Shown here: positions 1 through 64,000 of the stretch, piece by piece
Position numbering within the stretch: the stretch's first letter is position 1
Layout of the letters: the number at the start of each line of letters is the position of its first letter
NCBI RefSeq assembly: GCF_008831285.2
Contig: NC_045148.1
Coordinates: 15,478,802-15,542,801, forward strand
Length of the DNA stretch: 64,000 bases
Direction of reading: 5' to 3'
Source of the DNA: Nymphaea colorata
Lineage: Eukaryota > Streptophyta > Magnoliopsida > Nymphaeales > Nymphaeaceae
Notes under the pieces: generated by a model
Told to the model about the DNA's origin: nothing
The model's database searches: none
Seen by the model: the letters and a program-made list of their open reading frames with translations, nothing else
Position numbers and translations under genes: made by a program

Positions 1-340
1 TCGCTCGTCAAAGCTCGACTCGAACTTGACTTTGTGAGTTCAAATGTATGCTCAAAATATTAAACGAGTGAGTGCAAACATATGCTAAAAATATTAAACG
101 AGTTGTAAGAACTCGACTCATTTAAATTCTACTCGATTCGACTATATAATGAATGCTGAAATATAATGAAACAATAGTTAAACGAATAACACATAAACAA
201 GTTCGTATTTGATGCCATACCTTAAATTAAGCTCGAGTTTATTCTATAGAGCTAGACTCAAGTTAAGAGTTTAAACTGGCCCAACTCAAACTCAACTCAG
301 CTAACCTTACCTAAAAAAAATACAAGCCCCAACGATAGAA
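1..340. repeat. Dispersed repeat rich in ACTCGACTCG-like motifs
   Basis: Non-coding sequence with repeated short motifs such as CTCGACT and GAGCTCGA mixed with AT-rich DNA. The same texture recurs near 38.3-38.75, 41.65-41.77, 49.08-49.32, 53.81-53.95 and 62.92-63.04 kb, so this is probably a dispersed repeat family. No terminal repeats or coding capacity are visible. Confidence 0.45.
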
Positions 341-1618
341 CTATAATAAGTTTTTACATAGACCTGATGTGACCCACTTTTGGACCAAGTCATACGTTAT
401 GCCATTAATAGGCCAGCAACGATCAAATTAGTTTTATTTGGTACGAAAAAAAAAGTCACTTTCGTCCGATCATAAAAGTGACAATTAAAAATTATTCATT
501 TTGAGGAAATTGAAAATACCCTTCAACTAAGCCGTATTCGTAGTTAGCAATACTTTCATCAGTTGCACGTAATTGGAAAGTTCATTCTTCCATGCCTTGA
601 TTCAAATTCAGGCAGAAGAATGAAGTTACCACCTCTTTGATTAGACAATATATGTTTAGTATTTTTAAGGAGTTGTTTGACCAAATCTTGAATCTAAGCA
701 AAAAAAAAAGAACAAAACAAGGTGGATTTGATAGAACATTCGAATAAGTGTTTTATGAACAAAACAAGGTGGATTTGACAGAACAATTTGTTACTTTTGC
801 TAAATGTTTTGCAATACAAACAATGTTTCATGAATCTACTCAATTTTTAGGAACCTTAGGTTATAATGCATGATGAATTTTCTTAGTTTTTGAGACAAAT
901 TCATATAATAGTTTGTTACATGGCTGTTTGCCATCATATAATTCAGGCGTGCTTATTATTCAGTTATAAATACGCATTAGATTAAGGTATCATCTATCTA
1001 TAGTAAATAAGTACGATAACAGATTGACGAAGATGAGATAAAAAAGGATAATCTACCATGTCTTTCGGTGGGAACTAACATGAGAGCGAGAGACAGAGAC
1101 TCATTTAATATGGAAGCTCGCTGCAAGATCAATCGGGCGTCAATAGGTCGGTAGTATCTGATCAGCTGATCCGAATCGTTTAGTCAGATCCGCCGGAAAA
1201 GAAAGCTGGATTGGAATCTTAATCGGACTTGGACGGCGTATACACTTCCAGGTCATAAGCGAGTCCAAAACTTAGTACCGATCCAACAAAGATAAACTTT
1301 GCTACTGGACGGACCCAAACTGGGTCCGAACTGTTCACACCGCTACTGTCTGGCCAGGCCTGACCGACCGACTGTTCTCTCCAAATAAATGCCATTAATG
1401 CCAATTAATTGGTCCAGCAAATTGGTCTGCTGCCTTCATTACAGGCGTTTGCAAATTAAAGAGCCGCTGATTTGGCTTCGCCGGCAAGCTGGGCGATGGG
1501 GAAAGGGTTCAACTGGGCTGTCAGGTGTAGGAATAGCGCCGGTGCAGTCCGACTCCGACAGCGTGCGCGGCAACATCGACCATTTGACAACTCTCCGGCC
1601 CCTCTCAGCGCGTTCGTG

Positions 1619-1679
<61 letters not shown>

Positions 1680-2210
1680 GATCATCTGATAATAAAGGTG
1701 AAAGGTACCTTCATGATTACCACACGACAACGGTAACATTTCACATCAAACTTACGAAATTAAGATGAGAGGCAATCAAAGGACCACTTCTTCTTGCCTC
1801 TTTCAAATTCGATTCGTCACCTGCATTTAAAAATATCGATGGTCGATCTAAACAATGGTTTAAAGCTTAATCTTACTAGGCGTCAAGGTGTGGCTTTGTA
1901 ATGGTCAGTTAAAAGAAAATTTGATCTCGAGATCACGATGTGATGCTATTTCTCTGTTTGCTGAGAGAGTCAAGAAGACAGAATCAACCGTATATGTTAA
2001 AGTCATTTTTCTATGCAATTAAGATCACAAATTTAAAACAGTCATAGTTTCGGGATTTACATACTTTCTAATTGGTTCTTCAAAAGATCATCACCAACGA
2101 TGGTTGGAACATGATCGATGGTTGGAACATGAACGTCCACTCCCTCTTCCCTGTAGATAATGCATACATTATTGAAGATGTTGAGAGATATGCATGCAGG
2201 TCTGTGAGTG
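341..2210. other. Intergenic stretch, no recognised gene
   Basis: AT-rich DNA. A direct repeat beginning GAACAAAACAAGGTGG occurs near 709 and again near 758. The longest ORFs, around 1.4-1.7 kb, run through a microsatellite and look like chance reading frames. Confidence 0.5.
1619..1679. repeat. Compound microsatellite (CT)n(CA)n(TA)n
   Basis: A run of CT dinucleotides passes directly into CA and then TA dinucleotides. It is read directly from the sequence. Confidence 0.95.
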
Positions 2211-2454
2211 GATCTCCTTTTCTCTATATATCCTGTCATTCATGAAGCTCCAAATTTCCCATCATTAAGTGAATATCCAGACGTGACCACAACTGCCCCT
2301 CTGTCAAAAAAATCCTGACCGAAGGAAACATTCTCCACAACTGCCTTTACTGCATCCACAGAAACCATTCCTTTTATGTCGCGTCTGGATATTCAGTTAA
2401 TGGTGGGAAATTTGGAGCTGCATGAATGACGGGATATATAGAGAAAAGGAGATC
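2211..2454. repeat. 77-bp inverted repeat with a 90-bp spacer
   Basis: Arms lie at 2211..2287 and 2378..2454 and are reverse complements with about five mismatches by eye. Both arms contain CTCCAAATTTCCCA or its complement. The transcript of either strand could fold into a long hairpin. The left arm overlaps the end of a small minus-strand reading frame, so this may be a partial inverted duplication of an exon end rather than a transposon. Confidence 0.8.
2240..2368 (-). pseudogene. Possible C-terminal exon fragment, unrecognised (42 codons)
   Basis: A minus-strand frame from ATG at 2368 to TGA at 2240 encodes a peptide of normal composition with the segment VENVSFGQDFFDRGAVVV. The frame continues a few codons upstream of the ATG and then runs into the inverted-repeat arm. 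I do not recognise the family. It reads more like the end of a real protein than random sequence, but it is too short to be sure and could be a gene scrap moved by the inverted duplication. Confidence 0.25.
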
Positions 2455-2713
2455 TGTTGGTGTATAGAACTTGATCCATACTGTCATTTTGTACAAATGC
2501 GGGTTTGCCATAATCCTTATGTTTTGAGGATGGCCGCCGCTTGTTGTGTATCTGTCTGTGTGTTCTTGTGAGAGAGAGAATACAAGAGATTTGTGCGACC
2601 GTGGACGTAGGAGATTATTGCTCCGAACCACGTAAATCGTTGTCTTTTTCCTTGTTGCTTCTAACCCCCTCTTGAAAGTGTGAGAGGAGAGTTTATTGTG
2701 TGTTGTTCCTAAC
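2455..2713 (+). mobile_element. Probable solo or truncated Copia LTR
   Basis: The segment starts TGTTGG and ends CTAACA. It contains the block GTGGACGTAGG followed by CCGAACCACGTAAATC, an arrangement I associate with the R-U5 part of plant Copia LTRs. No target-site duplication matched, and no primer-binding site follows. It may be a solo LTR or only part of one. Confidence 0.4.
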
Positions 2714-3941
2714 ACTCCATCTAATTTTTCAGTTATAAATTGTAGTTTTAAGTGTTTCAATGAAATTCTTAATGCGTGGGTGTAGGCAGTAGCTCACATC
2801 AACCCCATATAACTCCGCCACCGGTTTCCTCCAAACCACAGATTTCACTAGTGCAGTTCAGAGCCGCACTTCCAGTGAAAACTGCAGACCTGTAGCACGA
2901 GTGGAGTCCACGGTTTTAAACCCACCATAGATCTGTGGTGACCTCAGATTTCAGATCCGAAGCTAAGGGTAGTATTATTTTAACATGACATATGTGAGGA
3001 TCTCAGATCAACCTCAATATGAGGTTTGCATACATATTTGATATTTCTGATCTTAAGTCCTCCTTAGGTTTTGCTTGCTGGTGAAATCTTATGTTTGTTT
3101 AATCTGTAGATCACACGTAAAGAAACTTTGGATCATCCTTAAGTATTTACACAAATTTTGCGGTTTCATCCTCGAAACCAGCAAGAGCTCATTCAATTCT
3201 TGCGCTGTCACCTTCATGAGGTTGGCCCCCGTCACATGATTTCATGAATTTTCGGGCTCATCCTCAGAGATCAACATGCGGAGCCGTTTTCATTCCTTCA
3301 ATAGTTGGCCTTCGCTTCTTTAGTAATCAAAAACCAAGTTGCATCACAAAATAAAATAATAAGAAGCTGGTGCATGCGGCCATAAATATGCAAATTAAGA
3401 TCAGGAGTGCATCGAGGAGGACATCTGTTTTAGTACCACAATAACTGGTGACCAGGGAGCAATTGGGGATGTGGCGTGCGTCAGGCCATTATATATGCTG
3501 CTGAGCTATTGATGATGCTACTTACCTGAAGCAGACAAAAAAAATTCTGGTTAAACGGCATCATTGGCTATAAAATTTTAAATTTTTATATATGCATGAA
3601 AACAATTTCTCAGAAATACCAATGTAAAAATAAGAAGTGCTCAGTGGCTCATATCTGCTAACTAAGCCATACATGTCTGTGCTCACCTACACTTTTTCTT
3701 CTTAAATAGGCCTGCCCATCAGGATTAATTGTTGGAAAAAGTTGCAATATTATTGATCTTGTTCACATCTTTTACACGATATTTTACTAAAACAATCTCT
3801 AATTTTCTCTAGATATAAAGTATATATATTGGTTTCAAGAAGTCTGTAAATTGGTTATAATATGATCTGAGGTCAGCTGGATGCAAATCACTGAGGAAAT
3901 GTTGCATTTTGTCTGTTTTGAAGGTATTTAGGTAGGCCGGG
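2714..3941. other. Intergenic stretch, no recognised gene
   Basis: AT-rich sequence without a convincing reading frame or terminal repeats. Nothing further could be identified here. Confidence 0.5.
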
Positions 3942-4118
3942 CTTGTAAGCAGGGGTGGAACAGGATTTTTTCTAGGGTCGGGCCAAGACGATTTGCGAGC
4001 CGGGTCATGGTCGAGCCAAAAGGAGCGTCGAGGAGCGACCGGTCGGGCCAAACTAAAAAAATTTGATTTTTTCAATGTAAAAAAAAAAATTTTTCCTCGG
4101 CTCACCCCTGCTTGTAAG
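3942..4118. mobile_element. hAT-type MITE, 161 bp, with 8-bp target duplication
   Basis: The element spans 3950..4110 and is bounded by CAGGGGTG and CACCCCTG, a perfect 8-bp terminal inverted repeat. It is flanked on both sides by CTTGTAAG (3942..3949 and 4111..4118), an exact 8-bp direct repeat. An 8-bp duplication with termini beginning CAGGG is the known signature of hAT transposons. The element is far too short to encode a transposase, so it is a non-autonomous deletion derivative. Confidence 0.85.
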
Positions 4119-4547
4119 TATGTCTTTAATTATCAGATCCCAACATTTTGGGCGACTTTTAATCTAGTGAAAAACATTTGTCTCATCTGGGGTAGCTGTT
4201 ATTCCAAAGACATTAATGGGGCATTTGATGCTCTACAGAGGTTCACATCAGCCAGCCGATCGACGGCCTCTATATAGATATGAAATATTTTGTTCACGGA
4301 AAGCTGGGAAAATGCAAGAAAAAAAAAATGTAGACAATTTTCACCGTGAAAGTATAGTTGAAGTTGGACAGTTTGGAGCAGTGTCTGACCCGTAGCTCTA
4401 AATGTTCTCACCTCACCGTCGTAATTCGTCAGGACCATACAAGTTGTACTGGCCGCCAAACGCAATTCCAGGCTCTCCGGCACCATTTCCGGCGGCAGCC
4501 AGCTGCCATGATCACCATTATTAGGGCAAGTTTGATTGCTTGCTGAT
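4119..4547. other. Intergenic stretch, no recognised gene
   Basis: Short overlapping frames on both strands have no recognisable domain. Nothing else was identified. Confidence 0.4.
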
Positions 4548-4606
4548 TCGTATTACATCGTTCCACGATTCCTTCATACTCACGAAGTGCCTCAGGTACA
4601 CCTCTT
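4548..4606 (-). pseudogene. Relic of exon 1 of a sterol C5-desaturase-like gene
   Basis: Read on the minus strand, this segment encodes EVYLRHFVSMKESWNDVI, which aligns with residues 3-20 of genes B-D ([18 protein letters not shown]). The start codon is lost: the position that should hold ATG reads GCA. The rest of exon 1 and all of exons 2 and 3 are missing on the downstream side. The leader-side sequence with GCTCGAGAACCGTTA also resembles the gene C leader. This is a sixth copy of the array gene, reduced to a scrap upstream of gene A. Confidence 0.8.
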
Positions 4607-5355
4607 TTGCTCGAGAACCGTTAGACTTAGCAATCTATTTTGGCAAAAAAAAAACTAGCAGGAGGATCAGCAACCTGGCCTTCTGCCGATCCATATTTGA
4701 GACATGGGTTTGCCAACTATGACATCAAATAATAATGAAGATTTTTTTTTAGTTCTGATCACCAAATTAAATGCTCCAGAACAAAACCTGCCTTTAACCA
4801 AATTAAATGCTCCAGAACCAAACCTGCCTTTAAGAGAAATTCGAAAAACTACCATGAGTCCCATCATAAAAAGTCGTTCCATGCTTGGGATGTTTCCTTT
4901 CAAAATCAGTTCATATCTCAATCCAAATCATTATTTCTTGCATAACTTTCACAAAAATGTGGGAGAGACGTGGTTGGATGCACAGGGATGGACCGCGCAA
5001 GCATGACATCTGTCACCCTCATAACATGTTTGCATTATACACAGGCTTGTGCATATAACCAGCTAATAAGCGGCCGAGTCAACCATGCTTGCTTAAAACT
5101 GTCCTGCTTTGAGGGGTTAATAAACTTACCTATGAAACCCCATAAATGATGGCCGGTAAACTTTTATTGTAGCATGTGCCATCAACTTCTTTCATTAATG
5201 GCCGCTGCCTAACCATATAAATGCACTGAATTCGGTTTAGATGAGCTGGTGGTGCTTGGTAATCAAGTTTCGATATGTTGAAATTAGGGACTTACTATTG
5301 TGGCAGTACGTGGATAATGAATAAAAAGCTGTTCATAATAACCACAGGGTGTGGT
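4607..5355. other. Intergenic stretch with one short tandem duplication
   Basis: No gene is recognised. The 36-bp tandem duplication at 4761..4832 is listed separately. Confidence 0.45.
4761..4832. repeat. 36-bp tandem duplication (two copies)
   Basis: The unit begins ACCAAATTAAATGCTCCAGA and occurs at 4761..4796 and 4797..4832 with one mismatch seen. Two overlapping ORFs in this area owe their repeated peptides to it. Confidence 0.9.
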
Positions 5356-5610
5356 TTAACATCCCCAACATTTACGTTTGAACAGAAATCTCCTGTTACT
5401 TAGCTTGCCTGACATGATCAGACGTATGCCCAACCTTCCTTCTGGGGATTCTACTGGAGAAGCTGCCCTCCTGAGTCCCTTCCACAGCAATGGCCACTGT
5501 CTTCTCCCATCTAATAGATTGTGAAGACAATGTTCTGACACTTTACTATTAGAAATTGCCAACAAAGGAAGCCTCCCCTTCTCCTGCCGACTACCGGGTT
5601 CGACTGACAC
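5356..5610 (-). other. Unrecognised reading frame (84 codons)
   Basis: An open minus-strand frame contains the peptide GRRQWPLLWKGLRRAA. Its composition is protein-like and basic, but I do not recognise a family and no neighbouring exon could be joined to it. It may be an exon scrap or a chance ORF. Confidence 0.2.
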
Positions 5611-6337
5611 TCTGACGTTCCTTCCTTATTTCATTCCTACCGCCAATATATATATATATATACTGTAGGTATTAGACATTGTAGACAGATAAAGAACAAT
5701 ATCAATAACATTGTTGAAAGAAAAACATTGAAAAAAATCTCTGGCAGGGGCCTTGCCCCCTCCCCACCTCAAGTTTTCAAGGAAAAAAGTCTCCATTTTA
5801 ATTATAAAAATTTTGCAAAATACAATTCGACCACTGTCAAACTTTTGAAACCATAGTTTCAGTCTCGCTAATGAAAAAATCCTCTCTCTGCTACTGAGGG
5901 GAGGAAAGGGAAGGTAATTGAACAAGGTAAAAAGCCCTCCAGCAAAGTGTTGGAAGGTTATAAGTCAAAAAACCACTTAACGCTTCTATTGTACAGAAAA
6001 GCAAAACCCGAAATCTAATACAAAGATACTAGCATCGACAAGAGAAAGAGAGAGATCCAACATTATGTCTTCTTGTTACATGCAGCCTAAGCATTGACGT
6101 TGCTATTTCTTAAGTCAATTCATTTCTTTCTCACTTCTCATTAAAATTTATTAATTAATATGTGACATATAATCATGAGCAAAAGCCCGATATATGAGTT
6201 AGCACTCAACAACCAACACATCTGCAACCTTAGATCAAGTTCGAATTTAGTTTAATCTCAGGTAGTCACTAACTAATGAAAAAGTTCACATGACAAAGAG
6301 TGGACAAGCAGTGTGTATGACATAAAAACCGAAGAGG
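5611..6337. repeat. Intergenic DNA with a dispersed AAAATTTT-type repeat
   Basis: Around 5680-5870 the sequence carries GGGGCCTTGCCCCCTCCCC and then AAAATTTT-like runs and a segment resembling TTTTGAAACCATAGTTTCAG. The same ordered motifs recur near 16.9, 20.4, 22.25, 26.05, 35.85, 45.85, 47.8, 49.8 and 56.0 kb. This is a dispersed non-coding repeat family. A TA microsatellite lies near 5647-5662. Confidence 0.5.
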
Positions 6338-6637
6338 ATGCTGGTGCCAACGATAAAGAGGGAGCTGATATGCAGGATTCCTCATGAAGCCGACAATGGC
6401 ATGAATAAACTAGTAGGTCCATTGGAAGTTGGTGAAGATACTATGAAATCTTCTGAAATGATGTCTCCACATGAGAAAGTTCTCACAAATCTCCATATTA
6501 CACATTTTTTTGATGTAAATCATGTTTTCCCTTTCTTGAAGAATATGTTAGGCGTGACATTTCTACCACATGTTCTACGGGCCGTCGATCATCTAATTGG
6601 AATTAATGTTCAATTTCCTCTGAAAATGGGATATTAG
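6338..6637 (+). other. Unrecognised reading frame (99 codons)
   Basis: An open plus-strand frame includes the peptide FFDVNHVFPFLKNMLGVTF. It has a protein-like mix of residues, but I recognise no domain. It could be an isolated exon or retroelement scrap. Confidence 0.2.
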
Positions 6638-6769
6638 CCACATGTCTTCATCCCAACAGTAGTCATATGACTTCATCCTTTCAGTGGATGACCATAGCTT
6701 TTACAGGTTTAACAATGCAAAATGTCAAGGCGAATACACTGGATGCTGATTCATATCCTCGTAAGTACA

Positions 6770-6899
6770 AGGCTGTTTGGCAACAATAACATTTTTTGTT
6801 GTTGCTTCATCAATTTATCTCAAAGAATTAGGACAAATTCATGTCACATTGGGACCCCCCATGAAACAGTAACAAAATGGTCTCATTGCCAAACAGCTT
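6770..6899. mobile_element. Small MITE-like inverted-repeat element (~130 bp)
   Basis: The ends are AGGCTGTTTGGCAA on the left and TTGCCAAACAGCTT on the right, a terminal inverted repeat of about 13 bp. The interior is non-coding. I could not define a clear target-site duplication. Confidence 0.5.
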
Positions 6900-7863
6900 T
6901 TAATCATTCCCGATGACAGTCCTCCAAGGTTGACGATGGTAAAATGAAGCTATTCATAAAAGAAATTGACGAGCAGCTGTTGTGCTAGCTCATTGTGTGT
7001 CTAAGATTGTAGAGAACGAAACTGATTCCATTCCATTTTGGACTTGGTTTTTTTTATACAGCCAGTCCCCTTCTAGTCATAAATGTAGTCATATACCCTT
7101 CATTGTATTCCGCTATTTCAGGTACTCACATATTTGAATTTGGACATGAATAAAAAAAAAAATCATATTCGAATCCAAAACCTGATTTTTCAATCAAATC
7201 CGGCCGAATCTCAAAATGTAAAAGCATCGTATATAAGATATTTATTTAAAACTAAATCTTAATCCGATCTGATATTTATTTATATCTGAATCCAAATCTA
7301 ATTGGTTCTTTTTTCTTAAACCTGAATTGGATCCAGTTTCTTAATCAGGCTATTTTTTTTCATATACAATTTTCGTTGTTTTTAGAATGGTTCAGCTGGA
7401 TATGAGAACCCAATCAGATATTCAGATATATGTCATCCCTACCTATGACCATGGCTTGTGGCGCTCTCCTCCTTCACCAATAGCTTTCTTGCCATGTGTT
7501 CATTGGTTAGGAGGAGGAAATACCCAGCAAGATCCCTACTTCCGCACGTGATTGGGCAGAGGAGGAGAGACTGAAGTGAATTTTGCTTGTTAGCCATGTG
7601 AATATCAGATAACTCTGATCACTACCAGTCACTTCTGCTTTAAGTTGCTCATAAATGAGAAGGAAAATTTTGGTGATCTTGCTCTTTCTTGGGAAGACAT
7701 CTGAAGTCTGCTCGGGCTGCAGAGGGACAATACTTCCATACGAAACATAAACTTAATTGACGACATAATTAAAGATTTTATTTTTCCGAATTTGGAAAAG
7801 TTGAAACAGGTGACGATGCTACACTAAAACACACATAAGCCCAGAAAGAGAGAGAGAGAGAGA
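6900..7863. repeat. Gene A 3' flank with a TCCGAATC-type repeat
   Basis: Between about 7110 and 7441 the sequence is a run of degenerate CCGAATC/CTGAATC/ATCTGAT motifs ending in CATCCCTAC. It matches the AT-rich repeat that recurs at about 34.0-34.4, 40.2-40.55, 52.57-52.93, 54.71-55.09 and 61.2-61.5 kb. The rest is the 3' flank of gene A, with no other gene seen. Confidence 0.5.
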
Positions 7864-10800
7864 TCAGAAGGCCTTCTGCTGCAGCTTCTTCTTCTTCTTC
7901 TCCTCCTCCTCAGCGTCAGGGTCGCGAAGGGTACCAAAGAACCAGTCCAGAAGTAGGGTGTAGCGGCCATAGTTGTGGCGGTTGGTGGTGTAATGGAGCA
8001 TGTGGTAGCCCGCACCCAAGATGGGCCACACCCTCCCATGGATGCAGTCATGTATGTTGATCGACCAGAGCGCGTCCAGGAAGAAAAGCACCTGGTAGGT
8101 GGTGTAGTGCATTGGCACCAGCAAGATCGCAACCACCTGTGGCGATGTCTCCAGCACAGCATCTACTGGATGAAAAGCGAAACCTACGGTGAAAAAAATT
8201 GAGCAAACAATCACTTCTTCTATCTTTATGGACAAGGAGTACTTAAAGTTAATGCAGGCAAAGGAATGAACTTGAACTTGAGAAAGCTTAATTAGTTAAC
8301 TAACAAATAGTTGGATAAAAAAAGTGCAATTGAATGGGAATAATATAGCTGGTTGGGACAATTCATAGTTTTCAACATGTAACGTGGATTTAAGATCCAC
8401 GTTACAGAGATCCTCAGTTTCTTTTAATGCAGCATCGTAATCATTCCACTCTCCCGGACATATAAAAGAGTGACATCAAGCTGAGCAACACCGGAACTCC
8501 ATGTTTTGAGGATGTAATGATATGCACATGGCAATTTAGGGACAGAGTACCAGGTAATTCATGGTTCCAATATCGAGATCCGTGTAGAGAGTCATCACCG
8601 ACTCTCTTGGAAGAGTCGAGATGACTCAAGAGGCTTGTAGCCTCTTCATTTGTAAAGTCGGTGAGAGTCTCAATTTTAAGTCGGTGGTTATGTAATGATT
8701 AAAGAAGAAAAATAATAATTAAATAAAATAAAGAAAAGTAAATGTGGAAGTCGGTGGAAGCATCCACCACCGACTTCATCTCCCTATAAATAGGGACGTT
8801 GGGTCATAGTGAGAGTGTAAGGAGAAAAATCAAGTTGAGTGATCTTGGGTTCTCACTTTGTGAGTTGGGTGTGTTGAGTGATCTTAGGTTCTCACTTTGT
8901 GAGTTGGGTGTGTGCTCATTTTATGAGCTGGTGAGTGTTAGCTCGTGTGTTCACTTTGTGAACTCGAGTTAAAGTTTCAAGTGTATGCTGCAAGGTCGTT
9001 GGGTATGTTAGCTCACTGCGTGAGTCGAGGTGAGTTTTCTTAAGCCCTCTTTTGTAATATCCAATTTGATGAATAAATAGTTTACTTGTTCAAGTATACT
9101 TTGCCAAGTTCTTATTAAGTATCAGTTTGGACGTCGAGACTCTGCTAGATTTTCTCTGCATAAATTTGAGTTTGTAGCTGAGTTAGGGCCCGCATTACGT
9201 TTTCCAACAAGTGGTATCAGAGCGAGGTTCTGTCCGAGGGCCGATTTATTGGAATAGTTATATCCTGAAATTATGGCGGCATTAGCAGTTGCATTAAACA
9301 ATATAGAGAAACTTAACAATAGCAATTATGGCTATTGGAAATTCTGTATGGAGTCGTATTTTCTAGGACAGGAATTATGGGAGATAGTATTGGGATCAGA
9401 CACTAATGTTCCTGTCGACGAGGAAGCGAAGAAGAAATGGATGATCAAAGCAGGAAAAGCTTTATTTGCAATTAAGGTATCAATCGAGAAAGACTTATTA
9501 GAGCATATACGAGATGCTACGACTCCTAAAGAAGCATGGGATGCTTTTGCAACCCTATTTTCTCGAGCTAATGATGCCCGCCTACAATTGTTAGAAAATG
9601 ATCTAGCTACATTAACTCAGGGAAGCATGTCGATAGCAGAATATTTTATGAAGGTTAAAAATATTTGTAGAGAGATATCTCAAATGGACCCTGAGTCTAA
9701 AATTAGTGAGGCCCATATGCGGAGAATACTTATTCGCGGACTTCGTCCAGAATTTGGTAGTTTTATAATTGGTGTTCAAGGCTGGCCAGTTCAACCAACT
9801 TTGTTGGAGTTAGAAAATCTCTTGATCAATCAAGAAACATTAGCGAAGCAAATGGTCGGGCTTTCTCTCAAGGGAAATAATGAGGAAGCTTTATTTAGTA
9901 AGGGTCAGAGATCACGATGGCCAGCTAAGCCAGCCATTCGGTCTCCAAGTAGGAATATTGCTGAAAAGAAAGAGAAAAATATAGAAAAGAAAACAAGAGA
10001 AACTACACAGCAGTGGAGACCAAAAGTGAAATGTTTTAGATGTGGGAAATTGGGTCATATTGCTCGTGACTGCAGAGTCAGAATAAATGAAGGAAATGCA
10101 GTCATGACAAGTAAGCAAAATGGAGGAGCTAATGAAGTTGTACAGAAAAAATCATTTCTGTACTCAATGGAGGTTAAAGAGGATATTACACAAGAAAGAT
10201 GCAATTCCGCTCATACAAAACCCGTAAAAGAAAAAGAAGAGAAGATCAATTATCAAACTGATTGGATAATTGATTCTGGATGCTCAAATCATATGACTGG
10301 TGATGAGAGCAAGTTTGTAAGTATGAAAGAATATGATGGAAATCGAGTTGTTGTTACTGCTAACAACACAAAGCTCCCGGTGGCACATATTGGAGAAGCA
10401 GAGGTTGTAGCCAACTTCGGTAAAGACCGGATTTTACGGAACGTTTACCATGTTCCAGGAATGACAAAAAATTTGTTGTCTGTGCCACAACTAACAGCTT
10501 TAGGGCACTATGTTTTGTTCGGCCCAAATGATGTGAAAATTTATAAAGACGAAGATGTTCAAGGAACTCCCGTGTTTGAAGGAAGAAAAGTTGAGTCAAT
10601 ATATGTATTGTCAGCAGAAACAGCATATATTGACAAAGCAAAGAAGCATGACACTGCAGATATCTGGCATGAGAGACTCACTCATGTTGGATACAACAAA
10701 CTTCGGGAGATGTCTAATAAGGGCAGTTGATTGGTCTGCCCAAGCTTGAGGTACGAACAGATAAAGTATGCCCAGGATGTCAATATGGAAAGGCGCACAG

Positions 10801-13800
10801 GAGGCCATACAAAGAATCAAAATATAGAGCTAAAGCGCCATTCGAGCTTGTGCATTCACACGTATTCGGTAAAGTACCAGACCCATCAGTTGGAGGTAAG
10901 TGGTATTTTATCACTTTTATTGATGACTTTTCAAGGTATACTTGGGTCTATTTTATGAAAGAAAAGTCTGAAGCACTTGAAAAATTTAAGGAGTTTCACC
11001 AGATGGTGAAAAATGAACTTGGGCATAGAATTCAGTGTCTACGAACCGATAATGGTGGCGAATATACATCAGACATGTTCATGGCGTACATGAAGCAACA
11101 TGGTATTCGTAGGCAATTTACATGCGCCTATACGCCTCAACAAAATGGAGTGGCAGAACGGAAGAACCGCCACATAGCAGAAACGTGTCGAAGCATGATG
11201 CATGCAAAGAACATGCCACCAAGATTTTGGGCCGAGTGTGTCAGCACTGCTGTACACGTAATTAATCGACTACCAATGCCAAGATTTAATTTCAAGTCTC
11301 CATATGAAATGCTTTATAAAAAGAAGTCATCTGTGAGTTATTTTCGAGTATTTGGTTGTGTTTGTTATGTTTTTATATCTGAGCAGCACAGGACTAAGTT
11401 CGATAAAAAGGCACAGAGGTGTGTCTTTGTCGGATATGACCCATATCGGAAAGGATGGAGATGTGCTAATCCTAGCACAGGACAAGTTTATGTTTCTCGC
11501 GACGTCATCTTCGATGAAGCATCATCGTGGTGGTCAGAAGAGAAGAAGACGCTTACAGACTCTCCAGTTCTTGAAAGAGACGTTCAAAACAAAATACAGT
11601 TTGAGATCAATCAAGGAGAGCCTCAGTCTGAAGACATAGAAGTAAGACAACTAGAGAAGCCAGTTCAGATGCCTGAACATAGTCCAAGACGAGAAGAACG
11701 TGCAGATCCATGAAGAACTGGAGTCAGTCCAGTCCAACAAAGAAGTGCAGAAGAAGAAAGACCATCACAATTTGAAGAGCCAGAAGAAGCACCCATGAAT
11801 GTATCGGCAACTGGTTGGAAGCCTAATTTACTTAACATTAACAAGACCAGACATTGCCTATGCAGTAGGTGTTGTGAGCAGGTTTATGCAAACTCCAAGG
11901 AAACCACATTTAGAAGCACTAAAAAGAATATTAAGGTATATCAAAGGAACTCTTGACTTTGGTATACTTTATGAGAAGGGACCAACTTGTCAAGTTGTTG
12001 GTCATTGTGATGCGGATTATGCTGGAGACTTATCAACTCGAAGATCGACCACTGGATATACATTCAGTCTTGGAAGTGGTGCAATTTCATGGTGCAGTAA
12101 GAGACAACCGACAGTTTCACTGTCTACAACAGAAGCTGAATATAGAGCAGCATCTCAAGCAGCACAAGAATGTGTGTGGTTGATGCGACTGCTGAAAGAC
12201 ATTAAACAAGACGTGGATTATGCAGTAAGACTCTACTGCGATAATCAAAGTGCAGTCAGACTTGCAGAGAATCCTGTCTTCCATGCTCGAACGAAACATA
12301 TAGAGGTGGAGCATCACTTTATTAGAGAGAAGGTACTCAAAGGAGAGATTCAGTTGCAACCAATTGCTTCAGAAGATCAAGTCGCTGACATCTTTACCAA
12401 GGGCTTACCAGTACAAACATTCGTAAAACTTCGAAGAATGTTGAGAATCATAAGTAGAGAGTCGGTAATGAGGGGGAGATTGTAGAGAGTCATCACCGAC
12501 TCTCTTGGAAGAGTCGAGATGACTCAAGAGGCTTGTAGCCTCTTCATTTGTAAAGTCGGTGAGAGTCTCAATTTTAAGTCGGTGGTTATGTAATGATTAA
12601 AGAAGAAAAATAATAATTAAATAAAATAAAGAAAAGTAAATGTGGAAGTCGGTGGAAGCATCCACCACCAACTTCATCTCCCTATAAATAGGGACGTTGG
12701 GTCATAGTGAGAGTGTAAGGAGAAAAATCAAGTTGAGTGATCTTGGGTTCTCACTTTGTGAGTTGGGTGTGTTGAGTGATCTTAGGTTCTCACTTTGTGA
12801 GTTGGGTGTGTGCTCATTTTATGAGCTGGTGAGTGTTAGCTCGTGTGTTCACTTTGTGAACTCGAGTTAAAGTTTCAAGTGTATGCTGCAAGGGCGTTGG
12901 GTATGTTAGCTCACTGCGTGAGTCGATGTGAGTTTTCTGAAGCCCTCTTTTGTAATATCCAATTTGATGAATAAATAGTTTACTTGTTCAAGTATACTTT
13001 GCCAAGTTCTTATTAAGTATCAGTTTGGACGTCGAGACTCTGCTAGATTTTCTCCGCATAAATTTGAGTTTGTAGCTGAGTTAGGGCCCGCATTACGTTT
13101 TCCAACAATCCGAATCATGCATGGCTTCCATTTTTCTATCTATAGTTATTATAAGATTATTTTGCTAGAATTTTTTTACCATACCCGCAAATGGAGAAAT
13201 GTTGGTCTGCTTGTTGAACATGTGGTGGCTCGCGTGGAAGTACTTGAACAGTGGCTTTATGTCATGCAGGAGTCGGTGCACCCAGTAGCTCAAAAACTCA
13301 GTGCACAACAGGTAGATGACCATATAGCAAATGTTCATGGGCCAGCCAACTTCCTCTATCCGTGCAAAGCACCTTGTCCACCCTCTCTCACTCATGTACT
13401 CCGACGCTGTCGCCAGTCCAGCATAGAAAGGGAATGCTTTGATGGTCAACCACATCTGCTTCAGTATCGCTGCTTTCCTTGGTATCTTACCTGAACGAGC
13501 AAATTACTTGAGAGTCAAAGCAAAATCCATATATATATATATATATATATTGATGATTCTTTTTATCCGTAGTCGCTCAGTTCACTAAAAATATATATAT
13601 ATATATTTTTCTCTCTCAACTGTTCATTATTATGGTGAATCAGAGCCCACACCGATTGTGCTGTTCATCACTTGAATAGAGAAAAAGAGAAAGAAACAGA
13701 GAGTACCATTGGGAAAGTATACGTGACCCTTGAAGTAGTAGATGTAAAAGGACCAGAGACCAGCGGATAGGAAGCAGTGAGCAATTCCGAAGATGTAGTT

Positions 13801-13920
13801 ACGGAGAAACGTCTGAAAGTAGTGGGGAAGGTTTTCTCCCAGAGCCGAAGGAAGCACCGCTCCCAGAAGCACCCTATTATACAACTCAGTTTGTGACGGC
13901 AGGTACACCTCCTCCTCCAT
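7864..13920 (-). CDS. Gene A: delta(7)-sterol-C5(6)-desaturase-like protein, 279 aa, three exons
   Basis: Exons on the minus strand: 13707..13920, 13185..13490 and 7864..8183, all with GT-AG borders and both introns in phase 1; the spliced length is 840 bp. The product belongs to the membrane-bound di-iron fatty acid hydroxylase superfamily. By family it should introduce the C5(6) double bond into delta-7 sterols in the endoplasmic reticulum. Histidine boxes are HRLLHD at residues 143-148, HASHH at 157-161 and HMLHY at 234-238. The last should be HxxHH, so a normally conserved iron-ligand histidine is Tyr238. Hydrophobic stretches lie around residues 43-63 and 122-142. The C-terminus is lysine-rich (KKKKK near residue 270). 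Intron 1 is 216 bp; intron 2 is 5001 bp because a 4.5-kb Copia element sits in it. A is the most divergent array member. A related superfamily enzyme cannot be excluded. Confidence 0.85.
8379..8405. repeat. Perfect 11-bp hairpin in gene A intron 2
   Basis: GTAACGTGGAT and ATCCACGTTAC are separated by five bases. The hairpin lies about 170 bp from the Copia insertion and has no known role. Confidence 0.8.
8578..8582. repeat. Left target-site duplication of Copia element 1
   Basis: ATCCG at this position is repeated exactly at 13108..13112 on the other side of the element. Five bases is the usual Copia duplication length. Confidence 0.9.
8583..9209 (+). repeat. 5' LTR of Copia element 1
   Basis: The 627-bp LTR includes a TATA-like CTATAAATAG at 8784..8793. 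A hairpin lies just upstream of it (AAGTCGGTGG pairing with CCACCGACTT). Downstream is an internal tandem repeat containing GGTTCTCACTTTGTGAGTTG. Confidence 0.95.
9212..9223 (+). promoter_or_regulatory. Primer-binding site of Copia element 1
   Basis: TGGTATCAGAGC lies two bases after the 5' LTR and is complementary to the 3' end of initiator tRNA-Met, the usual plant Copia primer. Confidence 0.9.
9273..10730 (+). CDS. Copia 1 gag-protease ORF, frameshifted at its end
   Basis: The 485-codon frame opens with a Copia gag domain ([17 protein letters not shown] near residue 15). A CCHC zinc knuckle, [14 protein letters not shown], is at residues 254-267. The aspartic protease active site, DSG, is at 334-336 within [11 protein letters not shown]. 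The start of the integrase zinc-binding region ([15 protein letters not shown], from about residue 463) closes it. Gag packages the RNA and the protease cuts the polyprotein. The frame ends at TGA in the middle of the integrase HHCC region; the sequence resumes in the next frame, so an indel near 10724-10730 breaks the original single ORF. Confidence 0.9.
   Translation: MAALAVALNNIEKLNNSNYGYWKFCMESYFLGQELWEIVLGSDTNVPVDEEAKKKWMIKAGKALFAIKVSIEKDLLEHIRDATTPKEAWDAFATLFSRANDARLQLLENDLATLTQGSMSIAEYFMKVKNICREISQMDPESKISEAHMRRILIRGLRPEFGSFIIGVQGWPVQPTLLELENLLINQETLAKQMVGLSLKGNNEEALFSKGQRSRWPAKPAIRSPSRNIAEKKEKNIEKKTRETTQQWRPKVKCFRCGKLGHIARDCRVRINEGNAVMTSKQNGGANEVVQKKSFLYSMEVKEDITQERCNSAHTKPVKEKEEKINYQTDWIIDSGCSNHMTGDESKFVSMKEYDGNRVVVTANNTKLPVAHIGEAEVVANFGKDRILRNVYHVPGMTKNLLSVPQLTALGHYVLFGPNDVKIYKDEDVQGTPVFEGRKVESIYVLSAETAYIDKAKKHDTADIWHERLTHVGYNKLREMSNKGS
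10727..11713 (+). pseudogene. Copia 1 integrase, frameshifted and with altered catalytic residue
   Basis: Continues the pol frame after the indel. It shows the CPGC half of the zinc-binding HHCC motif and then the integrase core: [23 protein letters not shown] (second catalytic Asp) and [11 protein letters not shown] (catalytic Glu). At 10859..10861 the codon expected to be the first catalytic Asp reads CAC (HSHVFGK in place of HSDVFG), which by family knowledge should abolish strand transfer. A Copia-type C-terminal region with VFGCVCYVF follows. The frame stops at 11713, just before a large deletion. There is no in-frame ATG, so it would be read only as part of a polyprotein. Confidence 0.85.
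11799..12485 (+). pseudogene. Copia 1 end of reverse transcriptase plus RNase H
   Basis: The frame begins abruptly in the last part of the reverse transcriptase domain ([19 protein letters not shown]). It then carries an RNase H domain with [15 protein letters not shown] and LYCDNQSAV, which hold the expected catalytic acidic residues, and [13 protein letters not shown] near the end. The fingers and palm, including the YVDD motif, are absent: a deletion joins the integrase tail to this point and also shifts the frame. The stop at 12483..12485 lies just inside the 3' LTR. Confidence 0.9.
12469..12479 (+). promoter_or_regulatory. Polypurine tract of Copia element 1
   Basis: TGAGGGGGAGA immediately precedes the 3' LTR, where plus-strand DNA synthesis would be primed. 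Confidence 0.8.
12481..13107 (+). repeat. 3' LTR of Copia element 1
   Basis: 627 bp, nearly identical to the 5' LTR. Differences that I see are near 12669 (within CCACCAACTT), 12893, 12927, 12940 and 13055. Confidence 0.95.
13108..13112. repeat. Right target-site duplication of Copia element 1
   Basis: ATCCG, identical to 8578..8582. Confidence 0.9.
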
Positions 13921-13932
13921 TTATATCCCCTT

Positions 13933-13957
13933 CTCTCTCTCTCTCTCTCTCTCTCTC
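13933..13957. repeat. (CT)n in the gene A 5' leader
   Basis: A dinucleotide run begins about a dozen bases upstream of the gene A start codon (reads as (GA)n on the coding strand). Similar pyrimidine or purine tracts lie beside the start codons of B and D. Confidence 0.9.
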
Positions 13958-14113
13958 TTCTTGGAGCCTATTGTTCTTTTCTCCCAGCTTCGGCGTTCAG
14001 AACTCGAAGTAAAATTCACCAGAACCAGCAGGAAGAAAGAAAGGAAATGGACTGACAATTACAAACGGACAGAGAGAGGGAGGATGTGCAGCTCGACTTG
14101 TTTAGCAGTTCTG

Positions 14114-14123
14114 AATATATAGA
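14114..14123 (-). promoter_or_regulatory. Candidate TATA box of gene A
   Basis: The minus strand reads CTATATATTC about 195 bp upstream of the gene A start codon, a plausible distance for a plant leader. It is supported by position and motif only. Confidence 0.3.
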
Positions 14124-17100
14124 GCAACGTAAAGGCGGTGCATACTTTGACTGAGTCCTGCAGGAGTGGGAAAAGATTACAAATGTTATTCTAGAGAACA
14201 AATTGAGAAAAAGTGGCAATAACAAGAAAGAACAGACATGAATAGGAATGTGACATTGATCATGTGTCCCACCGAACTGCTTTAATAAGTTGGATGAGAA
14301 GAAAATTTACCATCTATTATTGAATTATTGGTGATTGATGAAATGGCAACAAGTGGAATTCGATTTCGGTTTTAAATGAATAACCAGTTAGATTTGTGCT
14401 CTGTTTTCAAAATAAATATCTTATGGTCAATATTCGTCCAATTTGAAAAATTGGTTCTTAATATATTGCAATGCGGTTTGATTTCAACAATGACCTACTT
14501 TAAGAAGTCTCTTTTGTTTTTTTATCATTAACGAAACTTCTCAGTCTTTTTCTGCGTTTCTCTCGTTGAAGGTTCTCTCTTGAGTATTAATATGGAGAAA
14601 GTTCATTGGACTCTCCCTGTTGACTATTTAGTAATAAGAAAGACACGAGTCGTATACTTATATATACGTGCTTACAAGCTTATGTAAAATAACTCAATAC
14701 GCTGTGCAAGAAGGAGCTACCGGGCACATGTCTTGGGGGCGGCGGGGGAAGATGCAAGTGGCTGCGAGATCGACCAACTCAGACGTTTGATGGATGTTTT
14801 AATTCGTTTTTTTCTAAAACTATAACTGCACGCATGTGATGTAGGTGACTGAATTTATGAGCTTATAAATTAACATTGAAATTGCTCGGTACGACTTACA
14901 TTGACTTTCGATCAAACGGGACTCTTCCATTAAAGTCCATGGTTTAAAGAATGTCCGATCAAATAATTTTTTTTTTTAATATATCTGTCAAGTTATTTCT
15001 CAAGAATATATGTACTTGATACTTATCTTTCTCATCGATGGAAGAAGATAGTGCACCGTCACCATAAAATCTTTGTTCTGTTTATTTTATAGTGGAAAGA
15101 GTCGGCAAAATCAGCTCTTTCTGTTTTTTCTTTTTCTTTCTTTCTTTCTTTGTTTTGACGCGGTTGGGCATGAGTTTTCTATGAAGTTTTTATACCTAAG
15201 ACGGAAGCGGAGGAGTTCTCATGTTTAGATGCTATTTTACAAAAGGACATCTAAACTTGAGCAATTGGTGAACCACTGTCGATTCAAATTGGACGTATTC
15301 TTTTTATATTCAAATTGGATATAGTATTAGACTTTTCTTTATACATATGTGAGTATGAATTCAAATCTAAATACAAAGGGATGTGATGAAAAGTACATCG
15401 GATTCGGATCTATGTTAAATGTTTGTATCTGGTGAGAACGCCTCTGCCGCGCTCATGTTTTCAGCGGCGTCTTTGTCTTGATTAATAAAAAACTAAGTTT
15501 TTCTCCTTTTTATTTTTTATTTGTACAAGTATGTTTTTTCTCCAGTTATAACTTTAATTTTCTATGCTTAAGGCCACTTTAATAATTAATTTTGAGAGTC
15601 AACACGAGAAGCTTGCACTAAAAAAGAAAGAAAGGTGGTGGGGCATCTTAAAAAAAGTTTTATAAAGAAATGTACATTTTTAATCATTTTTAATATTGTC
15701 ATAATTCACTTTTTATATTTTAAAAGTCTTTCTTTCTCACTGTGTGCATGCAAAGGGGTGTGTGCACGTACCAAAGCTTAACATAAGAACATGGTGTTTT
15801 TGTTCAGACACGGCACCAAACCACTGGCCTGGGATTGAGTTGGAAAGGTTAACGGAGCTCATCTTTCCGAAAAACGGGCCCTGATCCCCACTTTGAGATG
15901 CACTCCGGCGACGGCTCTTGAAGGCGAAGAATTTCTTATTAATGCGGCCATATCTGTTCCGGATCAACGAATTATGCGTTCGCATGCATTTCTTAAAATA
16001 ACCTGTCCCTCTGTTTCATTTATATATATTTGTGCATATATGTATTGCTATTTATTCGTAAGCAAGTAGTTTCTCTTGTAGGAAGTTTAACGGAAACAAC
16101 TTTTCGAAGAAGAAACATGGTTACCGAATATATCTTTACGCTGCGGGCTTCAACACTCTTGCCAGAGAATCAAGCGTCCATACTCTTGACTGAGAAGGAT
16201 AATCGAAGGCCGCAGGCCGATCCCCCAACAAGTGGAAAAAAATTACAGCAAGTTCTTTCATCTAATCAGATTCCTTCCATGGAAGCAGTTACAAAAACTA
16301 GCAGGAGAATGGCTGTCTTGAATCAGGCTAGGCTTTAATAGCTATAGCTCTGCAGCAGTTTCCCAATCAGTTTTGTACTTCAGAGAGTTGATTCTATTGT
16401 TTCTGGTTTTCCTCCTTTTTCGTGGTTTAGGTTTGTTATGCCTGTGCATCCCATTTTTTGTCCTTGCACATATGTGTTTTTTGTTAATAAATTTGAGAAT
16501 CAGCCTCCCAGCAGCTCCTTCTTGGAACTTTAAGCAAGGCAGACGAAAGTAGAGGATGGACACTCTGGACAGGGTTTGTGGCCGGCCCCTTCTCGTTCAA
16601 GGAATATACTGATAAGTGGACGTTCGTCGTTTTTTTACAATTATTGCGATTGGAATGGGGATACGAATGACCTAAACAGTGTCAAACTGGACGATCCATC
16701 AATTCCGGTGTCACCATACTTTATTAAATGCTCAAACTATTCCCAGTTTGGTAGTTGCAGAATTAATTAGTCCCATGGCTTTGGCGACCTCCTGTCTTCT
16801 TGAATATATATATATTTTTTTATGGTATGGAGGATGGAGCGTCAGAACATGTCGCCCATACATGCTTGTCATCAGGGAGTTAAGGGGGCACTCTCAATTT
16901 TTTTTATACGTACAAATAAATTTTTTAAAAATTTTATATAGAAATTTTGAAAAATGACATCTAAACTGGTATCGAAACTTTGAAACTGTAATTCAGCCTC
17001 CTCAAAAGAAAATCTAGTTTTGCCTTTGCTTCTCTCATTTCTTTATCTCTCTTTATGTGGAGGTTGTGGTTCATTTCAGCTTGGTAGCTCATTTGGAAAG

Positions 17101-17695
17101 AGCGCAACAACAGGATTTTCAGGTGCACCTTCTCTTCGTTGGAGTTTGTGGTTCGTTTTGTGTGGGGAAACATACATTTTGTCATTCGGCTACGTTCATC
17201 TGCGGCTGGGTGATTGTGCCGCTCCGTCTTCCCATTCTCTTTTCACCCCTCTTATTTTGTTTTACCTTGCGTTGTATTGTAACTGGGGACTTTTTATCCC
17301 CAAAATCTTAACTAACATATTTCGTTTTTTTCTTATGTTTTGCGTTTGTTATTGTAACTGGGGACTTCTTATCCTCAAATTTTGGTATAGATTTTCATTT
17401 TATCGGCCCCTCTCCCCCCCCCCCCCTCTCTCTCCATATATATATATATATATGCACAAATTTTTTCATTGATGCCGCCATTTCTAGATTCTACAATACA
17501 ATTGATATTGAAAGCCAGCAAATTGACTTATGTCTTAAAAGACGTTATTTCCCCACTACCTTTTCAATCAGACTATACCCTAAAAGATGTTACTTAAGAT
17601 TTTGGGTTCCTTAGTTTTAGTTTGGATAGGGAAATCCATCAGTTTTTCACAACACATCAATGCATTGGGCTGATGTGATTGATTAAATGGAGCGT
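14124..17695. other. Gene A upstream region and unique spacer, no recognised gene
   Basis: Short frames at 15737..15985 (minus) and 16030..16338 (plus) are protein-like but unrecognised. A poly-C/(CT)n/(TA)n tract lies near 17410-17455. An AAAATTTT-type dispersed repeat lies around 16.9-17.0 kb. The motif GTAACTGGGGACTT near 17279 is repeated near 17356. No duplicate of this stretch is seen elsewhere in the window. Confidence 0.45.
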
Positions 17696-18411
17696 TGATA
17701 CACACATATATATATATGTATACTTATTTCATATTATTCCCATGGTAACTAAACCGATGTAGAGATCGGAATATGGTTAGAGAAATTTCACGTTTTCCAA
17801 CCGTGTTAGACGGTGATTATGGTTCGACCATCTGCAGATTCAGATCCGTGTAGATCTGAATGCAGTAATGCGTTTCTAATTCTTTCATGCACGTAGAATC
17901 CATTATTATCAGGTTCACAAATGCTTCTAGTGGTTTCTTAGTTTCGCCCAGATCATCAACCAGGAGGACGAGTTTGAAGGACTCAAGTGAAGGAAGATTT
18001 GGATTCGAAAGCAGAAATAATAATCAACGGATTGATCCTTCGATCATTGAAACCATACATGTGTGCAAAAGGAGGGGAGTCGTCGGTTCGTCGTATAAAC
18101 AGACAGACAATACGACAGCAGCACGGAGAGAGATAAGTGGGGTTGCACCATGAAGCTGCTCTAAAACCTTAAACCTATTGTGAATTTGAGTTTAATTATA
18201 TAAAGCAGCTCGAGAGACTCAAGTTGCCTCATGAACTTAGTTATTAACTGAATATTTAACAATCCATTAGAAAAAAAAATCTTTCTAACTCAGCCTCCCT
18301 TGAAACCCACATACATCCACTCCACATCTTCCCTTCTTTCACCCATTAAAGCTGAAGCTACAAACTAAATAATCGTATCTGCCTTCACATTTGCTTCATA
18401 CCACCCATTGT

Positions 18412-18774
18412 AGTTGATATCATTGTCACAAACAACGAGGACGATTATTAAACGGCGAGAAAAAAAACGGGTATAATACGACAAAGTTTTATATATTGAG
18501 AATAAAACGGAAAAAGTTCGGTAATTTTTTTTTAAAAATTAAACATTTAATACATCTTAAAAATTATAAAAAATAATAATTAATAAAAAACGGTAAAAAA
18601 CAGAAAAATAACATATAATACAGGTATTATACAGGTATTATATGTATTTTTTTGTTTTTTGACGTTTTAAAAAAAACGAGAATAGTACGGGTATTATACG
18701 GTAGAATTGTTTTTGGCATTAAATACGTATTTTTTTTTAAAAAAAACAGCGTTTTTTGTGACAATAGTTGATAT
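18412..18774. mobile_element. 345-bp MITE with 9-bp target duplication
   Basis: The insert at 18421..18765 is flanked by AGTTGATAT on both sides (18412..18420 and 18766..18774). Its ends form an inverted repeat, CATTGTCACAAACAACG against the complement of CGTTTTTTGTGACAAT. The paralogous block at 46114..46122 holds a single AGTTGATAT followed directly by the same downstream sequence, a clean empty site. The interior is AT-rich with TATTATACGG-type motifs and has no coding capacity. A 9-bp duplication points to Mutator-like elements, but the termini are not diagnostic. Confidence 0.85.
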
Positions 18775-20364
18775 CCAACTAAATAACGCCAAACGCATGT
18801 AAAACAAATTCAGATGCATGTATATTGCGAGTGCTTGCTTGCACAAAAACACACACAAGCGCGCCCATGCACGTAGCCCGAAAACAGCAGACCCCAGAAT
18901 CATACTGAGGGGGTCAAATGAAACATAAATGCGAGCCAGTATGGAATCATTGATTAACCATAGTAAAAGTGGGCAAGGGTCAACTTGCTAGCCTGGCCTG
19001 GGCAGCCTTTGAAAGTAATTATGTGGTTGAGTTGACGGCGACTGATCAAACCTGCCCGATCAATATCGGCAGAACTGGTCTGCGGGTGAATATTGCGATG
19101 CTTCTTCTTCATCCCAGGGCCTTGTCACCTTGTAATAAAATTTCAACTACTTTCGCTCGATAGTCAGGAGTTCAGCAGACCAGGTAAACGGACTAGCAGT
19201 TTTGCAGATCTCCGCTGTGCTTGGTTTTGACCAGCGGAGATCTCTTGGCAGACGTGTGACTCATGACCCAATTCTAACTGTGACAAATACAGTTAGTTCC
19301 CAAATATTGTGTGGCGGGGTATTTATTGAGGGAGCTGTAATCTTGGGAAATTCGAAGCAAAATCTCAGAAAAATAAAACACTTAAAAAAATAATGGAAAA
19401 AATAAAATCGTAAGTTTTTCTTTTAATATTTAAAAGTGTCCACAGTGATATAAAGAGTAGGGCTTTTTCGTCGTTTGAATGGTCTTAAAATATACTTTTT
19501 AATTTAAGTATCATGCATAGTTCAAAATAGTAGTACCAATGAGAATCCAGCTTTACACAGGAGCTACTACCCAAATGACAAACCTGCTAATCAAAATCCA
19601 CTCGGTTCTATGGAGTCTGGTTTAAACGAACAAAAATGTTATTTGACAAGGATTTTTTTTTCACAAAATTCACATCAACTGTTATTTTTCCACAAAATAG
19701 CATGAAAATATGAATTGTAAATATTAGTGACATAAAGAAAACCCACATTTATGCACTAATTTCGATGAAGAGTATATTATTGGTTTCCCGATTAAGTGAG
19801 CATCTCAGTTGGTGCAACCATGTTTTTGAGGTTAATGTTTACCATGAGATTTGGAGGGCAGGATTGTTGAAGTTGTGAATCAATTAACTTAATCTTTGAT
19901 GTAGCGGATCATTACTGTAATTGAGCGAGCTCGCATTGCAGCTTCTTGGGAGAGAGAGAGAGGAGGAGAAAGATTTGAGGCAAACACCAGTTAGGTTTTG
20001 CGGGAACAATCGCCGAAAAGATGGCTGGTTGGAGCTATTCAGATCAGAACCTAGGGATGCAAATGGGTCGGTAAGATTCAAGTCTGATGTTGGAGCTATT
20101 CATATATATTTAGTTGGATTTATTAAGGAAAGGAAAAGGAATCCTAGCTATAATCAGACTCAGATTTGGTGCCTTTGTTCAGGTATCCCAATCCAATTCC
20201 ATGTCTGAAATCTGATAACAATCATACCCGACTATACATCAAAGCCGGATCTTACATACCCATGCAAATTCGTGACTTTCAAAAGTTCAAGCTCGATCCT
20301 GAGTCCAACTCTGATAATCAAGGAGGATCTGATTAGATCGATTAGAGTAACTGGTGGATCCTAA

Positions 20365-20590
20365 CTAGGGGTGGAGCTAGAAAATTTTCATGAGCAGGGT
20401 AACTGGTGGATCCTAGCTAGGGGTAGAGCTAGAAAATTTTCATGACCAGGGTTCAGTTATACTTTCAAAATTTTGATAGGGGCCTAAATATCAATCTTCA
20501 GAATAAATGAAATTTTAAAAATTTTATATGTAAATTTATGATTTTTTTTCTGAAGGGGGAAGAGGCCCCCCTGTCTCTGCTCATGATCCA
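20365..20590. repeat. Dispersed AAAATTTT-type repeat with internal duplication
   Basis: AACTGGTGGATCCTA followed by GGGGTGGAGCTAGAAAATTT occurs twice in succession. The segment then passes into AAAATTTTGATAGGGGCC and ends near GGCCCCCCTG. It matches 47745..47985 and, in part, 55940..56110. Confidence 0.65.
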
Positions 20591-20638
20591 AACTAATTAA
20601 CCCGAGTCGAAGACATCTAAACCTCTACTTGAACAACA

Positions 20639-20639
<1 letters not shown>

Positions 20640-20729
<90 letters not shown>
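20640..20729. repeat. (TA)n(GA)n microsatellite
   Basis: A long TA run passes directly into GA repeats. The paralogous positions near 48032-48080 and 56190-56265 have the same structure with other lengths. Confidence 0.95.
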
Positions 20730-21642
20730 ATGATGACTCTAGCAATCTAGATTTACCAGTCATCTAATTAAGGTCATTTATTTAATGCAGTTGAATGGTT
20801 CAGAGAAGAACATCAAAAATAAAAAATAAAAACTAATATTGTGCATGTGTATAGAGAGTGTAGATTTCGGTACCTAGTGAATAGTGCATTTCCAAGATTA
20901 CTAGTGAAGCACATGTGGGCATTTTCTAAACATGCAAATTATTTCAGATCGAAGAGTACTCCAACTCGTCTCACCAATCAACTCAGAGTCATCTCAAGGT
21001 AGGGTTGAGAGAACACCATTTTTTATGGGAAAAGCAATTCCAAGCTTTCCCATTGCAGAATGCTTGTGGACATAATTAACTTAAGTTGCTATTTGAGTAG
21101 TTGGGGCATCTACTTCTTGGTCCTACACTAGCCTTTCTCCAATTAAACCACATTCCCATTTTTACTCGGTCCTTATAATTGTGATTTTCCAACTCGCATC
21201 AAATAAAGTAATCAATAAACTGAAAATGAAAATGCATTTTTGAAAAGGCATGGAACCACGGTGCAGATCAGAATGCAGTGCTCCTTCTCCGTTTGGTAGG
21301 GACGCGTGTTTCTGCGATGTGGCAGGGTTGTGCACAGTTTTCAGTTCACTCCACTTGCCCATTCGCTACTCAATTATTAGAAAACACCAAGTACACTAAT
21401 CGACCATGGTCGACCACTGTGAGGTATGAAATAACTCGTATTACAATCTTCTACGTTTCAAAGATGTGAAACACTATACGGGTAGTGCACACTTCCAAAT
21501 AACGGCGACGCGGTCCATGCGTCCTTACAAACACCACATAGCATACATTACAAGAACAGACCCAACAAGCAACTCTACTTACTGATTATATATGAGACGG
21601 ATGATATAGATATATATATGTATTGGTGACGATGATATGGTC

Positions 21643-24600
21643 TCAGATGACCTTCTCCTCTTCCTGTTCGGGTTCGTATAGGGTGCCAAAGAGCCAGTCC
21701 ATGAGGATGGTATAGCCGCCATAGTTGTAGCGGCTCTTGGTGTGATGGATCTTGTGGTATCCGCCACCCATGACCGGCCAGACCTTCCCATGGATGCAGT
21801 CATGGGCGTTGGCGGCCAGCACACCCTTGCAAACGAAGAGCAACTCGTGCGTAACGAAATGCATCGGAACGACGAAGAGCGCCAGGGCTTGTGGTGCTGC
21901 CTGCACTATCCCGTCTATGGGATCGAATGCATACCCTGTAACCACGTTCTCACATCACAAACATGGACATTTGTTGAGGGGTTATTTCTTCATGTAACTT
22001 TTCATTCATTAAAAGCAAACTCTTGTACCTTGTGTACACGTTTGTGTTTATGTATCCCTTTACATATCAAACAATATCAAGGTTGTTTATATTTTATTTA
22101 TAAAGTTCAAAACACTTGTTACGGTGGTAGTTTGATTGTGTATCATCCTATATGAGGTCATGTCAACCGCTACAACTTTTATGTTCCCCACTATCTTTAA
22201 CAGCGAGCTCTTTTGGACAGGGGCAGAGCAAGGGTGGACTCATGGGAGCCCTAACCCCACCCCAAATTTTTTAAAAAGAAAGTTTATATGTAAATTTTAT
22301 AAAATTTCATTTGTTTTATATAAAAATTTTAAAAATTAATATTTTGGTCCTAGTCAAAATTTAAAACTTTAATTCGGCCCCGCTCATGAAAATTTTTCGG
22401 CTCCGCCCACGCTTTTAGGGATCTTGATTTTTGAAACATTTGTTCTAAGAACACCATTTTCTTGTTCTATAAAATATGGTTTAATTGTGGATGTTGTTTT
22501 AGAAACATATATTATTAGAAGATAGCCTTCTTTAGGAGGCTGTTCATAATCAATAGCATAAACATTTGCCACAAAAAGTGGGGCAGATTGACAAAACATT
22601 TTTTTAAGTTTGCAGTGAATTTAGTTTATTTTTGGGTTAGATGCATGAGACAACAACATAGTGTTACTGTTCCTAAATTAAACCGCCTTTAAATTGAAAA
22701 AGCTTTTTTTATTTAAACTTAAAATTAATTTAAAAGCTCAAAATAGTTTCTAGATTTTTTGTGTAAAGCACTAACAAAAATCATCAACCTGTACCTGCGA
22801 AGGGGGAAATTGTATCTTCCTTGTTAAATTCATGATGGGTTGCATGAAAGCACTTGTAGAGGGGCCTTACGTCATGCATTAATCTATGAGTCCAGTAAAG
22901 TCCAAACTCAGCGATGAACAGATAAAGAGTCGTGTAGAGGATGTGCATGGGCCAACCAACTTCTTCTACTCTCACGAAGGTCTTTGTGCATCCCTTCTCG
23001 ATCACGTACTCTGCAACTGCTGGCAACAGAGTGAAGAGGGGCAGAGCCTTCATACTCACCCAGACTTGCTTTAACATGACCCTTTTTGTTGGCATCCGAC
23101 CTGCATAATATTGGTTGCACGAAAAGATAATGAAAATATGAAGTACAACACAGTCGAAACTTTCGTTAAGTCAGAGTATATGTTGAATATGGAAACACGA
23201 GACGTTCATGTTTTTTTTGTTAGAGGATTCGGATAGAAAACCCACCAAGAGCAGTGTCCTTCAATTAGAAGGGTGCCGAAAATATTAGTTGTCAGATGTC
23301 CCAACATGTTACAGTTTGAGTCTAAGCTCATTCTGGCGACTTTTCACAATTGAAAGCTTACCTCCAAACTAGAGAAAGAGAGAGTCTAAGCTCTTTCTGG
23401 CACATTACATAATTCAAAAGTTTGTTGAAACTAGTGAGGGAGAGGAGAGGGGAGAAGAGGGGGACAAGAATCGGCTCACTTAACTTCATAACCACACAAA
23501 TAATGTCAAGGTCAATACTATTCATCAATACCATCAAGATTGAACCTTCTAAAAATTTGAGAGAATAAGAGGAAGAAAGAGAGAGATGGTAGGAAGAGAG
23601 AGGGACCACAACCCAGTTCACTTAGCTTTCATAATAGCACCTTTCAAAATTTAAACTGAAAACTTAGCCATAACATACTACCCAACCCAACTGATTGCGC
23701 TACCCATCACTAAAGACAGGCCAGGTCTGTTTACTTGAGGTGCTACCCTCCTCTGCTTCATGGGGTGATTCCTGCCCCAACGCAACCCTAGACCCTTGAG
23801 GCGGGAGGAGGATGGGTAACTTTCAAGCTAACTAAAAAGAATTCGCTGTAGACCTTTTTTGAATTCCCGAATTTGAATGTGGTGCTTGAGAATTACAGGC
23901 TTAACATCTGTGGCCGTGAATCCTAAATAATCTGCATTTGTATCATTATAGAAAAAAGGAAACTCAATCTTGAGAAGTTGAGGAGCCCCATATATAAGCT
24001 ATGTATTATGCATACACGTTCAGTAGGGATATGCCGGAATAAAAAGCATATAAATATTAAACATCAATCAAGAAGAAGTTGCATGGTGGGGTCCGGCCAT
24101 TTAAAGAGCATGGCCAGACCGTCGATGGATCGAGCCCAGTGTCTTGGACTGGCCTGCCCTGATTGCGTTTCGAGAAATCCAGGACTTGTCAAACATGATG
24201 AGCAGCCGTTGATTCCACAGTTTTTTCAAAGGAAAAGGACCCACCTCACTGGTTCGCAGTTTGAATGAGTCTAGGGTTGGTTGGGGCAGAAATCACCCCA
24301 TGAAGCGGAGGAGGGTAGCACCTCAAGTAAACAAACTGGTGGCTATGACATCCACGAGCAATTTAGGTAAACTTACAACAAATTTGAACAAAAATTGATG
24401 AGCAAAATTAAAGATAAAATCAAGGCCTCCAAAAGCCTTAACGATGGAAGTGACGTTTGTTATGATATTGAAAGGTAAAATTTGCAAGTGCGAACGTTTG
24501 TTCTCTAAAGAAAGAAAGAGAAGGTCACGCACAAACAACTTCTCGAACACGAAGGGGTAAGTGATTCCATGATGCACAGACCCCATTTTGTGCTTCTAAA

Positions 24601-25051
24601 CACCTTTAAAATAAGTGAAAATAGCTTCTTCTTTTTTTTTTTGCTTTGTCCCATAAAACACATCGATTTGCTAAGGGAAAACCCTGCAGGTTGACATGGG
24701 TTTGGACCTTATTCAAAAGACTAAATGGAAAATCATTAAGTAAAATTTGGTGACAAGAAGTTACGAAAATACAAATATGAAAAACTAAAAAAGAAGAAAA
24801 CAAAACAACGAAAAGCAGAGAAATAGGAGGGGAGAGAGACCATTAGGGAAGTAGACATGTGGCTTTAGGTGGTAGATATAGAAGCACCAAATGGTGCTAG
24901 GAATGAGGAGCAAGAGGGTGGCGGTGATGAAGTTTCGGAGCCACGACTGAGCAAAATGAGGCAACGCTGCCCGCCAAGCGTAGTCACCAAGAACCACATC
25001 GTTCCACGACTCCGTCATTCTCACGAACTGCCTCAGGTACGCCTCTTCCAT
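21643..25051 (-). CDS. Gene B: delta(7)-sterol-C5(6)-desaturase-like protein, 269 aa, three exons
   Basis: Exons on the minus strand: 24841..25051 (211 bp), 22795..23100 (306 bp) and 21643..21935 (293 bp). Both introns are phase 1 with GT-AG ends, and the sum of 810 bp is an open frame. Fatty acid hydroxylase superfamily; the expected role is C5(6) desaturation of sterols in the ER with di-iron at the histidine boxes. All three are intact: HRLMHD at residues 142-147, HATHH at 156-160 and HKIHH at 233-237. Membrane segments are likely near residues 42-60 and 122-140. Residue 108 is Cys where A, C and D have Trp. The tail ends EEEKVI. The ATG at 25051 is chosen because it matches MEE starts in the other copies. 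Intron 1 (1740 bp) holds a 610-bp inverted-repeat element absent from C and D. Confidence 0.88.
22205..22410. repeat. Dispersed AAAATTTT-type repeat in gene B intron 2
   Basis: Runs from GGGGCAGAGCAAGGGTGG through AT-rich AAAATTTT segments to TCGGCTCCGCCC. It is matched by 35805..35990 in gene C intron 2. Gene D intron 2 lacks it at the corresponding place, which explains its shorter intron. Confidence 0.6.
23721..24339. mobile_element. ~610-bp terminal-inverted-repeat element in gene B intron 1
   Basis: The left arm starting GTTTACTTGAGGTGCTACCC (23729) and the right arm ending GGGTAGCACCTCAAGTAAAC (24332) are reverse complements over about 66 bp with few mismatches. The interior (about 23800-24265) is non-coding. 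Genes C and D lack the element in intron 1. Element edges are approximate and I found no target-site duplication, so the superfamily is not assigned. Confidence 0.75.
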
Positions 25052-25306
25052 CTCTCGCACTCTCTCTCTCTTTCTCTCTGCTTGAGAACTGAACTGCTAA
25101 GAGTTGGCAATTTAAGTAGCCAGAAGAAGAAGGCAGGGGAGAGCTCGCCTTCTTCTTGGATGAGAAGTGTTGGGATAAGGGTTACCCACACACCACCATT
25201 GTCTGCAACAAACATGCACCACAAAGGAAATAAAGGCATTTTTTTTTCTTTTTTTTGTAAAGTAGAGAACATTTTAAACGTTGTTTTTTCGCAAATCGTT
25301 ATTTAC

Positions 25307-25314
25307 CTTTATAA
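25307..25314 (-). promoter_or_regulatory. Candidate TATA box of gene B
   Basis: The minus strand reads TATAAAGG about 260 bp upstream of the start codon. The same octamer is kept at 38183..38190 (gene C) and 60125..60132 (gene D). The leader would be long, so this is tentative. Confidence 0.3.
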
Positions 25315-25700
25315 AAAAAAAATTCTTTTTCTATGTTAATGAGATATTTTGTTCATTGCATATCTCTGTGCATGAAAAAATCGTGTTCAAGGCGCTATAA
25401 TACATAACCTGCTTCCTTTATAACTAGTGGCGGAAAAGGTCACACGTCCGTGGGCACCGCCGGTGTTGAAAATCTCAAATAATGAAGGTGATCTTGTATT
25501 AAGAAAAATAACCTGCTTGTAATCACAAGAATGTAAAAGAAGAAAATAGTTTTGTTACATGACTTTAATATCAAATGATCCAAGTACTTCTCAAACAAGG
25601 CGACGCTTTTATAATAGCCTCCTCGTTATTTGGTCATTCCAAAAATAAACATATGGCAGCCGACACCTTGGATCAAGTCCTTTGGATTCCAAAATTAAAA

Positions 25701-25858
25701 GAAAAAATATCTTCACCATCTGCAGATGGATCCTCGCCAGCTAGTATTTGTCCATGGTACCATAGGGATCCTAGAAAAAAATATCTTCACCATCTGCAGA
25801 TGGACCCTCGCCTCGCCAGCTAGTATTTGTCCATGGTCCCATAGGGATCCTAGAACAC
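25701..25858. repeat. Two-copy tandem repeat of ~75 bp
   Basis: Each copy begins GAAAAAAATATCTTCACC, contains CTGCAGATGG and TTTGTCCATGGT, and ends GGGATCCTAG. The second copy carries a few extra bases. Confidence 0.85.
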
Positions 25859-25894
25859 TGTAATAAGAATAAGACTCTAACTGGCCATGGGGAT

Positions 25895-26011
25895 GCATTT
25901 CTTCTGTCACCTTCAGCGGCAGATTTTTTTCGTGCATTTCTTCTGTCACCTTCAGCGGCAGATTTTTTTCGTGCATTTCTTCTGTCACCTTCAGCGGCAG
26001 ATTTTTTTAGT
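25895..26011. repeat. Three-copy 39-bp tandem repeat
   Basis: Units start at 25895, 25934 and 25973 with GCATTTCTTCTGTCACC and contain TTCAGCGGCAGATTTTTTT. The paralogous site near 49720-49745 has one copy of the core, so the array expanded only in the B block. Confidence 0.9.
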
Positions 26012-26214
26012 GTTGCAGGGGTCGAACTATAGTTTTTAAATTAATTTTTCGTTGCAAGCCGCCCCTCTCATAAAAATAATGTTAAAAAATTATATGTAAA
26101 TATTAAAAAAGTTTATTTGTCGTATATAAAAATTTTGAAAAACGATGTTTTGTTCAAATTTTGAAACTATAATTCAACCCTCTTTATGAAAAAATTACAG
26201 CTCTACCCCTGCTC

Positions 26215-26662
26215 CTACAATAGCCATCTAGATGCTGCAACACACGTTCCACCAAACATACTTTCCCCAAAAAAGTTCCACTCAGCAAATTGGTTAACCA
26301 CTTTCCTACATAAATCTTGGCAAATATTAACATTCATGTTGCCCCAAAACAATGGGATGCATAGATACATAATTGAAACACTCGAGAACATTGCCAATCA
26401 AGAAGATGTGCCTCCATTCTCTCAAGTTTCCAAGCCTGTTTCCCTTGAGCTTACACATCAGTGTTCTCTCCTTTATAGTAATAGTACATGAAATTGACAC
26501 CTTCAAAATTTGAAAATGATACTGTCCGCCTATTCTCCTCACCCCATCCTTTACTAAAATAAGAAGAAGGAATTGCATGCTGCTAAAAATTACACCATGT
26601 TGTCGGCAAAGATGGCATCGTTGCAAAGAAATCGACTGAAAAATATATGCAAGAGTCTTCAC
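26215..26662 (-). pseudogene. LINE-type reverse transcriptase remnant
   Basis: The minus strand carries FADNMV at 26593..26610, followed by a stop. This corresponds to the FADD catalytic motif of LINE reverse transcriptases, with the second Asp changed. Farther along the same strand, FSSVSIMYLCIPLFWGN resembles the conserved segment after the palm. The frame is broken by stops. A sister copy with an intact FADDTV lies at 50337..50354. Confidence 0.5.
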
Positions 26663-27852
26663 TCTACCATTTATTGCTTAAGTTGTAGTCTTCTAAAAAT
26701 TTCAATCACTTTCATGAATAATTGGGCAGACAGAAGGCCCCCCTAGAACAAAACCCTCATTTCAAACGCCACGTTAGTCGCCCAAAGTACACATTGGCCA
26801 CAAGCTATCATGAAGCTGTCTATGTGACTCGAGCGTGACACATCCATCTATCCATGGAAAATTGTTAGCTAAACATACTTGAAGTTTGGGGATCAAGACA
26901 AGACAACAACAAATCTATCCATGACTTGTCAACAACAACAAATTAAAGTTCAATTTAGGCGGCGCACCTTATCATTTAACTCAGAAAGGCATAGCATCCA
27001 CAAAGAATTGAATTAAAGACATGCTTCTTTTCCGAACCTTTAACCCACCCAGCTACGTTATGCCCTTAAGGCCCTCAACAAGTATTTGAAGTTATAAAAC
27101 ACAAAGTTTCCTGTTAAGTTTGTTTGTGCGAATAAAATGGCAGAATATTAATGTGGAATTTTGAATTCTGAATTTACTCCAGAAAATATCGCAAATCAAG
27201 ATAAGGCATGAATAGGAATGGTATTGGGTGCAAACCAATCTCATATAACACGTCCAAGGTCCCAACAACTAAGATACGTATTGTCATTTTCTAGCAGGGT
27301 GAAAGGGCGCAATAATATTCATTCGAACTTGTAGGCAACAGGTAAACAGTGCCTGTAATAATGTTATTAGTTGACAAACTCGTCAATGCCCACAAAGTTA
27401 AAGCGGTTAATTAGTATGACTTTTTTTTTTGTTAATAAAACTACAGAACAGTATCATTTCTCAACATTTTCCTATAAAAAAGCTCATTTGCGGAACATAC
27501 GGCAATTTACTTGCTTACCATGGTCGAAATTTGGCACTGCAGATGTAGAAGTCATGTAAGCACACATCCCACATTCTTGTCAAACATTTAAAGATACAAT
27601 CCAAGAAAGATCCCTTACAAGGACTTGTGCTTTTAACAACTCCAATGCCCCCTTTGGCCCCATTTTATCTTTAAGATGGATGTGGCTTGAAGAAAGCAAA
27701 GCTGATCCTTTCATTTGAGTGACATTTGATGCCATCTAAAGAATACTGCCAATCAAGATAAAGGGCATGACTGGCTTGCATAAGTTAATGACAGGTAACT
27801 GGTGATCACTGGTTTGAGTAGCATGGGTGCTATCCCCGCTCTTATCCCCGTA

Positions 27853-27857
27853 GAAGG
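27853..27857. repeat. Left target-site duplication of Copia element 2
   Basis: GAAGG, repeated at 33139..33143. The unoccupied paralogous site lies near 51643..51660. Confidence 0.85.
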
Positions 27858-28301
27858 TGTTGGGTCGGGTCCAGCCTCAAGACCCGACCCGGCCCGTCAC
27901 TTAAGTGACAGGCGGGAGAAAGGAATAAGTGACAGGCGGGAGAAAGGAAGGGCACCCGTTGGTGCCCCTCCCTCACGCATCCTCTCTCACGTCTCTCTCT
28001 TTTTTTTGGGGAAAAAGAAGAGGGCTTCTTCTTGGGTGGCTGCTCACGGCAAGAGAAGAAGGAGAAGGAAGGAAGAGAATGGGAGAAGGAAGGCAAGAAG
28101 GAAAGAGGAAGAAGAGCACGGTTGTGGGTTTGAGCAGCCGTGTGGGTTCAAGCGTAGAGAGAGAAAGTGAAGAAAACAAGGGAAAGAAAAGAAAAAAATA
28201 CGGTGATCTCTTTTCTTGTTGTTTTCTTGTGCATTTATTCTTGAGAATGATTTATGCTATTCTTTGCAAGATGAACAACGTAGTTGTATTGCCTCTTTGA
28301 A

Positions 28302-28347
<46 letters not shown>

Positions 28348-28568
28348 TGCATGTGGTTTTTTACTCCATTATTGAGGGTTTTTCCACGTAAATTGGTGTC
28401 TTCTCTTTCTGCATCTCTAGCATATATTTTGATATATATTGCTGCAACATTGGTGTTGTAAATTCAATCTTATGCTCACTGCCATGTGATTCTGTTTTTA
28501 GCAGTTTTGTGGTGGTTTGCCCTCTTTTATTGTTGTTGAGCATTTTTTTGGGGGACACGACTATAACA
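27858..28568 (+). repeat. 5' LTR of Copia element 2
   Basis: 711 bp. It carries a private 24-bp tandem duplication (unit beginning AAGTGACAGGCGGGAG at 27903 and 27927) and a TA microsatellite near 28303-28345. Confidence 0.93.
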
Positions 28569-28571
28569 AAG

Positions 28572-28582
28572 TGGTATCAGAG
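28572..28582 (+). promoter_or_regulatory. Primer-binding site of Copia element 2
   Basis: TGGTATCAGAG lies three bases after the 5' LTR and is initiator tRNA-Met type. The base after it departs from the usual C. Confidence 0.85.
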
Positions 28583-28624
28583 ACAGGTTAGCGCCAGGTT
28601 GGTTGTGTGCATTCTTATTAAAGG

Positions 28625-29251
28625 ATGGAGTCGACCCCACTAGAATGGTCTCTTTAAATGGGAACAATTGGACTATATGGAAAACAAAAATGGAAGATTT
28701 GCTGTATTGTAAAGACTTATATGCACCCATTGAGAACCAGAAGCCAGCGAATATGATAGATGAAAAATGAAAGTTATTGGATAGGAAAACCATTGACACC
28801 ATCAGACAATGGTTAGATGACTGTGTTTTTCATTTGGTATCCGCAGAGACGAGCGAAGTCGTTATGGCAGAAGTTGCATGATATTTACGAGAGGAAAACA
28901 GCTGGGAACAAGGCTTTCTTGATTAGGCAATTGGTAAATCTGAAACTTAGAGAGGGAAAACCAGAGTCAGAGCATTTAAATGAAGTGCAGAGCATAATCA
29001 ATCAGTTGTCAGCCATGAAAATGATATTAGATGATGAGTTACAGGCACTCTTGTTGCTTAGTTCTCTTCCCGACAGTTGGGAGACTTTAGTTGTTTCTTT
29101 GAGCAACTCCGCTCCAGATGGTGTGCTTACGATGAAGCGTGTAACGAGCAGCATTTTAAATGAAGAAACGAAGAGAAAGTCTCTTGGTACTGCTAGTTCA
29201 CAAGTGTTAGTGATGGGAGACAGAGGCAGACAGAAGAACCGTAACAAATGA
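28625..29251 (+). pseudogene. Copia 2 gag remnant
   Basis: From an ATG at 28625 the sequence gives NGNNWTIWKTKMEDLLYCKD with an early stop and frame changes. A 144-codon frame from 28817 follows with the Copia gag segment LWQKLHDIYERKTAGNKAFL and LNEVQSIINQLSAM. It ends at TGA just before the zinc knuckle. Confidence 0.8.
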
Positions 29252-29252
29252 C

Positions 29253-30023
29253 ATGACAGGTCAAATTTATAGCTCCAAATCAAGACCCAAGATGACAGGT
29301 AAATGCTTTCATTGTGGTATTCTAGGGCACAAGAAGATTGATTGCAGAAAATGGAAAGAAGAAAAAGAAGAGTCAAGAGAATGTGAAGCCAAAGAGTACA
29401 CTGCAGTTGCTTTAGATGATGAGGTAATGTTATTTTTATCTGAAGAAAATGATTGTCTTACAGTTCAAAATGGTGATTCTACATGGATTTTAGATACAGG
29501 GGCATCATATCATGTCACACCATGTAGAGAGTTATTCTTATCCTACAGAGCAGGTGATTTTGGAGTAGTTCACATGGGCAATAGTGACACTTCGAAGATT
29601 GTTGGGATAGAAGTTGTTTGCATTCAGACGAGCACAGGATGCAAGTTGACTTTGAGAGATGTGAGACATGTTCCAGACCTGAGAATGAATTTGATTTCTG
29701 CAGGAAGACTAAGTGAAGATGGATATTGTACTTTGTTTAGTCAGACATGTTGGAAACTTATCAAGGGGGCACTAGTGTTGGCTAGAAGTGACAGATTTGG
29801 CTCTTTGTATGGGATGAAGTCTCGAATCAGTAGTGTGGATGTCAATGCAATTACTGGTGGTACTTTGTCAGATTTGTGGCATAATAAGTTAGGTCACATG
29901 AGTAAAAAAGGAATCGACTTGCTCACCAACAAGAATTTGTTACCAAAGGCAGATGGTGCACAGATATCTCTGTGTGATCATTGTTTGGTTGGTAAGTTGA
30001 GCGCGAGACTGGTAAGAAGATGA
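29253..30023 (+). pseudogene. Copia 2 zinc knuckle, protease and start of integrase
   Basis: The 256-codon frame has a CCHC knuckle CFHCGILGHKKIDC, a protease active site WILDTGASYHVTP (DTG), and the pre-integrase motif DLWHNKLGHMSKKG with CDHC of the zinc-binding domain. It then runs out of frame at a deletion near 29995-30002 that removed the first half of the integrase core. Confidence 0.85.
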
Positions 30024-30604
30024 AGAGACTGCATATAGATAACGGTAGTGAGTACATAGCATCTTCTTTACGAGAGTATTGTCTAAAACATGGTATTAGA
30101 CATGAAAAGACAATTCCCTATACTTCACAGCATAATGGAGTTGCAGAAAGGATGAATAGAACAATAATTAGGAGAGTTAGAAGTTTGTTATGTAGCTCTA
30201 AGTTGTCTAAGTATTTTTGGGCAGAGGCAATGCGTATTGCAGTTTATTTAATAAACAGGTCTCCTTCAGTGCCTCTAGATGAAGACATTCCACAGATAGT
30301 TTGGTCAGATGAAGATGTTAAGTACGATCACCTTAGAGTTTTTGGTTGCAAAGCGTTTATGCATGTACCTGAAGAACATAAGACCAAATTAGATAATAAA
30401 GCTAATCTTCTAATATTTCTTGGTTATGCAAATGATGAATTTAGTTACAGGTTATGGGATCCAAAGAATGACAAAATCTACAGGAGTTGTGATGTTGTCT
30501 TCAGAGAGGATCAGACTATTGAAGATGTCATGGGAGACACGAAGTCAGGTGTGAATGCTAGTGGTATTCATGAGCCAACCTATGCAGAACCTGAAGAACT
30601 TTAA
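30000..30604 (+). pseudogene. Copia 2 integrase, second half
   Basis: The frame holds the second catalytic Asp (LHIDNGSEY) and the Glu (HNGVAERMNR), then the C-terminal region with FGCKAFMHVPEEHK. The first Asp and the sequence around it are deleted. A stop at 30602..30604 interrupts the polyprotein. Confidence 0.85.
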
Positions 30605-32398
30605 TCTGAGCATAGTGAGACTGATGAAGATGTAGAGGAAGAGGAAAGAGAGGTAGATGAGCAGTATACAGATGGCAGCCCTATGGAAACTCAAACTGAT
30701 CATGAGCATGAGTTGGAGGGGGGGCTTCCTTCGCATTCAGAACCAATTAAGGAGCAATTGGGAAAAGGTAAAAGAACACGTATACCATCTACTAGATATT
30801 ATACTGATGAATATATTTTGTTTACAAATAGTGGAGAGGCAAAATGCTATGCAGAGGTGCTAGATGATGTGCATAAAGATGAATGGATTAAAGCTATGAA
30901 GGATGAGATAAATTCTTTATACAAGAATCACACTTTTGATTTGGTAGAGCTACCAAAAGGTAAGAAAGTGTTGCAGAACAAGTAAGTCTACAAGCTTAAA
31001 AATGAAGGTCAAGGCAAGTTGAGATACAAAGCTCGGTTAGTGGTGAAAGGTTTCAAGCAGGAAAGAGGTATTGATTTTGATGAAATTTTTTCTCACGTTG
31101 TTAAAATGTCATCTATCAGGGTAATACTTGGTTTGGTGGCTTGTCTAGACTTGGGGTTGGAGCAGTTAGATGTAAAAACTGCTTTTATTCATGGAGATCT
31201 AGAGGAAGAAATCTACATGACACAACTAGAAGGTTTTGTGGTTGCCAGGAAGAAACACATGGTTTGTAAGTTGAAGAATAGCTTGTATGGACTTAAACAA
31301 GCACATAAACAGTGGTACAAGAAATTTGATGCATTTATGATAAATCAAAAGTATCGCAGGTCAGCGTAGATCATTGTGTCTACATCAGAGAGTTCTCATC
31401 AGGTAGCTTCATTATCTTGTTGTTATATGTAGGTGACATGCTTATTGTTGGACAAGATTGTCAATTGATTAGCCAATTGAAGATCGATATGGCCAAGTTC
31501 TTTGATATGAAAGACTTGGGGCCAGCACAACAATTGTTAGGCATGAGGATTGTTTGTGATAGAAAGGCCAAAAAGTTATCGTTATTACAAGAGAAATACA
31601 TTGAGAAGGTGCTTAGCAAGGTCAACATGAAAGATGCCAAAACTGTAAGTACACCTTTAGCAGCACATTTTAAATTGGAAAATGAGCAATGTTCTTCTTC
31701 CGCAGATGAGAAAGAAAAAATGGAGAATGTTCCATATGCCTCCGCAGTATGAAGTCTCATGTATGCTATGGTTTGCACGTGCCCAGACTTGGCTTATGGA
31801 GTAGGTGTAATTAGCAGGTTCTTGTCAAATCTAGGCAATGAGCATTGGGCAGCAGTGAAGTGGATCCTAAGGTATCTGAAAAGTACTTTCACTTACTGTT
31901 TATGTTTTGGTGAATCTAATCCAGAGATACAAGGATTTGTTGATGCAGACATGGCAGGTGATTTGAACTCTAGGAAGTTTATTTTTTGTTATGTTTTTAC
32001 TTTTGCAGGGGGGAGTTGTATCATGACAGTCCAGGTTGCAGAAGTGTGTTGTTCTTTCTACTACAGAGTCAGAATAGATTACAGAAGCTTGTAAAGAGTT
32101 GTTGTGGATGAATAGTTTTCTTCATGATATAGGCCTTAGTCAGAAGACCTATGTATTGCATTGTGATAGCCAAAGCGCTATACACTTGGCGAAGAATTCA
32201 GCGTTCCACTCAAGTACTAAACACATTGATGTCAGATATCATTGGATTCGTGATGTGCTTGAGCATAAATTGATTCAGTTAAAGAAGATACAGACAAAGA
32301 AGAATCCTGTAGATATGATGACGAAGTCTCTACCTAAAGAGAAACATAACATGTATAGAGACCTAGTTGGGATGACTATCTTTAAGACAGTGTATTAA
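30605..32398 (+). pseudogene. Copia 2 reverse transcriptase and RNase H, broken
   Basis: Fragments in three frames include WIKAMKDEINSLYKNHTF, LVVKGFKQERGIDFDEIF and LEQLDVKTAFIHGDLEEEIY (first catalytic Asp). The YVDD motif reads YVGD, with the glycine codon at 31432..31434. RNase H follows with FVDADMAGDL and LHCDSQSAIHLAKN. In-frame stops at about 30983, 31367 and 31750 and at least one frameshift rule out function. Confidence 0.85.
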
Positions 32399-32437
32399 TT
32401 TTGTTTTTTTTGCAGGTATGTTCCCTCTCTTGCGGCT

Positions 32438-32447
32438 GGAGGAGGGG
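32438..32447 (+). promoter_or_regulatory. Polypurine tract of Copia element 2
   Basis: GGAGGAGGGG, two bases before the 3' LTR. Confidence 0.7.
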
Positions 32448-32449
32448 TT

Positions 32450-32860
32450 TGTTTGGTCGGGTCCAACCTCAAGACCCAACCCGGCTCGTCACTTAAGTGA
32501 CGGGCGGGAGAAAGGAAGGGCACCCGATGGTGCCCCTCCCTCACGCGTCCTCTCTCACGTCTCTCTCTTTTTTTGGGGAAAAAGAAGAGGGCTTCTTCTT
32601 GGGTGGCTGCTCACGGCAAGAGAAGAAGGAGAAGGAAGGAAGAGAAGAGGAGAAGGAAGGCAAGAAGAAAAGAGGAAGAAGAGCACGGTTGTGGGTTTGA
32701 GCAGCCGTGTGGATTCAAGCGTAGAGAGAGAAAGTGAAGAAAACAAGGGAAAGAAAATACGGTGATCTCTTTTCTTGTTATTTTCTTGTGCATTCATTCT
32801 TGAGAATGATTTATGCTATTCTCTGCAAGATGAACAACGTAGTTGTATTGCCTCTTTGAA

Positions 32861-32922
<62 letters not shown>

Positions 32923-33138
32923 TGCCCGTGGTTTTTTACCCAATTATTGGGAGTTTTTCCACGTAAATTGGTGTCTCCTTTTTCTGCATCTCTAGCATAT
33001 ATTTTGATATATATTGCTGTAACATTAGTGTTGGAAAGCTTATGCTCGCTGTCCTGTGATTCCATTTTTAGTAGTTTTGTGTTGGTTTGCCCTCTTTTAT
33101 TGTTGTTGAGCATTCTTTTGAAGGACACGACTATAACA
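32450..33138 (+). repeat. 3' LTR of Copia element 2
   Basis: 689 bp. It lacks the 24-bp duplication of the 5' LTR and has a longer TA microsatellite near 32863-32920. Confidence 0.93.
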
Positions 33139-33143
33139 GAAGG
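33139..33143. repeat. Right target-site duplication of Copia element 2
   Basis: GAAGG, identical to 27853..27857. Confidence 0.85.
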
Positions 33144-33419
33144 AAGTGATGCACAAGCTGAAGTGCAATATGGGCATCAACCCTAGCACAAATGTGACTT
33201 TGGACTCTGAGAGGCAGGGAAAGTAGAGCTCTTATTTTCCACGGCACTATGAAATACTCTTACCATACAAGAAGATAAGGCACCACTACCACTTGGTGTG
33301 TGAGTTACTGGCTTGCTGCTCCTTGGGAGAGAGAGAGAGTAGGTTTTTTAAATGTGAAACAATAGATACCACGTACACCAGTTAGTTTAGAAAATTGCAA
33401 GAACTATGGTAGAAATAAT

Positions 33420-33955
33420 ATATAAACCACCGGTTTATGGGTCTTGAATAGTGTTCCACTCTTTAACTTCAATGTTAAATCTCTTCCCCAAGAACGGGCG
33501 TGTTTCTTTTGAAAGTCTGCACCCACTCAAAAGATGAACATTTGACTCCTCCTGACATCCCCATAAACAACAGCGATTTGCCAAGAATATGCCGAATCTT
33601 TGAATTCTGTCCTCGGTCTGTAGCCTTCGCCTCAACGCTAGAAGGAGACACCAACTGGCCATGGGGATTTTTCATTTCTTCTTCCACAATTTTCTAGAGT
33701 TCGGATCAGGGGACTTTCATTCCTGATCTCAATATAAATCCATTTTGTGGATAATGAATGCACCTGGTGCTCTAACCAATAAAGATTATCTACAGTATCG
33801 TAAAGAGAGGAAGAAGATTGAACAAGATATATGGCTGGAGAAGATATTAACGCTAAGGTAGAACTCTTTATTTATTAAGGACGTGACAAACTGAAAATTG
33901 TCCACCCACATCCGTTCACACTTACCATTACTAAGCCGCCACACAGGAAATTGGT
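33420..33955 (-). pseudogene. LINE ORF2 C-terminal remnant with zf-RVT domain
   Basis: The minus strand shows TEDRIQRFGIFLANRCCLWG followed by EESNVHLLSGC, the CxxC...HxxxxC pattern of the zinc-binding domain found after plant LINE reverse transcriptases (zf-RVT). Upstream on the same strand a short region resembles the usual run-in to that domain. Frames are broken. Sister copies lie at about 39.74-40.14, 52.01-52.55 and 54.16-54.70 kb. Confidence 0.7.
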
Positions 33956-34588
33956 TAATGACCTGCCATCTAGAAACACAACCTCTTCAAATCTAAGAGA
34001 GTAGGGATGTCGGCGGATCAGATTCAGATTGAATATACCCTTAATCATATTTATTTTTTGGATGTTCAAGTATCTGAATCCAAAATCTGACTATACAATC
34101 TGAATTTGATTTTTATAGTCATATCCCAATCTGATTTTAACCACATTTTGCCAATTTTGAAAATGTAATGTTATTAGATATGTTATATTTGTCTGAAAAT
34201 AAATCAGATCCAAATCCAATGAAATATTGATGTATATCAAAATCCGAATCTAAATCCAATTAGATGTCCTTTCTTAAATCTAAATCTGATCTGATTTCTT
34301 AATTGGATATTAAATTTTTTTCATATTCAAAATTTTCAGATCAGTTCAATCGGATATCTGATTCAAATCAAAATATATTGACATCCTTAAAAAAGAGCCG
34401 AGCTATCTATCTATTTTAGGGTCCAAAGGCTATTTGTCTTCAAATATTTGAACTTTATAGTTTAGCCCCTTCTATAGTTGATGTGCGAACTGTATTCCAA
34501 TTCAACAGATGTCATCTTTCCAAACCATCACAATTGCCCAGTAAAAAAGTATTCTCCTCATCTACCTTAATAAGAGCATTCGGCAATG

Positions 34589-34692
34589 GCCGCTGCTGGG
34601 CCGCCCTTCCCGCCCGGGCTCGGCCCGGTTTGGTTATGGGGCCTGGCTGTCGGGCCCAGGCCTGGCCCAAACCCGGCCCGGCGGCCCAGCCT
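34589..34692. repeat. GC-rich GGCCCGG-type island
   Basis: About 100 bp of GGCCCGG/GGGCCCAGG-like motifs in otherwise AT-rich DNA. It is flanked on both sides by related copies of the sequence AAACCATCA...ATTGCCCA and GTAAGAGCATTCGGCAAT. Probably an inserted repeat. Confidence 0.6.
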
Positions 34693-35223
34693 TACAACCG
34701 ATGACATCTTTTGAAACCATCAGAATTGCCCACTACAAAATTGACGAGTCTTCTCAGGTAAGAGCATTCGGCAATAGTCAAGCCTGAGCTTAATAGAGAA
34801 CTCAAGTTTTGTAAATGAGTTCAGTTGGAGTTACATGAACTCGATTTAAGCGAGCATCTTAGCAGATCAGAATGCGGTGCTCGTTCTCGTTTGACAGGGA
34901 GGGTTGTGCACAATTTTCTGTTTATTCCACTTGCTCATACGCTACTCAATTATTAGAAAACACCAAGTACACTAATCGACCATGGTCGACCACTGCGAGT
35001 TCGGAAATAACTCATATTACAATCTTCTACGTTTCAAAGATGTGAAACACTACACTATGCGGGTAGTGCACACTTCCAAATAACGCCGACGCGGTCCATG
35101 CGTCCTTACAAACACCACATAGCATACATTACAAGAACAGACCCAACAAGCAACTCTACTTATTGATTATATATGAGACGGATGATATAGATATATATAC
35201 GTATTGGTGACGATGATATGGTC

Positions 35224-37945
35224 TCAGATGACCTTCTCCTCTTCCTGTTCGGGTTCGTATAGGGTGCCAAAGAGCCAGTCCATGAGGATGGTGTAGCCGC
35301 CATAGTTGTAGCGGCTCTTGGTGTGATGAATCTTGTGGTATCCGCCACCCATGACGGGCCAGACCTTCCCATGGATGCAGTCATGGGCGTTGGCGGCTAG
35401 AACACCTTTGCAAACGAAGAGCAACTCGTGCGTAAGGAAATGCATCGGAACCACGAAGAGAGCCAGGGCTTGTGGTGATGCCTGCACTATCCCGTCTATG
35501 GGATCGAATGCATACCCTGTAACCACAACTCTCACATCATAAACATCACGAAGCAATGCACACCTGTTTGAGGGGTTATTTCATGTAACTTTTTATTGAA
35601 AGCAAGCTCTGTACCTTGTGTGCGCTCGTTTGTGTTCATCTATCGCTTTGTATATCAGCCAATATCAAGGTTTTTCTAAATTATATTTATGAAGATAAAA
35701 ATAGTTGTTACTAGTGGTAGTTTGATTGTGTATCGTCTTATATGGCGTCATGTCAGCTGCTACAACTTTTATGTTGGCCACTATCTTTAAGAGCAAGTCC
35801 TTCTCAGCATGGGGAGAGCCGGGGTAAGGCCGGCATGGGCCATGGACGTACCTCAATTTAAAAAAAAAAATTACATTAAAATTTTAAAAAACCTCACTTG
35901 TTTTATATAAAAATTTTGAAAAACGGTCTTAGTCAAAATTTAGAAACATTAATTCTGCCATCCTCATAAAAAATTTTTTGCTCCGCCCTTATTTTTGGGG
36001 ATCTTGATTTTTGAAACATTTGTTCTAAAAGCAACTGTTTTCTTCTTCTATGAAATATGGTTTAATTGTGAATGTTGTTTAAGAGCATATTCTTAGAATA
36101 TAGTAATGTTGGGGAACAATAACATATGCATTTGCTACAAAAAAAAAATGAGTCAGTTTTACGAAACACATTTTTAAGTGTGCAGTAAGTATAATTTATT
36201 TTTTTGGTTAGATGCATAAGACAGTAACGTTATGGTTCTTAAATTATACTCCTCTAAATCTAAAAGGTTATTTAAATTTAAAATCAATATAAAAGCTCAA
36301 AATAGTTTCTAGATTTTTTGTGTAAAGCACTAACAAAAATCATCAACCTGTACCTGCGAAGGGGGAAATTGTATCGCCCTTGTTAAATTCGTGATGGGTT
36401 GCATGAAAGGACTTGTAGAGTGGCCGTATGTCATGCATTATTCTATGTGTCCAGTAAAGTCCAAACTCGGCGATGAGCAGATAAAGAGTCGTGTAGAGGA
36501 TGTGCATGGGCCAACCAACTTCTTCTATTCTCACGAAGGTCTTTGTCCATCCCGTCTCGATCACGTACTCTCCAACTGCTGGCAACAGAGTGAAGAGAGG
36601 CAGAGCCTTCATGCTCACCCATACTTGCTTAAACATGACCCTTTTTGTTGGCATCCCACCTGCATGATATTGGTTGCAGGCAGTGATCAGAATGTAAGTA
36701 ATGATAATATCAACTAAAAGCCACCTAGGGCACTGTCCTTCGTTTAGAAGGGTGTCGAAAATATTAGTTTTCAGATGTCCCAACGTGTTGCAGTTTGAGT
36801 CTAAGCTGTTTTTGGCAAGTTTTCACAATTGAAAACTTGCCTGGAAACTATGGAGAGAGGGAGGGAGAGAGTCTAAGCTCTTTCTGGCACTTTACATAAT
36901 TCAAAAGTTTCTTGAAACAAGTGAGAGAGGAGAGGAGAAGGGAGAAGAGGGGGATAAGAATGGGCTCACTTGGCCTCATAAGGACACAAATAATTTTTAA
37001 ATCAACACTACTCATCGATCCCATCAAGATAAAACCCTCCAGTAAGAGTGAAAGAGAGAAAGAGAGGGATGGGAGGAAGAAAAAGGGAGGGCAACAGGTT
37101 CACTTAGTTTTCATAATAGCACCCTTTAAAATTTGAAGTAAGGAAGTGCAAGATCAAAACTAATTTCATTTCAGTGAAACGGATCGGAGAGCAATGCATG
37201 TAAAACGTACAACAAATTTGAACAAAAAAAATGATGAGTAAAATTAAAGATAAAATCAAAGCCCCTAAAACCCTTAACGATGGAAGTGACGTTTGTTGTG
37301 AGATTGAAAGTTAAAGCTTAAAAGTAGAACGTTTATTCTATAATGAAAGCATAATTCTTTATTATCCGAATATGCCACAAGCCATAACCTCCAAAGAAAA
37401 CACCAACTGTTGGATTTCTAGATCTCCCTTAGACCAAAGAAAGGAGGTCACGCACAAACAACTTCTCGGACACGAAGGGGTCAGTGATTCCATGATGCAT
37501 GGACCTGATTTTGTGCTTCTAAACACCTTTAAAATAAATAAATAAAAAGAGCTGCTTTGTCTTTGTCGCATAAGACAAATCGATTTGCTAAAGAAAAACC
37601 CCAAGATTGCATGTTGACATGAAAAATTATTAAATAAAATTTGGTGACAAGAAGTTACGAAAATACAAATATGAAAAACTAAAAAAGAAGAAAACAAAAC
37701 AACGAAAAGCAGAGAAATAGGAGGGGAGAGAGACCATTAGGGAAGTAGACATGTGGCTTTAGGTGGTAGATATAGAAGCACCAGATGGTGCTAGGAATGA
37801 GGAGCAAGAGGGTGGCGGTGATGAAGTTTCGGAGCCACGACTGAGCAAAATGAGGCAACGCTGCCCGCCAAGCGTAGTCACCAAGAACCACATCGTTCCA
37901 CGACTCCGTCAGTCTCACGAACTGCCTCAGGTACGCCTCTTCCAT
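35224..37945 (-). CDS. Gene C: delta(7)-sterol-C5(6)-desaturase-like protein, 269 aa, three exons
   Basis: Exons on the minus strand: 37735..37945 (211 bp), 36354..36659 (306 bp) and 35224..35516 (293 bp). GT-AG borders, both introns phase 1, 810 bp in total. Same superfamily and expected ER role as gene B. Histidine boxes are intact: HRIMHD, HATHH and HKIHH. Residue 108 is Trp, as in A and D. The third box is followed by [11 protein letters not shown], where gene A has NRHNYGRYT. The tail ends EEEKVI, as in B. In-frame ATG codons also lie upstream (MGEKV at 37957 in the same frame), so the start could be slightly longer; 37945 matches the MEE start of the others. Introns are 1075 and 837 bp. 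No defect is seen, so this copy looks functional. Confidence 0.9.
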
Positions 37946-38182
37946 CACTTTCTCTCCCATTCTGTGTGCTCGAGAACTGTTAAGAGTTGGCAATTTACTA
38001 GCCAGAAGAAGAAGGCAGGGGAGAGCTCGCCTTCTTCTTGGATGAGAAGTACTGGGATTTTGAGTTGCCTACACACCATTGTGTGCAACAACTATATACT
38101 ACAAAAGAGATGAGGGCATTTTTGAAATGTTTCGTAAAGAAGAGGACATTTTAAACTTTTGCTTTTCTTCAATCGTTATTTA

Positions 38183-38190
38183 CCTTTATA
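38183..38190 (-). promoter_or_regulatory. Candidate TATA box of gene C
   Basis: The minus strand reads TATAAAGG about 240 bp upstream of the start codon, at the same relative place as in B and D. Tentative. Confidence 0.3.
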
Positions 38191-39717
38191 AAAAACATTT
38201 CTTTTTTATTTTAATAAGACATTTTGATCATTGCATATGAAAAAATAGTGATAAGGGTGATATACATAAGCTGCATTTTATATAAATAGTGGTAGGGGAG
38301 AGTTTACCCGAGTTCAGTCAGCTCAAGGTCGGCTCAACTAATGAAATTTCGAGCTCGATAATAGCTTGACGGAAGCGGCTCTAGCTCAGCTAAGCAATCA
38401 TGTGTTGATCTCGAGCTCGACTCGATTAAGGCTTGACAAACTCGTTGACATAAAATTGATATTGATAGTCACGTGTTGAGCTCAATCTCAACTCGATCAA
38501 AGTTTGACAAACTCGTTAAAGTAGAATTGGTACTCGTTTGAATATATCGACTTGATTAAGGCTCGACAAACTCGATTAAGGTTCGAGCTCGACTCGGCAG
38601 TTACTTGTTGACCTAAAATTCAACTTGATTATTTAAATGAGTTGACTCACGAAGACAAGCCCAACTCGTTAAGCAAATGAATCAGTTTTAACCCGTTCAA
38701 GAGCCGAGCTTTAACAAATCTTAGCTTGACTAGTTGTTCACCCCTAAATAATGGGGGCAGAAAAGGTTACACGTCCGGGGGCACTGCAAGTGTTTAATTG
38801 TCAAATAATTAAGATGCCATTGTATTAAGGAAAATGACCTCCTTGTAATCACAAAAATGTAAATGAAGAAAATTGTTTTGTAACAAGACTTTAATATCAA
38901 ATGATCCTAGTATTTCTGAAACAAGGCGACACTTTTATAACAGCCTCCTCGTTATTTGGTCATTCGAAAACTTGATTTTAACTTTATATTATTTTGGCTG
39001 CTTGAATGTTCGACCGAAAGGGACATTTTTAAAGAAGAAAAAGAAAAAAACTTCACCACTTGATCCGGATCACCGTGCAATTAAATTTAGTACGATAAAG
39101 CGGCCGTCCCCTCTACAGATGGATTACATTTAGTACAATTAAACCGCGCAGCTGGTTTGTCACCCTCACCGGCAGATTTTTCTTAAGGTGAAACTATAGT
39201 TTTAAAATTAATTTTTTGTCGGAGGGTCCCTCGCTGCCCCTACAAAAAATTAATAGTTCTAAAATTAATTTTTGTCGAACGGTCCTTCGCTGCCTCCACA
39301 AAAAATAATGTTTTCTTTACATGAAATTAACATCTTAAAAATTTGAAATAGATACTGACCACCTACTTGTCCTCATCCCATCCTTTATTAAGAAAAAGGA
39401 ATTGTGTGCTGTTAAAATGTGTTGGGTAGTGGCCTTTCTGCAGTTATGAAATTAAAACAGGAAATAAATCAAATATTAAAGTTTTCGTTTTAATTATTTC
39501 CATAAGTCTTTATGCCATAACAGTACCTGGGATTTGGGGAAGCCTTTATTCATCTAACAAATATGTTGAGAAATCAACTGTCGGTCTCTCAGAAGCAAAC
39601 CCCCAAAATCAATTTCTCTCTTGTTTCTTTCTTCCTCTCTTACTGCATTTGACACGCTGCTGGTGGTGGACCTACTTCACAGACGCCATTCTGCTGCTTA
39701 AGATTCAACAAAATGTA

Positions 39718-40140
39718 CACCATGTCGTCGGTAAAAAAAGGACAACAGCGATTTGCCAAGAATATGTCATAATCTTTGAATTATGTCCTGGGTCTTTAGC
39801 CTTCGCCTCAACGCTAGAAAGAGACACCAACTGGCCATGGCGATGGTGCATTTCTTCTGCCACACTTTTCTACAGTTTGGATCAGGGGGTTTTTATTCCT
39901 GATCTCATTAATAAATCCACTTTTGTGGATAAAGAATGCACCTGGTTTTACTTTTCTACCCAACAGAAATTATCTTCAGTATGAGAAAGAGAGGAGGAAG
40001 ATAGAACAAGCTGGAGAAGATAAAAAAAGGCAAAGGTAGAACTGTTTATTTATTAAGGACGTGACAAACTGAAAATTGTCCACCCACGTCCTTTCACACT
40101 TACCATTATCAAGCCGCCACACAGGAAATTGGTTAATTGG
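39718..40140 (-). pseudogene. LINE remnant: FTDD motif next to degraded zf-RVT
   Basis: The minus strand encodes FTDDMV at 39718..39735, a LINE reverse transcriptase catalytic motif. Immediately adjacent (39742-39850) is a partial copy of the zf-RVT segment seen at 33.4 kb. In an intact LINE these are separated by several hundred codons and in the opposite order on this strand, so the copy is rearranged. Confidence 0.55.
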
Positions 40141-42280
40141 CTGCCATCTAGAAACACAACTTCTCCAAATATAAGAGAGTAGGGATGTCCGCTGATCATA
40201 TTCCGATTCAATATACCCTTAATCATATTCATTTTTTGGATGTTCATGTATTTGGATCTGAATCCAAAATCTGACTTTGCAATCCGAATTTGATTTTTAT
40301 ATTCATATCCTCATCTGAATTTGAACCACAATTTGCCAATTTTGAAAATGTAATGTTATTAGATATTTTATATTTGTCTGAAAATATATCTGATCCAAAT
40401 CCAATCAAATATTGATGTATATCCAAATCTGATTGGATGTCCTTTCTTAAATCTAAATCTGATCTGATTTCTTAATTGGATGTTAATTTTTTTTTCATAT
40501 TCGATTTTTTTCAGATCCGTTCGATCAAAATGTATTGACATCCTTAAAAAAGAGCTGAGCTATCTATCTATTTTGGGGTCCAAAGACTATTTGTCTTCAA
40601 ATATTTGAACTTTACAAGGTGTGCAAACTGTATTCCAATTCAACAGATGTCATCTTTTCAACACATCACAATTGCCCAGTAAAAAATGACGAGTATTCTC
40701 CTCATCTACCTTAATAAGAGCATTCGGCAATGGTCAACCCTGAGCTTAATAGAGAACTCAAGTTTGTAAATGAGTTTAGTTCCAGTTACGTGAACTTTGT
40801 AATTTTACATACGTAAAACGGACATAGGATAAAAGTGGGGAGATTTTAACCTTTTTTATGAAATAATGCAATAAAATGTGGTGGCCATTTTGTAAGTCTT
40901 CTTCGATGATGTTTTCCCCTTCATCCATCGTAAGGAAGGTTGATATTAAAAAAATATATATGAACTTTTGATTTCACAAGAGTAAAAAATAATGCATTCC
41001 ATAGCCAAGTGGACAACTTTTAACGTCACAAATGTCAAAAAACTAGTACAATAATGAAGTTGGTCGGCTTATTTGAAATGCGAATATCATGTGTGTTATG
41101 TAGCAGCCATGAACCTCCAACCAGTTTATATTTTAACCATTGAGAATGGTAAATGAAGAAGAGCCTTTATGTACTGCTTCATTCCTCCAAGTCCAAATCT
41201 TCCATATGGCTGTGGGAAAAATTATTCCACAAACTATTTAAGATAAACTTCAAGGTGTCGTGATTTAACATCTCTCCCCTTCCATTGAAGAACATCACAT
41301 CTCTCATCCGCATCCATTTGATGATTCTGGAACCTTTCCTTGATGAACCGCAGCAAGTCCCTATCCGAATTAGTGTTTAGCAAGAATTTGTTCACTTGGA
41401 AAACTGTAGTTCATAAGGTGGGGAACTTAATTCAAGGGGGAGAGGGTACGACCCCACCACCCAATGTTTTGCATCGAACAGACATGATTAGACACATCGC
41501 TTGGCCAATGCAATGTGTGTGTTGCGAGAGGTTGGATTATCATTTACTGAGAACCTGTCATTTATAGTATCGTGCTGCAATTGCATGTGGAATTTCAGTC
41601 GGTACTGAAATGCAGCAAATGAGTTGGATTTATCAAACGAGTTTAAACGTGTTAAGCTTGAGCTCGACACCGTCTATCTGGGTTCACCTTGAGCTGACCT
41701 TATCAAACCGAGTCAAGCTCGCTCGAGTTGAGTTTAAGCTGGCCGATTTCGAGCTTGACTTAGGTTCATTTACATCTGAAACGATAAGGACAGACCCGGG
41801 TCACAGACCCTGGGCCACCCTGAGCCTAACTTCAAATCAGGCCATTTTCAGGTCACCTTAAAAGGCGCATGAGCACACGTCCCGCGTTTGCATCAATAAG
41901 AGATCCACGAAGGATGATTCTAATTCAAGCACCCCTTTCGTCACCTGAAAATTTAAGGATGTTGAGTGCTCATTAAAGCTGCTGCTGCAAACAAATTTGT
42001 TTTGGGAATGTTGCTCACCTTTTTTATTGGCAGAACGAGCGTACAATCTACTATGTATTTATTAGAAGAAACCTAGCTGAGGTTATGACATTGGACTTTT
42101 TCATGTGACTGACGTTGCATGAATATTCATATGGGCAGACATATTTTCAAGAAGCAATAAATTGTTACAAGCAGAACATCTGTAAGGTTTCAACGTGCAA
42201 TTGCAGAACCTAGTTAACAACATATGCTGCTACTGACATAACACCAACAAGCTCTGACAAGTATGGCAAATTGACATATT

Positions 42281-45254
42281 ATTCCTGTTATTTTCTGTTA
42301 ATGTTGAAGGGGAATTAAAACTTATTCATAACTTGTAGGCAACAGATAAACGGTTGCTCTTTGACAAATTTATCCTACCCAACTACTAATGCTTCAAATT
42401 AAGTCAAATTTGTCAATATAGTATTTTTCTTAGCGTTTGATGACCTTGAATTTTGATTCTAGAATTAAAGTTTTAGAAGCAAAATTCCACCTCAAATCGG
42501 AATTGAGCTGAAAATTTCAGCTTTAGTTTTCTTAGTGTTTGATAGTCTGAAATCTTCATTCCAAAATTGAAAATAATGTATTTGATAAAACAGGAACTAA
42601 AACCATATGATTGATAGAATTGAAAACTAATGATGCTCATGATGCTCTAAAGGAGGGATGAAAAAGTTCCAAAATTCTGAAATTATAATTCCACTCCTCA
42701 GGGTAGAAACACCTTTCCGAAAGTTGATTCAAGAATGAACGAATCTGTAATGCCAGAATAAAAAAATTTTATTTGATAACACCAATCCTTATTTCATCAA
42801 AAACGAGAATTTTTTTTTATAATTCTACAATTTCGACCTCATGAAACACCCCCTAAGTTTAGAATGGTGGGAAAAAAATTCTTTCCCACCCATCGTAGAC
42901 TTCTTTCCAGATAATGGTTTGGTCTTCTTTTCATTGCAGGTCAAACACGGATGAATTTTTCTCCGAAAAGGAAAGCAAACTAAAGTTTTCTGTAGTGAAG
43001 CAATGTACTTCTTCCTACCAAGCTATCCGGTAATGCTGATAGCAAAATATGTGCTGGCAAAAGTGATGCAGGTTCATGTAGCCTTATGAATTTGTCAATG
43101 TCTAACTGCCAAAAGTGATGCTCAATCGGACGCAGAAACCTCTGATTTTGAACCTTTATTATGGCAGCCTTGTATGATATTCCTGCCTACATTATCAAAG
43201 ATATTCTCCTTCTAGAAATCTGTTCATTTTCGTTTACCTGCAAAAATGCAATATGTGGTTGAATGCCTCGAAGCAATATTCAAATGGCATTGCAATTGAT
43301 GATTTCTGGCTTCTCTGTATTGCTAAATGGGTGTCAAGTTGAAAACCCATGAGCAAGACTCTTATCATCTTGTTCCCTGAATTTTCCCATAATATCATCC
43401 TCATTTGTCTCGAGGATCAGGGCTTATGGTATGTCGAGGAATATCTTGTAGTTTATGATTTTAATTTTCTTCAAACATAATATGTTGGTGCACGCATCTA
43501 TTTCACATCTTAGTGGGTGTCTTTTAGAAGAAGATTTTGTTATTGGAACACATGTTTCTATAACACAGCTTTCAGAAATCGTGTGTTTTTGTCAAGAAAC
43601 ATGCATGTAATTGTTATGAACGCTGTTTTTAAAATCCAAAAATCAAATGTTGGACATACTGAATACATCATGTTTTCTAGAATAAGAACATGATGTTTTA
43701 GAAGTTATATTTCGGGAACGTGTCTTCAAGGAGTGAAATATTCTTCTTACCAAATGGCCTCGAGTGTGACTGGTATATTGGACAACTCTGATTTATTTAG
43801 CGTTATGCATGGTTCCTCGGTGAGTTTTTATTTGGTCATGAAAACTAGTAGAAATGAGTTTGCTGAAGAATGTTACAAATATAGTGAAGAAGGACAAACC
43901 TATAATGTCGCGGCTGCTCATAAAATTATGCCTGCTGTTAATCTTTTCATATGCTAGATGCAACCACTTTCATTATTAAAGAAGAAGAAGAAGAAGAAGA
44001 AGAAAGACAGATCCTCATTAGATTTTCATTACTAACAATCTAAACTCCGTTGGTTTTTCGAGGCTAGTTTGTCCATATCATTTTTCCTCGTTAAATTTGT
44101 TAGGAATTGAACAATAAGAAAATTCCTATATATAAGCCTCAACCTCTTCGACAAAATATTTGTCCTTTTTCAGCAATTTCACCACACAGATCTGACCATG
44201 TTCCCCAAATCTCCGTGTTTGGGAAAAAAAAAATTGTCAAAGACCCATGTGTAGATAGGATTTTTAGACACGTTGAATCTTAATTGTTGATGTTTTCTTT
44301 CATTTGGTCAGAAGCCTGGGAAATCTGATCTACAAAATTTTTACATGCTATTAATTATTTAATTGTTGATTCCAACCGCGTAAATCTACTCCCTCATCTT
44401 AAGCAAGTGGCCTGAAATCGATGCAATGCTTAGAAGGTGAACATGAACTAAATGCGAAGCTACATGGCCCAGGATCAATTCCTGTTGCTTACGAAAATAC
44501 GTTGAATATGTGTAATAGTGCTAGTTTTTCGTTTTTTTAGTTAAACTTGAATCATCCGGTAAGATGCAAATGTCAACTCCTGTCGATTGTGAAGTCTGTG
44601 TGGTAAAGAAAAAAAAACAATGTATGATCATTATGTAACTTTTTTTTTCATTTTAGTATGCATTGCGTTTAAATTTCTGGCTCCACTTAGGCAAGACGAT
44701 TGATAGTGAAGGTAATAGTGGAGGTCATCTCAAGAACCATCGTATAGCTGGTTGGACTGGGAGACATGAAAATGACATGTTTTTGTTTTGATTCTTGTAG
44801 ATGCTATTCCATTGAATGGCAAAAGGTAGAAGTGTTCTGACCAGTTGAAGGCAAACTCTGTCCACAACCCCATGCAACCCAGGCTCCCATAGGTAAAGAG
44901 AATTGGACGGGAAAGGGGGAATGGGAGGTAAGACTCCGGATCTTTTTTAGGTGGTGGATTGTTTGTTGACAGCGGCTCACTTGGATTAGCAATGCAGATT
45001 AAAAATCTTCATTAAAAATTGTGAAATTTCAGTAGTTTTGTTCGGGTTTTTTGAATCGAAAAGAGATATTTGCATATTCTATATTAAGTTCTCAGTTTTT
45101 GATATAATTGAGAACTAAAAGTCTCCAGATAGATATCTGGATCTTTCTTTGCAGATGTTTTGATCGCACAAGATAATCGAGAAAATCAACGTGTTGAAGA
45201 TTGTGGTACTGCTGCACGGGGCTCCACCAATTGAAGGCAGTTTACTTCCTGATG
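42281..45254. other. Unique spacer between the C block and the gene-less block
   Basis: No gene is recognised. A segment of about 42.43-42.85 kb has loosely inverted ends (CTTAGCGTTTGATGACCTT against the complement of CATGAAACACCCCCTAAG) and may be a decayed MITE. A 74-codon plus-strand frame at 43733..43957 is unrecognised. A (GAA)n run lies near 43981-44005. Confidence 0.45.
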
Positions 45255-48033
45255 CTTTGATATACACACATATATATACTTATTTCATATAATTCCCATG
45301 GTAACTAAACCCATGTAGAGATCCGAATATGGTTCGAGAAATTTGACGTTTTTCAACCGTGTTAGACGGTGATTATGGTTCGACCATCTGCAGATCTGAA
45401 TGCAGTAATGCATGCCTAATTCTTTCATGTACGTAGCGTCCATTATTATCAGGTTCATAAATTCTGCTAGTGGTCTCTTAGTTTCGCCCAGATCATTAAC
45501 CACGAGGACCGGTTTAAAGGACTGAAGTGAAAGAAGATTTGGATTCGAAAGCAGAAATAATAATCAACGGATTCATCCTTCGATCGTTAAAACCATACAT
45601 CTGTGCAAAAGGAGTGGAGTTTTCAGTTCGTCGCATAAATAGACAGACAGTCGTATTGGAATGGTCTCAGAACACACCAGCAGGACAGAGATAAGTGGGG
45701 TTCCTTTATGAACCTACTTTAAAACCTTAAATCTATAGTGAATTTAGGTGTACTTAGTCCAATTATATAAAGTAGCTTTAGGAGAATCAACTGGGGAGTT
45801 AGAAATTTTTTACCAAGGGAAGCAAATTAAAGTTTTTAAATTTTAAATAGAACCAAAATATCATTTTTCAAAATTTTTATATAAAACAAGTAAAACTTTC
45901 TAAAATTTATATATAAATTAAAAAAATTTGAGATGGGGATCAAAGTTCAAGTGGGCCGTACCTTAACTCCGCCCCGTACCTTAACTCCGCCCCCAAAAAG
46001 ATCACTACCTCGTGAACTTGAATGAACTCACATAGATCCACTAAACTTCTTCTCTTCTTTAACCCACTAAATAATCGTATCTGCCTTCACATTTGCTTCA
46101 TACCACCCGACGTAGTTGATATCCAACTAAATAACGCCAAAAGCATATAAAACAAATTCAGATGCATGTATATTTGCGGGTTCCTGTGCACAAAAACACA
46201 CACAAGCGCGCCCATGCACGTAGCCCGAAAACAGCAGACCCCAGAATCAGACTGAGGGGGTCAAATAAAATATTGATGCGGGTCAGTTTCAAACTTATGG
46301 TATCATTAATTAACCATAGTAAAAGGTGCAAGGGTCAGCTGGCGAGCCTGGCCTGGGCTGCCTTTGGAAGTAATTCTGTGGTTGAGTTGACGGCGACTGA
46401 TCAAACCGGCCCGACCAATATCGGCAGAACTGGTCTGCGGGTGAATATTGTGATGCTTCTTCATCCCAAGGCAAGGCCTTGTCACCTTGTAATAAAATTT
46501 CAACTACTTTCGCTCGATCAACTGATCAGTCATGAGCTGAGCAGACCAGGTAGACGGACTAGCTATTTTGCAGATCTCTGCAGTGCTTGGTTTGACTAGC
46601 AGGGATCTGGTGGCAGACGTGTGACTCATGACCCAATTCCAATTGTGACAAATACAGTTCCCAAAAATATTGTGTAGCGAGGTACTTATTGACGGAGCTG
46701 TAATCTTGGGAAATTCGAAGAAAAATCTCAGAAAAATAAAACACAGAAAAATAACAATGGAAAAATAAACACATAAGTTTCTCTTTTAATATTTAAAAGT
46801 GTCGTCAAAGATAGAAAGTGTAGGGCTTTTTCGTGATTTGAATGGTTTTAGAATATACTTTTTGACTTAAATATTCTGCATGTTACTGTTTGTAGTTCAA
46901 ATAGTAGTACCAATGAGAATCCAGCTTTACAAAGTAGCTGTTACCCAAATGACAAACCTGCTGATCAAAATCCACTCGGTTCTATAAGCCATGAAGTCTG
47001 AATTAAACAAAAAAAATATTATTTGATATTGATTTTTTTGGGGTTTTTTTCACAAAAATCACATCAACTGTTATTTTTACCACAAAATAGCTTGAAAATA
47101 TGAATTGCAGATATTAGTGACGAAAAGAAACCCACATTTATGCAATAATTTCTATGAAGAGTATATTTTTGGTTTCTCGATTAAGTGAACATCTTACTTG
47201 GTTAAACCATGTTTTTGAGGTTAATATTTACCTTGAGATTTGCAGGACAGAATTGTTGAAGTTGTGAATCAATTAACTTAATCTTTGATGTAGAGGCTCA
47301 TTACTGCAATTACGCCAGCTCGCATTGCACCATCTTGGGAGAGAGAGAGGGAGGAGGAGAAAGATTTGAGGCGAACACCAGTTAGGTTTTGCGGGAACAA
47401 TCGCAGAAAAGATGGCTGGTTGGAGATATTCAGATCTGAACCCAGGGATGTAAATGGGTCGGTAAGATTCAAGTCTGATGTTGGAGATATTCATATATAT
47501 GTAGTTGGATTTTTTGACGAAAGGAAAAGGAATCCTAGCCACATTCAGACTCAGATTTGGCAGCTTTGTTCTGGTATCCCAATCCAACTCCAAGTCTGAA
47601 ATCTGATAACAATCTTACCCGATTATACATCAAAGCCGGATCTTACATACCCATGCAAATTCGTGACTTTCAAAAGTTCAAGCTCGATCCTGAGTCCAAC
47701 TCTGATAATCAAGGAGGATCTGATTAGATCGATTAGAGTAACTGGTGGATCCTAACTAGGGGTGGAGCTAGAAAATTTTCATGAGCAGGGTAACTAGTGG
47801 ATCCTAGCTAGGGGTAGAGCTAGAAAATTTTCATGACCAGGGTTCAGTTATACTTTCAAAATTTTGATAGGGGCCGAAATATCAAACTTCAGAATAAATG
47901 AAATTATAAAAATTTTATATGTAAATTTATGATTTTTTTTTTCTGAAGGGGGGCGAGGGCCCCCTGTCTCTGCTCCTGATCCAAACTAATTAACCCGAGT
48001 CGAAGACATCTAAACCTCTACTTGAACAACATG

Positions 48034-48080
<47 letters not shown>

Positions 48081-49043
48081 AAATGATGACTCTAGCAATT
48101 TAGATTTACCAGTCATCTAATTAAGGTCATTTATTTAATGCAGTTGAATGGTTCAGAGAAGAACATCAAAAATAAAAAATAAAAACTAATATTGTGGATG
48201 TGTATAGAGAGTGTAGATTTCGGTACCTAGTGAATAGTGCATTTCCAAGATTACTAGTGAGGCACATGTGGGCATTTTCTAAACATGCAAATTATTTCAG
48301 ATCGAAGAGTACTCCAACTCGTCTCACCAATCAACTCAGTCATCTCCATTGTTAATAAAAAGGAAAAGGTAGGGTTGAGAGAACACCATTTTTTATGGGA
48401 AAAGCAATTCCAAGCTTACCCATTGCAGAATGCTTGTGGACATAATTAACTTAAGTTGCTATTTGAGTAGTTGGGGCATCTACTTCTTGGTCTTACTTAC
48501 ACTAGCCTTTCTCCAATAAAACCGAACATATTTCTGTCCTGTACAGCCACATTCCTATTTTTACTCGGTCCTTATCATTATGTTTTTCCAACTCGTAATC
48601 AGTAAACTGAAAATGAAAATGCATTTTTGCAAAGGCATGGAACCACGGAGCAGATCAGAATGCAGTGCTCGTTCTCCGTTTGGTAGGGACGCGTGTTTCT
48701 GCGATATGGCAGGGTTGTGCACAGTTTTCAGTTTTTACTCCACTTGCTCATTCGCTACTCAATTATTAGAAAACACCAAGTACACTAATCGACCATGGTC
48801 GACCACTGTGAGTTATGAAATAACTCGTATTACAATCTTCTACGTTTCAAAGATGTGAAACACTATACGGGTAGTGCACACTTCCAAGTAACGCCTACGC
48901 GGTCCATGCGTTCTTACAAACACCACATAGCTCACATTACAATAACAGATCCAACAAGCAACTCTACTTGCAGTTGCAGATTATATATGAGACTGATGAT
49001 ATATATATATATATATGTATATATATTGGTGGGGATGATACGA
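45255..49043. repeat. Second copy of the B-type block (3' side), gene-less
   Basis: Follows 17696..21642 in order, without the 345-bp MITE and with shorter TA and GA runs (near 48032-48080). The last ~400 bp is the 3' flank of a desaturase gene, closest to the D flank. No functional gene is present. Confidence 0.8.
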
Positions 49044-49066
49044 TCAGAAGACCTTCTCCTCTTCCA
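49044..49066 (-). pseudogene. Last codons of a deleted desaturase gene copy
   Basis: The minus strand reads EEEKVF and stop (TGA at 49044..49046), exactly the C-terminus of gene D. It is preceded by the usual 3' flank, but upstream the match stops within a few bases and the sequence jumps into an ACTCGACTCG-type repeat like that upstream of gene C. Exons 1, 2 and nearly all of exon 3 are gone. Roughly 3 kb appears to be deleted between the end of exon 3 and a point upstream of the promoter. Confidence 0.85.
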
Positions 49067-49965
49067 TCGTTATCTGTGGATTACAGCTCGACAAACTCGT
49101 TTGAATTGAATTGATATTAATCGTTATCTGTGGAGCTCAAGCTCGACTTGATTAAGGTTTGAGGTTTGAATAGAATTGATATTCATTTGAATATATCGAC
49201 TTGATTAAGGCTTGACAAACCGGATTGAGGATAGTTACTTGTTGAGCTAGAACTCAACTTGATTATTTTAACGAGTCAACTCATGAACACGAGCTTGACT
49301 CGTTAAGCTAATGGCTCAAATTCTCAAATAATTACGGTGCCTTTGTATTTAGAAAAATGACCTCCTTGTAATCACAAAAATGTAAATGAAGAAAATTGTT
49401 TTTGTAACATGACTTTGATATTTAATATCAAATGATCCAAGCACTTCTCAAACAAGGCGACACTTTTATAATAGCCTCCTCGTTATTTGGTCATTCCAAA
49501 ACTTGGTTTTAACTTTATAATATTTTGGCTGCTGGAATGTGCGACCGAAGAGGGTACTTGGGACATTTTCAAAGAAGAGAAAAAAAAAAGAAAAAAAACT
49601 TCACCTCTTGATCCAGATACAGTCACCCAGATACAGTCATTCCATTTGGTTGGCGCTTGTATTTGTCCGTCGGCCCAAAGGATCCAAGAACTTTGTGATT
49701 ATAAATAGACTCCAACTGGTCACCCTCAGCGGCAGATTTTTTTCGTTGTAATGTCGAACTATTGTTTTAAAATTAATTTTTCGTTTGAGGGGCCCTGGCC
49801 GCCCCTCAAAAAAAATAATGTTAAAAAAGTATATGTAAATTAAAAAAAAATTATCCTATATAAAAATTTTGAAAAACAATATTACGTTTGTGTCAAAATT
49901 TTGAAATTATAATTCAACCTTGCTTGTGAAACATTTCTGGCACTGCCACTGTTCCTAACCAATAG

Positions 49966-50420
49966 TCATCCAGATGCTGCAACACAAGTTCCACCAAACA
50001 TAGTTTCCCCACAAAAGTTCCCATCAGCAAACCGGTTCACCACTTTCCTACATAAATCTTGGCTAAGATTAACATTCATGTTACCCCAAAACAATGGGAT
50101 GCTTAGATATATAATTGGAAGACTCGAGAACATTGCCAATAAAAAAGATGACCGAAACACCCACCCTTGCCTCCATCATCTCCTGTTTTCAGTATTGTTG
50201 GGGTTAGACTTCCCATATGCTTTAGCTTACAAATCAGTGTTCCCACCTCTTAAAAGTTTGAAATAGATACTGACCACCTACTCGCCTTCACCCCATCTTT
50301 TATTAAGAAGAAGGAATTGCATGCTGCTAAAAATTACACCGTGTCGTCGGCAAAGAAGGCATTGTTGCAAGAAATCGACTGAAAAATATATGTAAGAATC
50401 TTCACTCTACCATTTATTGG
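49966..50420 (-). pseudogene. LINE-type reverse transcriptase remnant with intact FADD
   Basis: The minus strand encodes AFFADDTV with the FADDTV part at 50337..50354, the catalytic core motif of LINE reverse transcriptases, followed by a stop. Farther along the strand, FSSLPIIYLSIPLFWGN resembles the conserved segment after the palm. It is the paralogue of 26215..26662. Confidence 0.6.
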
Positions 50421-52007
50421 CTCAAATTGCCATCTTCTAAAAATTATTTCAATCATTTCCATGAATAATAGGGGAGAGAGAAGGTCCCCCTAAAACAAAA
50501 CCCTAACTTCAAACGCTACGTTAGCACCTCCAGTATACATTGGGCACACGCTACCATGAAGCTGCCTATGTGACTCGAGCATGTCATGTCCATCTATTCT
50601 TGGAAACTTGCTAGCTAAACGTAGTTGATGTTTGGCAATCAAGACAAGACAAGAACAGGACTGTGATGTAAAAAATGAACACAGGGTTTAGTCACGTCTT
50701 GAAGATGGATATGACTTCATAGAAAATAAGATGACGAAGGCCTTTTTTTTTTTTGACAGTGAATAGTAAAATATATTCATGATTAGTGGGCAACAAACTA
50801 AAGTTCAATTTAGGCATTTCACCTTATCATTTACCATTTAATTTTCAGAGGCATTGCATCCACAAAGAATTGAAATAAAGATATGCATGTTCAGCACCTT
50901 TCACCCGTCCAGCTAAGTTATGCCCCTTATGGGGCTCTATAAGTATTTCAAATTATTAAACACAAAGCTGCATATTAAGATTGTTTGTACAAATCTCAAA
51001 TAGCATGTCCATGGCCCCCAACAACTAAGATACGTAATTTGTCATTTTCTAGCAGGGTGAATAGGCGCAATAATATTTATTCGAACTTATAGGCAACAGG
51101 TAAACAGCGCCTGCTATAATGTTATTATTTGGGAAATTCGTCAATGCCAACAAAGTTTTAAAGATGTTAATTAGTGTGGCTTTTTTTGTTAATAAAACTA
51201 CATAACAGTATCATTTCTCAACATTTTCCTAAAAAAAAAAAGCTCATTTGCGGAAGATATGGCAATTTAGTTGCTTACCATGGTCGAAATTTGGCACTGC
51301 AGATGTAGAAGTCGTGTAAGCACACATCCCACATTCATGTCAAACATTTAAAGATCTAATCCAAGAAAGATTCCTTATACGGACTTGTGATTTCAACAAC
51401 TCCATTGCCCCCTTTGGCGCCACTTTTTCTTTAAGATGGATTATGGCTTGAAGAAAAGAAAGATGCTAATCCTTTCATTTGAGAGACATTTGATGCTATC
51501 TAAAGAATACTGCCAATCAAGATTAGAGGCATGATTAGGCCCCAAGGGGCATACCAACAATGCTGGCTTGCATTAATGAATGATAGGTTATACTGTTGAT
51601 CACTGGTTCGAGTGGCATGGTTGCTATCACCGCCCTTATGACGATAGAAAGACAAGTGATGTACAAGCGGAAGTGCAATACGGGCATCAGCCCTAGTACA
51701 AATGTGACTTTGGACTGTGAGGGGCAGGAAAAGTAGATGACTTTGGCTCTCATTTTCCACAGCTCTATTAAATACGATAAGGCACCACTAGCACTTGGTG
51801 TGTGAGTTGCAAGCATAGTTGGCAAATTATTAAGGAAGGGGCCTCTCCTTTTGCTCGCTCGCGCATTGCTGGCTTGCTGCTCCTTGGGAGAGAGAGAGGG
51901 AGAGTAGGAGAAAGATGTGAAACAATGGATGCCACGTACATTAGTAAGTTTAGAAAATTGCAGGAACTATAGTAGAAAAGATATATAAACCACCAGTTTA
52001 TGGGTCT

Positions 52008-52545
52008 TGATTCTTGAATAGAGTTCCACTCTTTGACTTCAATGTTAAATCTCTTCCCCAAGAACTGGCGTGTTTGTTTTGAAAGCCTGCACCTAATGAA
52101 AAGATGAACATTTCACTCCTCCAGACATCTGCATAAGTAACAGCGATTTCCCAAGAATATGCTGAACCTTTGAGTTGTGTCCTTGGTCTGTGGCCTTCTC
52201 CTCAACCAACTGGCCATGGCGATGGTGCATTTCTTCTGCCACACTTTTCTACAGTTTGGATCAGGGGGCTTTTATTCCTAACCTCATTAATAAATCCATT
52301 TTTGTGGATAAAGAATGCACCTGGTTTTACTTTTCTACACAATAGAGGTTATCTTCAGTACCAGAAAGAGAGGAAGAAGATAGAACAAGAGATAAGGCGG
52401 GCGAAGATAAATTAAGGCTAAGGTTGAACTGTTTATTTATTAAGGACGTGACAAACTGAGAATTGTCTAGCCACATCCTTATACACTTACCATTACCAAG
52501 CCGCCACACAAGAAATGGCTAATTGCATTCCATTTCCAAACACAA
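52008..52545 (-). pseudogene. LINE ORF2 C-terminal remnant (degraded zf-RVT)
   Basis: The minus strand carries WRLGNGKCIRMWLDNSQF near 52.5 kb, the usual motif before zf-RVT in plant LINEs. A degraded copy of the zf-RVT segment lies near 52.05-52.2 kb. It is a sister of the copies at 33.4 and 54.2 kb. Confidence 0.6.
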
Positions 52546-52991
52546 CTTTCCCAAACCCAAGGGAGTAGGGATGTCAGCTGATCATATTCGAATTAGAGAT
52601 ACTGTTAATCATATTTGTTGTTCGTATATTTGGACCTGATTCTGTAATCCGATTTTACAATACGAAAAATGATTTTGAACCAGATTTTGCCAATTCTGAA
52701 AATGTAATGTTATTAGATATATGACATTTGTTTGAAAATACATTTGATCCAAATCCGATTGAATATTTATGTATATCCAAATCCGAATCTAAATCTTATT
52801 GATGTCCTTTTTTAAATCTAAATCTGATCTGATTTCTTAACTGGATATTATTTTTTTTTTCAAATTCGATTTTTTCAGATTCTTTCGATCAGATATATGA
52901 TTCAAATCAAAATATGTATGTATGTAGACATATAGCCGTTGATTTCACCAGATGAAGGGTTTATTTTGATGTATCAGATGTCAATTAAAAG

Positions 52992-52993
<2 letters not shown>

Positions 52994-53052
<59 letters not shown>
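52994..53052. repeat. (TA)n microsatellite
   Basis: A TA run of nearly 60 bp inside a repeat that also occurs, with shorter TA runs, near 61.84-61.94 kb. Confidence 0.9.
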
Positions 53053-53054
<2 letters not shown>

Positions 53055-54166
53055 CAACTGCGTCACGGTGGGTGACGGATGTTGATTGATGGACGGTCTT
53101 GACAAAGAGGATCGTATATTTCCAATAGCACAAATTTTCAGATATGTTGACGGACACACCTAATCAACAAAATGGGAACATCATGTGTGTTATGTAGCCG
53201 CCATGGACCTCCAACCAGGTTATATTTTAACCATTGAGAGTGGTAAATGAAGAGCCTTTATGTGCTGCTAGTCCAAATCTTGCATATGGCTGTGGGAGAA
53301 ATTATTCCACAAATATTTAAGATAAACTTCAAGATGTCGTGATTTAACATCTCTCCCATTCCATTGAAGAACATCGTATCTCTCATCCGCATCCATTTGA
53401 TGATTCTGGAAGCTCTCCTTGATGAACTAACTGCAACAAGTCCCTATCCGAATTAGTGTTTGTTCACTTGGAAAACAGTAGATCATAAGGTGGGGAACTT
53501 AATTCAAGGGGGAGTGAGTAGGACCCCACCACCCAATGTCGCCTCTAATCACTTTCTTAATGGATATGGATGGACTTTTGTCCGCTATATTTCATTTGTG
53601 CTCTCTCTCAGTCTCCAAATCTTTATCCAATCACGGCCACCGCCCGATCACCGCCACCGCGCCCGATCACCGCCACCGCCCGCAGACATGATTAGACTCA
53701 TCGCTTGGCCAATGCGATGTGTGTTGCGAGATGTTGGGTTATCATTTACTGAGAACCTGTCATTTAGTATCGTGCTGCAATTGCATGTGGAATTTCAGTC
53801 GGTACTAAAATACAGCAAACGAGTTTAAACGTGATGAGCTCGAGCTCGACACCGTCTATGTGGGTTCACCTTGAGCTGACCTTATCAAATCGAATCAAGC
53901 TCGAGTTGAGTTTAAGCTAGCCGATTTTGAGCTTGACTTGGTTCATGTACATCCCTAAATATAAGAACAAGGCCGGGTCGTGGGCACAAACATTGGGCCA
54001 CCCTGAGCCCGACATCAAATCATAGAACACGTCCCGTGTTTGCATCCATAAGAAGAACATCCTCCAAAGTCAAAAATCAATGGGTGGGAGATAAAATAGG
54101 CAACGTCGATTTTCAACAGTAACTCATTTTGTCTTGGATTTTTGCCTCCATATATAACCCACCGGT

Positions 54167-54700
54167 TTATGGGTCTTGAATAGAGTTCCACTCTTTAACT
54201 TCAATGTTAAATCTCTTCCCCAAGAACTGGCGTGTTTCTTTTGAAAGCCTGCACCCAATCAAGAGATGAACACTTGACTCCTCCAGACATCCCCATAAAC
54301 AACAGCGATTTGCCAAGAATATGCCGAATCTTTGAATTCTGTCCTCGGTCGGTAGCCTTCGCCTCAACGCTAGAAGGAGACACCAACTGGCCATGGGGAT
54401 TTTTCATTTCTTCTTCCACAATTTTCTAGAGTTCGGATCAGGGGACTTTCATTCCTGATCTCAATATAAATCCATTTTGTGGATAATGAATGCACCTGGT
54501 GCTCTACCCAATAAAGATTATCTACAGTATCGTAAAGAGAGGAAGAAGATTGAACAAGATATATGGCTGGAGAAGATAAATTAACGCTAAGGTAGAACTC
54601 TTTATTTATTAAGGACGTGACAAACTGAAAATTGTCCACCCACATCCTTTCACACTTACCATTACCAAGCCGCCACACAAGAAATTGGCTAATCGCCTGC
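54167..54700 (-). pseudogene. LINE ORF2 C-terminal remnant, best-preserved copy
   Basis: Minus-strand frames give WRLGNGKCERMWVDNFQF, then TEDRIQRFGIFLANRCCLWG and EESSVHLLIGC. This is the order found at the C-terminus of plant LINE ORF2 (run-in motif, then zf-RVT with CxxC and HxxxxC). Two overlapping frames are needed, so at least one frameshift is present. Confidence 0.72.
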
Positions 54701-55370
54701 CATCCAAGAGAGTAGGGATGTCAGATTCCAATTAGATATACTGTTAATCATATTTACTTTTCGTATATACATATATTTGGATCTGAATCCAAAATTCGAT
54801 TTTACAGTCTGAATTTGATTTTTATATTCATATCCGAATCTGAATTTGAACCAAATTTTGCCAATTTTGAAAATGCAATGTTATTATATATGTGATATTT
54901 GTCTGAAAATAAATGTGATCTAAAACCGATCGAATATTTATGTATATACAAATCCGATTAGATGTCCTTTCTTAAATGTAAATCTGATCTCATTTCTTAA
55001 TTGGATATTAAATGTTTTTCATATTCGATTATTTCAGATCAGTTCGATCGGATATCTGATTCAAATCAAAATATATTGACATCCCTAAAAAAGAGCTGAG
55101 CTATCTATCTATTTTAGGGTCCAAAGGCAATTTGTCTTCAAATATTTGAACTTTACTAGTTTAGCACCTTCTTTAGTTGGTGTGCAAACTGGATTCCAAT
55201 TCAACAGATGACATCTTTTCAAACCATCAGAATTGCCGAGTAAGAAATGACGAGTCTTCTCCTCGTTTACCTTGGTAAGAGCATTCGGCAATAGTCAAGC
55301 CTGAACTTAACAGAGAACTCAAGTTTTGTAAATGAGTTCAGTTTAGAGTTACATGAACTCGATTTAAGTG

Positions 55371-56182
55371 AGCATCTGCAACCATGGTTTTGAGGTTAAC
55401 ATTTACCATGAGATTTGCAGGACAGGATTGTTGAAGTTGTGAATCAATTAACTTAATCTTTGATGTAGAGGCTTGTTACTGTAATTAAGCGAGCTCGCAT
55501 TGCCGCTCCTTGGGAGAGAGAGGAGGAGGAGAAAGATTTGAGGCAAACACCAGTTAGGTTTTGGGGGAACTATAGCAGAAAAGATGCCTGGTTGGAGCTA
55601 TTCAGATCTGAACCGAGGGATGTAAATGGGTCGGTATGATTCAATAGCTACCGACCTGATCGAACCTGATATATATGTTTAGTTGGATGTATTAAGGTAA
55701 GGAAAAAGAATAATAGCTATAATCAGACTCAGATTTGGTAGCTTTGTTCAGGTATCCCAATCCAATTCCAAGTCTGAAATCTGATAAGAATCTTACCTGA
55801 TTGTACATCAAAGCGGGATCTTACATACCCACGTAAAATAATGCAAATTAGTGACTTTCAAAAGTTCAAGCTCGATCTTGAGTCCAACTCAGATAATCAA
55901 GGAGAATCTGATTAGCTCGATTAGAGTAACTGCTGGATCCTATCTAGGGTTGGAGCTTTTATGAGCAGGGCTGAATTATAGTTTCAAAATTTTGATAGGG
56001 ACCGAAATATCAATTTTTAAATTTTTTATGTATAGAATAAATGAAATTTTTAAAATTTTATATATAAAATTTATGATTTATTTTTTTGAAGGGGCGGCCA
56101 GGCCCCCCTGACTCTGCCCACCATCCAAACTAATCAACCCTTGTCGAAACCATCTAAACCTCTACTTGAACGACATGCTCTC

Positions 56183-56272
<90 letters not shown>

Positions 56273-57225
56273 TAAATCATGACTCTAGCTATGTAGATTC
56301 ACTAGCCATTAATTAAGGTCATTTATTTAATGCGGTAGAATGGGTGAGAGAAAAACAAGAAAAAAAATTGAAAACTAATACTGTGCATGTGTATAGAAAG
56401 TGTACATGCTGGCATTTTCTAAACATGCAAATTATTTCAGGTCGAAGAGTACCCCAACTCGTATCACCAATTAACTCAAAATCATCTCTATTGTTAATAA
56501 AAAGGAAAAGGTAGCCTAGAGAGAACATCATTTTTTCTGGGAAAAGCTATTCCAAGCTTTCCCATTGCAGAATGCTTATGGACATAATTAACTTAAGTTG
56601 CTATTTGAGTAGTTGGACCATCTACTTCTTGGTCTTGCACTAGCCTTTCTCCAATTAAACCAAACATAATTTCTCTCATGTACCGCCACATTCCCATTTT
56701 TACTCGGTCCTTATAATTATGTTTTTCCAACTCGCATCAAATAAAATAATCAATAAAATGAAAATGAAAATGCACTTTTGAGAAGCCATGGACCCACGGA
56801 GCTGATCAGCATGCAGTGCTCGTTCTCCGTTTGATAGGAACGCGTGTTCCTGCGCTGTGGCAGGGTTGTGCACAAATTTCAGTTTATTCCGCTTGCTCAT
56901 AAGCTGCTCAATTATTAGAAAACACCAAGAATACACCAAGTACTCATAAGCTGCTCAATTATTAGAAAACACCAAGAATACACCAAGTACACTAATCGAC
57001 CACTGTGAGTTATGAAATAACTCATATTACAATCTTTTACGTTCCAAAGATGTGAAACACAACACGGGTAGTGAACACTTCCAAGTAACGCCGACGAGGT
57101 CCCTGCGTCCTTACAAACACCACATAGCTCACATTACAATAACAGAACCAACAAGCAACTCTAGTTGCAGATTATATATGAGACGGATGTATATATATAT
57201 ATTTATGTTGGTGGGGATGATACGA
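55371..57225. repeat. Duplicated block, 3' side of gene D
   Basis: Begins at GCAACCATGGTTTTGAGG and follows 19815..21642 in order: AACACCAGTTAGGTTTTG, an AAAATTTT repeat at 55.94-56.11 kb, a (TA)n(GA)n run at about 56.19-56.27 kb, then the 3' flank. No other gene is seen. Confidence 0.7.
56896..56989. repeat. 47-bp tandem duplication in gene D 3' flank
   Basis: The unit starting CTCATAAGCTGCTCAATTAT occurs at 56896..56942 and 56943..56989. The other gene copies have one unit at this place. Confidence 0.9.
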
Positions 57226-59834
57226 TCAGAAGACCTTCTCCTCTTCCAGTTCGGGATCGTAAAGGGTGCCAAAGAGCCAGTCCATGAGGATGGTATAGCC
57301 GCCATAGTTGTAGCGGCCCTTAGTGTGATGGATCTTGTGGTATCCGCCACCCATGACCGGCCAGACCTTCCCATGGATGCAGTCATGGGCGTTCGCCGCC
57401 AGCACACCCTTGCAGACGAAGAGCAACTCGTGCGTAGCGAAGTGCATCGGAACCACGAAGAGCGCCATGGCTTGTGGTGCCGCCTGCACTATTCCGTCTA
57501 GGGGATGGAATGCACACCCTGTAACCACGTTCTCACATCACAAACACGAAGCAATGGACATTTGTGGAGGGGTTATTTGTTCATGTAATTTCTTATTCAA
57601 AGCAAGCTCTGCACCTTGTGTGTGCGCGTTTGTGTTTATGTATCACTTTACATGTCAACCAATATCAAGGTGTTTTTATATTATATTTATAAAGTTAAAA
57701 GTAGTTGTTACTGGTGGTAGTTTGACTGTGAATCATCATACGGGGTCATGTCAGCCGCTACAACTTTTATGTTGGCCACTATCTATCTTCAACAGCCATT
57801 TTAGGGATCGTAATTTTTGAAACTTTTATTCTAAGAACACCATTTTTTTGTTCTATGAAATATGGTTTAATTGTGGATGTTGTTTTAGAAACATGCATTC
57901 TTAGAATATAGTCTTTTTTCAAGAGGCTGTTCAGATCAATAACAGATGCATCTGCCGCAAAAAGTGGGGCAGAGTCACTTTAGTTTCATTTTGTTTTTGG
58001 ATTAAATGCATGGGACAGTAACATTATTATGTTACTGTTACTAAATTAAACTGCCTATTGAAGGGTTATTTAAACATAAAATCAACATAAAAGCTCAAAA
58101 CAGTTTCTAGATTTTTTTGTGTAAAGCACTAACAAAAATCATCAACATGTACCTGCGAACGGGGAAATAGTATCTTCCTTGTTAAATTCGTGATGGGTTG
58201 CATGAAAGGACTTGTAGAGTGGCCGTATTTCATGCATTAATCTATGTGTCCAGTAAAGTCCGAAGTCGGCGATGAGCAGATAAAGAGTCGTGTAGAGGAT
58301 GTGCATGGGCCAACCAACTTCTTCTACTCTCACGAAGGTCTTTGTCCATCCCATCTCGATCACGTACTCTCCAACTGCTGGCAACAGAGTGGAGAGAGGC
58401 ATAACCTTCATGCTCACCCATACTTGCTTTAGCATGACCCTGCTTGTTGGTATCCGACCTGCATAATATTGGTTGCACTCAAATATCACAATGTTTTCAA
58501 GTACATCACTCGGTCGAACGTTTCACAAGTCACAGTATATGTAGAATATGGAATACGAGACGTTCTTTATTTTTTTGGGGGGTTGAAGGATTCCGATCGA
58601 AAACCCACCTAGAGCAGTGCCCTTCAGTTAGAAGGGTGCCGAAAATATTAGTTTTCAGATGTCCCAACATGTTACAGTTTGAGTCTAAGCTCTCTCTAGC
58701 AACTTTTCACAATTGAAAAGTTACCTCCAAAGAGAGAGAGTCTAAGCTCTTTCTGGCACTTTACATAATGCAAAAGTTTCACAAGAATCGGCTAGTTTCA
58801 CAAGAATCGGCTCACTTAAACTCATAACGACACAAATAATGTCAAGGTCAACACTATTCATTAATACCATCAAGATAGAACCTTCCAAAAGTTGACATAG
58901 AAAGAGAGAGATGGAAAGAAGAGAGAAGGACCACAACGGGTTCACTTAGCTTCCATAAGAGCACCCTTCAAAATTTGAACTGAAAATGTGTCTATAACAT
59001 GTTACCAAACCCAACGGTTGCGCTACCCATCACTGAAGAAAGAGCCGAAAACTAATTCCATTCAAATATGTAAAACTTACAACAAATTTGAACAAAAGAT
59101 GATGAGTAAAACTAAAGATAAAATCAAAGCCCCCAAAAGCCTTAACGATGGAAGTGACTTTTGTTATGAGATTGAAAGGTAAAACTTGAAAGTAGAACGT
59201 TTGTTCTCTAAAGAAAGCACTATTCTTTATCATCCGAATATGCCACAAGCCATAACCTCCAAAAAAAAATCACCATCTCTTGGATTTCTAGATCTCTCGC
59301 AGAACAAAAAACATGGTCACGCACAAACAACTTCTCGAACACGAAGGGGTAATTGATTCCATGATGCACAGACCCCATTTTGTGCTTCTAAACACCTTTA
59401 AAATAAGTGAAAATAGCTTCTTTTTTTTTTGCTTTGTCCCATAAAACACATCGATTTGCTAAGGGAAAACCCTGCAGGTTGACATGGGTTTGGACCTTAT
59501 TCAAAAGACTAAATGGAAAATCATTAAATAAAATTTGGTGACAAGAAGTTACGAAAATACAAATATGAAAAACTAAAAAAGAAGAAAACAAAACAACTAA
59601 AAGCAGAGAAATAGGAGGGGAGAGAGACCATTAGGGAAGTAGACATGTGGCTTTAGGTGGTAGATATAGAAGCACCAGATGGTGCTAGGAATGAGGAGCA
59701 AGAGGGTGGCGGTGATGAAGTTTCGGAGCCACGACTGAGCAAAATGAGGCAACGCTGCCCGCCAAGCGTAGTCACCAAGAACCACATCGTTCCACGACTC
59801 CGTCATTCTCACGAACTGCCTCAGGTACGCCTCT

Positions 59835-59839
<5 letters not shown>
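57226..59839 (-). CDS. Gene D: delta(7)-sterol-C5(6)-desaturase-like protein, 269 aa, three exons
   Basis: Exons on the minus strand: 59629..59839 (211 bp), 58153..58458 (306 bp) and 57226..57518 (293 bp). GT-AG borders, phase 1 introns, 810 bp open frame. Same superfamily and expected ER role as B and C. Histidine boxes are HRLMHE (Glu where the others have Asp after the second His), HATHH and HKIHH, so all metal-ligand histidines are kept. Exon 3 starts with CAFHPLDG, partly closer to gene A (FAFHPVDA). The tail ends EEEKVF. Exon 1 is nearly identical to that of gene B, whereas exons 2 and 3 differ clearly. Introns are 1170 and 634 bp. A long (CT)n run abuts the start codon. Looks functional. 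Confidence 0.88.

Positions 59840-59889
<50 letters not shown>
59840..59889. repeat. (CT)n microsatellite abutting the gene D start codon
   Basis: About 24 CT units directly upstream of the ATG ((GA)n on the coding strand). The gene B leader has a shorter, interrupted version and gene C lacks it. Confidence 0.95.
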
Positions 59890-59897
<8 letters not shown>

Positions 59898-62079
59898 GCT
59901 TGAGAACTGAACTGCTAAGAGTTGGCAATTTAAGTAGCCAGAAGAAGAAGGCAGGGGGAGAGCTCGCCTTCTTCTTGGATGAGAAGTGTTGGGATAAGGG
60001 TTACCCACACACCACCAATGTCTGCAACAAACATGCACCACAAAGGAAATAAAGGCATTTTTTTTTCTTTTTTTTGTAAAGTAGAGAACATTTTAAACGT
60101 TGTTTTTTCGCAAATCGTTATTTACCTTTATAAAAAAAAAATTCTTTTTCTATGTTAATGAGATATTTTGTTCATTGCATATCTCTGTGCATGAAAAAAT
60201 CGTGTTCAAGGCGCTATAATACATAACCTGCTTCCTTTATAACTAGTGGCGGAAAAGGTCAAATCTCAAATAATGAAGGTGACCTTGTATTAAGAAAAAT
60301 GACCTCCTTGTAATCACAAGAATGTAAAAGAAGAAAATCGTTTTGTTACATGACTTTAATATCAAATGATCCAAGTACTTCTCAAACAAGGCGACGCTTT
60401 TATAATAGCCTCCTCGTTATTTGGTCATTCCAAAACTTGATATTAACTTTATAATGTTTTGGCTGTTTGAATGCTCGACCGAAAGGGACATTTACAATGA
60501 AGTTGTCCTCGCACGGCGAAGAAGGTATTCTTGTTACCACACTAAACTAAGCACATGGGCAGCCGACACCTTCTTGGATTAAATCTCTCTGCGACACTTT
60601 TCTACAGCTTGGATCAGCGAGCTTTTATTCCTGACCTCATTAATAAATCCATTTTTGTGGATAAGGAATGCACCTGGTCTTACTTTTCTACCTTTTCTAC
60701 CAAATAGAGATTATCTTCAGTATCAGAAAGAGAGGAAGAAGATAGAACGAGAGATATGGCAAGCTTAGATAAATTAAGGCTAAGGTAGAACTATTTATTT
60801 ATTAAGGACGTGACAAATTGAAAATTGTCCTACGACGTCCTTACTGTTAAAAACATGAAACTAGAATAGAAGAGCATAGAAAACACTCAAGCATATACGT
60901 GGTTAGACATTGTGATGCCTACGTCCACGGGAATGAAGGAGCTCTCACTTTATTTTCTGTGATACAGGATAGGGAGGATGAATCCACAATTTATGGAGTA
61001 CAAGCCAGACCAGATTATGGTAAGAGAATCACGCAGAATTCTCATAATTGTTCCTTTGATGAAAAAGGCAGTGATTGGATTCACCTTCCTAAGAAATAGA
61101 GGCAATCCCTGTAATTCTGCTAACACTTACATAGTTACCAAGCCGCCACACAGAAATTGGCTAATCGCCAGCCATTTCCCAACACAACTTTCCTAAGCCC
61201 AAGATAGCAGGGATGTACGCTGATCAAATTAGGATTGGATATACTAATCATATTTGTTTTTTGGTATATTCATATATTTGGACTTGAATCCGTAATCTGA
61301 TTTTACAATCCGAATTAGATTTTTATATTCATATTAGAATCGGAATTTGAACGTATGTGATATTTGTCTGAAAATAAATCCGATCAAATATTGATGTATA
61401 TCCAAATCCGAATCTGATCTAAATTGGATATTAAATTTTTTCATGTTTAATTTTTTCAGGTCCGTTCCGTCGAATATATGATTCAACTCAAAATATATTG
61501 ACATCCCTAAAAAAAGAGCAGAGTTATATATCTATTTTACGGTCCAAAGACTATTTGTCTTCAGATATTTGAACGTTACTAGCTTATCCCGTTCTTCAGT
61601 TGGTGTGCAAACTGTATTCCAATTCCATTCAACAGAGGACATATTTTCAAACCATCAGAATTCCCCAGTAAAAAATGACGAGTCATCTTCTCATTTACCT
61701 TAGTAAGAGCCTCGATTTGATTAATTCGAGGCAGCTACTGATTTTTGTAATTTTATATACGTAAAATGGACATAGGATAAAAGTGGGGATATTTAACCTG
61801 TTTTATGAAATAATACAGTAAAATGTGGGGCCAGTTTTAATATATATATATATATATATAAATAACCGTTGATTTCACAAGATGAAGGGTTTTATTTTGA
61901 TGTATCAGATGTCAATTAAGAGTTATATATATATAATAAACTGCCAACGTCCATTGGTTTTTTATACGTGGCAACATTAGACAAATGTCATAAATAATGC
62001 ATTCCATAAATAGTGCACCATTTCCGATTAACATCACAAAATGTCAAAAAACTCGTACAATAATGGGGTTGGCCGACCG

Positions 62080-62117
<38 letters not shown>

Positions 62118-63358
62118 GATAGGTTCGACCTATTTGACAAAGATTGGAGGGTGCGTCATGGTGGTGACGGGTGTTGATTGATGGATGGTCTTGACAAAGA
62201 GGATCGTATATTTCCAATAGGCCAAATTTTCAGAAATGTTGACGGACACACCTATGCTTCTTCTATCGGCCAAATCTTCATACTAATCAAGAAAATGCGA
62301 ACATCATGTGTGTTATGTAGACGCCACGGACCTCCAACCAGGTTATATTTTAACCATTGAGAATGGTAAATGAAGAGCCTTTATGTAATGCTAGTCCAAA
62401 TCTTGCATATGGCTGTGGGAGAAATTATTCCACAAACTATTTAAGATAAACTTCAAGATGTCGTGATTTAACGTCTCTCCCCTTCCATTGAAGAACATCG
62501 TATCTCTCATCCGCATCCATTTGATGATTCTGGAAGCTCTCCTTGATGAACTAACTGCAACAAGTCCCTATCCGAATTAGTGTTTGTTCACTTGGAAAAC
62601 AGTAGATCATAAGGTGGGGAACTTAATTCAAGGGGGAGTGAGTAGGACCCCACCACCCAATGTCGCCTCTAATCACTTTCTTAATGGATATGGATGGACT
62701 TTTGTCCCCTATATTTCATTTGTGCTCTCTCTCTCAGTCTCCAAATCTTCATCCAATCACCGCCACCGCCCGCAGACATGATTAGACTCATCGTTTGGCC
62801 AATGCAATGTGTGTTGTGAGAGGTTGGGTTATCATTTACTGAGAACCTGTCATTTAGTATCGTGCTGCAATTGCATGTGGAATTTCAGTCGGTACTCAAA
62901 TGCAGCAAAAGAGTTTAAAGTTAAACGTGTTAAGCTTGAGCTCGACACCATCTATCTGGATCACCTTGAGCTGACCTCATCAAACCGAATCAAGCTCGAG
63001 TTGAGTTTAAGCTGGCCGATTTCGAGCTTAACTTGGTTCAAACAAATATGACAAGAACTCCTCAAATGTAGGCGTATTTATTTTAGGAATGTTGCTCACC
63101 TTACTTATTGGCAGAACCAACATACAATCTACTATGTATTTATTAGAAGAAAACCTAGTTGAGGTTATGAGATTGAACTTTTTCATGTGACTTGACGTTG
63201 CATGAATATTCATATGAGTAGACATATTTTCAAGAAGCGATAAATTGTTACAAGCTGAACATATGCAAGGTTTCCATATGCAATTGCAGAAAATACTGCC
63301 CTTACCTAGTGAACAACCTATGGTGCTACTGACATAACACCAACAAGTTCTGATAAGC
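59890..63358. repeat. Gene D 5' flank and duplicated spacer
   Basis: To about 60.26 kb it is nearly identical to the gene B 5' flank. Then comes spacer pairing with 25.5-25.65 kb, LINE run-in fragments (60.6-60.85 kb), a stretch without counterpart (60.85-61.12 kb), a TCCGAATC repeat (61.2-61.5 kb), TA runs near 61.84 and 62.08 kb, and sequence pairing with 41.1-42.27 and 53.1-54.0 kb. No other gene is recognised. Confidence 0.6.
60125..60132 (-). promoter_or_regulatory. Candidate TATA box of gene D
   Basis: The minus strand reads TATAAAGG about 290 bp upstream of the start codon, conserved with B and C. Tentative. Confidence 0.3.
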
Positions 63359-64000
63359 AATGTTATCCATATCGTATGATATATATCGTATAAGTCTAAA
63401 CGACCTATACGATATGCTTGCGATACGCGATATGCTTGTGTATGGCCTGTATCGTGCGATATGGGCACTGTATCATATCATACGGGTGCCGTATCGTACG
63501 ATACTGGAGAAAAATGAAAAAGGGGCCCGACGGCCCCTTTTTTGTGTTCTTTTAAAAGCTACGCTCCTCTCTCTCTCTTTTCGTGTTTCTAAACACTGCA
63601 AGAGACGTGGGAGGGAGAGATTTTCTCCATTTGCATCAAGCTTTGCCACCGAAGAAACTTTCATTACGAGCCTCGTAATGGGAAGTGGGCAAGGTGGGAA
63701 GCATGGAGAAAAACGATTTTTTTGTTTCCAACACCAAAAATGTGAGAAATAACTCGTTTTCGCCAATGAATCGTTCATTTCTCTTATTTCATACATTTGT
63801 TTGTATGTTTTTACTTGTTTTGTGAAGATACCATGTCGGACTGTGCATGGCAGTGGGGACGGTGGGAAGCTTTCTTATTTTGGAATGTGTTGTTTATACT
63901 TCATACTTCATATTCATGAATGTTTCCTTAAATACATTTTTCTTTATTTTTTTCTTGTTTTTTTGGATTTTTTGTGAATTTTTATGATTTTTTGGAACTT
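63359..64000. repeat. CGTATCG-rich repeat, cut by the window edge
   Basis: From 63360 to 63505 the sequence is a series of short palindromic motifs such as CGTATGATATATATCGTAT and GTATCGTACGATAC. A hairpin follows (AAAAAGGGGCC pairing with GGCCCCTTTTT, 63517-63541), then non-repetitive DNA without a recognised gene. It starts exactly where the match to the gene C block ends, so it may be one end of a larger insertion. Confidence 0.6.

Follow-up and report, generated by a model that had tools for sequence, protein, structure and literature searches.

A stretch of chromosome 11 of the water lily Nymphaea colorata carries a tandem array of STE1/DWF7-like genes, relatives of the Delta7-sterol C5(6)-desaturases, which stands apart from the probable STE1 of the plant on chromosome 7. 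STE1 forms the Delta5 bond of plant sterols, feeding brassinosteroid synthesis. Peroxidase genes tie the genome to N. colorata: the best 21 of 21 peroxidase matches, compared by eye, lie within the intervals of N. colorata peroxidase genes in Table 1 of PMC11788295, and some further matches, such as C3:17903690 and C9:18907601, fall in none of them. The window, the 64,000-nucleotide stretch of DNA analysed here (C11:15478802-15542801, with C11 and C7 denoting chromosomes 11 and 7 of a 407.8-Mb genome in 783 contigs), contains four three-exon STE1-like genes, all on the minus strand: gene A (7864..13920; exons 13707-13920, 13185-13490 and 7864-8183), gene B (21643..25051; exons 24841-25051, 22795-23100 and 21643-21935), gene C (35224..37945; exons 37735-37945, 36354-36659 and 35224-35516) and gene F (57226..59839; exons 59629-59839, 58153-58458 and 57226-57518). 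Exon 2 measures 306 bp in all four genes, exon 1 is 214 or 211 bp long, and both introns are in phase 1 with GT donors and AG acceptors; with exon ends placed by hand from the alignment rather than from transcripts, splicing leaves an uninterrupted frame of 279 aa in A and of 269 aa in each of B, C and F. The initial annotation had reported the four minus-strand genes, the common 306-bp exon and the phase-1 introns, and each was read as it had stated. Its proposal of a tandem STE1-like array is likewise supported, the genes being neighbouring same-strand paralogues within repeated units; the tandem family is genuine and belongs to a familiar type.

In Pfam scans of ten pieces, all eight from exons 2 and 3 passed the PF04116 cut-off and neither of the two exon-1 pieces matched this domain. 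Once spliced, F (E 1e-23), A (E 1.1e-21) and the chromosome 7 gene, termed C7a here, all scored above the same cut-off. A search with F recovered exons 2 and 3 from B and C at E values between 7e-59 and 2e-57, and from A at about 1e-35, values low enough to exclude chance similarity. Searches of genome_contigs and viral_contigs with degenerate patterns (two short stretches each) found no relatives outside this genome, the profile had no match among solved structures, where a single-exon query gave weak matches (best E 0.19), and no RNA families or tRNAs were detected at the thresholds applied. The literature consulted on water lily and C5-desaturases does not describe the array, which may nonetheless have been published elsewhere.

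Beyond the four genes, the window contains the two scraps that had been reported, which we located at 4551-4607 and 49044-49065. Relic 1 (4551..4607, minus strand) comprises 19 codons resembling the start of exon 1, with best tblastn E values of 3.9e-4 with B and F and 0.001 with C (composition correction off), and no other exon was located nearby. Relic D (46113..49065, minus strand) is the downstream portion of a repeat unit that ends in an exon-3 remnant, the final 22 coding bases with the stop codon included (49044-49065); the gene body is absent, and the upstream sequence of the unit is joined directly to the exon-3 end. The deleted gene body and the repeated intergenic units point to copy turnover, in which unequal crossing-over together with gene conversion would have added copies, deleted others, as in relic D, and homogenised those that stayed. 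A stretch beginning LPHFSTVW in the repeated intergenic units (39857-39928 and 52236-52292) bears a faint likeness to exon 1, with E values of 0.077 and 0.41, at which we do not claim it as a further scrap. The range previously given for the array, 4548-59839, is correct for the contents of the window, but the array itself starts to the left of it: a fifth open gene, G5 (C11:15474930-15478349), with a 279-aa frame and a 306-bp exon 2, adjoins the left edge, and pieces of a decayed copy lie left of G5 at C11:15463536-15464370.

Genome searches with F and with C7a returned one and the same close set, consisting on chromosome 11 of A, B, C, F, G5 and the decayed pieces at 15463536-15464370, and on chromosome 7 of C7a (2199697-2205068), C7b (2253869-2259081) and C7c (2360295-2364249). 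C7a and C7b have open frames of 272 aa and 274 aa, both with a 306-bp exon 2; reading of the sequence revealed a frame break in exon 1 of C7c, which is represented in the comparisons by exons 2 and 3 only. All matches outside the close set are weak (E 1.6e-7 or worse); among other PF04116 proteins of the genome, the best match to F has E 1.6e-7 at 36% identity and the best to C7a has E 2.2e-4. When compared with C7a, G5 is 64% identical, B, C and F are 62-63% identical and A is 55-56% identical. The Arabidopsis STE1 sequence used here (AtSTE1) shares 70% identity with C7a, above the 53-61% of the array genes, which makes C7a the probable housekeeping STE1 of the plant; the array would then consist of paralogues sharing 55-64% identity with C7a and not be the main STE1. 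The initial annotation had pictured a usually low-copy housekeeping gene copied in place: the copies are indeed STE1 relatives, but the probable housekeeping gene sits on another chromosome. Within this genome and one Arabidopsis sequence, nothing placed the best hits outside the sterol C5-desaturase clade. As observations in their own right, C7b and C7c are two more diverged STE1-like genes near C7a, several PF04116 matches fall within 95 kb on chromosome 10 (C10:11147481-11242361) and may form a further tandem family of lipid enzymes, and PF04116 proteins also occur on chromosome 2.

The order in which these genes arose was addressed with trees. In the best protein tree, which includes the one Arabidopsis sequence, AtSTE1 lies outside all water lily genes, suggesting that the paralogues may date from the water lily line; the forks concerned are weakly supported, and the tree leaves the branching of C7a, AtSTE1 and the array undecided. 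Constraining A, B, C, F and G5 to one group was not rejected (p-AU 0.49), and in a codon tree rooted on C7b the array genes group with 84/90 support (not starred), so that a single origin of the array genes is possible. Among the array genes A has the longest branch, at 0.59 changes per site, and the branch shared by C7b and C7c measures 0.81.

To describe the surroundings, about 30 kb to the left and 39 kb to the right of the window were retrieved and ORFs of at least 110 aa considered. Of the six flank pieces scanned, one resembled a calmodulin-binding protein, two were of the leucine-rich-repeat/kinase type, two were of the Core-2/I-branching type and one matched nothing; a sterol gene cluster around the array was therefore set aside, none of the six being a sterol gene, although intron-rich genes were possibly missed. 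The lineage-specific sterol or other lipid chemistry suggested by the initial annotation may exist, and these six pieces gave no sign of it. Microsynteny between the array and the C7a locus was not seen either, with no shared neighbour gene in the 10 kb on either side of C7a, where the sole match of at least 60 bits sits in a stretch with Copia-like ORFs, as judged by eye. To the right of the array, C11:15562400-15582200 contains at least two Core-2/I-branching (PF02485) pieces, apparently another tandem family.

The PF04116 histidine motifs are HX3H, HX2HH, HX3H and HX2HH, and all ten box histidines are present in B, C, F, G5 and C7a. Gene A retains nine, its third box reading HMLHY, with tyrosine at C7a position 240 where the nine other aligned rows have histidine; we take this position to be a metal-binding site. 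Because a presumed metal-ligand histidine is lost, gene A is probably inactive, and its still open frame argues against long decay. The earlier count of four intact genes thus stands for the reading frames, open in all four, but not for the box histidines, of which A lacks one. In C7b and C7c an aspartate replaces the box histidine at position 224, where human SC5D has proline. According to PMC2799552, the enzyme contains four metal-binding domains made up of histidines. Intron 2 of gene A also accommodates a Copia-type LTR element (8583..13107, plus strand, opposite to the gene), flanked by a 5-base target duplication, ATCCG; gag and integrase domains were found in two of three pieces scanned, the third being without any domain, and its LTRs differ at only 5 of 628 sites, which marks the element as young. 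An older Copia-type element lies between B and C, with LTRs (27858-28568 and 32450-33138) that are 87.6% identical and contain a long TA microsatellite, and with one piece carrying gag-pol domains.

Away from the boxes, we compared 70 reference columns in which C7a, AtSTE1 and human SC5D agree. These are kept at 52 positions in A, 55 in each of B, C and F, 57 in G5 and 50 in C7b, and at 40 in C7c, which has 10 gaps. T237 is replaced by lysine in all four of B, C, F and G5, and B, C and F are further altered at W215 and I219, residues that C7a shares with AtSTE1 and human SC5D. Changes at these three positions lend some weight to a neofunctionalised array, in which the diiron centre is kept but the enzyme works on a different lipid, at a different position, or as a hydroxylase in place of a desaturase, with C7a still there for the housekeeping step; in the same direction, a bacterial ornithine lipid hydroxylase model matches F (E 2.9e-13) better than C7a (E 5.7e-6), though F stays far under its 475-bit cut-off. 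Retention of all ten box histidines and of the overall length, and the lack of pathway gene neighbours among the scanned flank pieces, speak against such a shift, which we regard as possible but somewhat improbable. A further reading, a water lily branch of C5-desaturase relatives with a new lipid reaction arising from altered active-site surroundings and with A kept as a non-catalytic partner, appears to us improbable.

Substitution rates bear on the age of the copies and on selection. By the NG86 method, B, C and F differ from one another by a dS of 0.11-0.14; the values are 1.1-2.0 between A, G5 and the B/C/F group and 1.7-2.2, near saturation, between the array and C7a. Against the N. colorata genome-duplication peak of about 0.9 (PMC7015852), B, C and F look much younger, and the split of the array from C7a looks older. 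The same divergence bears on whether an assembly or haplotype artefact has multiplied a single gene: the assembly is in 783 contigs, yet copies whose dS ranges from 0.11 to about 2, with differing introns and insertions, in a window with 0 N, render this exceedingly improbable. The B, C and F pairs have dN/dS of 0.22-0.36, with a significant synonymous excess in all three (whole gene, p 1.5e-5 to 7e-4; exons 2 and 3 alone, p 8e-5 to 6e-4; counts rounded, and the pairs, which share sequences, not independent). Purifying selection has acted on these three young copies. This is difficult to reconcile with an array of redundant copies of little or no function on their way to loss, a reading that draws on two remnants inside the window and one beyond, on gene A with its missing histidine and Copia insertion, and on exon 2 of C and F, where dN (0.063) is close to dS (0.070). 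Given that five frames are open, splice sites are retained and the synonymous excess has accrued since the B/C/F duplications, we consider such decay unlikely.

Synonymous changes are distributed unevenly along B, C and F, with 0-1 at 45-46 sites in exon 1 and 16-21 at 130-131 sites in exons 2 and 3 (p 0.002-0.046 for the contrast). In gene B, exon 1 and its flanks (24514..25467, minus strand) are 96-100% identical to F, compared with 64-98% in 100-column steps outside this patch, and over about 21452-21747 B is 98-99% identical to C. The low exon-1 divergence and the B/F and B/C patches match the expectation for gene conversion and are termed conversion-like here.

Taken together, we favour, at about an even chance, a lineage-specific tandem family of STE1-like genes that probably still encode C5(6)-desaturases, gene A being probably inactive. 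The products of B, C, F and G5 would be PF04116-type membrane diiron enzymes which, with O2 and with cytochrome b5 as electron donor, place a C5-C6 double bond in Delta7-sterols; these sterols may supply a specialised pool or tissue, by analogy with the tomato C5-desaturase (C5-SD). Retained desaturase activity is suggested by the PF04116 match, the identity to C7a, the complete histidine set of B, C, F and G5 and the synonymous excess in all three B/C/F pairs; the mechanism follows that of ERG3, which uses iron, O2 and cytochrome b5 (PMC2799552), and tomato C5-SD is the precedent for use in a specialised branch (PMC4756317). Weighing against retained desaturases are the departures from the reference columns, 15 of 70 in B, C and F and 13 of 70 in G5, T237 to K included, the placement of AtSTE1 outside the water lily genes with weak forks among C7a, AtSTE1 and the array, and the near equality of dN and dS in C-F exon 2. 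An array alongside a probable housekeeping gene in an early-branching flowering-plant lineage makes it possible to ask whether such plants, as tomato did, turned duplicated sterol enzymes to a second pathway, and supplies natural variants at otherwise shared positions that are useful for assay.

Compared with known systems, the array shares with plant STE1/DWF7, represented here by C7a, the domain, the length, the 306-bp exon 2 and the phase-1 introns, as well as, in every array gene except A, which lacks one, the full set of ten box histidines; it differs in its tandem arrangement and in its lower identity, 55-64% with C7a and 53-61% with AtSTE1, where C7a itself reaches 70% with AtSTE1. Other PF04116 proteins of the genome, such as those on chromosomes 10 and 2, share the domain at far lower similarity. 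Water lily is not known to have a glycoalkaloid pathway. A functional parallel that we propose is tomato, where C5-desaturases are duplicated and C5-SD belongs to the specialised cholesterol and steroidal glycoalkaloid branch: its silencing lowered cholesterol and alpha-tomatine, it brings back ergosterol in a yeast erg3 null, and the authors speculate that C-24 alkylsterols are served by a separate paralogue (PMC4756317). Tomato C5-SD was thus assayed by silencing and yeast erg3 rescue, whereas the water lily genes are known from sequence. Duplicate C5-desaturase transcripts are also reported for Dioscorea transversa (PMC10267570), and the array described here may function in a similar way to these duplicates.
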